A stretch of 64,000 bases of DNA from Rhytidiadelphus loreus (Eukaryota; Streptophyta; Bryopsida; Hypnales; Hylocomiaceae): assembly GCA_947034895.1 (NCBI GenBank), contig OX344765.1, forward strand, positions 32,741,001-32,805,000. Direction: 5' to 3'. The first letter of the stretch is position 1, and each line of letters starts with the position of its first letter. Made by a program: the position numbers and the translations under genes. Shown one piece after another: positions 1-64,000 of the stretch. A model generated the notes under the pieces. The model did no database searches, was not told the origin of the DNA, and saw only the letters and a program-made list of their open reading frames with translations.

Positions 1-918
1 CTGCTGCAACCGGATTAGTCTACCCTTTGCCTCTTTGAGTTGAATTTGGGCTTGTATGGCAGCGGGCTTCACTTGACAAACGGTACTAGGGGAAGGATCC
101 AGAGCAGGAACAAAAGTCTTCCTCACTGGATTACAAGACCGCTTGCGTTGCAAGCCAACAGCTCCAATCAGTAGAGGTGTCGGCACTTGTAGTGTATCGC
201 TTCCTACCTTGCAAGTGCACCCTATACGCATGTAGGCATCCTTGAGGTAGTGAGAAAACAAGTTTATCATCGCTTGGATTTGCTCCCGAATGGAAGGTGG
301 ACTACACTTCTTCTGCGGGTGCTTCTTCATACGATCCTCTACAAGCTGAGCAGCTTTCGCTGCCCAATTGACATTTTGGTCACGCTGATAAAACAAAGCG
401 AGGCCGCGGATGAAGGAAGTGCCAAACTCCCCATTGTGCGGCTGTGAGTAACCATACACGCGAAGGTACATGTGAAGAGCGTCGATGGCTGTTTGCCTGT
501 CTCAAATGAGCTTCAAGGGATGACGATTCCCCTTCTTCGATACTGGATAGGTGCCTCTGAGGTCGTCTAGTGGAAACAACTCGTCACTTTTGAGGGCATG
601 CCAGTCAAGGCCACGAGCGCAGAGGCCAGTGGTAGCAGCAAAGAATGAGGCTGGATACCTTGCGCGGTTGCTGCCTACAAGGAAGGGGCATCTTTTGATC
701 AACTCCAGGCTTATAGATTGTGGGAGGTGTCTGTAATCAAAAGGCTCTCGCCATATGCTCATGGAAGTGTAGTCTTTCGCTGGTTTTGGTGAAGGAATAA
801 CAGCTGCGATCTCATCGCCCACCAATTTCACTGATTCAGAGCTTGAATCCGAGTCTATCGTCTCTACAGTCACGAGGTGCGTCGTTTGAGCTAGACCTAC
901 GTTACTTGTTGAAGCCAT
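1..918 (-). pseudogene. Gene C: N-terminal part of an unknown-family protein, one in-frame stop, cut by window edge
   Basis: On the minus strand an ATG at 918 opens 138 codons, then a TGA at 502-504, after which the same frame stays open to position 1. The part after the stop clearly continues the protein: it carries a VYG motif, an FIRG motif and a VNW motif at the same spacing as genes A and B in this window. The TGA sits where a CGA (Arg) codon would need only one C-to-T change, so I read it as decay rather than a true end. The N-terminal third has a PFLVGSNRARY motif, matched in gene B by PFL-stop-GSDRARY. Function is unknown. It could be a readthrough gene, but a decayed copy is more likely. 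The 3' end lies outside the window. Confidence 0.7.
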
Positions 919-2440
919 GCTAGCAGAGACTACTCACACCGACGCAATTGCGCAATGACTAAAGACCGGTCTAAATCACGCACACTAGTTAAACAAGTCT
1001 TTGACCTACAGCAGGATGACACAACATTGAATTGAAGGTCCATATAATCTTCCACAAGAGCAATGCAGAAAAACTCCCAACAACTCAGACGTACAGGGAC
1101 GCATGGTGGTATGAAAGAGACTTGTTAGTGGGAGCCCCTGTTGTTGAATGAATGGCCTTTAGAAGCTGATTGTTTGACTTGTGTTACCCCAACGGTCTCA
1201 ACAATCGATCTCAGCAGTCGATCTCAGTCGAAGACGTGCAGTTCAGTCTTGTAGTTCATGAGTTGTCCAACACGGAGCAATTGTTTAGATATATTGTGAA
1301 ATGATTTTGTGGATTCTCAATTGCCTCCACTTTGATTGAGCTTTCACCATTAACATTACTTCACTTGTTCTATTTAAATTGGAAATAGATCAAATAGAAT
1401 ATTCACACAATTTTATATAAATATAAATGCATTGTACACAATTTTACACAAATATAAATGCATTGTATGTATATACAAGAGGTACCATTGGAAAAATTCT
1501 AAAAAACAATGTTGTTGGCACATGATGGCACTCCATTTGATTTGTATACTCCTTGGTGAGGTAATGATATCAACATCATTATGAAATGGATTATTTTACA
1601 TTTTAAGCCGGTACCATACACTTTCTTTGTACCCCATTTTTTTTGTTATACTCCATTTTTTTCCTTATTCCCCATTTTTTTCCTTATTCTCCATTTTTTT
1701 TTCTTATTCCCCACTTTGTCCTTATACCTTATTTATTTTGTTATACCCCATTTTTTTTACAAGTTCTCTATTGTCATGAAATTGGCCAATTCTAGGAACC
1801 ATGATCAAATGACATATACACAAGAATAAAATACGGATATGGATATGGATACATATACGGAACCAAAATACGGATTCAGATTCGGATACAAATACAAATA
1901 CCCTATATACGGATATAGATACCCTATTTTTTTCATTATTCCCCATTTTTCTCCCTTATACCTTATTTATTTTGTTATACCCCATTTTTTTTACACTGAG
2001 TTCTCCATTGTCATGAAATTGGCCAATTCTAGGATCCATGATCAAATGACATATGCACAAGAACAGAAGCAACAGTGATATAGTGATATAGAGTACAAAC
2101 AAAACACCCCCCAAAATGACAACACAATTAGTGTTCAATAAAAGGATTGTCTTCAATTTTAACTTGTATCCATAGATTACAAGTATCAAAGCGGTACTTT
2201 GAGCTTGCTACCACATATGGCTTGCTACCACATATGAGTGGCACCATTTTGTGATATTAACTTGCTCAATCATTATGGATTGAGCTGCTTCTGAATTTGA
2301 CAAGGTGGTCTTGCAATTGAGCACACTGCTGTGTCTCTGATTTTGTATTAAGTGCTTAGATCTTGGGCTCAATCAATTGAAGTGACATTCCGAGTAATTT
2401 TTTTGGGCGGAGGCAGCCGTCAGTGAAACCCACATTCAAT
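919..2440. other. AT-rich intergenic stretch with short direct repeats
   Basis: I see no gene here. At 1580-2080 there are T-rich runs (CCCCATTTTTTT type). A block of about 95 bp, with the core GTCATGAAATTGGCCAATTCTA, occurs twice (about 1735-1830 and 1970-2065), separated by imperfect repeats of a CGGATAT-like unit (1835-1925). Short proteins read from this stretch are low-complexity and not credible. It probably contains the upstream regions of both gene C (leftward) and gene A (rightward). Confidence 0.6.
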
Positions 2441-2444
2441 GCTC

Positions 2445-2690
2445 TGTGATTCATCTCATTGGGCTTTGTCACTCACACACGCGTTATTTCACTTGTTTGT
2501 GAACCCTCTAATTGGGCTTTTGGGGCTGCAGACGCATTCTTCATTTTCACACGCCGTCGTCAATTTTGAGGATAGGTTCTAAGGTTGTGGACGCATCCTT
2601 CCAATACACACGCCATCGTGAATGCTCTGATTGGGTCACTAGGGCTGCGGACGCATCCGTCATTCACATACGTTGTTCAAGCTTGCTGTG
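2445..2690 (+). repeat. Degenerate tandem repeat upstream of gene A
   Basis: Three to four imperfect copies of a unit containing GGCTGCGGACGCATCC, followed by CACACGCC, occur just before gene A. They fall in the probable promoter or 5' leader. No function can be assigned. Confidence 0.45.
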
Positions 2691-2940
2691 GATCTGAAGT
2701 GCTCATCAATCGTCACTCACCTTTGGCTTTGGTGTCATCACTTGGTAGTAGGTACACTCATACTCTAAGAAGTGTGCTTGTGTTGGAAGTGTATGCTTCA
2801 ACGCTGCTGGAATTGAAGGTTGCTTGGAGTTGCTGCTTGGAAGTGACGGTACGCTTGGAGTTGAATTGAAAGCAATCTTCTCATTGTTTCTAAATATTGT
2901 CTTGGGTGTTTCAGGGTTTACGATTTGGGCTCAGGTAAAC

Positions 2941-3555
2941 ATGGTGACAACGAAAGAGTGCCAAATTGCAGTGAGGAGCCCCCCAAGGAATAAACAGTCA
3001 ACGCCAAAGAAGGCGCGTAGGAAAGTCTTGGGTGACGACCCCAAACCTGTTGAAGGCAATACAAGTGGCGCAACCCAGGGGTCACCTTCAACAATACAAT
3101 GCGGGTACGGGGAATTCGTGGATCCAATTGATCTTGGCAACATTCCCGAAGAATTGAAGCAGAAAATGTATGCGGTTGCCCCAGTTCTACTTGGGCGCGT
3201 TGCTGTCTATACTAAGGAGTTCTTCCTTAATGTGGCTGGATTGTGCGGTAAAGGATTGTCTTTGAACAAAGTACTCATTGACGAAGAGGAGATTCAAGAG
3301 CGTTGGCCGCCTAAGAACCACCGCTACGAGATTGGAGATTGCCTAGACAGCGAGCAAGCTGAAACCTTCAGCAATCATTGGTCGAAAGTCTATGGGGAGA
3401 CTCCCGATAACGATTACTTTTCTTTGAAGTACTTGCAGGGGTGCTTTGCTACATTTCAGCACAACATCGAAGTCAATTGGGTTGATGAGGCCCTTGATCG
3501 GCGTCGCTTGCGGGAAGGCCATCCAGACCGTAACTCTAAAAAATTGGGACCGGTG
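2941..3555 (+). CDS. Gene A, 5' part: unknown-family protein interrupted by a hAT-type insertion
   Basis: The first in-frame ATG with a credible protein after it is at 2941; the frame is open from 2824. This part encodes 205 residues. After a basic, low-complexity head of about 60 residues comes the domain shared with genes B and C: a YTKEFF segment, an AGLCGKG motif, VYG near residue 149 and VNW near residue 178. The frame leaves host sequence at 3555, exactly where the 8-bp target duplication ends, and runs only three codons into the transposon before a stop. The protein resumes at 9266 in the matching phase. As it stands, the gene is disrupted. Function is unknown; the family appears to be an N-terminal domain followed by coiled coil. 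Confidence 0.75.
3548..3555. repeat. Left target-site duplication GACCGGTG
   Basis: GACCGGTG lies immediately before the left terminal repeat and is repeated exactly at 9258-9265 just after the right terminal repeat. An 8-bp duplication is the hallmark of hAT-superfamily insertion. Confidence 0.92.
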
Positions 3556-3589
3556 CAGGGTTGACAGGGCGTCCGGACGTCCAGAGTCT

Positions 3590-4060
3590 GCGGACGCTGA
3601 CCCCAAGACGTCTTTTGACATACCTGGCGGTGACTACCGTCCGACCGCTGGACGGGCGGACGGCCAAAACTTCCGACAGCATCGAGCGGACGGGTAGATC
3701 GCAGACGGGCCGACCGAAGCTTCCGACGGATAGCGGAGAGCGGACGGGCCGACCGGGATTTCCGACGGACTAACGCTCATGCGGTCGGCTAGGCGGAGCG
3801 GCGGACGGCCATGAAGTCGACAGGGCGGACGGCCAAGCGGACGGCCATGAGTCGACAGGGCGGACGGCCAAGCGGACGGCCATGAAGTCGACAGGGCGGA
3901 CGGCCAAGTGGACGGCCATGAAGTCGACAGGGCGGATGGCCAAGCGGACGGCCATGTAGTCGACAAGGCGGACAGCCAAGCGGACGGCCACGAGGTCGGC
4001 CTTGCAGTCGGTGCGGACGGACGAGCGGACAGCAAAACAGATGAATCGATACCGTTCGCT
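3590..4060. repeat. Left subterminal GC-rich array of the foldback element
   Basis: Tandem, imperfect copies of a unit with cores GGCGGACGGCCA and GAAGTCGACAGG. The reverse complement of a related array lies at the other end (8795-9200). Arrays of short motifs next to the ends are typical transposase-binding regions in hAT elements; binding is inferred here. Confidence 0.75.
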
Positions 4061-4257
4061 CATCTAGTCGGACGCCTGACCATCAGACGTTCTGTCCACA
4101 TTCATGTGCACCATAATATACCATTGGAAAGATATCATTCATAACTTTCCAATGGTATATAAACCATTCAATTTGGACAAAAACTCCAACTATGGGACAT
4201 CTCCAAAGATTGCAGTCTTCTTAGTCCTCCGTCCGGCCTCAGTAAAAAGACATAAAA

Positions 4258-5310
4258 CATGAATTTCAGATCACTTTTACGCATAGTAAAATGTCTTTTT
4301 TCAAAAAACTTTGAACTACAAAAATGTTGGAAATGAAGCCAAGTTTAACCTCCAGAAATCCATTTCAAGTTTTAAGCTTCCAAAAAAACGTTATAAACAG
4401 TTTTCTAAGGCTATTTTTGAAAATGACCAAAAAATTGCCGTCCGCTCCTCCGACCCGCCGACCGCTCTTAAGACCCACCGTCCGCCCTTCCGACGGCCCG
4501 TCCGACCCTCTGCCGACCGCAGTAAAATGTCTTAAAATATGATTTTTAGACCTCTTTTACGTATAGTAAAATGTCTTTTTTCAAAAAACTTTGAACTACA
4601 AAAACGTTGAAAATGAAGCCAAGTTCCACCTCCATGAATCCGTTTTAAGTTTCAACCTTCCAGCAAAAAGTTATAGACCATTTTCTAAGGCTGTTTTTGA
4701 AAATGGCCAAAAAAACGCCGTCCTCTCCTCCGACTCCCATCCACCCATCTCACCACCCAAAGGACCCTTTGAGTCTCCAATCCTCCATCCGCCCTTCCCA
4801 CCCGCCGTCCGCTCCTCCGACCCGCCGTCCGCCCATCTGACGGCCCGTCCGACCCTCTGCCGACCGCAGTAAAATGTCTTAAAACATGATTTTTAGACCT
4901 CTTTTACGCATAGTAAAATGTCTTTTTTCAAAAAACTTTGAACTACAAAAACGTTGAAAATGAAGTCAAGTTCCACCTCCAAGAATCCGTTTTAAGTTTC
5001 AACCTTCCAACAAAAAGTTATAGACCATTTTCTAAGGTTGTTTTTGATAATGGCCAAAAAAACGTTGTCTTCTACTCCTCTCTTCCAACCCCCGTTCACC
5101 ATCTAACCACTTGTCCACCTATTGTACCCTCCATCCAGCTGTATTGTATTGATGAATTTTAAAAAGTACAGATTCGCTTTTCAAGGCTTCCATTTAATAC
5201 TACAAAGTACTAAAGGATCCTCCGAGTCTCCAATCCGCCATTCGCCCTTCCGACCCGCCGTCCGCCCTTCCGACCCTCTGTCGACCGCAGTAAAATGTCT
5301 TAAACATGAT
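4258..5310 (+). repeat. Tandem units of about 280-420 bp in the left arm
   Basis: Three consecutive copies begin near 4258, 4540 and 4890, each containing TAGTAAAATGTCTTTTTTC and then AACTTTGAACTACAAAAA; a fourth copy starts near 5310 in the inverted arm. Two to three inverted copies lie at 7969-8790. The left arm therefore has more copies than the right, which shifts the symmetry of the outer part. Short open frames in these units are by-products of the repeat. Confidence 0.8.
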
Positions 5311-6267
5311 TTTTAAACCTCTTTTACGCATAGTAAAATGTCTTTTTTCAAAAAACTTTGAACTACAAAAACGTTGGAAATGAAGTCAAGTTCCACCTCC
5401 AAGAATCCGTTTTAAGTTTCAACCTTTCAACAGAAAGTTATAGACCATTTTCTAAGGCTGTTTTTGATAATGGCCAAAAAAGCGTTGTCTTCTACTCCTC
5501 TCCTCCGACCCCCCGTTTGCCATCTAACCACTCGTCCGCCTATTGTACCCTCCATCCAGCTGTATTGTATTGATGAATTTTAAAAAGTACAGATTTGCTT
5601 TTCAAGACTTCTATTTAATACTACAAAGTACAAACATCGTATATAGCATTTATGTATACAAAGGAAGGATAATCCAAGTTAAACTTTCATACATTGAAAT
5701 ATGCACTATAATTGTTATAATGTTATACCCTAAACCCTAAATCCTAGACCCTAGACCCTAAACCTTGAATTTTACATTAGTGAACAAACACATTGCTTTA
5801 ATGTGCAAAATATGTTTGACTTCTAATTCCCTTAAAATGTGATTATCATGATGTACTACATATGGATTTTTGCATAGTTCATAAGCTTATTCATATATGT
5901 TGTCAACATGTTCTTGGTATTTTCTACATCAATTATGATGTGCCAATTTACAAATGTCAAACATACAATTATAATTTGAAGTTTTTTTTTCTTTAAGTTT
6001 TGTTGTAAAACGCATTAATAGTTTGAAACATCAAAGTATACATAGTACAAGTAATTATATTATTTTATAATTGTATTACAAGATGCTACAAAAAATGCTT
6101 TAAATATTTTAATGTAATTTAATGTTGTTCAAGATTAAATATTGCATTTATACAACAAAAATATTATTAAAGTTGTTTTCCTACACCCTTATACTTATAA
6201 ATTGTAAATCGTCAACTATATATCTCATATGAAAAATATTGGTGCTTGAATAGTTTAAAACATAATC
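5310..6267 (+). repeat. Left arm of large inverted repeat
   Basis: The sequence is repeated almost perfectly in reverse complement at 7275-8232, with its axis at about 6771. The arms are about 958 bp and enclose an AT-rich spacer of about 1 kb. Such a palindrome can extrude as a hairpin and is the defining trait of foldback elements. Confidence 0.88.
5727..5766 (+). repeat. Short interstitial plant-type telomere-like tract
   Basis: Imperfect CCCTAAA units (CCCTAAACCCTAAATCC and then CCTAGACCC) occur here. The reverse-complement copy lies at about 7779-7816 in the other arm. The run is short and degenerate and lies inside a transposon, so it is not a chromosome end. Confidence 0.7.
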
Positions 6268-7274
6268 AACCTTCAAATGTGATGATTTTTTGTATATGAC
6301 TATGATGACCCTCATTAATATATATTTGTAATGTATTTATACATCAATAATGATGTTTTCAATTCATCTTGTGGTAAATGGGCCATGTGCAATTGTGATT
6401 TAATAATTTATATTATTAGTTTAGTTTTATATCTCATCTTGAAAAAATTTGGAATCATTTTAATATATGTTTTGTTCTTTATCACACTAGATTCTATTAT
6501 TTTTTAAATTGCTAAGAATAAACACTAAAAAAAAAAGTTCAAAGGGCTATTTGTTTATATAAAGTAAAGACTAGAAATGTCATGGAAAATGTTTCTTTTC
6601 ATCTCTATTATTTCTTTCATTTGAAAAACATTATGTTTGCCAACATTTTTTATTAAACTACATTTGATAAATAAGTTTTTAAAATATTTTTGACATTCAA
6701 ATTTTGACAATCAGATAAAGTAACAAATATATAAACTCCTAATCCTACAAAATCCTAGTTTACAAACTATTGAGTTTTATTTCACCATACCAAGAATTTG
6801 CCATTCAAAATTTAGAAAAGTGTCTCAATATCTTTACAAATACTAGACATCATCTGAAAAAATAGTCTTTTAATTTTTGCCAAAAAATTCAATACTACTA
6901 TCAATATAAATTAATAAAACCGAAGACATAAGTACAAATATAAATATAAATGTATACCGCAAACTTTTAACCAAAGAATTGAAGAAACACTATAAAATAA
7001 TGCATTTACAAATGATTTTATAGAAAATTCCGTAATTTAAAACCTTGAAGAATACAATATCGATTGGATTAAAAGACAAAAAACTATATAGTTTGACTTT
7101 TAGTAATATATATAATTAACCAAGCATGCTAGATCTTCCACAATATAATTGCAATAAAATCTCTTGTCTAATTAAATAATGATCAATTCAATCTTCTTAA
7201 GTAAAAATAAGGAACCCAAAAGTGTTGAAGGGATCATATGAGGGGCCATCATGTATTCATGTTTGACAAACGTC
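6268..7274. other. AT-rich spacer between the inverted arms
   Basis: About 1 kb of very AT-rich sequence with no credible gene. It is the unpaired loop of the foldback structure. Confidence 0.75.
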
Positions 7275-8232
7275 GGTTATGTTTTAAACTATTCAAGCAC
7301 CAATATTTTTCATAGGAGATATATAGTTGACGATTTATAATTTATAAGTATAAGGGTGTAGGAAAACAACTTTAATAATATTTTTGTTGTATAAATGCAA
7401 TATTTAATCTTGAACAACATTAAATTACATTAAAATATTTAAAGCATTTTTTGTAGCATCTTGTAATACAATTATAAAATAATATAATTGCTTGTACTAT
7501 GTATACTTTGATGTTTCAAACTATTAATGCGTTTTACAACAAAACTTAAAGAAAAAAAAACTTCAAATTATAATTGTATGTTTGACATTTGTAAATTGGC
7601 ACATCATAATTGATGTAGAAAATACCAAGAACATGTTGACAACATATATGAATAAGCTTATGAACTATGCAAAAATCCATATGTAGTACATCATGATAAT
7701 CACATTTTAAGGGAATTAGAAGTCAAACATATTTTGCACATTAAAGCAATGTGTTTGTTCACTAATGTAAAATTCAAGGTTTAGGGTCTAGGGTCTAGGA
7801 TTTAGGGTTTAGGGTATAACATTATAACAATTATAGTGCATATTTCAATGTGTGAAAGTTTAACTTGGATTATCCTTCCTTTGTATACATAAATGCTATA
7901 TACGATGTTTGTACTTTGTAGTATTAAATAGAAGTCTTGAAAAGCAAATCTGTACTTTTTAAAATTCATCAATACAATACAGCTGGATGGAGGGTACAAT
8001 AGGCGGACGAGTGGTTAGATGGCAAACGGGGGGTCGGAGGAGAGGAGTAGAAGACAACGCTTTTTTGGCCATTATCAAAAACAGCCTTAGAAAATGGTCT
8101 ATAACTTTCTGTTGAAAGGTTGAAACTTAAAACGGATTCTTGGAGGTGGAACTTGACTTCATTTCCAACGTTTTTGTAGTTCAAAGTTTTTTGAAAAAAG
8201 ACATTTTACTATGCGTAAAAGAGGTCTAAAAA
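7275..8232 (-). repeat. Right arm of large inverted repeat
   Basis: Reverse-complement partner of 5310-6267. The two arms differ at only a few positions where I compared them, which suggests recent formation or ongoing homogenisation. Confidence 0.88.
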
Positions 8233-8794
8233 TCATGTTTTAAAACATTTTACTGTGGTCGGCAGAGGGTCGGACGGGCCGTCGGAAGGGCGGACGGTGG
8301 GTCTCAAGAGCGGTCGGCGGGTCGGAGGAGCGGACGGCAATTTTTTGGTCATTTTCAAAAACAGCCTTAGAAAATTGTTTATAACTTTTTTTTGGAAGCT
8401 TAAAACTTGAAATGGATATCTGGAGGTTAAACTTGGCTTCATTTCCAACATTTTTGTAGTTCAAAGTTTTTTGAAAAAAGACATTTTACTATGTGTAAAA
8501 GGGGTCTAAAAATCATGTTTTATGGCATTTTACTATGGTCGGCAGAGGGTCGGACGGGCCGTCCGAAAGGGTAGACGGCGGGTCAGAGGAGCGGACGGCA
8601 ATTTTTTGACCATTTTCAAGCACAGCCTTAGAAAATGGTTCATATCTTTCTGTTGGAAGGTTGAAACTTGGAACGGATTGTTGGAGGTGAAACTTGGCTT
8701 CATTTTCAACCTTTTTGGAGATAAAAGTTTTTTGAAGAAAGTCATTTTACTATGCGTAAAAGAGGTCTGAAAATCATGTTTTATGGCATTTTAC

Positions 8795-9200
8795 TGTAGT
8801 CGGGCCGTCCGCGTCGACCACGCCGTCCGCATGTCCGCGATGGCCGTCTGCGCCGACCGCGCCGTCCGCCCGTCTGCGATGGCCGTCCGTGCCGACCACG
8901 CCGTCCGCATGTCCGCGATGGCTGTCTGCGCCGACCGCGCCGTCCGCCCGTCTGCGATGGCCGTCCGTGCCGACCGCACCGTCCGCCCGTCCGCAATGGC
9001 CGTCCGCGTCGTCCACGCCGTCCGCCTGTCCGCGATGGCCGTCCGCGCCGACCGCGCCGTCCGCCCGTCTGCGATGGCCGTCTGCGCTGACCGCGCCGTC
9101 CGCCCGTCCGCGATGGCCGTCCGCTTGCCCATGCCGACCGCCCGTCTGCACTGTCTGAACGTCCAACAGGTGCCGTCCGATGGTCGCCGTCCACATCGTC
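8795..9200. repeat. Right subterminal GC-rich array of the foldback element
   Basis: About ten imperfect copies of a 30-60-bp unit with cores CCGTCCGCCCGTC and GCGATGGCCGTC. It is the inverted counterpart of the array at 3590-4060. A long open frame runs through it only because the repeat unit lacks stops. Confidence 0.78.
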
Positions 9201-9257
9201 CGCGCGTCCGAAAAATGGACGTGATTTTGCCCTGGACGTTGCAATTCGTCAACCCTG

Positions 9258-9265
9258 GACCGGTG
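9258..9265. repeat. Right target-site duplication GACCGGTG
   Basis: Exact copy of the eight bases at 3548-3555, immediately following the right terminal repeat. Confidence 0.92.
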
Positions 9266-9749
9266 GCGTTGCGACAACAAATAATAACGTTGTGCAACAT
9301 CATCGCCAGCATTGAAGCAGATCCAGACCGTAGTATAAAGGCTTTGGTGGCAGCAAAGAACAAGCTACAGGAATGCAAAGAATACGAGTTGAACACCGTC
9401 AATCTTGAGCGCAGTCTACTAGAGAAGTTAGAACTTGCAAAACAAGACTTGGAGGGTTGCTACGCTGCTGAAGATTTCGGAAATTTGAATGAGCGCTACA
9501 GAAAAACATCTGCGGAAGCAAAATCCCTAAAGATTCAGGGAAATGCCAAGGACGCAGCAGCAAAGAGAGCGGAGGCTGAGGCTTTGCTGGCAATGATGAA
9601 TGAGATAAGTAAGAAAACAAAGGCGTTTGAAGATGCAATCGTGGAGCTCGAGGAGGATTTGCTGCCAAAAGCAAGAGAGGGATTAAAAAACACACGGGAA
9701 TCAGTGGCAAAGGCTGAAGAGAAGGTGAAGGTGCTCACATTTTGTCCAG
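9266..9749 (+). CDS. Gene A, middle part: coiled-coil region after the insertion
   Basis: From 9266 the host frame continues in exactly the phase left at 3555: position 3555 ends a codon and 9266 begins one. It encodes about 161 residues rich in Ala, Lys, Glu and Leu, with long heptad-like stretches, so a coiled coil is likely. The exon ends at 9749 before a GTATGG donor. An ATG at 9215 inside the transposon end could start a shortened protein fused to about 17 transposon-derived residues, but I see no evidence that it is used. This matches the coiled-coil region that follows the shared domain in gene B. Confidence 0.72.
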
Positions 9750-9889
9750 GTATGGTAAAATATCTTCTATTTTTGTTTCCACTTGCATTTCTGTTGTTGT
9801 TTCCACTTGTATGATGTAGATCTTATATTATTTATATTTTAACTGTGCCTAAAATCACAATTGTGTATACTATTCTACAAGGCTACAAG
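9750..9889 (+). other. Intron of gene A (140 bp, GT-AG)
   Basis: The donor is CAG/GTATGG and the acceptor ACAAG/GA. It is T-rich and AT-rich relative to the flanking exons. Splicing here in phase 1 joins the coiled-coil frame to a clean last exon. The alternative acceptor at 9881 would give an early stop, so 9889 is preferred. Confidence 0.72.
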
Positions 9890-10035
9890 GACGCTTAGCT
9901 GCACAAGATGCTGACACTGCAAGTCAACGAAGTCCTGCACCAGATATTGACCCCGCAAATCCAGCTTTAGTTGCAAAAAGGTTAATTGGTTTAGACCAAC
10001 AAGATGAAGAATTAAAAGGGAAATACCATTTGTAG
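9890..10035 (+). CDS. Gene A, last exon
   Basis: After the inferred splice, about 48 codons rich in Asp, Gln and Ala lead to a TAG at 10033-10035. With the transposon set aside, the three coding pieces total 1245 bp, or 414 residues. No RING finger follows, unlike gene B. The exon is predicted from the splice sites and the open frame only. Confidence 0.6.
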
Positions 10036-11249
10036 TATAGTGTACAGTTCAGTTGACTGTTTTGTATATGATTAAGGGGCCGGCTATACTACACGTAATA
10101 CCAGATTGTACAATATCTGATGATTTAGCATACTCACTTTGTGGCTGAGGCTTAATACACTAGTCATGTTAGCTTTTGTGGAAGTATGTTGAATATGTGA
10201 CTATCATAATCAGACAACTATTTTGTTGCTGCAGCAGTGCCAGAGAACTAAAGGCAGTCCATGGAATTACCTCATTTTGAATGGTTACTGAAACTATGAA
10301 TGGTTACTTGTACTTTTGATGAGGTTGTCTCTTATGTCGTTATCTATGGGTAATATGTACGTCAACCCTATTCAAGGATTGTACAATGATTTCTCTATAC
10401 TCTTGAATATTTTAGTATTTTCTAAGAATGGTTATGTACTATTATAGACATGGGGGCTCATAATGGCTTAAACCTTGTGTCAAACACACCAAAGGTCATG
10501 CTTGTCTAACATTTTATAAGTAAAATAAGGTACTAACAAATTTGCTTGCTTTTCATTTTAATGCAATGCGGATATTGTTAAATGAATAAATGCACCTTTT
10601 TTCCAATTAAAGGGTCCATTTAACACTCAATTTTAGAAATAATACCCCCTTTTTTATTATGCGGTCGGTATTTTAGTTGTATGCCAAACAACACTCCTAA
10701 TGAGTGCTAGCTCCAATTTTTTCTTATTCAAAGCACTAAGTGGATGCTACAATTGAAAACATAATGTGAGATGAAGTTGTAGCACCGACAAAAAATTTAA
10801 TAAAGAGAGCTTGTTTATAGCAAAATGAGTTGCTTTGAGGTTCATTTTGTAATCCGTTTTGAAGTTCCTTTGAGTTTCATGTCAATGCAACCTCAATCCA
10901 TTTTGTAATCCATTTTGAGGTTGCTTTGTGCTTCATCTCAATGCCCCCTCAACCCATTTTGACTACTTGGTTTGAGGTCCACCCTATTTTACATCTTAAT
11001 CTCAATAGTCTAAAGGTCTTATTTCCATCATAAAACATTCAAAACTGCCATTCAATCTATTGCAAAGTGCTTTAAACTTCAAAATTTGTTTTAATTGCAT
11101 ATCTAACTATAGGATCTTCCACTAGAGTAGTGTATATAGTGGCTTTCACAAGTATTCACATAATTCAAAAATCATTGTTGCTCACTTGCTCATTATTTGT
11201 TATTAATGTCCCTGAAGTGCATTGTTCATTAGTTTATCATCTAATTGCT

Positions 11250-12103
11250 TATATAGTTAAGCCAAAAACAATAATGTTTATAAAAATGATATAGAGTGTT
11301 TAAAACAAAATTGAAGGAGGAACAATTTTACCTTAAAATTTGATGGAATTTATGAAGAAGACTTATATGGAGGTAAACACTATTATATAACATGGTTTTC
11401 ACTATTTTCAAATTCTTTTGTACTCCCTCTCATCCAAATTTCATTTAAATGATGACAACAATCAAACTAAATTCATCAAAGTTTCATCTAATTCCACCCA
11501 ACTAGTATAGGTGGGTCTCACTATGTACTACTAATTTAATTTACTTGATTACTAGGCTCAATGCTTAGGGCCAACCAAACATATTTCTCATAATAGGTGC
11601 TAGAATTTTCTGTATATGATTTTTCTTTTTTTGTTACAAAGAATTATTAAATCTATACTCTTTTGTTATGGAATCTGTGAAGTTGCTTAATCTTTTTTAG
11701 TTTAATTTTGTTCACCATTTTTTTGTTTCTTTTTCCCTACATCTAAAATATGTTAGATAACCAGCCATTTTTTATGGAGACATATTACATCCTTCAAGGG
11801 CCACATTTGGACTAACATGGCAAATCCAAGGCAACACCTTGGGTATCCCTATCACAAACAAGTGGAAGAACTGAAACCCCCTCCTCATACACTAGAATGA
11901 AAAGCCCTACATGAGCAATGTCAACATGGAGAGTTGATCATGAATCGGAAACTTCGTAGATCCCATTGGAAGTTCCGATCACTTGGCCATCAATTGCTTA
12001 CATAGTTAAGCCAAAAACAATAATGTTTATAAAAATTATATAGAGTGTATAAAACAAAATTGAAGGAGGAACAATTTTACCTTAAAATTTGATGGAATTT
12101 GTC
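11250..12103 (+). repeat. Spaced direct repeat pair (about 105 bp, 746 bp apart)
   Basis: Copies at about 11250-11356 and 11996-12103 share AAGCCAAAAACAATAATG and GAAGGAGGAACAATTTTACC with only a few differences. It may be a partial duplication or the remains of a small element; nothing more can be said. Confidence 0.7.
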
Positions 12104-12249
12104 TTACGGGTCTTTAACTGTGCTTCTAACTATGCCTTATGACCAAAATAATATACTTTTATTTAAATATACTTTAAATATTTTTATTTAAATAATATAG
12201 TATATGAATAAATATTAAATAATACTCTCTTTGTTTTTAAATTTTACAA

Positions 12250-12280
12250 ATGTTTCCTTTGTATATTACAAAGGAAACAT
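12250..12280. repeat. Perfect short hairpin, possible MITE core
   Basis: A 14-bp perfect inverted repeat (ATGTTTCCTTTGTA and its complement) encloses TAT. Outside it, CTCTCTTT near 12225 is mirrored by AAAGAGAG near 12295. It could be the remains of a small inverted-repeat element; no target duplication was recognised. Confidence 0.5.
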
Positions 12281-12952
12281 GGGTATTATTCATAAAGAGA
12301 GGGAGCATATGATTTGTCCCTTAGATTCATAACCAAATCATAAGTGATGAATCATGAGCAATGTCTCTAAAATCCTAAGCACCTTATGGAAATGCTTTGA
12401 GGCATGCATTGTACTAGTCAACCTACATAGGCCAAATCCTCCAATATGGTTGAGTTTTCGCTTTAATACTATGTCCTTGGAAGGCCTTACTCACTCATAG
12501 TTGATCCGTTGTATACCACTATTGTCTGGTACATTGTTGTTGTTCTTTCCTCTAAGTGTCATGAGAGCTAGCATCACCCTTCCACTCCAATGCTTTGGAA
12601 TTTTTAAATAGCACTACCCACCCTCCCACTCCCATGCTTTGAAATTTTTAAATAGCACTACCTTAGCAGAGTGGTTTGTACTTATTACTACACCGCACAA
12701 GCAATTGCATTAAAAATTGAGTAAGCACAAGGCGGAACCATTCAATCAACTTCACTGATTTGGAGGTGCCTATGATCTGCCGCATATTTTTCCCTTCCGG
12801 TGCAAACTACAACGGCTCTGGCGTCTGTGGCGGTCCATGTGGGTTGGAATTGTGCTTTTTCTGTGCTGGGATGTAGTAGAATAGTTCGTTAATTTCAGTT
12901 ATACAGTAGTTTCTCCTCTCGTTTTTTGCGGAGAACGTTGTTTGTTGCTACG

Positions 12953-14989
12953 ATGGGGCGTGGGAGGAAGGCGATAGTGGCAGAAGCATCGTCTAGTTTA
13001 GAATGTAGTGAAGCTTCTCAGCAATCGGCAGATTCAGGGAATATCGGAGCAATTCATAGCGCCGGGTCTGCACCCTTCAGCATCTGGTCACAGCCTTTCA
13101 AACTAAGCAATGAAAGCCCTTTTGTGCGTGCAGAATTGATAAGGTGCGCACCATTTCTCTAAGGAAGCGATCGGGCTCGATACACGGAGGATTTCTTCAC
13201 GGAAATTGGTGGACTTTGTGGAGAGGGCATTCCATTCAAGAAGTTGAAGGAGGACCATGGTGTCTTGTTGGAGAGTTTGCTATCCATGTATCCTAGCAAT
13301 CGATCACATAACAGACATCCAACGAGGCATATGTCTGAGTCTGCTGCCGCAGAGGCTCTACGGATGTATCAACATGTTTACGGTGGCACTCAACCAGATA
13401 ATTGCGAGTTTGGGACTGCTTTTTTGCGAGGATTGAGACTGCAAGCAAAGAAGAAGAAGGTAAACTGGGCCGAGGGAGCAGCAGAGCTTGCAGAAGTCCG
13501 AGTAAAAAACGCAGTCAACAATCCAGGGAAACTCACACCTTCCTACCTTTGTGAGCAGATCCAATCCATGCTCGACCTCACGATGGGCCTACTCTCTCAT
13601 GCGGTAGCAACGAACTCTGCAGCAGTGTCGCAGTTGAAGCAAGCACAGATTCCTGTATGCCCCGAGGCTCAGTTAACCATTGACAAAAAATAGTCTAGTA
13701 AGACGGTTACTGATGGAAGGGTCTTCAAATCCGTCCCCATACATGCAGGGACTCTTGCAAAACAGCCACGCAACAATAAGTCGAAGTCCCCTATCGTAAA
13801 GGACCAGAAGGCGTCGTGTGGATTACTTTTGAAGAGGCGGGCAAGCTGTGAGGTCATGCTTATTGAATCACACCAGCAACAAAAAATGGCAGAGGACGAG
13901 CTCGCACGATTGCAGCTACAGAGGAAGGTCATTGTGAGGGAGGAGGAAGGGCATTGGGACAAATTTGCAGCAATTCAACGATCCAAAAAGGAGAGGGAAA
14001 TGGACGAGTTAGAGAGGGCAGCTGTGGACAACTTGCTTCGTGCGACCATGGCAGCTGCTTCCGCATCTACAGACGCCCTTGAGGCAAACTCAAGAGAGGT
14101 GGATAAGTGGACTGATAGAGTGGAGAAACTCACGCATAAAACAATCAAACTCCAAGACCTTATTGGGGAACTCACTGATCAAATCCACGTGCTACTTATT
14201 GAAGAAAGTTGCATTCGCCCTCAGCAGTTTTTCACAGCATTTCCAAAGGAGCCATTACAGATGGTTCCATTGCAAACTGAACTTCCTTGTGTCTTGTGCG
14301 GTCGCTACTGGGCAGAAATGGCCTTGGTAAACCTCCCCTGCGGATGCTTGCTCCACCCGTGTTGCATGTTCAAGATTGCCCTCTGCGATGCACCAAAGTG
14401 CCCAGGCTGTGACCATGTTGTAGGAGGTGTCTGGATGGGACAATGGGGTTTTGCTACAAATAACGCTAGCATGGAAGCCAGCATTGCAGCATGCATTGCC
14501 GCAGCAGAGGGAGATGGATGGGCTCCCCCCTTAGGACATGGTGAGACCCTTGCGAAGGTCAAGGAGATGCTCTTGGGTGTGGCAGTTGGAAAACAAGGTG
14601 AGTGGAGTGTGCTGAAGCAAGCTGTCCTCCACCACGAGGACAACACCGAGACTACTCACTTGCCAAAGCGGGTATGCATAGGGCCAAAGACATCCGCAAT
14701 CCTTGATAACGGTGCTACGGCAGTCCATACGTCCATTGAACAGGGATTAGTGATTGGGCCCCCTACCTTGCAAGACCCGACACCTCCTACCTCCAACTAG
14801 CATCGTAAACAACATGTGTCCAACAAGAATGATACAAGTATTCTCGGCGAGACACCCTCCTCTTCGACGCCCTACAACAACAATTTACTAGAGTTGGATG
14901 TGGATCCAGCGGAGGTCCTGGAGATTGCACACGCTGCTGCAGCAGAGACACTTGTTTTGAACGACGGTTGTCAGCTGGGTGTTTTGTAA
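12953..14989 (+). pseudogene. Gene B: unknown-family N-terminal domain, coiled coil and RING-like finger, with in-frame stops
   Basis: One frame runs from an ATG at 12953 to a TAA at 14987-14989, broken only by TAA at 13160, TAG at 13691 and TAG at 14798. The domain shared with genes A and C lies at about residues 45-180 (PFL, GSDRARY, VYG, FLRG, VNW). A long coiled coil follows at about residues 290-410. A RING-like finger at about 446-485 has the order C-x2-C-x13-C-x-C-x2-H-x2-C-x10-C-x2-C. A RING finger suggests ubiquitin-ligase activity, but the fourth ligand is Cys rather than the usual His. The first stop falls inside a stretch conserved in gene C, so the frame was once open. Each stop is one C-to-T change from CAA or CAG. 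The last TAG could be the true end. No intron was needed to explain the frame. Confidence 0.7.
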
Positions 14990-15440
14990 CTAATAGTTTG
15001 TACCGCTCAATTTTGACTAGGCTTACTATTGTATGTTGCTTTGGAGTTTTGATTCAACTTGCATGTTGCTTATAGGCTTGTTGTGCACATACGTGGGTGC
15101 TTCAGTTGAATATGTACAGCATACTTGTTGAATTCGGATATATTAATATAGTCATGTTTAATTTGTGTTTATTGTTTTGAGATGTATGTCACACGTATCC
15201 TTTAGACCATTTGTGTATTGAATTTAGAGTTCATCTTTTAAACAGAGTGTGGCAAGCCAACTCAAGAACATGAACCTTGTTCATTTTCAATCACATGAAC
15301 CTTGTTCATTTTCAATCACATGGTAGCTAGTCAGGCACAAATTACAAATACAAGGATTTCACTTGAGTAGAAAATGTCTGCTAAAGCAAGGTTGCAATCC
15401 AAATATGTCCTATGTTTATAGATGAATGGGTTTTACTTAT

Positions 15441-15818
15441 AGGATTTAGGGCTATCTAAAGGCACTAGCTCACGCTTTACAAGACTACATTGTGCAAATG
15501 AGTGTTCATATTAACGCCATGAACATTGGCTTGAGTTCCGTTTGGTTGCGAAAATTGTTGTTGCACCTTCCCTCCATGTTAGAGAATAAACTTCAACTCC
15601 AAGTCAATTTTCCATGTATGCTTTGTCAAAGCACAATATTGGGTGAAGTTGGCAGTTGTACCCTTTCATGTGGTTGCTTGCTGCACACGGTGTGCATGTT
15701 CAAAGTGGCACTCGTAAAGAAGCCAAAGTGTCCATCTTGTAATGATATCTCCATTTTAGTTTGCGGATGGTGCAGTGGTGTTTCATTAGCAATGGTCGAA
15801 GAGTGGAAACGGCTATGA
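15441..15818 (+). pseudogene. 3' fragment of a gene B paralogue with RING-like finger
   Basis: The frame (ATG at 15498, open from about 15441) encodes a helix resembling the end of gene B's coiled coil. It is followed by a RING-like finger with exactly gene B's ligand spacing, C-x2-C-x13-C-x-C-x2-H-x2-C-x10-C-x2-C, and ends at TGA 15816-15818. The N-terminal domain and most of the coiled coil are missing upstream. It is either a truncated duplicate or a very small RING protein. A truncated copy is more likely because it begins abruptly. Confidence 0.6.
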
Positions 15819-16068
15819 GTGCACATGAGCTAGTAATTTGTGATAATGTAGGTATTGTGTGCCCTACAACATAAATTTTTTATCCTAATTACTATGAATT
15901 TTACATGCCAAATGTATTTTGACATTATTATTTTCAATTGTTCAAAATTCAGTATATTATAATGAAAATAAAGTAATCAAGAACTAGCCAAGGCTTGTCA
16001 TTCAACTACAGGCTCGAATATCACTAATGTCATTGTCTACCCAATGACAACTCTAACTACTCAGTGGC

Positions 16069-19000
16069 TGTGGGCGCTTATTTACCCACCCTTGGTAAAT
16101 CGGCGAACACAACCAGGTTCTAGTTCTACGATAGTGTCCTACTCTAAGGGGTGTCTAAGCGTCAATCCATTGTGCCTTCCAAGCAATGGATCTTTTTTGC
16201 TAAGTTCCTAATCATGACTCCCTAATTGTGGTTCTAATAACCCCTAAGTTGACTATCCCGCTATGCTGTGTTTTTTGTGTTTCCTATTTCCAAATCCTAC
16301 TCTAATGTTCTAGGGTCAAAGATTATTTTCTGCCGTTTCTAAAAACCTAAGACTCACTCGGTTTGGACTTCCTAATCACCCGCTATGGACGGATGAAGTT
16401 TTGACCACAAGGCTGTCAACTTCATCCATGGTTTCCTATGGGTTTCCAAATCTGGTTGGGGGCGAAATTTGACTTGCGGACCTTACTCCCTACTCTCTAT
16501 CTAAATCCTAAGTCCCAACTTGGTTGGACGACTACATCCAAGTTTCATCCGTTTTGGGCTCTAAACTTCATCCATCAGTATCTCGGTCATCCTAACTCTG
16601 ATTCCTACGTGTCTTATGTTTTTGGAAACCCCCCGAAACCTACTCTAAGATTTCCTAATCACACATGACCTGACCTGGACTCTAGTGGTGCCTAGCTCTC
16701 GGCCTAGATGGCCTCTTCCCCCTAGTGAGACAATGATGAGGGAGGAAGTTAGGTTCTTACTTCGGCATGGTGTTCCGCGAGGAGGGCGGTCAATTCACCT
16801 TCTTCTACCATGGTAAATTGTAGGTCGTGGGGCACGTATTTAGTTAATCCCGTCGTATTCGTAATTTCCAACAAAAAGAACACTTCTTTCCCGTGCATGC
16901 CACTTCTTTCTCCTTTCCCCTTCTCCTCAACCCGCGTGCCCCATTGATGAAGGGGAGTGGGTTGGACACCCACCTACTTAGAAGGTCAAACTACGTCCTA
17001 ACTACCCCTTACGCGTCATTTTATCCTAATGCGTAAGGAATCTAAAAGTCAAATATGGCCTAACTACCTCTTATACTCGTCTCACCCTAATGGTGGAGAA
17101 GATTTCCTTCCTACCCTCTTGATGGTGCCCCAATTCTATCTAAACTCTTTCCCCCACTTCTCCTCCTTGCATTTGATGGTGGTGATGTGGGGTGTTGGAG
17201 GGGAGAGTTGGTGAGGTGAGATGGAAACGTCTCTTGTATTTGATTTCTCCTTCCTTAGCGGGTATAGCGAGGTCCTACCCTCGTTTCCTATTTTTTCTAT
17301 GTGCTAGTTTTCCCCCTAGTCTCCTACTCTATCTACTCACTAACCTTCCCTAGTCTCTTATTCTATCTAGTCACTAAGTTTTCTTAGTCTCCTATTCTAT
17401 CTACTCCCTAAGTTTTCCTAGTCTCCTATTCTATCTACTCCCTAAGTTTTCTTAGTCTCCTATTCTACCTTCTTCCTAATTTTTCCCAAAAAAAAGAAAA
17501 AAAACGAACAACAACAGGAGCCCGACCCCGATTGGCCGAGCTGTGGGCAAGCTGCCTGCGCAAGCTGCCGAGCTGACTGCCGGACTCGCTGCCGGGCAAG
17601 CTGCCTGTGCGAGCGGGCTGGCTGCCTGTGCAAGCGGGCTGGCTGTTGGGCAAGCTGGGCGAGCTGCTGGGTTGAGCTGCCGGGCAAACCAAAAAAAACG
17701 TCCAGACCCTTCAACCGACTGGAGGACCCCTACTCTCGTAGGGGTTATGACAAGACACGACCGGGGTGGTTTTCACGGTTGACTCTCTACTTTTGGAGGC
17801 TAAACTTTGAATAGTTTCCAAGCGTTTTGGAAACTAAACTTTGGAACCAACCACGTGGGGGGTTCAAGACTTCGCCGTCAATTTGGTTTTAACACCAAAT
17901 TTAGGATTTTTGCCTTCCCCTAGAGGTTCAAAGCTCCGCTGTGTGGTGGACCCTTTAACACACAATTTAGGACTAAACTTGGACAAGGAACGGTGGGTCT
18001 GGTTACCCCTAAGGGAACTATCCCACTCTTTTCCAATACGGACACAATGACTCGACTCCAATGCAAAGGTAATAACTGGGTTAGTAACGTAATACGAAAA
18101 AGAATGTGGTTAGTAAAAGGAGGTTAGTGCGACATAAATGACACAACATGAACTGGAAGCCCCCCAAAGCGGCATCGCCAAGGTACGGTGGAGGGTAGTT
18201 CCAGGGTTAGTACAAAACACAGACAAGACACCCAACCCGACTTGGATGGTAAGAACGTTAAAAAGAAAACTTCACACGAGTTGCAAGACAAGGAGAAGGG
18301 CCCCCCATGGACCTTCAACACAAAAATTGTAACCACAAAAGAGGAGCAAAAGTGCTCCAAAACACCGTAGGGAGTTTTGGCCAAAAGTTGCCAAAACCAC
18401 GAGAGGTTGGACCCACGGACCCAAAACAAGTATTGGGGGTGTTTTGGAAGAGAGAAGGGCCCCCTTTTATAGGTTTCCAAGGGCCCACTCCCCCCCTCGA
18501 CGAGTAACCTCATCCATCCGGATTTTCATCCAAATTTGAGATTTTCACCTAATTTTGGGTTTTACGCTGGTCCTAGTCTCTAACTTTTGGAGTTTAGCTC
18601 GAAATTGCAAATGGATTGCGCCAATGGCTTCAGAATGCCATTTTTAGCCTAAGGGATTCCCTACCCCCTATTTCTATCACAAAAAACCCATCGGAAACTA
18701 GTGCTAACTGGAGCCAATTAAAAGGGTAAAAACCTAACTTTTGGGGTTTACCTCTTTTGGCTTGGGTAACTAGCTAGGGTTGTTGGGGAAGCTCTAGGGA
18801 GTAAGAAAAGGCTCCTTGATGTCTTCGTTCCAACTTCGTACGCTCCCGGGACGCCGGTCAACCCCGCAAAGATCCTGCCGTAATTATTAATTGGGGGGAT
18901 GTTGTCAGTTTCGGCTGCTTCCCGCTATTGGAACACCATGAAATTTGTCGGGGCGCGTTATTAACATAAAAGATGCTAGTCTAATTTTTAGTGAGATTTT

Positions 19001-19736
19001 ACCGCGGCTTGGGTATTTTCTATGAATTTCCCAACGTGGCCTTTGGCGGTTGACCGCTCGGAAAAAGATCCTTTGGAGATCAGAAAAAACCGAGACTTTT
19101 TGGGGAACCTCTCATGGAGTCCCCCAAGCCACGTGCCAAGTCTTGGGCTATTCTGGCACATAGTTGGTGGCGAGGTGAAAAACTGACTTCGGTTGAATCA
19201 CCGGCAGTTAGGGAATCTTTCACATGTGAGGGAATCTTGGCGAATGGGTTTTGCCGTGGATGTCCTGACATGTTCTAGATCTGAGAACACTTTCCGGCGG
19301 CTATGGATTCCTCCATGCGGCCTGTCTTGGGACAAGTAACACCTGCAAGCTAACAATGTGGATTTCTAATGTTTCGTTGGTGGAATGGGGAAACTAGAAC
19401 CTATCTTTGGAGATTTACGTGGGGACCTCCCCCACTCTCCTAAGACTTAATTTAGCCTATCATGGTCACATGCACTAGGGTTTGGGCTATTTTGGGTAAG
19501 TTCCCAATAGCCCTATTGTTTCCCACTAATTACGGGTTCTAACCTATATACAAGTGGGTTTTATGGGTAATCTATGGATAAAAGGCTATTTATGACCAAA
19601 TGCTATACTGGTACGTGACATACCTATTTTGGTTCTACACTCTTTTTTGGGCTTTTTGTACTACTTTATGCCTTAATTTGTGATAAACTAAAAAAAAGAA
19701 AACAATGAGTCCCAAGTGACGAATTTGGGGCTCACA
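16069..19736 (-). repeat. 3' LTR (L1) of the retroelement, 3668 bp
   Basis: On the minus strand it begins TGTGAGCCCC at 19736 and ends CGCCCACA at 16069. It is nearly identical to 61213-64000 where both are present. It contains a degenerate tandem repeat of about 36 bp (17300-17480, core CTAGTCTCCTATTCTATCTA) and a GC-rich tract of GCTGCC and GGGCAAGCTG units (17530-17690). The second half matches the solo LTR at 21524 closely; the first half does not. Short open frames inside it, such as those near 18124-18513, are not genes. Confidence 0.85.
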
Positions 19737-20691
19737 TATGGCGGCCATCTGCGGTATGATTTGAAAAATCATGAGAACCTAGAATGTTTTGCTATCCTTG
19801 GGCACACGGTCAAATGCTCTAATGGCGACCTGAGGGTAAGCAGCTAGTGCTAAGTCTGGTAGGGTTGCTCTACTATCATGTGGATTATCTAGTTGAGTAC
19901 CATCATGTGGTTAGCCCCAGCACCACTCTTGGTTCTAAACCGTCCGTATGCGAGGTAATGACTATTTTGCGAGGACTAAGTCCTCACAACCCAAGACGAA
20001 AGAAGTGGACAGTGAACAAGACAAGTCCTGACACCATCTTACAGGGGGGATATTTTTGTTCATTTTATGTATTATAGTTTTTATATTTTATAGAATTTTT
20101 TCCCCATCCTCCTCAAATGGAATTGATTTGGATCTACAGATAAAAAATTGAAAACCCATCCTTCCGCCCTCAACGGAGTGAGCTTGGAACTAAAGGGAGA
20201 TATAATAAGAGAAAGGAAACCCCCTGTCCCTCCTTGATGCAGCAAATTGGGACCTATAGCCAAAAAATATTTCAAACCCGCCTTCCTCCCTCGACGGAGT
20301 GAGTTTGGACTATGTGTTTTGAAAAAAAAAAAAAAAAAAGAAGAACAACAAAGACAAAGGAAAGAAGTCGCAAGGGGAAGGCAAGAGGACCTTTTTGGGG
20401 GGTTTGACCCTTGCAAAAGTGTCTCCCGTCGTGGTAGTTGGTAGCGGTTCCTTGCCTTGTCACTAGCTCAGGGGTGGCGCCCCGGCGACGGCCCAAAGGT
20501 CGAACCTTCGCCGCCGGAATTGAGGTTGTCGGTCACAGGCCACCGAGCTGCCGCGGCGGGAGACGTCCGTCGTCTTGTCGGGGTGGTATATATATCAGTC
20601 AGCCCTGAACTAGTGCCCCCTATATAAAACAAAGCATTTTTTTTTTTTTTTTTTTAAATAGCTATGTACGAGGGAATATTGGACAACCACC

Positions 20692-21357
20692 TTAGATTCC
20701 TAAGAAGGTTCGAAGAGTAGACACAACCTCGAGGATGTAGGCTGATTGGCGTTCGCGAGGCAATGGTTGCAGCGGTGGACCGTGGATGGTGACCACATGG
20801 TCTCCGCTTGAAGTCCTCCTGGTGATGTTGCGGGGATCTTCCCGATTGGCGAACTGTCCCTCTAAGAAGAAGGGCGGGTCACCACGGAACAAGGCATAAT
20901 CCTCTATGAGAATTACTAATGTCCTTGGTGCTGTTGGCCAATATCTAACCTCTTCGGTGAGTGCGTTGAGAATTCTCATTCCTCGACCGGGTTGTTGTGC
21001 CTCCTCTCGTAACCGCCGACGTGAGCGGAGTAGTCGCGACAGCTGCGCCGCCCCTTCTGCTGATTCGATGCAGGCTTGGCGTGCTATCTCGGGATCCGCA
21101 GTCGTTGCTGGTTCCTCGACTGGATGAGGACTGTCATCAATGCTGGGTTGTGTGAGGAGCTCCGTGAGGGCCTCCGTGGCTAGTGCATTGCCCAGTTGAG
21201 CTGAAGGCCCAGAATGCGTTGGGGATAAAAATCCCCCTATTGGTTCTTCCATCATCCTCTGAGGTGAAGGCTCAGAGGGTCTTGGAGAACCTTCTGATGA
21301 AGGGGAGGAAGGCTGGGACTCGGAAGTTGCATTCCGAGGGCCTGGCATGACTCCCAT
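20692..21357 (-). CDS. Unknown ORF near the 3' end of the retroelement
   Basis: The ATG at 21357 gives 221 residues; the frame is open from about 21440. The N-terminal half is Ser/Pro-rich and disordered-looking. The C-terminal half is more ordered, with an RLLRSRRRLREE basic stretch and a hydrophobic TLVILIEDYALF segment. I recognise no retroviral domain, and it is not an obvious gag, protease or envelope. Its place just before the 3' LTR is where many plant retroelements carry an extra gene. It may also be a remnant. Confidence 0.45.
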   Translation of the reverse strand: MGVMPGPRNATSESQPSSPSSEGSPRPSEPSPQRMMEEPIGGFLSPTHSGPSAQLGNALATEALTELLTQPSIDDSPHPVEEPATTADPEIARQACIESAEGAAQLSRLLRSRRRLREEAQQPGRGMRILNALTEEVRYWPTAPRTLVILIEDYALFRGDPPFFLEGQFANREDPRNITRRTSSGDHVVTIHGPPLQPLPRERQSAYILEVVSTLRTFLGI

Positions 21358-21518
21358 TGAGGGTGTCAGTGGTATTCCTGTGTCTCCACTCGATGTCTTC
21401 GGTTCGCGGTGCGGTGGTGTAGGTGTTCGCGGAAGATGTCCCGATTAGCTGGGAAAGGTGGTCTATTGCTAGTGACTGCAGCTCGAAATGTGAGGAAGAG
21501 AATGCCAATGCCAACAAT

Positions 21519-21523
21519 GATGG
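21519..21523. repeat. Left target duplication GATGG of the solo LTR
   Basis: GATGG directly precedes the LTR start and recurs at 25312-25316 directly after its end, which fits the 5-bp duplication made by LTR-element integrases. Confidence 0.85.
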
Positions 21524-24500
21524 TGTGAGCCCCAAATTCGTCATTTGGGACTCATTTTTTTTTTTTTTTCAGTTTATCACAAATTAAGGCATAAAGTAGT
21601 ACAAAAAGCCCAAAAAAGAGTGTAGAACCAAAATAGGTATGTCACGTACCAGTATAGCATTTGGTCATAAATAGCCTTTTATCCATAGATTACCCATAAA
21701 ACCCACTTGTATATAGGTTAGAACCCGTAATTAGTGGGAAACAATAGGGCTATTGGGAACTTACCCAAAATAGCCCAAACCCTAGTGCATGTGACCATGA
21801 TAGGCTAAATTAAGTCTTAGGAGAGTGGGGGAGGTCCCCACGTAAATCTCCAAAGATAGGTTCTAGTTTCCCCATTCCACCAACGAAACATTAGAAATCC
21901 ACATTGTTAGCTTGCAGGTGTTACTTGTCCCAAGACAGGCCGCATGGAGGAATCCACAGCCGCCGGAAAGTGTTCTCAGATCTAGAACATGTCAGGACAT
22001 CCACGGCAAAACCCATTCGCCAAGATTCCCTCACATGTGAAAGATTCCCTAACTGCCGGTGATTCAACCGAAGTCAGTTTTTCACCTCGCCACCAACTAT
22101 GTGCCAGAATAGCCCAAGACTTGGCATGTGGCTTGGGGGACTCCATGAGAGGTTCCCCAAAAAGTCTCGGTTTTTTCTGATCTCCAAAGGATCTTTTTCC
22201 GAGCGGTCAACCGCCAAAGGCCACGTTGGGAAATTCATAGAAAATACCCAGGCCGCGGTAAAATCTCACTAAAAATTAGACTAGCAACTTTTATGTTAAT
22301 AACGCGCCCCGACAAATTTCATGGCGTTCCAATAGCGGGAAGCAGCCGAAACTGACAACATCCCCCCAATTAATATTTACGGCAGGATCTTTGCGGGGTT
22401 GACCGGCGTCCCGGGAGCATACGAAGTTGGAATGTGGACATCAAGGAGCCTTTTCTTACTCCCTAGAGCTTCCCCAACAACCCTAGCTAGTTACCCAAGC
22501 CAAAAGAGGTAAACCCCAAAAGTTAGGTTTTTACCCTTTTAATTGGCTCTAGTTGGCACTAGTTTCCGAGGGGTTTTTTGTGATAGAAATAGGGGGTAAG
22601 GGGTCCCTTAGGCTAAAAATGGCATTTTGAAGCCATTGGCGCAATCCATTTGCAATTCCGAGCTAAACTCCAAAAGTTAGAAACTAGGACCAGCGTAAAA
22701 CCCAAAATTAGGTGAAAATCTCAAAGTTGGATGAAAATCCAGATAGATGAGGTTACTCGTCGAGGGGGGGAGTGGGCCCTTGGAAACCTATAAAAGGGGG
22801 CCCTTTTCTCTCCCAAAACACCCCCAATACTTGTTTTGGGTCCGTGGGTCCGTGGGTCCAAGCTATCTTGGAATTTTTGGCGTTTCAAGCGAAAAAACCT
22901 CTACGGTGTTTTTGGAGCACTTTTGGCTTCCGTTGTTGTTCTATTTCAAGCTTTCGAAGGTCCCCTTGGGCCCTTCTACCTTACCTTGTACCTTGTTGTG
23001 GGTTGAGTGGGTTTCACTTACGCTTGCGTGTCCTCGTTGTACCTTGTACTAATCCTAAAGTCACCCCCCACCGTACCTTGGCAATGCCACTTTGGGGGGC
23101 CTTTAGTATGTAAGTCGGGCCTTGTTTATGCTTACTTTGCGGACACGATTGCCTTGTAATTCAGTCCTAACCGTAGTCAACCTTCCGTGTTGTTTGTGTG
23201 TGGGCCCCACTGCCCTTAAGGCGGCGAAGCTTTGAACCTATAAACTACCCTAGTCTTAGAGTGTGTGTCAAAACAGGCCTTAGACGGCGAAGCTTTGGAC
23301 CCAGGGGCATCCCAAGTCTTAGAGTTGGTGTCAAAACCAATTTGACGGCGAAGCTTTGCACCCCATACATTTTTTGGCTCCAAAGTTTAGTTCCCAAGAT
23401 CTTCTTGGAAAAAGCCAAAGTTTAGCCCCCAAGAATTGTCCTAGGTTGTAGGGAAGTAGCAGCCCTCCCCGTCCCGAGGTAGCGGGATTAAGAGTCACAA
23501 AATCCAAGTTTAACCCCCACGGCGAAGCTTTGACCTTGACCCTAGATGAACGACATCCAGTTTAATTTTGTGTAAGTGGGTTCCCATACGGGAACCCGAG
23601 GGTGAGGAATTTTGAGCCCAGCCACCCCAGCCAGCCCGCCAACCAAGCCAGCCCGCTAGTCCAGCGGCCGGTATAGCAGGTCGATACAGCAGCAGTCCAG
23701 TGCCGATACAGCAGCCGGTTGCTCTCACAGCTGGTTGCTCTCACAGCTGGTTGCTCTCACAAGCTGGTTGCTCTCACAAACTGATTGCTCTCACGAACTG
23801 GTTGCTCCAGACCAAATGGGACGATGCCCTGCGGGGCCCCAATCTCCTTTTTTTTTGGATTTTTACCCCGACAGGACTGAGAACTGGGGGTCCAGTTAGA
23901 GGGTATAAAATAAAAGCTTATCAATCCCAAGAGCAAGCAAAGGGAGGGGGGAGGAAAAGAAGTCGCCGTTCGCACGCCCGACCTGCACATGCAACCGAAC
24001 GCTCTCACATCCCTCCAACAAGACAAAACAAACAATGGAGCGAGGTTAGAGAGGAACATGACTAAGTAGGGGAGAAAGGAGAGAGAAGATCAATAGTAAA
24101 GTAGGCTTAGGGGCGTAAGGGAATCCCCAAAAGGGCCTCTCCAACCATTAGAGGAAGGATGAGAATGACGCGGAACATGACAACGTAAGAGGGTAGTTAG
24201 GCTCGCAAGAAGTTAGCGTCATAGTATAAGGCTCCATTAAGAGTTTGGTAGGAATAGTGTGGGAGTAAAAGAGGAGGAGACAAAGAAAAGGAAAGGGACT
24301 ATTAAGGGTCGTTAGAGTGTACTACCTCGCAAAAGACTAAGCCGTAGGCCTTTGACCGATTCAAAATACGTGTCTACCATGGAATACGAGCACGCGGCCG
24401 GAGGCATGGAGGCGAAGGTCGCGCATACAAACAACGATCAGGTGGGTCGATAAACTAACCCCCTGCGCTTTTCCTTGAATTTACGCTAACCTCTGTTAAT

Positions 24501-25311
24501 TAGTGATTAATTCCGACTAGTAGATAGGAAGTAAGGGGGGGCTTTAAGTTTAGACCTAGAAGTTTATCAATAGGACTAGGAATTAGTAGCCGTTAAGGTC
24601 AGAACTCAACCAAGAAGATAAATTAGATTAGAAAATAAATTAGGAAAAAAGATCATTTAAATTAGAAGATAAATTAGATCATTTAAATTAGAAGATAAAT
24701 TAGATCATTTAAATTAGAAGATAAATTAGATCATTTAAATTAGAAGATAAATTAGATCATTTAAATTAGAAGATAATTAGATAATTTAAATTAGAAGATA
24801 AATTAGATAATTTAAATTAGAAGATAAACTAGATAATTTAAAATAGAAGATAAATTAGATCATTTAAATTAGAAGATAAATTAAATTAATTAAATTAGAA
24901 GATTAAATTAGGAAGTAAATTAGATAAATTAAATTAGAAAATTAAATTAGGGAAAAAGATAACTTAGATTAGGAAGAGACCCAATCAACTCAGGAAACCA
25001 TGGAAGGGACTTAGGTAATCCCTCCTCAATCCTAGGGGGGGTCAATTAGCCTCAGATTCCCATAGATTAGGATAGATTCGGTGGTAGTTCGCATAGGTTG
25101 CCGTTAGGGGACGGTTAGCCCGAACTATTCCCTCGCCAATTGGGGAAACTCCATTGTCACCCGTGGAAACTAGGAACTTAGAAAAGAAGATCCATTGCTT
25201 GGAAGGCACAATGGACCGATGTTTAGTCACCCGTTAGGTTAGAATTTAGTTAACCCCTAGAACCTGGTTGTGTCCGATTAATTACCAAGGGTGGGTAATT
25301 AAGCGCCCACA
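21524..25311 (+). mobile_element. Solo LTR (L2), 3788 bp, plus orientation
   Basis: It begins TGTGAGCCCC and ends CGCCCACA, flanked by exact 5-bp duplications (GATGG), with no internal region. This is the product of recombination between the two LTRs of an element that inserted in the opposite orientation to the host retroelement. The first 1.3 kb or so is nearly identical to the L1 LTR. The rest is strongly diverged, apart from the last 150 bp, which carry the conserved tRNA-like hairpin. It contains a tandem repeat of about 25-27 bp (24640-24900, core ATCATTTAAATTAGAAGAT). Confidence 0.88.
24632..24960 (+). repeat. AT-rich tandem repeat inside the solo LTR
   Basis: About ten copies of a 25-27-bp unit with the core TTTAAATTAGAAGATAAATT, the last ones degenerate. 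No comparable array is seen in the other LTRs. Confidence 0.8.
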
Positions 25312-25316
25312 GATGG
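25312..25316. repeat. Right target duplication GATGG of the solo LTR
   Basis: Exact copy of 21519-21523, immediately after CGCCCACA. Confidence 0.85.
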
Positions 25317-27118
25317 CGAAGAAAGCGAAAAGATGGAAGAGATCCCATCTCATTGACCAGGGCGGTGATGTAGGGGCACCACCGTAGATCCACATGCGGT
25401 CGGCCAGGCCTCAGATCCAGTTCCCTGGTATGAAGGATTGTCAGACCATTCATGTAGGCGCTACCGGATGGCGACGTCAGCGATACTAAGGAAGATGAAG
25501 TGGAGGAAGGTTGTAACGAAGGAAGAGTGACAAGGCAATGATGACGACGATATGCTATGCTATACTAATCCCCTACTATCCGCCCCAAATGGAGTTGGTT
25601 TGGACCTATAGACAAGAAATTTGGAAAACCCACATTCCGCCCTTGACGGAGCAAGTTTGGACTAAGAGGAAGATAGAAGATAGAAGATGATGGAAGGTAG
25701 GAAATAGAAGTGCCTCACAGGTTGCTCGGCACAGTGCTAGATGAGGATGTAAATCACGCTATCCCAGGTTTCCCCATAGGTGACTACTGGAACTATCAAA
25801 GGCCAGAGGCTACGAAGCACTTGGGTCATGAATTCTTGACCAAAATGAGTGCGGAGGAAAGTAGTGAAGTTGAGCTTCTCGATACACTGAACCCGAATGT
25901 TGAAGAGTCCTACTGGAAGGACCGCCGGTGGATTGTACCAACCGTGGTCCATTTGCTAATCTATTGCACCTGCACATCACAACACACAGCACACAAAGAC
26001 GAGGGACTCCCTCATACTTTTATACTAAGGTGTGAAGGCCAAGTGTGGAAATCCCAGGCTAGTCGTCTGTCAGTACTCTAACTAGGTGTACGACGACTAG
26101 CGAGACTTAGTAACGCCCTTAAACTAGCCGTCTTTTCAACTCGATGGTATCTATTACGTCCGGTCTAGCAAGTACAGAACCTCCCTGAAGCTAGCCGTCT
26201 TTTCAACTCTATGGTATCTATTACGTCCGGTCTAGCCAGTACGGAAACGCCCTCAAATCAGCCGTCTTTTCAACTCGATGGTGTCTATTACGTCCGATTT
26301 GGTGAGTCATAAGAGAATCCCCCCAACTAGCTGTCTTTTCAGCATCTCAGGCATATATTACGTCCAGTCTAGCGGCATTGGATTCAATCAGGGAGTTGAG
26401 TTCAACTTCCCCTTGAAGCTATCTTCTGACAAGCGGGTGAGGCATGGGTCATATGCCAACATCAACCCTGACCTGACATCCTAAGAAGTATAGCTGAAAA
26501 CAAATCTAAACAAAGTGTTGACTAGCGGTTAAGCTTTTCTTTTTACTTCAGATGTAGATTTCCACGTGAGTTCATTACCCCGCGACTACCTAAGAACTAA
26601 CAACCAAGTGGCTTTGAATGACGTGTTTTAGGACCCTACGGATCAGTGAAGTTAAAAGTAACTCTAAGAATTCTGGGAGTCTTGCCAAGGACCATTTTAC
26701 GGTAGCATTGGTTATCTCGCACAATAACTGATGTTTAACAACCAAAAATCTTAGTTTTGGGGAATCCGAAAATCCCCCGGGCTTGGCTGACCAGAGGCCT
26801 TTCATTTTACACCAACTGCACCTATCTATGGAGACAATCCACAATCGGCAACCAATAGTGACAAAATAACCTAGTATCCTGGTGACTTAGTGATTTAGTG
26901 ACTGGTGATGGGTTGGAAGATTTTTTAGGGTTTTTATGGGGGTTTTTCTAGCTCTTCAATTTATCTTCCTTAAATTGACTAACTATTGATTTTTTTGGGC
27001 TTACGTGCGGAGGCCTAAAATGGCTTTTACATCCTATCTAACCTAAGACTTGACTCTTAAGTCAAAGAAGAGAACTGAGAGCCTCTATCGGCCCTCAGTA
27101 ATTACAACCGTCGGGGCT
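25317..27118 (-). other. Retroelement internal region downstream of gag-protease, no gene seen
   Basis: About 1.8 kb where pol would be expected. I find no reverse transcriptase, RNase H or integrase motif in any frame. It contains four degenerate copies of a unit of about 60-80 bp (26120-26380) with the cores CAACTCGATGGTATCTATTA and CGTCCGGTCTAGC. The open frames are short and unconvincing. Confidence 0.6.
26120..26380 (+). repeat. Degenerate tandem repeat in the retroelement 3' region
   Basis: Four imperfect copies sharing TAGCCGTCTTTTCAACTC and TATTACGTCCGGTCTAG. Purpose unknown. Confidence 0.65.
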
Positions 27119-28163
27119 TTAAATGCCCTGACACCAGTGGAGAAGCGTGTTGAGGAGGGTAATGGATGACAGAGTGATTACTTGAGTAGGTGGTCGTCCA
27201 TGGGACGTGTTGACTTCCTCTGGCAACTCAATCGTCTCTAGATTGTGAAGGTCGTCTTGCAGCATGCTAGGGGCACAGCGTACTTTGTACGGTACGACTT
27301 CTACGCATTCCATCGCCGTTGGGCTGTGAATTGTTGGTATCTCCAGCTGGCTGTCATTAATGCCGAGAATCCCCTCGTCTGGGGGTCGGCATCCTGGAGG
27401 AGAATCTCTCACGACAATGAGGGTCGTGGAGATAGGGCTAGTGGCCGGGCCAAGGTCGGCGACTTGTGCTAGCGGACTCCAAAGATGGTCTCTTGGATCC
27501 TCCCCGAAGAGTGTCGTGGATGCCCGTTGTGCTGGAGGCGGGGTTCGTGGTTCGGCTCGACGTTGAGGGCCGGGCCAAGTAGCACAAAATTGGAATTCGA
27601 ATGGTGTCCCACAAAGAGGGCACGTTGCCCGTGATGGCTGAGCTTGCACTGCTGGCACTAGCTCCATGGAATCGGAAGGAGGTGTCTCGACTTGCGTTCC
27701 CTGGGGTGGTGCCGTATGAAGAGTGCCTTCCGAGCTGGGACTGTTGGCCGGGGTAGGGCTGATCTCTGATAACGGTTCGATGTCCGTCGTAGGTTCTTGA
27801 CTTTCCGTAACGTGAGTCGTGGGGCTGAGGCTGGAAAAGGAGTCGGGAGAAGGCGTGTCGCCGTTGGCGTGGACGATGGTGGATGGGTCTCCTGTGTCTC
27901 CTTCTAGGACGTAGACCGTTGGTGTTTCGATGACGACGTAAGCATCGTCTCCAGAGTAGGGGTGCTCTAAGAGCCATCTCTCGAGGGACCCATCGTCTTC
28001 GAACCCGTAGAGTCCCGGGCCCATGCACTTGAGCTGGTTCAAGCTAGTGGTAGGCTTGGCTTGGATTGCTTGGACTGCCGATAGTCCCAGTTCTTGGACC
28101 CCCAGAAAGGCCGGGGTGTTGGAGACTATGGCAATCATGGTCCTCGCATTTTTGGGACCGTAG
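27119..28163 (-). CDS. C-terminal part of the retroelement gag-protease frame, cut off by the giant hAT insertion
   Basis: On the minus strand this frame continues from 56180 across the insertion without a phase change. The two host segments outside one duplication copy total 3687 bp, exactly 1229 codons. It encodes about 347 residues, mainly Pro/Ser/Thr-rich, with a Cys-x2-Cys motif (CPLCG) that may bind zinc, and ends with TAA at 27119-27121. No polymerase domain follows protease here. Standing alone it lacks its start and is presumably not expressed. Confidence 0.7.
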
Positions 28164-28171
28164 GTGAACGT
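28164..28171. repeat. Left target-site duplication GTGAACGT of the giant hAT
   Basis: GTGAACGT directly precedes the left terminal repeat and recurs exactly at 56180-56187 after the right terminal repeat, 28 kb away. Confidence 0.95.
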
Positions 28172-28182
28172 CAGGGTTGTCT
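28172..28182 (+). repeat. Left terminal inverted repeat of the giant hAT
   Basis: CAGGGTTGTCT, the exact complement of 56169-56179. The first eight bases match the terminal repeat of the foldback element at 3556. Confidence 0.93.
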
Positions 28183-28342
28183 ACCTGGACAACTCGATAA
28201 CTCGACAAACTTGACGTCGAAGACGTCTAGTAGAGGGGCCCGTCCGTCTAATAGAGTCAACTTTACCCTTTGACTTTTCTGGAATTTACCCCCCATTTAC
28301 CTAGGCTTACCTGGCTGCCATGTGGCAGTCGCGTGGCAAATG

Positions 28343-28725
28343 TAAGGCGACCTCGGGTGAGGGCGACTTCGGGTAGGGGGTGACTTCGGGTGGGGCGACC
28401 TCGGGTGAAGGCGACTTCGGGTGGGGCGACTTCGGGTGGGGGCGACTTCGGGTGTGAGGCGACTTCGGGTAGGGGCGACTGCGGGTATGGGGCGACTACA
28501 AGTCTTAGGCGAACACGGGTACTAGGTCGCGGTCGCCGATACCCGCACCCGTCGGCGCACTTGCCCTCATCCAAGACCCGCACTCGCCCTTCGTTACTTG
28601 CACGCGCCCCCCCAGGACCCGCGGTCGCCCCTTCAGGACCCGCAGTCGCCCCCCCAGGACCGCTGGTCGCCCCTCCAGAACCGCTGGTCGCTTACGTGAC
28701 CCGCACGCGCCCATTTTGCATCCAC
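28343..28725. repeat. GGCGAC-NNC-GGGT array, left end and upstream of cargo gene 1
   Basis: At 28343-28500 about ten units read GGCGACTTCGGGT or close variants. At 28545-28720 the array turns over and reads ACCCGCGGTCGCCC or ACCCGCACTCGCCC. The head-to-head layout ends about 215 bp before the cargo gene's ATG. The array lies inside the left terminus and also in the gene's promoter position. A transposase-binding or promoter role is inferred. An open frame from 28390 runs through it only because the unit has no stop. Confidence 0.85.
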
Positions 28726-28938
28726 ACCCGGGTTCGCCTATATATGAAGTCACCGAATCTTCATTCTCCCATGTTCATCACTAAGGCTTCTTGGCTTGTA
28801 TCCCTTTCTGGCTACATGCATAAGCATTTGGTGTTGAAAATTTACTATTTGACTACTTTCATCCAAGGTTCTTTTTCTAGTGGTTTGATTTCAACAATCC
28901 CTCTACATTTTTTAGGACCTTCATTTCAACAACCCACC

Positions 28939-30552
28939 ATGGCTAGTGGAGACAATACCACTGGAGAATTTCTTGCTGAAGCCCCTCCACCGGCTCCACG
29001 TCCACGTCGTGGTTTGGGATTGCGAAAGATTCAAAAAGACAAGGAATGGAAGCGTAGGGGTACTTGTCACCGAAAGCGATTGCATGTGTTGAATAGTGTT
29101 GACCACATTGCTTTCAAGGGGTGGAACGAGGAGCGTGAGCCATGGTCAATACAAATTTGCGAAGATTACATTGAGTGGTGCCACATCAGCAAGTTCTTTC
29201 CAGCATGGCGTCATCATCATCATCGACACACCAACAAGGCGAACTTGAAGTTCTGTGAGAATGAAATATTCGTGAACAGGTGCATTGAATTGTGGCAAGC
29301 TCTCTACAATACGACCTCTGTAGAAAAGAATGAGGCCCCTCTTTTCCTTGCCAGAGGAGCCTATGCTGAAGTGGCATTGAAGAAAGAAGTCGATTGGAGC
29401 ACGATCAAATCTAGTCCTCACGTAAAACGTCCAGAGGACGGGTGCATACCAAAAGGAATTCTCCTTTTTCCAGAGGGTGGATTGGGTCCTTTTCGAAGTG
29501 TTCCTAGGAATCAAGCCCAAGTTGAAATTGACACAGAGTCATCAGAAGAGGATGACAATTCAGATGGTACGCGGGTGCTTTGGGTAGAACGAGCCACGGA
29601 ACTACCTATCGGCCTCCCCCCAAATCAGAATGAAATTGTCCACGGCGTCGGAACATCACGGGGACGTAAATCGGGACAATCGTCAAGAGTGCGACGTTCC
29701 ACTACACGAATTGGACCACAAGGGGCTTCTCCATCAGCTTCGAATCCACCATTGCCTGCACAGAATCCAAGTGATGTCTTCGAATTCAGTTGCAACGATG
29801 AAGGGCCCAGTGAAACAATTGTTGGTGCACCAACTCTTCAATCCCGAGTGGATGTAGGTCACAACACTCTGACCCTAGCAAAGGCTCAAAACCTCATACA
29901 GATTAAAAACAACAAGATTGCTTCATTGGAAAGTGACTTGAAGAAATTGCAAGGACAGTGCCAACTGAAAGATACTCTCATTGCACGACAATCTACCGAG
30001 CTTCAAGCCCTGCGAGAAAATCAGGCTGGCGCTTTCACTTTGTCAGATATGGATGAGGCTTTTGTTGACCATGATCCACATCATCTAGACAAAGTTGTAG
30101 GGGACCTTACCGACGATGTTCCTTGCCATCCACCACCTTCCAAGCGTGCTAAGGTTTTGCAAAATAATCGAAGTGCGTTCCTCACTACGATTGGCGGAGA
30201 CACGACCACTGACACGAACGATATTCATGGGACCCAAGATTCACTCTCATTTCCAACAGTTCAACAATCAAGGCAGAGTGACAAAGAAAGAGACCTTGAA
30301 AAGCAGAACGAAAAGCTTCAACAACGGTTGGATCAATTGGTTGCCACGTACTACCATTGGAAGGTGGCGTGCATTCTCTCCGTGGACAGATCGCAGCAAA
30401 TAGCCAAGGAATTAGATAAGGTTTCAAAGAATTTTGTTGCAGCTTTACCTAAACGTGAGAATGGACTCACATCCTGGGCACTCTTAGATGACATGTTTCC
30501 TGAAAACATGCCGATGTTGGCAGACACAAATATTATAGATTGGGCACAATAG
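28939..30552 (+). CDS. Cargo gene 1: member of a new protein family, with coiled coil; stop may be a decay mutation
   Basis: The ATG at 28939 (context CACCATGG) is preferred to an earlier open start inside the GC-rich array. It encodes 537 residues. A basic head is followed by the domain shared with cargo genes 2 and 3: AFKGW near residue 59, YIEWCHISKFFP near 78, RG-AYAEV near 140 and VDW near 151. A Ser/Asp/Glu-rich linker and predicted coiled coil (about 314-365 and 440-470) follow. The frame meets TAG at 30550-30552 and continues without another stop through a RING finger to 31092. The stop may be a mutated CAG, a readthrough site or a true end. Function is unknown; if joined to the RING it would resemble an E3 ligase with a substrate-binding head. 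Confidence 0.78.
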   Translation: MASGDNTTGEFLAEAPPPAPRPRRGLGLRKIQKDKEWKRRGTCHRKRLHVLNSVDHIAFKGWNEEREPWSIQICEDYIEWCHISKFFPAWRHHHHRHTNKANLKFCENEIFVNRCIELWQALYNTTSVEKNEAPLFLARGAYAEVALKKEVDWSTIKSSPHVKRPEDGCIPKGILLFPEGGLGPFRSVPRNQAQVEIDTESSEEDDNSDGTRVLWVERATELPIGLPPNQNEIVHGVGTSRGRKSGQSSRVRRSTTRIGPQGASPSASNPPLPAQNPSDVFEFSCNDEGPSETIVGAPTLQSRVDVGHNTLTLAKAQNLIQIKNNKIASLESDLKKLQGQCQLKDTLIARQSTELQALRENQAGAFTLSDMDEAFVDHDPHHLDKVVGDLTDDVPCHPPPSKRAKVLQNNRSAFLTTIGGDTTTDTNDIHGTQDSLSFPTVQQSRQSDKERDLEKQNEKLQQRLDQLVATYYHWKVACILSVDRSQQIAKELDKVSKNFVAALPKRENGLTSWALLDDMFPENMPMLADTNIIDWAQ

Positions 30553-31092
30553 GGCTGGGACCATGCAAAGCAAATGTCTAGTCACATGGAGGTGAAGGAC
30601 CAAAAGCTACTATGGCCACAACCTACAGCTTTCGTACTCGACCATACAAAATGCCCCATTTGTCAAAAGCAATTTGGCCCTGAAGGTGGTTGGGCTCTCG
30701 GGTCATGTGCACATGTGTACCATCCTCAATGCCTCCTTATGGGATGCCTCATTAGACGACGTTGTGTACTTTGTTCAGCACCATTCCATGATCGCTTGTA
30801 TGCCATGTTCAACTTGATGACGTACATGCCACCTTCTTGGGAACGTAGCGTTGAAACGACGACTAATACAACACTGTGGGGTCGTGACCTCGTTTGGAGT
30901 TGGCGTCAAGGGCTACATGATGATGAAAAGGCACCTAGTAGCTCTCAATTGAACTGGGAAACTGACCCGGCGGAGATTGTCAAAGTGGCACCGAAGTTGA
31001 TGGGAAAAGGTCCACACAATGAAGGGAGAAGGGCATTCTTCTACCAATGCCTTGGTGGATACTTCGAGAAGAGCTCGGGAGAATTCAAATAG
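30553..31092 (+). CDS. RING-H2 finger module in frame with cargo gene 1
   Basis: It has the same frame as 28939-30549, separated only by the TAG; the first ATG after it is at 30589. The RING finger has the order C-x2-C-x14-C-x-H-x2-H-x2-C-x10-C-x2-C (from 30652), a full set of RING-H2 zinc ligands. About 110 residues follow without a known domain, with stop TAG at 31090-31092. RING-H2 proteins usually act as E3 ubiquitin ligases. As a separate gene it would lack an obvious promoter, so I favour its being the C-terminal end of cargo gene 1, as the RING-like finger is of gene B at 12953-14989. Confidence 0.72.
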   Translation, partial: GWDHAKQMSSHMEVKDQKLLWPQPTAFVLDHTKCPICQKQFGPEGGWALGSCAHVYHPQCLLMGCLIRRRCVLCSAPFHDRLYAMFNLMTYMPPSWERSVETTTNTTLWGRDLVWSWRQGLHDDEKAPSSSQLNWETDPAEIVKVAPKLMGKGPHNEGRRAFFYQCLGGYFEKSSGEFK

Positions 31093-32465
31093 GGTCCTCA
31101 TCCGGAAGGACACCGTTGTCGTGTAGAGAGAGTTTGCCTCGGGAAATCACGAGGATTCTGGCTGCGACTAGAAATGGCTCGGGAATGAAATAAATTGTAA
31201 CTTGTCGAATCTTCAAAACTTTGAGTCTTCAAATCTTCAAACTACTACTCGTTGTCCTATCCTGTTGTGTTTCTAAATAGGCCAAGGGTTAAGGTAGGGT
31301 GATAAAAAACCACGAGCTTCGGACGTGTAAAACGGGACGGTCAGACCACGAGCTGAGCCGTCCGAGGGATTGGATCCTAAATTTCAAACCCACGGTGACC
31401 AGCAAACTTGCCTCACCAGTGGGAACAACATAAAAGTCTCGACCATGTGGGCAATTAACCCCACTTCGTCACATCCACAACACCAAATGAGGCTAGTATT
31501 GGTGTGAACCAAACTGCCCGCAACAATAAAATGAAATTTACAAAGCCACAAGCCACACACACACAAACACACAAGTCTTCAAACTTCTTCAACTCCAACT
31601 CCAACTTCAAATCCCAAGCTGATCTTTGGATGAGTGTCTCTGTTGATCTATAACTCCAAATGAACTAAATGATAGCTTTTCGGAAAGTTAAAACAATCAT
31701 CTACTTCTCCTCTAAATTTCATACAATTCTAAGACTCTGTCCAACCTCTATGGCCATTCAAAGTTTCGGCCATGAGAAGGGAAAGGCAGCAGACCTTCCT
31801 TCGCTTCCACACTCACAACTTTCTCATACAAACTCCAAACAGAACGAATGATAGCTTCATGAAAAGCTAACACAATTTCCTACACTTCATTCAAATTTCA
31901 TGGCAAAACAAGAACCTGTCCGTCTTTTATGGTCGGTCGAAGTCTCTGCCTCTTAATTTTTAAAGGCAACAAACCTCCCTCCACTCAAACTAGCACAACT
32001 TTTGCTTCACAACTCCAAATCAAGCAAGTGAGATCAATTTGGAAACTACACACCATGATACACAACACCTCCAAATTTCATTTCAAAATACTTCAAATTC
32101 ACAACACAATGGGCCCTCAAACATTCGGGCCTTCCTAAACTCACAACAGGAGAGAAGATGAATAGTGTTCCCTTTTTTCTCCACCTTATCTCTACTCTAA
32201 CCACACAAACAAGTGGGGTCAGCCCCTAACTCACTCCCAAAGCTCTCACATCAATAATTGAGCCCTTATTTGACCCCACAACTATCTCTTTATCTTTATC
32301 TTAGAAAGAAAATTCACTTCAAATTCACCTAGAAGGAAAACTATTTCATTAATTCCTTTCTATCTTTTCTTTCTCTATTTTCAACACCCAAAATGAAATC
32401 TACAAACAACTAACATAAAATAAATGTCTTCTCAAAGGTAAAAAACTAAAGTCTTCAACGAAACT
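31093..32465. repeat. Non-coding stretch with three degenerate tandem units
   Basis: At about 31641-31815, 31822-32005 and 32007-32150 a unit of about 150-190 bp recurs, with cores ACTCCAAAT, AAATTTCAT and a Phe-rich-looking TTCGGCC tail. I see no gene. It lies in the shared 3' region of cargo gene 1 (plus strand) and the small minus-strand gene at 32466. Confidence 0.5.
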
Positions 32466-32924
32466 TCACTCCATCTTCAAGAACTTGAGAATTCGCTTGA
32501 TGGTAGTAGCAACAAACTCAACACGATCCGCCTTTGTCAAGGGATTGACCGGCCCCTCTAACCATCGTTGGTGACCGCGACTCCCTTTAATAGGCCTGAC
32601 CATACAATAGTATTGATCGTCGTTAAGACCTTCAAAACTCCCTTCGAATGTCACTTCTTGGGTACCAGGTTCAACACACCCAACCTTCAACAGGATCACT
32701 AGTGCTCGAGCTCCACGCTGTAGGTTCCCGTGCCATCGCTGCTCCACACGGGGTTGCTTTGGCGGTCGAGAAGGCCCAGATTCATCTTGAGGACGCTCGT
32801 GCGATAATGAAAGACCTAGCGGCTGAAGAGGTTGAGCCGGTAGTTGAGATAACGAAAACTCAAACTCCGATTCTAGTAGAGGCTCCTCATCCTGAGACTC
32901 AGAAAAAACCCTCCAATTCGACAT
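32466..32924 (-). CDS. Cargo gene 4: small unknown protein
   Basis: The ATG at 32924 gives 152 residues. An acidic Glu/Ser-rich N-terminus (about residues 5-30) is followed by a Pro/Arg-rich linker. The C-terminal half is globular-looking, with a GARALVILLKVG strand-like stretch, GLNDDQYYCMVRPIKG and a final amphipathic helix (VATTIKRILKFLKME). I recognise no family. Composition, length and the lack of repeats make it a credible gene. An upstream in-frame TTG at 32945 is not needed. It reads toward cargo gene 1, tail to tail. Confidence 0.55.
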   Translation of the reverse strand: MSNWRVFSESQDEEPLLESEFEFSLSQLPAQPLQPLGLSLSHERPQDESGPSRPPKQPRVEQRWHGNLQRGARALVILLKVGCVEPGTQEVTFEGSFEGLNDDQYYCMVRPIKGSRGHQRWLEGPVNPLTKADRVEFVATTIKRILKFLKME

Positions 32925-33107
32925 ACTGAAATCTATAACATACAATAAAGAAACTACTTCAAGTTTGGTGGTATTCTAAGATGATAACCTATTCTTATAT
33001 AGATGGCTCATGTCATCATGAGAAGGCGTCATCTTGAAGCTACTAAGGATGATGTCATCTTTATTTTTATATTATTAAAATCAAATCTATGGAAATAATG
33101 TATTACT

Positions 33108-33456
33108 ATGCATTTTTACACTATGTACGCATTTACAGTGCGACACCGTTGGGATAATGAAGGTAAAAGGGGACCCGATCGCAATCAATTTGCCTCTCTT
33201 GAAGACATGACTAACATGGCTTGCATGGACTCTACGTATGGACCTTATCACCAAAGTCAAGCATTCATTGGACTATCTTTTGGAAGCACATTCTCCACAA
33301 ACCACAAGGACCCTACAAGCTCTCCAAGATTCCAACGTCCTGGAATTCATTTTGAATGCGGAAGGGTCAGCTTCACGAACTCGTGCAAAGAAGAAGATAG
33401 TCCTTCAAGAGGCACTTCAACCTTCACATGGTGAAGCAAGTTCTTCTAAGAAGTAA
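33108..33456 (+). CDS. Doubtful short coding stretch
   Basis: Two overlapping frames are open. From the ATG at 33238 comes a 72-residue protein that looks helical and basic, ending in Ser/Lys; the other frame (33108-33434) gives 108 residues of weaker composition. The start may be supplied by an upstream exon (an acceptor-like TTTACAG ends at 33137). I cannot decide whether this is a terminal exon or chance. Confidence 0.25.
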
Positions 33457-33459
33457 AAA

Positions 33460-35417
33460 CAATCCAAATGGATTTGACGTCTGAGAATTTAATGATGGAC
33501 TTCATTTCTCCTTTGGTTACTTGGTTTACGTCCAGGGATATATAATGTCAAACCCCTAGTATATAGAAGCGTATTATATATGGTAGAAGCGTGTAGCTCT
33601 CAGTCTTTTTGTTTTGTTCCACATAGGCCAACTTCGAGCCTTCTATGATTGTATGCTACACATTTGTATTGCAATATTACCAAGAATATTACAGTGCCTT
33701 CATTTTTGAAACATATTCTACATTATTTTCTACTCCAAAGACTTCACTATGTTCGAACAAAATCAAATATGTGGTACAACTGATTGTATGAAGCTTATTA
33801 TCAAAGAGCTATTAAAGTTGAAGTTCACTTTGACATTGTCATTTGCATTGACATTTAAGCTTCTAAAATTAATTCAACTGTAAACTTTAAATTTTATTAC
33901 TTAGAATTCAAAATTGTATATCATTGTAAGCAATCTCATTATCTCAATTCATTTCATGGAAGATTGTAATTGTTATCATTTTAGTTCCATAAACAGAAAA
34001 AGTGAACACGATGAACCCCTTAAGTCCCATTGTCCCCTCTAGAGACAATTTGGAATTTGGGCAAGTTTCTATGGGTTGAAATTGTACCCTAATTTTTTGA
34101 AATTTTTTGTGTAAAGAGAAAATCTGATAAGCTTTGAGGGAATATAATTTTTATTTCAATTGGTGTCCGGAAGCAAAAGTTACGCCACAAAATACCTAGA
34201 ACTAAACTCAGCAGGCAGTACAAAAAACATTGCAAAAATCCAAAATAGATTTAATTTTGTTCATGTTTTTGCTAACATTATGTTTTTGTCTACATAAAAA
34301 GATTTGATTCATTCCATTTTCATTAGTGATGTGCAAGTTAAGAACCCTGTTCTTTTTAAGGCAATGTAAACAAATATTTCAAAAAATAACTTATAGAATT
34401 CATTTGAAAATGCAATTTTCAAATTTTTTCTAATTAGTTTATTTTAAAGGAGAAGTTTGCTTCCTACAACAATCTCACCGTTGGGACTAACGGATTATTG
34501 TGTTCCAATCCCATGTAAGAGCTATTATCAATTTAGTTTTTCTTTTAACCTTGGATCTACTTCTACTTGACAATTTTTTGAAGTATGAAAAGGAAGTTAT
34601 TATTTTTTGAATTTTTTTTCCTACACTCCCAACTCAATTCTTCAACACAATAAATTTTAAATTCAAATTCCATAGTGCACATTTTTGGAAGAAATAGCAA
34701 TCAAAGTCGTCTGAAAGTGTAGTCCAGTGTTGCAAAAAAATTGTTCTTCAACTTTGAATGCTCATATCTCTAAATATGTACAGTCAAACATCGTACAATT
34801 TTAACCACAAAATCTTAAACAAGTGAAGTTCAAGATACTATGCTTCAGTTCCACAAAAGTTTAGTTTTTTCTTTGGACAAACACAATAGAATTATAGAAA
34901 TGACAGTTTTGATTTTTTCTTCACCTAAAAATGGCCTTCGGACTTTATGGGTTTAGAAAAACACTGAAAATGGAAAAAAACTATTGGAATCATTTGAAAA
35001 TTCACCAAGCCATGTAAGTAGCGATGGAAATTAGCTAGAAAATGAAGCAATTGGTTGTTTTAACTGTAGAGGGTTAGGTCTTTAGGGCTATGTTTTCACC
35101 CAATAAATATCAAGATAAACATTTCTAGTACAAATCCAGAATAAAATGACATAACAAAATTGATTTGAGCAACATTAGGTCTTCTGTTCTTGTACTACAT
35201 TGGTTTCAAAAGCTGTAACTAAATATTTTGCGAATATACTAAGTTCAGAAATCTGCAATACACATTACAAAGTGTACAATAATTATTAAAAAACCACGTG
35301 AACTTTGAATGCCAAAAAAATTGTAGCATATTCTTTACTAAATCAAGAGAGAGCCGCAATATCCAGAATTGGGTCTTACTTACAAATTTACAATATTGTT
35401 CACCAAAATGCGGTACA
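33460..35417. repeat. AT-rich non-coding block, inverted copy at about 50370-51535
   Basis: Several segments match the reverse complement of the region right of cargo gene 3. 34010-34190 pairs with 51350-51530 (CATTGTCCCCT, GGGAATATAA, AAAAGTTA), and 34275-34345 pairs with about 51190-51260 (TTTTTGTCTACAT, TTTGATTCATTCCATTT). I see no gene. It is the outer part of the left arm of the element's old inverted duplication. Confidence 0.65.
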
Positions 35418-36902
35418 CTACTTTCTAAAAACCTCTTTTTGGTTTAGGAAGTCACTCATATTAGGAGGAGGACCCACTTTCTCGTATTCTTCACCTCTCT
35501 TTCCCGTTGTATCCTTCATCCACTGCGTATAATACTCGCTTTCGGCTCTCAGATCCACAAACTCGTCTTCCAACACTTGTACTCTAGTCTCATGGAACTT
35601 CACCAAATTCCGAAGCATTTCTAACTCCTCTGGTAGATTACCGTATGTCGAGGCCGTTGCCAAAACGTCCACCTCCTTGACATGTTTTTTGGCCGCTTCG
35701 TAATATTTCTTTTCTTCTTCGGTAATTTGAACACGCAGTGCTTGCCGCTCATTCTGTGCTTTCCTACGTCTGCGTTGCAGGGTTTCTAATTTTGATTCCC
35801 ACAATAAACAATGGTCAGCTTGCGACAATTTCCCGGTGCTCTGCTTAGTTAAATACTGGTCTCCATTCTTCTTAAAAGCAACAAAATCGTCATCTCTCTC
35901 TTTGAGTATTTGGTTGAGAGACCTCAATTGTTGCTTCAAATAAGCTTCAGTGGGAGAAGACACTTCGCGTTCCTTCAAATTCTTCAGTTCCTCACTCTTT
36001 GTACTCAATGATAAACGTTCACTCTCGATTTTGGCAATTAAGGTCTCCTCATTGTCTGATGAATCACTATCACCTTCTAGCATCGCACACTCCTCTATGG
36101 AAAAGTCCTCCACTTCCATGGGGTCAACTTTTTCCAAGACTTCTTCATGGCTAGTTGAGGTAATGGGCTCTTTTCCACGATCTTTCTTCTTCTGAAGGCC
36201 CACATCGAAAGACTTCTTGGACTCGGTGACAAAAACATCTTCATCATCGCTAGAGAAGGAATATCCGTTGTACTCATGGGTGTGCTCGTCCGAGGAAGAA
36301 GTGGAAGACCAAACTACTTCTTCATCAGCAACAAATGATGCTCCACGCTTAATTAGTGTCATCATCTTGCTTATATCAAGAGGATACTTTGCCCACAAGT
36401 TGGAGGCTTCCTCCCACTCTTTTTGGTCCGGACGGACCGCAATAGGCATTTCTGGGAGTGTTGTCCAATCGACTACCTTCTTCAAAACAACTTCGGCATA
36501 CACCATTCGTACAAGAAAGAAACTGAAATTATCGTTTCTGTACACCTTAGTCTCCAAATATAGAAGGGTCCATACTTCGCAGCATCTACGCATGAACCTT
36601 GTGTCCGTAGCATACGCAAGGTTAACCTTTTGGTTTTGAACGTGCAAAGGGTGACGACACAACGGAAATAACTTGCTGATGTGGCACCAATCCACATACT
36701 TCGCAACAGTCCGGTAACTCCAAGGCTCTGGTTCATCCCTCCAACCCTTAAAAGCCTTAATCTTCGGATGAAGTAATATGGCCATGCGCTTCTTGTGCTT
36801 CTTGCCTGACCGTTTTCGACCCTTGTCTTTCATCGCCATTTTCTCTTGCGGAGTCAATGGAGTAGGTATGGTAGGAGGAGATGGCGAGGTCGTACGCTCC
36901 AT
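35418..36902 (-). CDS. Cargo gene 2: new-family protein with coiled coil
   Basis: The ATG at 36902 gives 494 residues. A basic KKHKKR-like patch (about residues 30-40) is followed by the shared domain: AFKGW near 50, YVDWCHISKLFP near 70, VRMVYAEVVLKK near 130 and VDW near 143. An acidic Ser-rich linker and a long coiled coil (about 290-470) follow. The TAG at 35418-35420 is followed in frame by only five codons and a TGA, so no RING follows here. It is transcribed away from the array at 37290-37535 and mirrors cargo gene 3. Similarity between the two is plain in the first 150 residues and weak later. Function unknown. Confidence 0.82.
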   Translation of the reverse strand: MERTTSPSPPTIPTPLTPQEKMAMKDKGRKRSGKKHKKRMAILLHPKIKAFKGWRDEPEPWSYRTVAKYVDWCHISKLFPLCRHPLHVQNQKVNLAYATDTRFMRRCCEVWTLLYLETKVYRNDNFSFFLVRMVYAEVVLKKVVDWTTLPEMPIAVRPDQKEWEEASNLWAKYPLDISKMMTLIKRGASFVADEEVVWSSTSSSDEHTHEYNGYSFSSDDEDVFVTESKKSFDVGLQKKKDRGKEPITSTSHEEVLEKVDPMEVEDFSIEECAMLEGDSDSSDNEETLIAKIESERLSLSTKSEELKNLKEREVSSPTEAYLKQQLRSLNQILKERDDDFVAFKKNGDQYLTKQSTGKLSQADHCLLWESKLETLQRRRRKAQNERQALRVQITEEEKKYYEAAKKHVKEVDVLATASTYGNLPEELEMLRNLVKFHETRVQVLEDEFVDLRAESEYYTQWMKDTTGKRGEEYEKVGPPPNMSDFLNQKEVFRK

Positions 36903-37254
36903 GTTTTAACAATGTATGTATAACTAAGCAATATATACTATATAAAAGTCTCAATGCCAAAATACTTACTCTAACTAAGTGAAACTAGTAATCATACGTG
37001 TGACACATTTACAAATATCGAAGCAGAAGTAGATGTTCAAGGTTCAAAGATCGTAGCAGATAGGATCAAGTTTACAAAACACCGCGGTTTAGACATGCAT
37101 GGAATGAGAAGAATGAAATTCCTTCATTCCCCAATCCCTGCCTCACGCACATGCAGTCAGCCACTTCAAGGTGGATGACAGCCTTTGCACAGAAGCAGGG
37201 GGACTGACGACCGCAAGTCCACCCCACCCCATTTGTACTGGGACTAGCGATCGC

Positions 37255-37535
37255 GGGAGGGCGAGTGCGAGTCTCCCGACCGAACAAGGGCGACTACGGG
37301 TACCCAGGCGACCACGGGTCCACAAGGCGACCGCGGGTGCGGATCCCTGGGCGACTTCGGGTGCGGGTCCCTGGGCGACTTCGGGTGCGGGTCCCTAGGC
37401 GACTTCGGGTGCGGGTCCCTGGGCGACCTCGGGTGCGGGTCCCTGGGCGACTTCGGGTGCGGGTCCCTAGGCGACTTCGGGTGCGGGTCCCTGGGCGACC
37501 GCGGGTGCGGGTCCCTAGGCGACTTCGGGTGATTT
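37255..37535. repeat. GGCGAC-NNC-GGGT array upstream of cargo gene 2
   Basis: About ten units of 24-25 bp with alternating GGCGACTTCGGGT and GCGGGTCCCT lie 350-630 bp upstream of the gene, which reads leftward. Two units at the left end have the variants GGCGACTACGGGT and GGCGACCACGGGT. Open frames on both strands here are artefacts of the repeat. Confidence 0.85.
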
Positions 37536-38340
37536 TTCAGGCAAAGACAAATAAAAGAGGAATCTAACACAAGTGGTTTCATATTTTTGGAAGTATTTTA
37601 TAATTACTTATAAATTTTCAAAGGACTTCTGTCATAGGTCCCTATTTATGCCCCTAGGTCTTCTGCAAAATGTTCACTTGCAACTTCTAAACATAAATGG
37701 GAAAGTAAAGATAATGGATTGGCTCTTACAATTCATAATTTTTTTTTCTCGAATCATTTAATGATTATGGAGGTCAATTTATGAACTACAGATTGTCCAT
37801 TTCAAAGCCACTTATAGAGTCCATTATTAATGCCCGCTCCATTTCAAAGTCTTCTACCTTATCTTTACTTTCACATCCACACAAATGGAGAAAGGAACCC
37901 TCCTTAAAATCCAATGGACATCGGATTTGGAGAAACTCCCCAACTAAAAAAATATTTACGATAGTGTTTCCTTGAGTGTCAAATGCTTCAATGCACACCC
38001 TTGCCTGAGCAAAAAAATTTATGTATCAATGAATAGGTGGTAGTGAAATCGTGGGCCACCATAATTAAAAATATTCCCAACCTGTAATGAGTTTAATAGC
38101 TATTCAAGTGATATTAAGTTTTGGAAGAGAACATTTTAGAGTGCCAATATAATTTGTAGTTCTTCATTTCACCTTCAATCCCAATTTTCTTTTATAAGCA
38201 ATACAATCAATAAAGAAAATGAAAATTTTCTTGGTTATCATCTCACAACTCTTATCCAATTTTGCACTCAAAGGAAACGTGCATACTAATACGCAACTAC
38301 ACAAGCTAATTAAACATTCATACGGTTAGATTTTCGGGTT
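37536..38340. repeat. Repeat block with copies at 40540-40930 and 47460-48200
   Basis: Segments around TCAAAGGACTT, GGTCCCTATTTATG and TTGCAACTTC match in reverse complement at about 47930-48110, and a third copy lies at 40540-40930. It carries no convincing gene. It belongs to the nested inverted duplications around the kinase gene. Confidence 0.65.
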
Positions 38341-39440
38341 ATAAAACTTGCTTCAATGGCAATTACTATAAGTCCATGCTCAATTTTCATAGGAAAAATA
38401 CAAGAGGGAAAGGCTTAAGGCACTTAGGACTTTATTAGTAATGCACTCTAATTGTTAAGTTAAACTTATCTTTTGACCCTACATAGATTAAGCAAACACC
38501 CGTCTTGTAAAATCAAATTTCATTCAGAAGTATTTATTCGTCATTCTCCATAATGACGAACAAATCTAATTAAATAATGATTTACCACAATTGAATTCTA
38601 AAATACTCTATATCATTACAAATTAGATACTTTAAAGTTTCAAAAAATCCCGTGAAGACCTCGGTATAGGCCACGCGACGTGCTTCGAGGATTGAGCCAA
38701 GGACCACTTTGAATTCCGCACCGAAATGTTTTTCATCTCAGTGCGCAATTCAAAGTGCCACTTGACCAAACCTGTAAGACCCAACCATAACCTCCTATAT
38801 CATGCACACGGAGTTGGGAATCGAACCGTAGACCTCCCAGACTCCACTTGAGTTCGAAGAAATTGACCCTTGTGTGAGAATCCCTTCCACTACTTCACCT
38901 TCCCGTTGGTCACATCGGGAATCACCTTTGATGCACCACTCCTTGTCCATCCCATCTTTATTCTTTTTTTTCTTTGATTCTATTGGGCTTCAAAATACCA
39001 TCAGCTGCCCAACACGAAATAGTCTCAACGTTTGGACCCGAAGTCGCCCCACCCGAAGTTGCCCTACCCACGGTCGCCTAAGTCCCAGAAAAGAGGGAAG
39101 CAAAAATGCGTGAGTTCTTCCCTCCTCTCTGGACCCGCGGTCGCCCTACCCGAAGTCGCCCTACCCGGAGTCGCCCCACCCGAGGTCGCCCCAGCACCGC
39201 AGAAAGAAGTCCCTAGTTTCCCCCTTTTCTGGACCCGCGGTCGCCTCACCCGCGGTCGCCCCTACATTGGTATTTGAAAGAGTGACTTACAGAAGACTGC
39301 AGTCATGGTAGGTGAGATCATAGAATAATCTCTAGATAGCTTACAATTATATCACATGATCATTTTATTAAATGGTCCCTAACAAGGCTTCAATATCCTC
39401 AAGCGCTACAATGATGAACCAAAAACCCTACAAAGCCCTT
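38341..39440 (+). repeat. Complex repeat R, copy 1 (hairpin, tRNA-promoter-like box, array)
   Basis: Contains, in order: a lead with TCCATGCTC and ATGCACTCTAATTGTTAAG; a 67-nt hairpin (38698-38764); a reverse-complement match to the tRNA B-box (38817-38827); and a GGCGAC-type array (39037-39262). An end segment, ATATCACATGATCATTTTAT, follows. Copies 3 and 4 (44700-45900 and 46200-47460) are in the opposite orientation. Confidence 0.75.
38698..38764. repeat. 67-nt hairpin, copy 1
   Basis: The two arms of about 27 nt pair at 22 positions around a TTTTTC-containing loop. Equivalent hairpins of exactly 67 nt occur at 41234, 45473 and 46996, with different stem sequences. Confidence 0.7.
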
Positions 39441-40929
39441 GCAAACTAGAACCAGAAACGCAAACCTAAACCCTCAAATGCCCAACGCATTTTAGGATGG
39501 TTTATGAATTTGCTTGAACCCCAAAATGACCCTGGAATTTGCTAAGCTTCTAGAATTTGCTAAGCTTCTAGAATTTGCTAAGCTTCTAGAATTTGCTCTA
39601 AATTGAACAAAAATCCAACATTTTGATACGTTCTATCCATTCTTTTTGAATTGTAACCGTGTAAATTCAAACTAGACGTATTAGAGATCACATTAGAAAA
39701 GAAAACACAACAATACCTCTAATTTATTGAAAGATTATAATGTTTTATCATGAGGGTGTTAAATCTGTGAAAGTGATTTGAAGTATTTCAATCCTCTTTT
39801 CAAATGTGAAATCTAAAAAGTTCGTCACCTAAAAAATATGAGCTTAAAGGGCCTAAGGTGCATAAACCCAATCAATTTATAACTTCTCAAAATCTACTTT
39901 ATCATTTTTTTAAATTTCATTTGTAATGTGATATTTTCTCAAAGATTTAGTGTGTTTGAGGCTCATTCCTAAGAGCCCTCAACACTACAAAAAGTCAAGA
40001 TTGCAAGTGTACACCCATGCACAAAATCTTAAATAGAAAAATCATAATCAATCATTTTCAAAATCAGATTTTTGAAGCTAAAACTAAACTTCAAAAAGAA
40101 TTTTCCAAAAATATGAATTACTACATATAGTAATTTGGTAAGGTTTTGTTTAACTTAGGAAACTGGTTGAGGACCCATCCTGTCCTCGGGGTCACTTAGG
40201 GGTTCACTTGAACAAGAAGCCAACATCTTGAATTATAGAATCAATTTCTGTATACTTCTTCATTTTTCCTCCAATCCCAAGAAACTTTTTTTCTGCAAAC
40301 TTTAAAATTGTTGTGGAGAGGGGTAATACACTCGAAGTGAAGACTGTACATTTCTCTTGTTATAATCTTAAAACTCTTCCGCAATTTTGCACTCAAAATG
40401 AATGTGCATACTAACAAGCAAGTTGTTTAAACATTCATATGTTTAGATTAAAAAATAAATAGAAAACTTGCTTCAATGGGAATAACTACAAGTCCATGCT
40501 CTTTTCAGAACAGAAAAACTAAGGTAGGAGGTTGTGAAAGAGTGCGGGCATTAAGAATGGCTCCTATAAATGGTTGTGGAATGGTGCATCTAAAGTTCTG
40601 AAATTGACCAATACATTCATTGAATGAACCAAGGAAGAAAACATTATTAATTGGAAGAGCCAATCATTCTCTGTGTTTTCTCCATTTTTATTTAGAATTG
40701 CAAGTGAACCATTCATGAAAGATCTAGGGTCACAAATAGGGACCTATGACCCAACTCGTTTGAAAATTCATAAGTAATTCAAAAATCTTTGGAAAAATAT
40801 GAAACCACTTGGGTTAGATTCCTCATCAATTTCTCTTTGTCTGAAAAATGAGCTAAAAATATTCCCGTCCAAAGAAATACACGAAAAAGGCAGACCAGCC
40901 CTTAGGTGCACCATTTCTGAGCCTCCTAC
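39441..40929. other. AT-rich non-coding stretch with partial repeat copies
   Basis: No gene seen. A 23-bp unit (GAATTTGCTAAGCTTCTA) is repeated three to four times at 39535-39598. 40540-40930 repeats sequence found at 37540 (inverted) and 47810 (same direction). Confidence 0.55.
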
Positions 40930-41895
40930 CTTACACTTGGAAAGGCATAGGCTCTTAGGGGTTCATTAGTAAATAATGCACTCTAATTGTTAAGTTAAAC
41001 TTATCTTTTGACCCTACATAGATAAAGCAAACACCCCGTATTGTAAAATCAAATTTCATTCACAAGTATTTATTCGTCATTGTCCCTAATGACGAACAAT
41101 TCTAATTAAATAAAGATTTAGCACAATTGAATTCTAAAATACTCTATATCATTACAAATTAGATACTTTAAAGTTTCAAAAACCCCTGTGAAGACCTCGG
41201 TATAGGCCATGCGACGTGCTTCGAGGATTGAGCCAAGGGGCACTTCGAATTTCGCACTGAAATGTTTTTCATCTCAGTGCGAAATTCAAAGTGCCCCTTG
41301 ACCAAACCTGTAAGACCCAACTATAACCTCCTACATCATGCACACGGAGTTGGGAATCGAACCGCAGACCTCCCAGACTCCACTTGAGTTCGAAGAAGTT
41401 GACCCTTGTGTGAGAATCCCTTCCACTACTTCACCTTCCTGTTGGTCACATCGGGAATCATCTTTGATGCACCACTCCTTGTCCATCCCATTTTTATTCC
41501 TTTTTTTCTTTGATTCTATTGGCTTCAAATACCCGAAGTCGCCCAACATAAAATAGTCTCCCAGTCGCCCCACCCGAAGTCGCCCCACCCAAAGTCGCCC
41601 AATCCCCCAAAGAGGATTACAAATGCGTGAATTTTCCACGACTTCTGGACCCGCGGTCGCCCCACCCGAAGTCGCCCACCCGAAGTCGCCTACCCGAAGT
41701 CGCCCCAGTCGAGGTCGCCCCAGCACCAAAAAAGCTGGAAGTCCCAAGTTCCAGGGCGACCTCGGGTGTAGGGGGCGACCTCGGGTTCAGGTATCAGGAC
41801 CGCTTTGGTACCCGCGGTCGCCCTTACCCGCACGCGCCCTGTCACCCGCACGCGCCCCTATGGCGACCGCGGGTACTTAAGCGGTCGCCCCACCC
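40930..41895 (+). repeat. Complex repeat R, copy 2, running into the kinase upstream array
   Basis: Same order as copy 1: lead, 67-nt hairpin at 41234-41300 with an almost perfect 27-bp stem, B-box complement at 41353-41363, then the array (41543-41895). The array ends about 160 bp before the kinase ATG. It first reads ACCCGAAGTCGCCC, then turns over to GGGCGACCTCGGGT, then back, as upstream of the other cargo genes. Confidence 0.78.
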
Positions 41896-42057
41896 GCATT
41901 CGCCAGTCTTGGTCCTGTGCTACGGCTTTCATCCACCTTGTAGTGGCTGAATGCGAGCTTGTGGGCCAAGGCGGTGATTGGGGGGTGGACTTGTTGCCTT
42001 TTTTTTCCACGACTCTATTTATTGATCGATTGTAGGTAACTTTGTGAAGGAAGAGCT

Positions 42058-43698
42058 ATGTCTAATCCAGGAGAAGGGAGTAGTACAATGCGTCCGTCTC
42101 TATGGGATATTAACCACGATGACCCCCGGGAATGGGAGAATGCTACAAGGAAATATGTAAGGGGCACCGACCTTGACAATCCCGCGGAGTTCCAAGTGAC
42201 TATTGACTCATACGAGTCAACGGGTGGAGAGTCATCATCAAAGTCGAAGAAGTCAAAGACGGCACATGATAAGGACCCAACTTATCCTCCACGTGATTAT
42301 TCAATATTTGCACAGCAAGTGTGTTTCGAATGGTACGAGGGACGCACTGTGGAATTCCTAGAGTCTACATACTTGAGGCATAAAGAATCAGGCATCATTA
42401 AGTTGAAGAGAGATTTGAGCACTTTTATTCTAAAAAAGTGCAAAGAATCCCCGAAATATGCTGACGTGGATGAAACGTACTTTGGCAACTATGAGAAGTG
42501 GATGGAGAACGTGCTCATGGAAATCATTTTCAATACCAAAAAAATCATTGTAGAGCACCGACCTATAGTCCCTGGGTGTGAAAATAAGGAGACCATCGAA
42601 TTCCACGCAAAAATGGCATGGTGGCAGAAAGCGGCGTCTAGACTATCGAAGACTGTATCTAGGGCGATGGTGTGGCAGTTGGACGCATTGACGGCTGCTC
42701 TTTCTCAAAACAGTGGATCGTCTCTCATGTGGATCAATTCTAGTGCAAAAGTGGTTCTGCTTAGTGGATATGACCAACAAGGGGGGTATGGAAAGGTGCG
42801 TAAGGTATACATTGATGGCATGTCTACAATACCCAAGCATGTACATTTTGCGGGGAAGGTGTCAAAGCAAACAAACACGCGTGATGCGAGATATGAACGA
42901 TCCATTGAGGCCTTGGTGTGTCCTTTAAATCACCCAGCCATTGTTAAATTTGTGGCTATCCACGCCAATACAATGGAGGCCTACACGTTGTGGTGGAATG
43001 GTGGTAATTTGAACAAACTTGTTCGCTTGAATGAGAAGGTCGTGCCACATGCCGATTGGCACGAAATCAAGTTGGTGAAGGAACTTCAACAAGAGCAGGT
43101 GAAGCAAATTAGCCTCTTTCGAAGGCACAAGGCAAAGTTAGCATGGGCCCTTGTTTATGTGACAAGTCTTGTACACAATGAAGGTGTTCTACACAACGAT
43201 TTGTCTCCCAACAACATATTAATCCATTATCCGCCGTACTCGGATGATGTTATAAACATTGGGATTTGCGATTGGGGAATTGCCAGTCGTATACAAGAGG
43301 GAGCTCCCTCACATTTTGGATACAAAACCACGAAAGAGAGGGATGACATGTTGAAAGGCAGATGGTGGGTGGCTCCAGAGTTGTTCTATGTATTTGGGCC
43401 AAAGGGTTCAGAAACGAGCCTTGACAAGATGCAAGCCGGGCACAAGTATACGGTTAAGTCTGATTCGTTTTCTATTGGTAAATTGATTTGGAACATGAAA
43501 ATTGGTTATATGGGTGAATATGACAGGGAACTATTCAAAAACCCTGAGTCAGGAAAGTTCTTTACAATGAAGTTACGTGCGCTTATGGATCTTGACTTAC
43601 AGACGAGACTCACATGCTTTGAGGTGGTAGCTTCACTCATGCTTCCACCCTGGAATATGAAGCCTCCAGAATTAGTTTTTCGGGACTCCGTGTTGTAG
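42058..43698 (+). CDS. Cargo protein kinase
   Basis: The ATG at 42058 gives 546 residues. An unknown N-terminal half of about 230 residues is followed by a kinase domain. The Gly-rich loop is GGYGKV (242-247), the ATP-binding Lys is K267 (FAGKVSK), and the catalytic loop is HNDLSPNN with D381 and N386. The metal-binding motif is DWG (D405) in place of DFG, and APE is at about 439-441. All core catalytic residues are therefore present and activity is plausible; Asn in place of Arg in HRD suggests a kinase not regulated by the usual activation-loop route. No membrane segment or signal peptide is visible. It sits at the centre of the element's inverted-repeat architecture with a GC-rich array upstream. 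Substrate unknown; the closest family cannot be named by eye. Confidence 0.88.
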   Translation: MSNPGEGSSTMRPSLWDINHDDPREWENATRKYVRGTDLDNPAEFQVTIDSYESTGGESSSKSKKSKTAHDKDPTYPPRDYSIFAQQVCFEWYEGRTVEFLESTYLRHKESGIIKLKRDLSTFILKKCKESPKYADVDETYFGNYEKWMENVLMEIIFNTKKIIVEHRPIVPGCENKETIEFHAKMAWWQKAASRLSKTVSRAMVWQLDALTAALSQNSGSSLMWINSSAKVVLLSGYDQQGGYGKVRKVYIDGMSTIPKHVHFAGKVSKQTNTRDARYERSIEALVCPLNHPAIVKFVAIHANTMEAYTLWWNGGNLNKLVRLNEKVVPHADWHEIKLVKELQQEQVKQISLFRRHKAKLAWALVYVTSLVHNEGVLHNDLSPNNILIHYPPYSDDVINIGICDWGIASRIQEGAPSHFGYKTTKERDDMLKGRWWVAPELFYVFGPKGSETSLDKMQAGHKYTVKSDSFSIGKLIWNMKIGYMGEYDRELFKNPESGKFFTMKLRALMDLDLQTRLTCFEVVASLMLPPWNMKPPELVFRDSVL

Positions 43699-44699
43699 TG
43701 TGATAGAAGAATACCATAGTATCATTTTGGAGTAGTACTTCTAGTACATGTAATCAAATTTTAATATGAAGTGCCATTTTCCCCAAATTGGCAATATTGT
43801 GGATCTATTCTTCATGGTATGTTGTATTGAATCTCTCATATCAATGTTTGTATTTTGCTGCAATGAATGAATTAAATAGGCTCAATGTTCCAGTAAGATA
43901 TCCTACAGTAAGATATATAGCCTTGGAATAATGGAGCCCATTTTCCTTCTAAAAAGCATTGACAATCGGCACTTGTATTGGTTCATCTGGCAAAAAAGGA
44001 TGACTTTCTTGTAATCTTAATAGGTTTTTGGCAATAAAAACGACATTTCTCAATTGGTTTGAATGGGCCAGAAAAAATGGGAACATAAGGGTTAAATGCA
44101 ATACACCATTTTTAGGTGAAATTAATTTCACCTTTATATGTAATAATTACGTTTTCTCTAAACAAAACCATTTTGGTCTACAAATTAAAAATTAAATTTT
44201 GAATTTGCCTTTTAATGTTTCGCAAAACATTTTTACAAAGAGTACCTTGAAGGCTTCTTCCAGGTTCATTACTTTTGAATACAAGGTCAAAATATTCTTG
44301 CAAGATCTATATGTTTGAGCCATAATCGAAAACTAATAAAAGTTTCTTTAGATGTGAATTTAACCCCTGAAGTTCGAAGGCCATTATAGGTTCAGAACCA
44401 CTAAAAACCGTCACTTTGGCTACTTTGAGAAAAAATCTTGAAGTGCATTACAATAAGAGTGCATTAATTATTAAGCCCTATGTGCCTAAGCCTTTCCCTC
44501 TTGTATTTTTCCTATGAAAAAAAAACATGGACTTACAGTAATTGGGATTGAAGCAAGTTTCCTATTTATTTTTTAATCTAACCGTATGAATGTTTAAACA
44601 ACTTGCTTGTTAGTAGGCACATATAATGTTGACTTCTTGTACAATTTAAAGAAAATTCATAAAACATCCTAAAATGCATTGGGCATTTGAGGGTTACAG
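43699..44699. other. AT-rich non-coding stretch after the kinase gene
   Basis: No gene seen. Fragments resemble the AT-rich blocks at 34000-35000 and the lead of repeat R (TCTTGTATTTTTCCTATGAAA at about 44500). Confidence 0.55.
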
Positions 44700-45900
44700 T
44701 TTGGATTCTAGGGTTCTACTTTGCGAGGGCTTTGTTGGGTTTTCGGTTCATGATTGTGGGGCTTCAAAATATTGAAGCCTTGTGAGGGACCATTTAATAA
44801 AATGATCATGTGATATAATTGTAAGCTATGTAGAAAATATTCTATGATCTCACCTACCATGACAACAATGTTCTCTAAGTGACTCTTTCAAATACTGATG
44901 TAGGGGCGACCACGGGTGGGGCGACCGCGGGTCCAGAGAAGGGGGAAGTTGGGGACTTCCTTCAGCGGTGCTGGGGCGACCTCGGGTGGGGCGACTTCGT
45001 GTGGGGCGACCGCGGGTAGGGCGACTACGGGTCCAGAGAAGGGGGAAATTGGGGACTTTTTTCTGCGGTGCTGGGGCGACCTCGGGTGGGGCGACTTCGG
45101 GTGGGGCGACCGCGGGTCCAGAGAGGAGGGAAAAACTCACGCATTTGAAATTCCCTCTTTTCTGGGACTTGGGCGACCTCGGGTAAGGCGACTTCGGGTC
45201 CAAAACTGGGAGATTAATTTGTGTTGGGCGGCTCATGTTGTTTTGAAGACCCGTACAATCAAAGAAAAAAAAAGAATAAAAATGGGATGGACAAGAAGTG
45301 GTGCATCAAAGGTGATTCCCGGTGTGACCAACGGGAAGGTGAAGTAGTGGAAGGGATTCTCACACGAGGGTCGACTTCTTCGAATTCAAGTGGAGTCTGG
45401 GAGGTCTACGGTTCGATTCCCAACCCGGTGTACCTGATGTACAAGGTTCTGGTTTGGGCTTATGGGTTCGGTCAAGGACCTCTTCGACCTCCACTGTGAG
45501 ATAAGAAACAGCTCATAGTGGAGTTCGAAGCGGCCTTTGGTCAAACCTTCGAAGCATGTCACGTGGCGTATACCGAGGTCTTCACGGGATTTTTTGAAAC
45601 TTTAAAGCAACTAATTTGTAATGATATAGAGTATTTTAGAATTCAATTGTGCTAAATCTTTCTTTAATTAGAATTGTTCGTCATTATGGACAATGACGAA
45701 TAAATACTTGCGAATGAAATTTGATTTTACAAGAGGGGTGTTTGCCTAATCCATTTAGAGTCAAAAGATAAATTTAACTTAACTATTAGAGTGCATTACT
45801 AATTAGGCCCTACGTGCCTAAGCCTTTCCCTCTTGTATTTGTCCTATTAAAAAAAAGCATGGACTTATAGTAATTCCCATTGAAGCAAGTTTCCTATTTA
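44700..45900 (-). repeat. Complex repeat R, copy 3 (inverted)
   Basis: Reverse complement of the order seen in copy 1: end segment, GGCGAC-type array (44904-45200), B-box match GGTTCGATTCC at 45410-45420, 67-nt hairpin at 45473-45539, then the lead. Long open frames through the array on both strands are artefacts. Confidence 0.75.
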
Positions 45901-47460
45901 TTTTTGAATCTAACCGTATGAATGTATAAAGAACTTGCTTGTTAGTATGCACATTAATTTTGAGTGCAACATTGCGTAACTGTTGTAAGATTATAACAAG
46001 AGAATAAGAGAAATGTACATTTTTACTTCAAGTGTATTATCCCCCTCCACAACAATTTGATAATTTGCACAAATAAAGTTTTTTGGCATTGGAGGAAAAA
46101 TGAAGAAGTACAAAGAAATTGATTCTATAATTCAAAATGTTGGCTTCTTGTTGATGTTAAAGCACACTCATAAAACATCCTAAAATGGGTTGGGCATTCA
46201 AGGGTTTAGGTTTGGGTATAGGTTCTAGTTTGCGAGGGCTTTGTAGGGTTTGGAGTTCATGATTGTAGGGCTTGAGGATATTGAAGCCTTGTTAGGGACC
46301 ATTTAATAAAATGATCATGTGATATAATTGTAAGCTATGTAGAAAATATTCTATGATCTCACCTACCATGACAACAATGTTCTCTAAGTGACTCTTTCAA
46401 ATACTGATGTAGGGGCGACCGCGGGTGGGGTGACCGCGGGTCCAGAGAAGGGGGAAATTGGGGACTTCCTTCAGCAGTGCTGGGGCGACCTCGAGTGGGG
46501 CGACTTCGTGTGGGGCGACCGCGGGTAGGGCGACTACAGGTCCAGAGAAGGGGGAAATTGGGGACTTCTTTCTGCGGTGCTGGGGCGACCTCGGGTGGGG
46601 CGACTTCGGGTGGGGCGACCGCGGGTCCAGAGAGGAGGGAAAAACTCACGCATTTGAAATTCCCTCTTTTCTGGGACTTGGGCGACCTCGGGTAAGGCGA
46701 CTTCGGGTGGGGCGACTTCGGGTCCAAAACGGGGAGACTAATTTTTGTTGGGCGGCTAATGGTATTTTGAAGCCCCGTAGAATCAAAGAAAAAAATGAAT
46801 AAAGATGGGATGGACAAGGAGTGGTGCATCGAAGGTGATTCCCGATGTGACCAACGAGAAGGTGAAGTAGTGGAAGGGATTCTCAGACAAGGGTCGACTT
46901 CTTCGAATTCAAGTGGAGTCTGGGAGGTCTACGGTTCGATTCCCAACCCGGTGTACATGATGTACGAGGTTCTGGTTTGGGCTTATGGGTTCGGTCAAGG
47001 ACCTGTTCGACCTCCGCAGTGAGATAGAAAACATCTCACTGCGGAGGTCGAGGAGGTCTTTGGTCAAACCTTCGAAGCACGACACCTGGCCTAGACCGAG
47101 GTCTTTACGGGAATTTTTGAAACTTTAAAGTAACTAATTTGTAATGATATACAGTATTTTAGAATTCACTTGTGCTAAATCATTATTTAATTAGAATTGT
47201 TCGTCATTATGGACAATGACGAAGATGTACTTGCGAATGAAATTTGATTTTAGAAGAGGGGTGTTTGCATAATCTATTTAGAGTCAAAAGATAAGTTTAG
47301 CTTAACAATTAGAATGCATTACTAATGACCCCCTAAGTGCCTATGCCTTTCCAACTGTATTTTTCCTTTATGAAAAGAGCATGGACTTATAGTTATTTCC
47401 ATTGAAGCAAGTTTTATGAAACAAGAACCTAACCATAGGAATGTTTAATTAGCTTGTGTA
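45901..47460 (-). repeat. Complex repeat R, copy 4 (inverted)
   Basis: Same as copy 3: array at 46411-46715, B-box GGTTCGATTCC at 46933-46943, hairpin at 46996-47062 with a GC-rich stem pairing 27 of 30 positions. It is close to copy 3 in sequence and lies next to it as a tandem pair, mirroring copies 1 and 2. Confidence 0.75.
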
Positions 47461-48420
47461 TTAGTATGCACGTTTCATGAAGGTGCAATATTGGATAAGA
47501 GTTGTGAGATGATAACCTACCAAATTTACTTTTTCATGGTTGAGTGTATTGCTTATAAAAATAAATTTGGGATTGGAGTTGAAATGAAGAACTACAAATT
47601 ATATTGGCACACTAAAATGTTCTCTTCCAAAACTTAATATCACTTGAAAAAGCTATTAAACTCATTACATGTTGGGAATATTTTTAATTGCGGTGGCCCA
47701 CGATTTTACTACCACCTATTCATTGATACATAAATTGTACTTCCTTTCTCCATTTGTGAGGATGTGAAAGTAAATATAAGGTAGAAGGCTCTAAAATGGA
47801 GTGGGCATTAAAAATGGACTCTATAAGTGGCTTTGAAATGGACAAACTGTAGTTCATAAATTGACCTCCATAATCATTAAATGATTCGAGAAAAAAAAAT
47901 TATCAATTGTAAAAGCCAATTCATTCTCTTTACTTCCCCATTTTTCTTTAGAAGTTGCAAGTGAACGTTTTACGGAAGACCTAGGGGCATAAGTAGGGAC
48001 CTATGACACAAGTCCTTTGGAAATTTACAATTAATTAAAAAATACTTAAAAAAAATGAAATCACTTGTGTTAGATTCTTCTTTTATTTTTCTTTGTCTGA
48101 AAAATGATCTAAAAATATTTTCATTGAAGTAAATACATGAAAAAGGGAGATCAGTCTTGAGATGAGCCATTTGTGAGGGCCAGGGTGAATTGACTCCCTC
48201 ATTGCCCATCCAGGGCTTGCCCTAGAATTTATTATTTGCACTGCTTAATTTTTGGGGGAATTCTGAAATCATATTTGCAATCAGAGGCCCCAAATTACTT
48301 CTAGGAGATGCAAGAATTACTCAAAAGTTGGCAGAATATAGGGGGCTTTTTTTTAAAATCTAAGTTGACGGGGGCAATGAGGGGGTCAATTCTCCCTCTG
48401 CATTTCCTGAGTCTACTACC
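47461..48420. repeat. Repeat block mirroring 37536-38340
   Basis: Reverse-complement partner of the block left of repeat R copy 1, including the AGGGGCATAAGTAGGGACC segment near 47985. No gene seen. Confidence 0.65.
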
Positions 48421-48424
48421 TTTC

Positions 48425-48612
48425 CTTGGACCCGCGGTCGCCCTGAAGCTGCACGCGCCCTTCCAAGACCCGCGGTCGCCCCACCCGCGGTCGCCCTGAA
48501 GCCACACGCGCCCTTCCTGGACCCGCGGTCGCCCCACTTAACGCACTCGCCCCCCTAAACCCTGATCCCGCACGCGCCCAGGGCGACTTCGGGTACAAAT
48601 GCGGTCGCCACG
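48425..48612. repeat. GGCGAC-NNC-GGGT array upstream of cargo gene 3
   Basis: Units reading ACCCGCGGTCGCCC and CACGCGCCCTTCC, then one turned-over unit GGGCGACTTCGGGT, end about 180 bp before the ATG at 48792. Same layout as upstream of cargo gene 1 and the kinase. Confidence 0.83.
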
Positions 48613-48791
48613 GACGCGAGTTGCCACTTTCTTTTCCAGTGTTGTGCATCGGCTTCCATATGCTTTCAAGCGTCTGGATGCGTGTTCGTGCACTGGAATC
48701 TTGTGTCTAGGACACTTTTTGTGTTGTCGTCGATTGTGGAAGACCATACTTTCTGAGCACTTGGAGGATACCAACACATCCTATATTCACC

Positions 48792-50186
48792 ATGGCCCCC
48801 CCCTTTAAGAAGGCAAAGAAGAAAAGAGAGCGCCATAGTCGGAATGTAGCCATCCTTTTGGACGCAACAGCAAGGGCATTTCCAAATTGGCAAAACGTGC
48901 AATCGGATTGGACGTTCAACACTTGCAAGGCCTACGTAGGGTGGTGCCATATCGATAAGCTATTCCCTTACTTCCGGCACGATGTCCATATCAGCCAAAA
49001 CAATGCTAATCTTCACTACTGCAGAGATGATGCATTTGTGCAACGGTGCATCGAAGTTTACCGGACATTATATCAAAAACCAACAGTGAAGGGGAGTCAA
49101 GTTTCATTCGGTATATGCCAAATGGTCTATGCAGAGCTACAATTGCGACGAACTGTGGATTGGAGGACCATTAAGAAAAACCCCAATAGCATAGTTCCCA
49201 CTACCAAAGACATTCCAAGGGCGGATCCATCAAATAATCCGAGGGATGGATTAGGGCCCAAAAAACATTTCAAAGAAGAAGTGTCGGATGAAGACTACGA
49301 TTGGGGCCAATCGTCCACCTCCACCGACTCGGATGAAGAAGACATTGCAGACCCTATGCCCCCAAATGAAGATCCAATACTTGAAGAAAATATGGCAGCG
49401 GTGGTACCTTTTGTTGGAGACTCAGAAGGGGCAGTAGTATTGCATGTCGCGCCTCTTAGATCGTTGGAGCCAATGCACTTCCGTCATCCTGAGGAAGACG
49501 AAGTTCTTCAACATGTATATGCACGCATGCGAGAAATGGAGGAAGACAAGGAGGAGGGCGAGATCGGGTTGCAACGAGATGCTGAACAAGCATTGGTGAT
49601 TTTTGATTTATGTGAAGAACTACCTCTTCAAGAAGCAGGAAGGGAAGTATTATATCTTGAAGACACGAGGAGGCAAGGAAAAGAAGCTTATAAAGTCCAG
49701 TTGAAGGCTATTCTTGGTAGACTGGTAGAAATAGAAATGGAATGTGAAAGGCAGCGTGAACGCATTGGTGGTGACATTGAGGACAACGATGAGCACACCC
49801 TTGAAGTACTAATCATAAGCGGGAAAGTTCGTTTGTCAGTTCAACAAAAGGAAATGGACGAGCTGGAGCAATTTTATTTGAAATTCAATAAAGGCAAAGA
49901 TGGAGGCTCTACCTCAAATTCCACCCCGTTCTTGGATAAACGAATGGCCAAAATAATGGAAGAGTGTTTGGCAGAAGAAAACCGATTGAATACCGAAAGG
50001 AAAGCTGTGGAAGAGGCGCAGTCAAGGTTGAATGACCTAAAAGAAACCACGATTGTAGGCCCCATTGACCTTCCAATGGCTTTGGATGCATTATTAGTAG
50101 ATGAAGAGCATTGTGTGCTGACATCAGAGGTAGCTTCCTTGAAGCAGAAGTTAGTTTCTTTGAAGAAGCTTGAACACCAGTTTTAG
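48792..50186 (+). CDS. Cargo gene 3: new-family protein with coiled coil
   Basis: The ATG at 48792 (context CACCATGG, as in cargo gene 1) gives 464 residues. A very basic head (KKAKKKRERH) is followed by the shared domain: YVGWCHIDKLFP near residue 50, VQRCIEVYRTLY near 90, MVYAELQLRR near 110 and VDW near 121. Acidic linkers and long coiled coil (about 230-460) follow. The frame stops at TAG 50184-50186, then stays open for 60 more codons of protein-like, charged sequence to TGA 50367-50369. As in cargo gene 1, the TAG could be a mutated CAG or a readthrough site. No RING follows. It mirrors cargo gene 2 about the kinase. Confidence 0.82.
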   Translation: MAPPFKKAKKKRERHSRNVAILLDATARAFPNWQNVQSDWTFNTCKAYVGWCHIDKLFPYFRHDVHISQNNANLHYCRDDAFVQRCIEVYRTLYQKPTVKGSQVSFGICQMVYAELQLRRTVDWRTIKKNPNSIVPTTKDIPRADPSNNPRDGLGPKKHFKEEVSDEDYDWGQSSTSTDSDEEDIADPMPPNEDPILEENMAAVVPFVGDSEGAVVLHVAPLRSLEPMHFRHPEEDEVLQHVYARMREMEEDKEEGEIGLQRDAEQALVIFDLCEELPLQEAGREVLYLEDTRRQGKEAYKVQLKAILGRLVEIEMECERQRERIGGDIEDNDEHTLEVLIISGKVRLSVQQKEMDELEQFYLKFNKGKDGGSTSNSTPFLDKRMAKIMEECLAEENRLNTERKAVEEAQSRLNDLKETTIVGPIDLPMALDALLVDEEHCVLTSEVASLKQKLVSLKKLEHQF

Positions 50187-50369
50187 AAGCACATAGATTT
50201 CCGGACTGCACACATTGGTTATGCGAGAACATTCAAGAATTTTTGGATCAAAAACAAGATGTGGAACCATGACTTACCCCTTTTGAAGAGTGCTTATAGA
50301 ATTGCGGCCCATGAGTTTGAAGTCATGAAGAAGAAAAGGGAAGAGGAGGCCAATATGGATGTTGCATGA
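50187..50369 (+). other. In-frame extension of cargo gene 3 past its TAG
   Basis: Sixty codons continue without a stop, with aromatic- and Lys-rich composition (for example FKNFWIKNKMW), to a TGA at 50367-50369. Coding by readthrough, or before a nonsense mutation, is inferred from composition only. Confidence 0.5.
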
Positions 50370-51540
50370 TTTTGGGCTAGAGGTAGTCTTCTAGTAAATA
50401 ATAGACTAATAGGTAGTTGTTTTTCTAAACTTGTGTGTATCGGAAGGGTTGCTTTGACCTTTAGAACCACCTCATGTTGTACAATGGGGTCCATGTTTTG
50501 TTTCTTCAATAAAGATATATAAATATTCCTATATGAATTAGCCTTTATGTGTTTTGAAGATCTAATTCTTGATGATTAGACACATGTCAAATACATTTAT
50601 TGCATGTGTTGTAGGTCAGTTTTCTGTGTAGACTTTTGTGCTTTCATTTACACAAAATACCAACAATGTAATAATACCATTGTCTTTTTAAGAAATTCAT
50701 ACCGAACATCCAAACAATTATTTATATTTGAACAACTTCATACAATTTCTAGTTTGCCATGTACATCAATTGCAAGATCTTCCTACGATGTGAAAATAAA
50801 TAAAGTTTACTATAGATTTGAAGATATTCCTAAATCCTAAACCCGTAAGGACTGAAATAGTTTGTTTTGGCATCATAGTGATATTTAGAAGGGAAACATG
50901 AATAGAATTTGTAGTATCTCCTTTGGCACAACATTTTTTAAAGGATTAAATTTGAAGCCTACCAAATTTTAGAAGTTCTCACTACGTGGTTCAAATGTTT
51001 TTGTATGATAAGTAGTTTTCAATACTTAGCATTCAGTTGGTCCCCCGAAAAATTAATGATATTCTTCACAAATGACAAGGCATTTCCAATAACAAAATTG
51101 ATATTGAAATTGGTTCTTAATTTCTTATGATTTATATCTATGTGAAAAACTTTGAATCATTTCATTTTGATTGCTTGCCAAACAATATTGTTCATAACTT
51201 TCACATTACTAATCGAAATGGAATGAATCAAAGCTACACATGTAGACAAAAATATGACCTTTAAGAAGAAAAAAATTAAAAAATTAATTTCAAATTATTG
51301 TAGATTTCTTTTTCTGCCTTGAGACGTTCCTTACAAATTATGTTAAAAATGCCATAACTTTTGTTCCCGGAATCCTAGGTACCAATTGCAACAAAATTTA
51401 TATTCCCATGAAGGTAATAAGCTCTTGTATATTATGAGATAGTTTCCAAAAAATTCATTAAAAATTGAGATCATAGGAACCTGCCCAAAATCCATATTGT
51501 TCCTTGAGGGGACAATGGTCCTTTAGGGGTTAAGTTAATC
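50370..51540. repeat. AT-rich block, inverted partner of 34010-35300
   Basis: Segments pair in reverse complement with the left block (see 33460-35417). A short frame at 50604-50840 is not convincing. No gene seen. Confidence 0.62.
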
Positions 51541-51544
51541 TTTA

Positions 51545-51832
51545 TGCACATGAAGTCGCCCTTCTTTCCCCCAAGGTCGCCCATGGCACTCGAAGTCTCC
51601 CATGAAACCCGAAGTCGCCCATGTGGGACCCGAAGTCGCCCATCTGAGACCCGAAGTCGCCCATCCGGGACCCGAAGTCGCCCTCCCTGGACCCGCGTTC
51701 GCCCTATTTCGAACCAGAAGTCGCCTGCCGGAACCCGCGTTCGCACCATGTGACCCGAAGTCGACTACTGCAAAGGTGCGCGCCTCCATATGCCTGGAGG
51801 TGGACCAGCGGTCGGGTAGGGCGACCTCGGGT
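51545..51832. repeat. GGCGAC-NNC-GGGT array upstream of the transposase
   Basis: About nine units of ACCCGAAGTCGCCC with 6-10-bp spacers, then one turned-over GGGCGACCTCGGGT at about 51819-51832. It ends about 295 bp before the transposase ATG. This makes the array a shared feature of the transposase and cargo promoters. Confidence 0.85.
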
Positions 51833-52126
51833 GTAATAGAGTTTGGTAGCGGCGCCCTAAAACCATCCTTGGAGCGTGTGGAGGGAAGACCGAAAGCACT
51901 ATAAATGTAGAGGAACAACATTGGATTTCCATTGCTCTGTTGATGAACATATGGCTTGGATCTTCTCAAGAGGCTTCATGCAATGTTATATTCTTCAGAG
52001 GGCAACAACCTTGCTTTGAGTGGTTAGAAAACTACTCGAAGCGGTGGCTTTGTCATAATTTTTTTTTCCGAAGCACTTGGGTACATATACGTTTCGATTT
52101 GGAATAACGCATATCAGATAAACAAT

Positions 52127-55117
52127 ATGGAAAACCGAGGAGCGGGGAGGAGGACGAACATAAATGATACTCGAAGAGCCACAAAGGAGTGGGATCCCTG
52201 GTTGGTTATTGAAACAAACCCCGCTCGTTCCGCAAATACGAGGACTTGTATTTTTTGTGGTTGGAACAAAGTTTTCGTGCGGAAGCGGGCATTTGGTCAC
52301 TTTGGTTACCCCCGTACATCAACAATGGAACGTTGTAAACGTATTCCATCCGTAGTCCTTGAATTATTCAGAAACTGTGAAGGGATTGTACCAAAAGAAA
52401 TGAGTTTGGAGGAGATGCATGGAGTAGATCTTGAGGTTGATGTTGTTGCTGAGTCCGTTGCAGGGTATACTGTGGATGCATCAGTGGAAGGGTCTGTGGA
52501 CCCAAGCGACAGGACAGAAGCACCTAATGCACCGCCTCGTAATCCAGATTCAACGAATTCTACTCCTGTGACGGTGAGAAGGATGCGCTCAACCTCGATT
52601 TCTCGTCAACAAAGCATGGATGAATCATTCCGGGTCAATGAAAGACAAAACTTGGACAGACTATGGGCTTCTTTCTTTTATGAGGCTAACATTGCATTCA
52701 ATGTGGTGCGGCACCCAGCCTTTGTGAATGCTGTGAAAGCAACTTCGACATGTGGATTTCCATATTCCCCGCCATCGTACAATGCGGTGCGCACTAAACT
52801 ACTTGATGTGAAGAAGGAGGCTGTTACGAAAATGGTCAGTAGTCGAACAAAGAGTTCTATTACCCAATATGGAGCCACTATCTGTTCAGATGGATGGTCA
52901 GATACGAATCACCGTCCCTTGTTGAATATGATGCTCGTTTGCCCTGCGGGTGATGTCTTCCTGGGATCGGTTGACACCACAGGAGAGAGGAAAGACATGG
53001 CGTATACGGTGAATACAATGGCTACCTACATAGAGCAGGTGGGACCAGGAAATATTGTCCAATTGTGTACAGACAATGCTTCCGTAATGACAGGGTCAAT
53101 GCGCGAGTTGCAAGCAAGGTATCCCCACATGTATATGCAAGGATGTGCCGCACATATATTGGACTTACTTTTGGAAGACTGGGGAAAGGAAAAAAGGATC
53201 AAAGATCTAGTGGATAAGGCCAGGGCAATTGTGAAGTTTATAAAGAAATACCACTTGACTTTGGGTCTTTTCCATAAGTACTCGCCGAAGAAGTCATTGA
53301 GACTTCCCACGGCCACACGCTTCGCAGTGCATTTTCTCATGATAGACCGTTTGGTAGAGTGCAAACAAGCGCTTCAATTCGTGGTGGGGGACGAGACGTA
53401 TATGCCATTTGAGAATAGTTTGGTCAGCAGAACAAACGGACTCATTACAAGAGAGTGGGCCCGTAAAGCGCGAGAGGACATAGTTTCGGAAGTGTTTTGG
53501 GTGGAATGCGGTAATTTCCAGCACATGGTTCTTCCAGTGATTCTTGCTCTACGCCAGTTCGATGGCAAAATACCGGCGATGCCGAAAGCTTGGATAATAA
53601 TGAGTAGCCTTCGTCAGCACGTGTGCACTTTAAAGGAGGCTCCGTTCTTTCTTGATGAGCAGACCGCGACGAAGTTCCTAAAACAATTTGATGCTCGTTG
53701 GAAGTTGATGCGCACGGACCTCCATTATGCAAGGGCATTGTTGAACTCGTATTTGACAGATGTGGAAGAGCTTCATAACAATGGAGAGGCAAAGCGGGCA
53801 TTGAATCGAGTCATCAGAAAATTGAGCGGACCATTGAATGTGGATGAAGATGAAGCAATTGCTGAGTTGACGGAATTTGAAGAGAAGTCGGGTCCCTTTG
53901 ATCCATTACAAGAGGCTCCAGATGTTACTCGATGTAACTTGTTGCCTCATCAATGGTGGAATTGTGTGGGTGGGAACGCTCTTCCAAAAATAGCAAGGAG
54001 AGTTTTGTCTCTAACATGCTCAACATCATCTTGTGAAAGAAACTGGAGCATGTATTCGTTTGTACACGATAAAGTGCGTAATCGCCTAGCCACAAAGAAG
54101 GCTGAGATGTTGGTGTATATCTACACCAACAGCAAATTGGAACGTGAAAAACAAGGACACAATCCAGCACTATTCTACGAAAAGTACCTTGTAGATGGAG
54201 ATACAGATGAAGAGAATGAGGAACCATATTCTTCGGGGGACGAAGATGAAGTTAGGTTTAGAGATTTGAGAGAAGAACAGAGACGTGTGGTAGTAGAAGA
54301 ATGCCACCGTGGAAATAGGTGGGCTGGTATGGTGCCCCGTGTAGGTAGTCCTCCACGAGGACGATACCACAACACTTTCGTGGGTGATGATGATGGATTG
54401 AGCTCTCCAGAGGCGTCGCACCACCGCAAAGACGAAGCCCCTCATGTGTCGGCTTGGGATGCATTTCCGGTAATCAATGCAGACCCAACGAGGAAAAGAA
54501 CTCCTGATGACAACAATGACGGTGCAGATATTCCAGTGGCAGATGAAGTGGAGCTTGTAAGGTCTCCAATTGCCACATGTCTGCCGCCTAGTATGCCAAT
54601 GAACCTTCGAAGTGGTGCACGAGTTAATGTACAGGGTGAAAGGCAAGAAGAGGTGTCGCATATTGAAGAGGTACCTGCAGTTCGTCCAAGTTTAGCACCG
54701 ACCAACAACACTGCAACAGAAACTAGGGTGTACGATTCAGATGCGCCATTGCAAGTGGTATTCAACGAGACCCGTACCCGTGGGTCCAATCGCCCTGCAA
54801 GTGTAGACATTGCCACAACATCGAGGATACTACCAACTCCTCTAACAAGGTCACCGATACATAATGATCTACGACAAATCGTTGATGAAGGAGTGCATGG
54901 CTCAGCTCCACAACCTACTCCGGCCTCGTTGATGTCAGGCCCTGGAGAATCATCCATCCATTTGTCATTGGAGAACGAAATTCCACTTGTAATCCTTGGC
55001 CATCAAGCGCAGCAGCGAGAGCAGAGCGTCAACATGTTGGGCAGCAGGTGCTTGAGCGACCGACAGGCCCTATTATCAATGGAACCACTGATGCATCGAG
55101 GCCGACAAAGCGATTAG
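52127..55117 (+). CDS. hAT-superfamily transposase of the giant element
   Basis: The ATG at 52127 gives 996 residues. A BED-type zinc finger begins near residue 40 (C-x2-C at CIFCGW, later H and C). The RNase H-like core has D255 (CSDGWSD), D316 (LCTDNAS) and E637 (CERNWS), the three catalytic acids expected of hAT transposases. The C-terminal hAT dimerisation region lies around residues 610-665 (LPKIARRVLSL to KKAEML). After about residue 700 it is acidic and disordered. The enzyme would cut at the CAGGG ends and leave 8-bp duplications, as seen at both ends of this element. The core frame is intact. Near 54950-55040 the frame appears to shift, so the last residues before TAG 55115 are probably out of frame. 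Confidence 0.92.
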   Translation: MENRGAGRRTNINDTRRATKEWDPWLVIETNPARSANTRTCIFCGWNKVFVRKRAFGHFGYPRTSTMERCKRIPSVVLELFRNCEGIVPKEMSLEEMHGVDLEVDVVAESVAGYTVDASVEGSVDPSDRTEAPNAPPRNPDSTNSTPVTVRRMRSTSISRQQSMDESFRVNERQNLDRLWASFFYEANIAFNVVRHPAFVNAVKATSTCGFPYSPPSYNAVRTKLLDVKKEAVTKMVSSRTKSSITQYGATICSDGWSDTNHRPLLNMMLVCPAGDVFLGSVDTTGERKDMAYTVNTMATYIEQVGPGNIVQLCTDNASVMTGSMRELQARYPHMYMQGCAAHILDLLLEDWGKEKRIKDLVDKARAIVKFIKKYHLTLGLFHKYSPKKSLRLPTATRFAVHFLMIDRLVECKQALQFVVGDETYMPFENSLVSRTNGLITREWARKAREDIVSEVFWVECGNFQHMVLPVILALRQFDGKIPAMPKAWIIMSSLRQHVCTLKEAPFFLDEQTATKFLKQFDARWKLMRTDLHYARALLNSYLTDVEELHNNGEAKRALNRVIRKLSGPLNVDEDEAIAELTEFEEKSGPFDPLQEAPDVTRCNLLPHQWWNCVGGNALPKIARRVLSLTCSTSSCERNWSMYSFVHDKVRNRLATKKAEMLVYIYTNSKLEREKQGHNPALFYEKYLVDGDTDEENEEPYSSGDEDEVRFRDLREEQRRVVVEECHRGNRWAGMVPRVGSPPRGRYHNTFVGDDDGLSSPEASHHRKDEAPHVSAWDAFPVINADPTRKRTPDDNNDGADIPVADEVELVRSPIATCLPPSMPMNLRSGARVNVQGERQEEVSHIEEVPAVRPSLAPTNNTATETRVYDSDAPLQVVFNETRTRGSNRPASVDIATTSRILPTPLTRSPIHNDLRQIVDEGVHGSAPQPTPASLMSGPGESSIHLSLENEIPLVILGHQAQQREQSVNMLGSRCLSDRQALLSMEPLMHRGRQSD

Positions 55118-55320
55118 TGCTAGCCGAAGTTGTTGGTGGTTTAGAAACGCAAGTGCAAAATTTGAACTCTGAGGTGGAACGTGAGGTGATCCTTCAACCT
55201 ACAAGCAGAGAGGATGATGAAAACGAGGTCTCAGGAGCTAGTGACAGTAGTGGGCCACATGAAGACACCGACCCCAATGCAGATGAAGCGGAAAGCGATT
55301 CTACCTTCACAATGTAATGT
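55048..55320 (+). CDS. Frameshifted C-terminal tail of the transposase
   Basis: One base out of phase with the main frame, this stretch encodes a Glu/Asp-rich tail with a short coiled-coil-like segment (ETQVQNLNSEVEREV), ending at TAA 55315-55317. Its composition continues that of the transposase tail, whereas the main frame here turns into unlikely sequence. A one-base indel, a programmed shift or an assembly error near 54950-55040 could explain it. Confidence 0.5.
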
Positions 55321-55845
55321 GTTGCATTATAGATGTGGAGGCCTTCAAATAGTACTATAAGGATTTAACATCAATGCCTTGTAGTGAAGATTTGTTGCCA
55401 AAGCTTGTAATGAAATAGGTAGATTTTGAATTTTGTGTAGTCCATCACTTGGCTTCACAAAGTCAGGAAGATTGTAAAAGGTACTTTGGTGTTGACGATG
55501 ATGATTAATGAAGGTATTCGTATTTTTTGCAAATAAGTGTGCAATTTCAAACAGGAGTGGTCTTGGTACTCAATTGTGAAGATCATCCCTATGTATGTAC
55601 GCAGTTCCATTTAAATTAATATGATTATTGTCCAAGGTTTTTATTATTATTATTATGTTTTAGACTTATGAATTGATTGTCCCATGATATATCATTATAT
55701 AATGCATGTTCATTTGCTTTGGTACGTACCGAGCATATAATTCAATGCTTATATATTGCCGATTTGCCGTGGAATGTGTTGGTTGAAGAATAAATATTGG
55801 AAAAAAAATGTTGTGGAGGCCCCAGACTTGTAGCCCATGAAGTAG
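55321..55845. other. Non-coding 3' region of the transposase gene
   Basis: About 520 bp of AT-rich sequence with no gene seen; presumably the 3' end of the transcript. Confidence 0.6.
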
Positions 55846-55995
55846 GACCCGCGGTCGCCCTGGATTCGGACCCGCAGTCGCCCAGGATTTTGGACCTGAG
55901 GTCGCCCTACCCGTGGTCGCCCCCCTACCCGCGGTCGCCCCTACCCATGGTCGCCCCCCTACCCGCGGTTGCCCCTACCTGTGGTCGCCCCTCAG
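55846..55995. repeat. GGCGAC-NNC-GGGT array at the right end
   Basis: About eight units of ACCCGCGGTCGCCC or close variants in inverted orientation to the left-end array at 28343. Subterminal position on both ends supports a role in transposase binding (inferred). Confidence 0.83.
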
Positions 55996-56168
55996 GAAGC
56001 ACGCCACGTCACAGCCACGTAGGACAGTCCGTTTTACCAAGGGGTAAAAAAATTTGAAATCCAAAATCCGTACACGACAACAAAAACCGCCCTTACTCGA
56101 CAACTCGACAATTCGACATGCGACATGCGACGTCTATTAGACACAAAAACTCGAAATTCTGTCAGACA

Positions 56169-56179
56169 AGACAACCCTG
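56169..56179 (-). repeat. Right terminal inverted repeat of the giant hAT
   Basis: AGACAACCCTG, exact complement of 28172-28182. Just inside are TCGACAACTCGACAATTCGAC repeats resembling those inside the left end. Confidence 0.93.
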
Positions 56180-56187
56180 GTGAACGT
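56180..56187. repeat. Right target-site duplication GTGAACGT of the giant hAT
   Basis: Exact copy of 28164-28171 directly after the right terminal repeat. Confidence 0.95.
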
Positions 56188-58821
56188 GGGTCGCTTTTCC
56201 GCCCAGTTGACAATGCCTCCACACTGGCGGAGAAAATCCCTACCCAAGAGTAGAGGGTATGAGGTGCTGGCTTCTTCTTCGAGTTGGAGGACCTCAAAGG
56301 TGAGTATGTAGTCTATTCCTCCGATCTGAACTCTGAGGTCCTTGATTCGTCCCAAGGTTGGGACCGATCTCTGATCTGCACATTTGAGAGTGACCAGCGA
56401 GGGATGCGTGATTTCTAGACCTAATTTGCGCATGGTGAAAGCGGGCATGATGTTGACACCGCTTCCATCATCTACCAGCGTCTTCGGTATGACCTTGTCG
56501 ACTATCTCTACTTCTATCTCAACAGGCTCAAAGCTCTCTTTAGGTTCTTTTAGGCCGAGTTTGGGTTCTTCCTTCAAGGGTTCTAATTCCTTGACGTCGG
56601 GACTTGGGCCCCCTAGAAATGGAAGCGATTCCACTTGATTGACTGGGCCAACTACTTTGGAACCTCGAGGGATGGTGGCTCCTTCCTTCAATTGCTTGCG
56701 TAGAGTGGGGGCGGTGTTGATCAACTGACCAAAGGATATATTTGCCTTTACCTTGGCCAGGTCCTCCCACAGATCGTATGGCTGAGAAGGGTTACTACTC
56801 TTCTTTGGCCGTGAGCGTAATCGTGGGCTGGTGGGATGGAATGGAGTTCCAGTTTGAACGAACTGGAACTCATCCTCATCCATCTCGGTCGAAGTTGGCA
56901 GATTCTCTTGGAATCGTACCTCCTTGGCAGTCTCCCTCAAGGTACTCTGTAGGTCAGAGAACTGAGGGGAATCTTGGGACGAGTGCAAATGCATACTACT
57001 ATGTGAACTAGAATCCGGCGAGCTAACTATCTCTGGTTCAGGTGGAGGAGGGCCGGTCTTCGCCCCTCCTCAAGTAACCACTAGGGCGGGCAGAGATTTG
57101 CAGACGGCCTCGGTCTCCGAGGTGTCCACGGCTATGAAGAGCGTGTTCTGGAACTCGTTGGGTTTAGTTGGGTTAAACACAGTAACAACCCTAACATCTT
57201 GGGTCGTTGGGGTTGGACCTAATGGGCCAACCCCTTGGTTGGTTTGGACTGCGGGTGGCGCAGCTTGGGTTTGGCGATGGTTAGTGCGGTCGTAATACAT
57301 ATCCGGCGGACCGGTTGTATCATGAGGCTCAGTGAAGCGGACACTTTTGAGGTTGTCATGGGCCTGCTTGGCATAGTCGGCCTTTGGAAACTCTAGTGGG
57401 ATGATCCTATCCGCGGTCTGGCAGTGAACTGTGGGGTGGTGATCCCCACAGCGCTCACAGACCACATTGTTCTCTACCCAACATTGGCCAGGACCGTGCG
57501 TCCTCTTACACGCGGCGCAATAAGACATGAGAGGCCTATCAAAAGAATTGTTGTTTCGTACCTGAGCTTGGGCGTTAGGGTGTCGGTAAGGTTGTCCCGG
57601 TCCCCGAGGTCATGATTGAGGTGGCTTATCCTTGAGTAAGGGGCAGAATGGGGGCGTATGGTTGGGTTGGCCATAGTGGTTGCACCAAAACCCCGTTGAA
57701 TGAGATCCTGATTCATGATATCGGGGTGGGGCTTGTTGCCCTTGTCCTTTGATGAGGCACGCCATTTGCTTGGTCAGTTCGCGGACTGCCCAAGCCATGT
57801 CATTGGACGCTTGCCGCATCTCCGTCCTGATCTGCTCAACAGGTGCGGTCAACATTAACATTGGTTCCTGCGAAGACAAGGGAGTTAGATGTAAGCTGTC
57901 CCTTTGAGTGGGAGACGAGCGGTAGGGTGCCAAGGCTGGTTCTTGATGATGCACGGGGATGAAGGCTGGTATTGGGTCATGCTCCCGCCGGATCATTCGT
58001 TCGTTTTCTTTGTCGATGATTTCGATCTCTAGTGCAGCACGGATGGCATCGTCCAAGGTTATGGGGCGTCGGGACAAGATTTCCCGGATAGTCGAGGCAG
58101 AGTCAACTCCCTGGATGAAGTAATGTCGGATGGTTCCATCGTTTAGGAGCCCTCCCACGTAGCGTGTACAAACTATTTGGAACCGTCAGATGTATGAGGT
58201 GAGGTCTTCTGTAGCCCCCCGCCGGATGCTAGTCAGGGCTGACAACGCTTGTTGTTGACTTATTGCTGGTCGGAAGTAACGTAGGAATGACATCTGCAGT
58301 TGTCTCCAAGAAGTGAAGACTCCCGCATCATGGGACCAATACCAAAAGTAGGCGATTTCAGTCAAGGTATTCGGGAACCAGATCAGGTAATACCCGGAGT
58401 CAGTGACGAGGTTAGAGATGAGAATCTCTTCGAACCGCTCTACGTGGGCAGCCAGATCGTCGTCCCGAGATCCCGAGAACTTGGGTAAGTGATGGGGAAT
58501 AGAGATCTCTCTTAGCCCATGAGGTACTAAGATAGGTAGACCCCGTGGTAACATCATAGGATCCACCTCGGGTATGGCAGGTGGATCTTCTCCCACCTCT
58601 GGCGCTCCTGGAGCCATAGGTGGCATTCTGGCTTCGCGGTCGCCCATCTCTTCTGATGGATCAGGTGAGCTGATTCGCTCGAAAGAGTCAGGGGAACTAG
58701 CCCCTTCGTGTGTTGATGAGGTAGGGGAACTTGGCAGTGGTGGTCGGGCTGAACTTCCTCCCCCTCCCTTTGGTCGTAGCACCCTACCAGATTGTGGTGT
58801 GGTGGAGACCTTTGGTGGCAT
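56180..58821 (-). pseudogene. Retroelement gag-protease, N-terminal part, three in-frame TGA stops
   Basis: The ATG at 58821 opens a frame that runs to the insertion at 56180 and continues at 28163. It is broken only by TGA at 58186, 57610 and 57070, each one C-to-T change from CGA. In order it encodes a Pro/Ser-rich head; a capsid-like gag region (about 58500-58000, with YFRP and EDLTSYI motifs typical of gypsy-type gag); a zinc knuckle in which Tyr replaces the second Cys (C-x2-Y-x4-H-x4-C near 57680); and further Cys-rich zinc-finger-like motifs (57440-57525). It ends in a retropepsin-like protease (VDDGSGVNIM near 56460, then ILTFEVL and LLLGRDFL near 56250). It could not yield a full polyprotein as it stands. 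Confidence 0.8.
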
Positions 58822-58921
58822 CTAACTCATATGGCCTGATAATATGCCAAGCGAGGACATAAATATAGAAAAAAGTGTTACAGTGATAGAAGTTGGCCAA
58901 CTGGTGGTCCAAGCTATAGTC

Positions 58922-59905
58922 CTAGACTAGCTCTATCACTTGATCTGTACAAACCAACGTGGTGACGATCTCTGCCGCAGTCGGCCGAATCTCAAAGAAG
59001 TACGGGGCCTGTGCAGCCTCGATTCTTGCCGTGGCTGATGAATGCTGATCCCAAGTGGCTGCGTTGGTGAAGAAGGTCGCATCCTTGAGTCGTTTGGAAC
59101 GGCTCCTCTTCCCACGGCTAGGGTACTCGTAGTGTATTGGATGATAGCGAGGGTGATGGATCCCCTCGTCTCCAGGTAGCTGGAAGTTGGAGACCTTGAA
59201 GTCTTCTGCGTCTTGACAGGGTTCACAGGCGGTAGCGTACTCAGTGATGTATCGGAGCTGATCCGCCGTATCCAAGGTGGACGGTGTCAGTATGGTGGAG
59301 ATATCGCGGCAACACTCCAACGTGAGATGGCTGGCTCCGTTGTGCCACGCGCGGAAGTCCTCAGACTGTGAGTATGGGTTGTCGAGAAACCGATCGAAGT
59401 CCCCGACTGGCTGGTTGAAGCGGAAATACTGGTCCGAGTCGTCCCCAAGTGGGCTCGGGGCGGCGTATCGGATGTCGAGGTGAGGGACCTCTGCGAGAGG
59501 TTTGAACGTCGGGTAGGCGGGATGCTTGGCGTTGAAGCACGCTTTGACAAACGCGCTCTCGAACTTCCAAGTGGCTAGCACCACCGCCCAGTAGAATGAG
59601 AGGCACTCTACTATCTCCTCCTTTGAGACCCCAAAGGTCCCAGACTTGATTGCTTGCTGGATGTAGGGCGTGTACTGGTTGGGGCTGAGCAAGTATTGCC
59701 GCGCCAGATGCTCCCAGTACTCGAAGGAGATGCCCAAGCGGTTGGGACCGAGCAGCAGGTCTTCTAACGGAAGCTCCTTGTTGTCTTCGGAGTCGATGTA
59801 TCCTTCCTCGTCGTCTCGGTATGCTTTGCGAGGGCGGCGGCGCGAACGGTCGTAAAAATCGAGCTGTGTGAGCTCAAAGCAAGGTTCTAGCTCGTCTCCC
59901 TTCAC
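58922..59905 (-). CDS. Retroelement leader ORF of unknown function, no ATG
   Basis: An open frame of 327 residues lies between the leader and gag. It opens at a GTG (59905) after an in-frame TAA and contains no methionine codon I can find, so start by AUG inside it is impossible. Composition is protein-like: an acidic Asp/Glu patch (about residues 28-45), aromatic-rich helices (SFEYWEHLARQYLL) and a basic stretch near the end (RGKRSRSKRLK). I recognise no domain. It may start at a non-AUG codon, be joined by splicing to an upstream ATG, or have lost its start. It is separated from gag by about 100 bp. Confidence 0.5.
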   Translation of the reverse strand: MKGDELEPCFELTQLDFYDRSRRRPRKAYRDDEEGYIDSEDNKELPLEDLLLGPNRLGISFEYWEHLARQYLLSPNQYTPYIQQAIKSGTFGVSKEEIVECLSFYWAVVLATWKFESAFVKACFNAKHPAYPTFKPLAEVPHLDIRYAAPSPLGDDSDQYFRFNQPVGDFDRFLDNPYSQSEDFRAWHNGASHLTLECCRDISTILTPSTLDTADQLRYITEYATACEPCQDAEDFKVSNFQLPGDEGIHHPRYHPIHYEYPSRGKRSRSKRLKDATFFTNAATWDQHSSATARIEAAQAPYFFEIRPTAAEIVTTLVCTDQVIELV

Positions 59906-61191
59906 AATTAACTTGTTTGGTTAGTCAACAGACTTCTTCCTCCTATCCTTGCTACCTATTGGCCTAGGAGTTGTGAGTGGCTCAATCCTCATGGTAACTG
60001 GAGGCTACCTTTGTTACTTCTATTCTTGCTAGTTCTGACCTATGCTCAAAGTCTTAAGCTCTAATTTCTACTTACTATTTCTAAAAAAAAGATCTCAAAG
60101 GTGTCCTAAGGTACCTCCCTTCACCTCTACTACTATTAATCTTAGACTTTAGATCGTGGTTAACCCTAACGACTGACTTTATGAGTGATCTGCCTTCTAA
60201 ATATCCTGTAAGTGTCCTACTTCTAACCAATTCTTGCTTCACTATCCTAATTCTATTTTAGGGTATTTTATCCTATCTTAATTCCTTCCTTGATTCCTTC
60301 TAAGGTTCCTTCTAATTGTGCTTACTATTAATTATCGGCCTGTAATTGACAACTAATTCTCGCCTCTTACTACTTAATTGCTTATGGTTATCGCTCTAAC
60401 CTTACTTAGGGTGTCCTAACCTAACTTCCTTTCCTAATTCCCTTCTAAATTGAGCTTACTACTAATTATCGACCTAAGATTAGCAACTAATCCTAACTTT
60501 GGTTACTACTAATTGTTTTATGGTTACTTCCTAACCTTACTTTAGCAAATTCTAACCTAATTTTCTTTCTAACTTCCTTCTAATCAAGATTACTACTAAT
60601 TATCGACCTAAGATTAACGACTAATTTTGAACTTTGGCCACTACTAATTGCTATGTTTAATTCTTTAACCCTACTTAGCAAGTTCTAACCTAATTTTCTT
60701 TTCTAACTTCCTTCTAATCAAGATTACTACTAATTATCGACCTAAGATTAACGACTAATTTTAAACTTTGGCCACCACTAATTGCTATGTTTAATTCTTT
60801 AACCCTACTTAGCAAGTTCTAACCTAATTTTCTTTTCTTAATTTTGCTAAGCCTTCTTCTAATCCGACTTACTATTAATTAGCCAACCATAATTAACGGA
60901 CTAATCTCTAAATTATCTTACTAACTATTGATATGTTTAACACTCGGATTTTAACCACTTATCCTAATCTAGCCTTCTATTGTGATTATCCCTAAAGGTC
61001 AATGTCTAATTACTAACTAATTTAGAGACTTGGAAATCTATTTTCTATCACTTGCTTGGTAAACACTCCTAATTCCTTTCACGATTTGTTAATTATCACC
61101 CTAATTCAGACACTCTAATCCTAACTAAGTGTTATCCTAAACTAACTTCTAATGTGAGAAAAAATTTAAAAGGCAAGCTTCTAAACTTTGT
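59906..61191 (-). repeat. Retroelement leader with degenerate tandem repeats
   Basis: Non-coding leader between primer site and first ORF. At about 60300-60900, four to five copies of a unit of about 110-122 bp share ACTACTAATTATCGACCTAA and TTAACCCTACTTAGCAAG. No gene seen. Confidence 0.65.
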
Positions 61192-61209
61192 CTCCCGGCA
61201 GACGCTCCA
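61192..61209 (-). promoter_or_regulatory. Retroelement primer-binding site (tRNA-Gly-like)
   Basis: Three bases inside the 5' LTR, the minus strand reads TGGAGCGTCTGCCGGGAG. Its complement, CTCCCGGCAGACGCTCCA, has the form of a tRNA 3' end (T-stem, acceptor strand, CCA). From memory it matches plant tRNA-Gly(UCC) at all but the base before CCA. A match in the LTR to the anticodon arm of the same tRNA (61317-61331) supports the assignment. Confidence 0.7.
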
Positions 61210-61212
61210 TCA

Positions 61213-64000
61213 TGTGGGCGCTTATTTACCCACCCTTGGTAAATCGGCGAACACAACCAGGTTCTAGTTCTACGATAGTGTCCTACTCTAAGGGGTGTCT
61301 AAGCGTCAATCCATTGTGCCTTCCAAGCAATGGATCTTTTTTGCTAAGTTCCTAATCATGACTCCCTAATTGTGGTTCTAATAACCCCTAAGTTGACTAT
61401 CCCGCTATGCTGTGTTTTTTGTGTTTCCTATTTCCAAATCCTACTCTAATGTTCTAGGGTCAAAGATTATTTTCTGCCATTTCTAAAAACCTAAGACTCA
61501 CTCGGTTTGGACTTCCTAATCACCCGCTATGGACGGATGAAGTTTTGACCACAAGGCTGTCAACTTCATCCATGGTTTCCTATGGGTTTCCAAATCTGGT
61601 TGGGGGCGAAATTTGACTTGCGGACCTTACTCCCTACTCTCTATCTAAATCCTAAGTCCCAACTTGGTTGGACGAATACATCCAAGTTTCATCCGTTTTG
61701 GGCTCTAAACTTCATCCATCAGTATCTCGGTCATCCTAACTCTGATTCCTACGAGTCTTATGTTTTTGGAAACCCCCCGAAACCTACTCTAAGATTTCCT
61801 AATCACACATGAACTGACCTGGACTCTAGTGGTGCCTAGCTCTCGGCCTAGATGGCCTCTTCCCCCTAGTGAGACAATGATGAGGGAGGAAGTTAGGTTC
61901 TTACTTCAGCATGGTGCTCCGCGAGGAGGGCGGTCAATTCACCTTCTTCTACCATGGTAAATTGTAGGTCGTGGGGCACGTATTTAGTTAATCCCGTCGT
62001 ATTCGTAATTTCCAACAAAAAGAACACTTCTTTCCCGTGCATGCCACTTCTTTCTCCTTTCCCCTTCTCCTCAACCCACGTGCCCCATTGATGAAGGGGA
62101 GTGGGTTGGACACCCACCTACTTAGAAGGTCAAACTACGTCCTAACTACCCCTTACGCGTCATTTTATCCTAATGCGTAAGGAATCTAAAAGTCAAATAT
62201 GGCCTAACTACCTCTTATACTCGTCTCACCCTAATGGTGGAGAAGATTTCCTTCCTACCCTCTTGATGGTGCCCCAATTCTATCTAAACTCTTTCCCCCA
62301 CTTCTCCTCCTTGCATTTGATGGTGGTGATGTGGGGTGTCGGAGGGGAGAGTTGGTGAGGTGAGATGGAAACGTCTCTTGTATTTGATTTCTCCTTCCTT
62401 AGCGGGTATAGCGAGGTCCTACCCTCGTTTCCTATTTTTTCTATGTGCTAGTTTTCCCCCTAGTCTCCTACTCTATCTACTCACTAACCTTCCCTAGTCT
62501 CTTATTCTATCTAGTCACTAAGTTTTCTTAGTCTCCTATTCTATCTACTCCCTAAGTTTTCCTAGTCTCCTACTCTACCTTCTTCCTAATTTTTCCCCCC
62601 AAAAAGAAAAAAAACGAACAACAACGGGAGCCCGACCCCGATTGGCCGAGCTGTGGGCAAGCTGCCTGGCTGGTTGCGGGCAAGCTGCCGAGCGAGCTGC
62701 CGGGCTAGCTGCCTGTGCTGGCTGCCTGTGCAAGCTGCCGAGCTGGCTGCCGGTGCTGGCTGCCTGTGCAAGCGGGCTGGCTGTTGGGCAAGCTGGGCGA
62801 GCTGCTGGGTTGAGCTGCCGGGCAAACCAAAAAAAACGTCCACACCCTTTAACCGACTGGGGGACCCCTACTCTCGTAGGGGTTATGACAAGACACGACC
62901 GGGGTGGTTTTCACGGTTGACTCTCTACTTTTGGAGGCTAAACTTTGAATAGTTTCCAAGCGTTTTGGAAACTAAACTTTGGAACCAACCACGTGGGGGG
63001 TTCAAGGCTTCGCCGTCAATTTGGTTTTAACACCAAATTTAGGATTTTTGCCTTCCCCTAGAGGTTCAAAGCTCCGCCGTGTGGTGGACCCTTTAACACA
63101 CAATTTAGGACTAAACTTGGACAAGGAACGGTGGGTCTGGTTACCCCTAAGGGAACTATCCCACTCTTTTCCAATACGGACACAATGACTCGACTCCAAT
63201 GCAAAGGTAATAACTGAGTTAGTAACATAATACGAAAAAGAATGTGGTTAGTAAAAGGAGGTTAGTGCGACATAAATGACACAACATGAACTGGAAGCCC
63301 CCCAAAGCGGCATCGCCAAGGTATGGTGGAGGGTAGTTCCAAGGTTAGTACAAAACACGGACAAGACACCCAACCCGACTTGGATGGTAAGAACGTTAAA
63401 AAGAAAACTTCACACGAGTTGCAAGACAAGGAGAAGGGCCCCCCACGGACCTTCAACACAAAAATTGTAACCACAAAAGAGGAGCAAAAGTGCTCCAAAA
63501 CACCGTAGGGAGTTTTGGCCAAAAGTTGCCAAAACCACGAGAGGTTGGACCCACGGACCCAAAACAAGTATTGGGGGTGTTTTGGAAGAGAGAAGGGCCC
63601 CCTTTTATAGGTTTCCAAGGGCCCACTCCCCCCCTCGACGAGTAACCTCATCCATCCGGATTTTCATCCAAATTTGAGATTTTCACCTAATTTTGGGTTT
63701 TACGCTGGTCCTAGTCTCTAACTTTTGGAGTTTAGCTCGAAATTGCAAATGGATTGCGCCAATGGCTTCAGAATGCCATTTTTAGCCTAAGGGATTCCCT
63801 ACCCCCTATTTCTATCACAAAAAACCCATCGGAAACTAGTGCTAACTGGAGCCAATTAAAAGGGTAAAAACCTAACTTTTGGGGTTTACCTCTTTTGGCT
63901 TGGGTAACTAGCTAGGGTTGTTGGGGAGGCTCTAGTGAGTAAGAAAAGGCTCCTTGATGTCTTCGTTCCAACTTCGTACGCTCCCGGGACGCCGGTCAAC
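61213..64000 (-). repeat. 5' LTR (L3) of the retroelement, cut by window edge
   Basis: Starts (plus strand) TGTGGGCGC and matches 16069-18860 nearly base for base. One tandem unit of about 36 bp is missing in the CTAGTCTCC array, and there are differences in the GC-rich tract. About 0.9 kb should lie beyond the edge. No genes. Confidence 0.87.
61317..61331 (-). promoter_or_regulatory. tRNA anticodon-arm-like element in the LTR
   Basis: TGCCTTCCAAGCAAT, inside a 7-bp-stem hairpin (TCCATTG...CAATGGA), is conserved in all three LTRs (also 16173-16187 and, inverted, 25194-25208). As I recall, it is identical to part of the tRNA-Gly(UCC) anticodon arm. On the element's RNA it would be complementary to the primer tRNA, about 108 nt upstream of the primer site. 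Confidence 0.55.

Follow-up and report, generated by a model that had tools for sequence, protein, structure and literature searches.

A 28-kb hAT transposon carrying a transposase and a four-gene cargo core, with motif arrays at its tips and before its genes

In textbooks, hAT elements figure as small cut-and-paste transposons. Members of the superfamily such as Ac, Hermes and Tol2 duplicate 8 bp of target DNA, have short terminal inverted repeats (TIRs) that begin with CAGGG, and encode a DDE transposase with a hAT dimerisation domain, all of which holds for the element described here as well. Tol1 and Tol2, which encode a transposase, are 4.4 and 4.7 kb long (PMC10175614). From fungi a TIR-bounded unit of 14 kb has been described, ToxhAT, with 74-bp TIRs that are ~92% identical and a hAT-like transposase accompanied by other genes including ToxA (PMC6737239). 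The fungal Starships are giant, carry many cargo genes and are classified by their tyrosine recombinase (PMC12134995), and Pack-TYPE transposons are described as non-autonomous (PMC8903248). VANC motifs, known from the VANDAL elements of Arabidopsis, are repeated in tandem, all pointing the same way, in non-coding DNA close to genes (PMC5735166, PMC10398659).

The window, i.e. the whole 64,000-nucleotide stretch of Rhytidiadelphus loreus DNA analysed here, contains one hAT element at 28172-56179 with a length of 28,008 bp. Its TIRs are exact over 11 bp, with CAGGGTTGTCT at 28172..28182 (+) and the reverse complement of CAGGGTTGTCT at 56169..56179 (-), and it is flanked by two exact copies of the 8-bp target site duplication (TSD) GTGAACGT at 28164..28171 and 56180..56187 (both unstranded). 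When 8-bp duplications with at least three different letters are considered, palindromes excluded, this is the only pair in the window whose TIR reaches 11 bp or more; in 30 Markov shuffles the longest TIR per shuffle was 7-10 bp, versus 11 in the window. Genome-wide, CAGGGTTGTCT has 671+682 exact copies compared with 24+43 for the same pattern read backwards. The preliminary description had proposed a single element with these ends and an internal hAT transposase, and coordinates, TSD and Pfam matches all agree with it. It had also argued from the continuity of the surrounding retroelement, and indeed removal of the element and joining of the flanks at one TSD copy yields a single open frame of 645 codons, which backs the boundaries.

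Insertion of the element is evidenced by empty sites. These had been suggested as a check, and paralogous ones exist in the same genome. The joined flank (225 nt query) gave 40 scored genomic matches, of which 37 show the empty site: they span 222 nt or more at 91-96%, with no net length change in 36 and a shortening by 1 nt in one. The remaining three matches are partial (two cover 45-225, one covers 1-132). All ten empty-site loci that were fetched are ungapped over 60 nt across the junction, with 3-6 mismatches each.

Further copies were sought in the window's own genome (407 Mb), as had likewise been proposed, and copies of 20-40 kb that share the TIR and are flanked by 8-bp TSDs exist there. 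Ten tip pairs were tested, and six of them are further copies of 25.9-39.5 kb, each with exact and differing 8-bp TSDs. The other four pairs have no TSD: two combine an A-type with a B-type end, one consists of two ends of one B type, and the fourth is a copy of family B (see below) whose duplication does not match. The giant hAT inserts as one unit, because the exact 8-bp duplications vary from copy to copy although the tips are the same. As the same genes recur in the six sister copies, a misassembly or a chance pairing of TIR and TSD is very unlikely. The canonical size of the family, referred to as family A, is about 26 kb, and the window copy is longer. It contains a nested insertion of ~2 kb (31119..33141, unstranded), located outside the core, which is missing from E2 and E5 in the DNA alignment and shows ~10 bp duplicated at the junction. 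The ORF at 32469-32924 was rejected as cargo, as it lies within this insertion and among the six sister copies is found only in E3, at a different position. Copies E3 and E4 are longer and also harbour nested insertions.

Five genes are common to all seven elements with identical order, orientation and array positions, i.e. a RING gene, a coiled-coil gene, a kinase, a second coiled-coil gene and the transposase. At 52 of 79 kinase matches gene 4 follows on the same strand at a distance of 3-20 kb (0 in a control shifted by 1 Mb), and at 34 of 46 transposase matches it lies upstream. The transposase (52127..55117, +), whose C-terminus deviates past residue 943 in the window copy, matches Dimer_Tnp_hAT and DUF659 in Pfam (PF05699, E 4.6e-8; PF04937, E 2.3e-36), and its profile matches Hermes (E 0.0028). 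Asp258, Asp319 and Glu640 (D258, D319, E640; D-D-E), which we take to be the catalytic triad by comparison with Hermes, are present in 22/22 aligned sequences including the window copy. With respect to the N-terminal BED-type zinc finger, the window copy has no Pfam match at E 0.1, while the consensus of A3 has conserved Cys/His. Read in the window's frame, one of seven copies is free of in-frame stops and six have stops; among the best 46 transposase loci 25 have none.

Cargo gene 1 (28939..31092, +) combines an N-terminal family domain, a coiled coil and a RING domain. In the window copy an in-frame stop at 30550-30552 splits the RING frame, and the domain matches zf-RING_2 (E 4.2e-5) with 24.2 bits, under the cut-off of 27.3. 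The gene is free of in-frame stops in one of seven copies. The RING finger of the preliminary description is thus broken and below threshold in the window copy itself; the relative on L001, a contig from another source, scores above the zf-RING_2 cut-off. The RING-bearing protein is likely a ubiquitin ligase. Reassignment of a stop codon was considered, as TAG terminates the element's ORFs and also occurs inside the RING frame; it was rejected because TGA codons break the retroelement frame and five of seven copies are stop-free at the RING site. Cargo genes 2 (35418..36902, -) and 4 (48792..50186, +) each encode an N-terminal family domain followed by a coiled coil and are RING-less relatives of the RING protein. 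Gene 2 has nothing above cut-off in Pfam, and the coiled-coil family has no match to DNA-binding families. Gene 4 has 91 scored genomic matches at 96-100%, its own locus counted, and its frame comprises 491 codons in the window copy compared with 552 in most copies. The new gene family announced for this element consists of three diverged members, one of them fused to a RING domain. Coil/RING genes in the left part of the window, considered as possible further members, align to the family with an hhalign probability of 17.5% (E 0.0014). Cargo gene 3 (42058..43698, +) is the protein kinase that had been expected (Pkinase, E 3.8e-15), with catalytic residues kept in 20/20 aligned sequences, the window copy included. 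In total four cargo genes were found rather than at least five, and one of them, the RING gene, is broken by a stop. A search of Rfam gave no match reaching gathering scores. P0025, related to the transposase, and P0144, related to the kinase, come from contigs of the same length, 15,563, which is no more than a hint of linkage.

Within family A, pN/pS is 0.78 for the kinase and 1.22 for gene 4 (six copies each; E4 was omitted because both genes are interrupted there), and 0.39-0.54 for the other core genes (seven copies each). The values for the kinase and gene 4 thus demonstrate no recent purifying selection on these two. Family B, represented by one copy, is a giant element too; it shares the 11-bp tips and retains the core layout at 43-67% protein identity (kinase 53%, gene 2 43%, gene 4 43%, transposase 67% over 604 codons). 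Between the families pN is 0.21-0.39 and pS 0.69-0.71. A foreign transposase lies at the left end of the family B copy, and the kinase of this copy is inverted together with the nearest part of the array. The sharing of the core at this identity indicates that it has long been kept in this hAT lineage. In L001 an intact coil-RING frame of 875 aa comes after the end of a transposase (45%), linking the transposase and the RING gene. As the best matches of this coil-RING protein in the window's genome reach only 28-34%, L001 stems from another genome.

A CpG-rich motif, ACCCGNNGTCGCCC, forms mirrored arrays at both tips and also lies before all five genes, mainly gene-oriented. The element contains 98 motif copies, while the remaining 36 kb of the window contain 0 and Markov controls 0-1; 97 of the 98 lie outside the five reading frames and one within gene 4. 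The left subterminal array (28345..28486, -, nine copies) mirrors the right one (55847..55990, +, eight copies). Further arrays are located upstream of the RING gene (28576..28712, +, four copies), cargo gene 2 (37259..37530, -, 12 copies oriented as the gene), the kinase (41531..41905, +, 12 + and 3 - copies), cargo gene 4 (48430..48594, +, 4 + and 1 - copies) and the transposase (51548..51832, +, 11 + and 1 - copies), and three lie within internal repeat units (39036..39261, +, nine copies; 44904..45199, -, 11 copies; 46413..46723, -, 12 copies). The motif core is common to families A and B. CpG o/e is 0.91-1.21 in the arrays versus 0.57 in the element's other non-coding DNA, and 1.24 throughout a cargo-free hAT nearby; CpG preservation in the arrays may equally reflect recent array expansion. 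A hAT at 3556-9257 has subterminal arrays with its own motif, and no match to the transposase or cargo of the giant element.

Taken together, we assign the window's element to a family of giant cut-and-paste hATs of ~26 kb with a fixed four-gene core plus transposase (probability about 0.9), and the best reading of the group is a giant hAT clade whose core genes are old, inherited together and jointly controlled. A normal hAT that lately took up host genes and carries them without a role, as in Pack-TYPE elements, would be consistent with pN/pS near 1 for the kinase and gene 4, and TIR elements are known to gain genes by capture (PMC13317346). Such passengers are nevertheless very unlikely given that genes, order and arrays are the same in 7/7 copies, that the core recurs in the family B copy with pN well below pS, that L001 ties transposase and RING gene together in another genome, and that the cargo consists of whole reading frames, not gene fragments. 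A block of two hAT ends or stacked smaller elements might be suspected from the nested insertions in the window copy, E3 and E4. Yet the element has no internal 10-bp tip within one mismatch, six other copies are bounded by exact TSDs, and empty sites exist, which makes anything but a single transposing unit highly improbable; a search within the element for paired 8-bp duplications was also negative. Kinase and RING cargo recalls large DNA viruses, and the kinase matches phrog_2361 (E 1.9e-11). Among the element's scanned ORFs, however, there is no capsid, polymerase or packaging match, and the viral_contigs scans gave no relative (the patterns of one scan were poorly placed), so that a virus-derived or virus-like element integrating by hAT ends, as Teratorn does with piggyBac (PMC10175614), is barely conceivable.

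What the arrays do is a separate matter. They would place all genes and both tips under one DNA-binding activity, encoded by the element or by the host, and such control probably operates. The arrays could also be only transposase-binding sites or promoter elements for host factors, with the cargo acting elsewhere, e.g. on the state of the host cell or the timing of DNA replication. This has close to an even chance: kinase and RING proteins are generic regulators, and the hAT at 3556-9257 demonstrates that tip arrays need no cargo. On the other hand, arrays in the giant elements also precede all genes and are mainly gene-oriented, and the array part nearest the inverted kinase of family B is inverted too, which tip binding alone would not require. 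An anti-silencing role of the cargo is more tentative. By analogy with VANC proteins acting for VANDAL elements, the diverging coiled-coil/RING family might recognise the arrays and, with the kinase, keep the element unsilenced, while the hAT transposase would cleave the tips and might bind these or neighbouring subterminal sites. Equally tentative is the wider proposal of an undescribed giant hAT class with several families, more than one species and an ancient core, forming a regulon in which tips and genes share an array and element proteins would shield the element from silencing.

A multicopy hAT clade ~5x the usual size whose multi-gene core is conserved would show that, outside fungi too, simple TIR transposons are able to grow into large, gene-rich and perhaps self-regulating elements. 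It raises the question of what use a kinase and a RING protein are to a transposon, and provides an independent case for testing the motif-guided anti-silencing known from VANC. Loci marked by three of the five core genes number at least 119 in this one genome, corresponding to about 3 Mb if each is full length, and element genes at such copy number could be mistaken in annotations for gene families of the host.

Compared with Tol1 and Tol2, the giant element is far larger at ~26 kb, has four genes besides the transposase and bears motif arrays that follow gene orientation. ToxhAT is alike in being a TIR-bounded hAT-like unit with cargo, but it is fungal and has another gene set, and the account of it that we draw on mentions no core conserved across several families. 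The preliminary comparison with Starships is apt for size and cargo and fails for the enzyme, which is a DDE hAT transposase; no tyrosine-recombinase captain gene was matched among the element's scanned ORFs. Pack-TYPE transposons are likewise plant TIR elements with other coding DNA, whereas the giant hAT keeps whole genes and, in 7/7 elements, a transposase gene of its own, often with stops, where Pack-TYPE elements have none. VANDAL and other Mutator-like elements use a MULE (Mutator-type) transposase and duplicate about 9 bp, in contrast to the hAT transposase and 8-bp duplication found here. VANDAL elements resemble the giant hAT as multi-gene DNA transposons whose non-coding DNA contains tandem arrays of a motif in a set orientation. 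The published accounts of VANDAL/VANC that we draw on name no kinase or RING protein, and the giant hAT has both. Binding of VANC to the motifs was measured in VANDAL, and binding by an element protein is only inferred here, and motifs differ between VANDAL families while families A and B share a motif core. In the open-access literature searched, no giant cargo-bearing hAT class of this kind is known to us from plants.

Exact terminal inverted repeats (TIRs; CAGGGTTGTCT) and two exact copies of an 8-bp target site duplication (TSD; GTGAACGT) confirm the bounds 28172-56179 that the preliminary description had assigned to a 28-kb hAT transposon, giving a length of 28,008 bp. With palindromic and low-complexity targets set aside, this is the sole pair in the window whose TIR reaches at least 11 bp beside an exact 8-bp duplication; the longest TIR in 30 Markov shuffles was 7-10 bp, compared to 11 bp here. 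The 10-bp tip has no copy inside the element at up to one mismatch. The continuous retroelement frame claimed around the insertion is also found, as joining the flanks yields an uninterrupted frame of 645 codons. When the window's own genome was searched with a joined flank of 225 nt, 40 matches were scored; 37 span at least 222 nt with 91-96% identity, and in 36 of the 37 the net length is unchanged. Over 60 nt at the junction, all ten fetched loci align ungapped, differ at 3-6 positions and contain the target site once. These matches are paralogous empty sites, and the giant element inserts as a unit. Two direct repeats (16069-18862 and 61213-64000; ≥2.8 kb, 96-99% identical) can be read as putative LTRs of the retroelement entered by the giant hAT; the gag frame of this retroelement is interrupted by three TGA codons.

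The exact 11-bp tip occurs 671 + 682 times in the genome (407,041,205 bp, 489 contigs), compared to 24 + 43 for the reversed pattern. Ten neighbouring plus/minus tip pairs, 15-40 kb apart and all on contig C1, were chosen by eye among 100 places listed. The further large copies that the preliminary description had proposed to look for are present: six of the ten pairs have exact 8-bp TSDs, differing between pairs, and each joins a left-type to a right-type end of the window element's family (family A). These sister copies measure 26,449, 26,094, 29,637, 25,928, 26,086 and 39,526 bp. Of the four pairs without TSD, two mix a family A end with an end of a second giant family (family B), one consists of two ends of one B type and one is the family B copy described below. 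Gene set and arrays are shared across copies: the window copy and its six sisters carry five corresponding genes in identical order and orientation (7/7), i.e. a RING gene, gene 2, a kinase, gene 4 and the transposase, and have their motif arrays in common (87-125 copies of the motif per element). Longer sisters contain extra DNA, and in one of them (E4) both kinase and gene 4 are interrupted; in the window copy, 31119-33141 is a ~2-kb insertion with ~10 bp duplicated.

Genome copy counts are minimum values: scoring was limited to the best candidates, which favours intact copies. They comprise at least 91 matches for gene 4 (96-100% identity, 66/91 stop-free), at least 79 for the kinase (98-100%, 60/79) and at least 46 loci for the transposase (97-100%, 25/46), including the window's own copy and some close equal-score pairs, which are probably duplicated segments. 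For 52 of the 79 kinase matches, gene 4 follows on the same strand at a distance of 3-20 kb, compared to none in a 1-Mb-shift control; it lies upstream in 34 of the 46 transposase matches. Matches to the three genes together mark at least 119 loci. As judged from its copies, the giant element is a member of a multicopy mobile family.

The element is a hAT by the features tested. Its transposase matches DUF659 and Dimer_Tnp_hAT and has 90 relatives at E ≤0.001, the nearest named plant relative being from Physcomitrium; D258, D319 and E640 are kept in 22/22 aligned sequences. The C-terminus deviates in the window because ~94 bp found after residue 943 in the sister copies are missing. The element's own transposase would move it by hAT cut-and-paste. 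Regarding the proposed cargo, the kinase stands, with 74 relatives and its catalytic residues kept (G242, K267, E284, D381, N386 and D405 in 20/20 aligned sequences, E441 in 19/20), and so does the gene family, which comprises two RING-less coiled-coil proteins (genes 2 and 4) together with the N-terminal portion of the RING protein (24-33% identity within the element, 34 positions invariant across seven sequences). A protein search found at least four relatives of this family among the best 8000 candidates scored, with no Pfam match above cut-off and no PDB relative. The RING gene is present, but its window frame has an in-frame stop at 30550, which occurs in two of the seven copies and is absent in five; one copy in seven is wholly free of in-frame stops. 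Each of the six stops reported for ORFs of the element (30550, 31090, 35418, 43696, 50184, 55115) is TAG, as is a stop outside it at 13691, possibly by chance. Coiled-coil and RING-like genes of similar architecture also lie outside the element (235-675, 2752-9814, 13163-14800, 15477-15749) and are perhaps remains of another giant element; for homology to the element's family, hhalign gave them a probability of 17.5% (E 0.0014).

The motif ACCCG(A/C)(A/G)GTCGCCC (up to two mismatches) has 98 copies, all within the giant element, while the remaining 36 kb of the window contain none; counts in Markov controls were 0-1. The tip arrays are mirrored, with nine copies left and eight right. An array precedes each of the five genes, mainly gene-oriented and ~150-360 bp ahead of the ATG, and one motif copy falls inside gene 4. 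Three further arrays, with no recognisable gene behind them, lie within internal repeat units (37532-41708 and 44450-48177, 77-92% identical) that flank the kinase in inverted arrangement. The CpG observed/expected ratio is 0.91-1.21 in the arrays versus 0.57 in the remaining non-coding element, as expected if the arrays were unmethylated or freshly expanded. Over 1.25 kb of upstream sequence, genes 2 and 4 share 86-92% identity, against 32% between their proteins, indicating that the upstream DNA is conserved or homogenised despite divergence of the coding sequence.

The family B copy (C1:26224877-26248263, 23,387 bp) lies in the same genome and has the same 11-bp tip and no matching TSD. Its layout matches family A except that the kinase is inverted, with identities of 43% (gene 2), 53% (kinase), 43% (gene 4) and 67% over 604 codons (transposase); the RING gene is seen as a 46-residue tail fragment (65%). 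It holds 71 copies of ACCCGNNGTCGCCC (one mismatch allowed), the commonest mid-motif letters being CA, versus AA in family A. Ahead of gene 2, gene 4 and the transposase, the arrays match gene orientation; the one ahead of the inverted kinase is mixed (6 plus, 5 minus), its gene-proximal part following the kinase. At the left end lies another hAT transposase (open frame of 1,074 codons, L051:634-3855, i.e. G000 C1:26225480-26228701; 42% to the window's transposase), which suggests a possible rearrangement of this copy; a 19-bp array with a different sequence is found nearby.

Judged by divergence, the core gene set is old. Family A copies differ by 1.2-1.9% (mean pairwise), with pN/pS of 0.48 (RING), 0.39 (gene 2), 0.78 (kinase), 1.22 (gene 4) and 0.54 (transposase), the kinase and gene 4 values omitting E4. 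The window's frame is stop-free in 5/7 copies for gene 2 and 5/6 each for kinase and gene 4, with single-base gaps in some. Between families B and A, pN is 0.21-0.39 and pS 0.69-0.71. Thus, constraint is clear over the long term, but for kinase and gene 4 it is not clear for the recent past. L001, a contig of 6.3 kb catalogued under a cyanobacterial MAG and belonging to another genome than the window's, carries a related hAT transposase end (45%), followed on the same strand by an open gene with N-domain, coil and RING (a single frame of 875 codons); a GC-rich tandem array closes the contig. This 21-bp array (L001:6145-6291, CCGTTCCCTCCCCATCCGCCC) has the same design as those of the giant element but a different motif. 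The L001 RING protein finds at least 53 scored loci in the window's genome, with RING-gene frames of 694-824 codons and best matches of only 28-34% identity, perhaps representing further large families.

A second hAT in the window (3556-9257, 5,702 bp; TIR CAGGGTTGAC, TSD GACCGGTG) has no match to the window's transposase and is inserted into a coiled-coil gene, with the gene's frame continuous across the insertion. An exact TSD flanking a TIR of 10 bp also turned up in 2/30 shuffles. Its motif GCGGACGG has 34 copies, tip-mirrored and none elsewhere in the window. Its inner inverted arms (5264-6265 and 7277-8279; 1 kb, 99% identical) contain plant-type telomere repeats (ACCCTAA / GGTTTAG) at 5727-5764 and 7778-7815. 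Together with the plant relatives of the giant element's transposase, such repeats suggest that the host is a plant or green alga.

VANC proteins of Arabidopsis VANDAL elements are reported to counter silencing via tandem motif arrays (PMC5735166; PMC10398659). By analogy, the coil/RING proteins might read the arrays and counter silencing, a tentative reading to which we give a probability of roughly one in three. Against it speak the lack of a recognised DNA-binding domain in these proteins, the pN/pS of kinase and gene 4, which is not low, and the small hAT nearby, whose tips carry arrays of a motif of its own and in which no cargo is recognisable. Among the titles and abstract starts listed by open-access literature searches on giant or cargo-bearing hATs, none mentions a giant hAT with multiple genes from plants or algae; the nearest published cargo-bearing hAT found is the fungal ToxhAT (PMC6737239).
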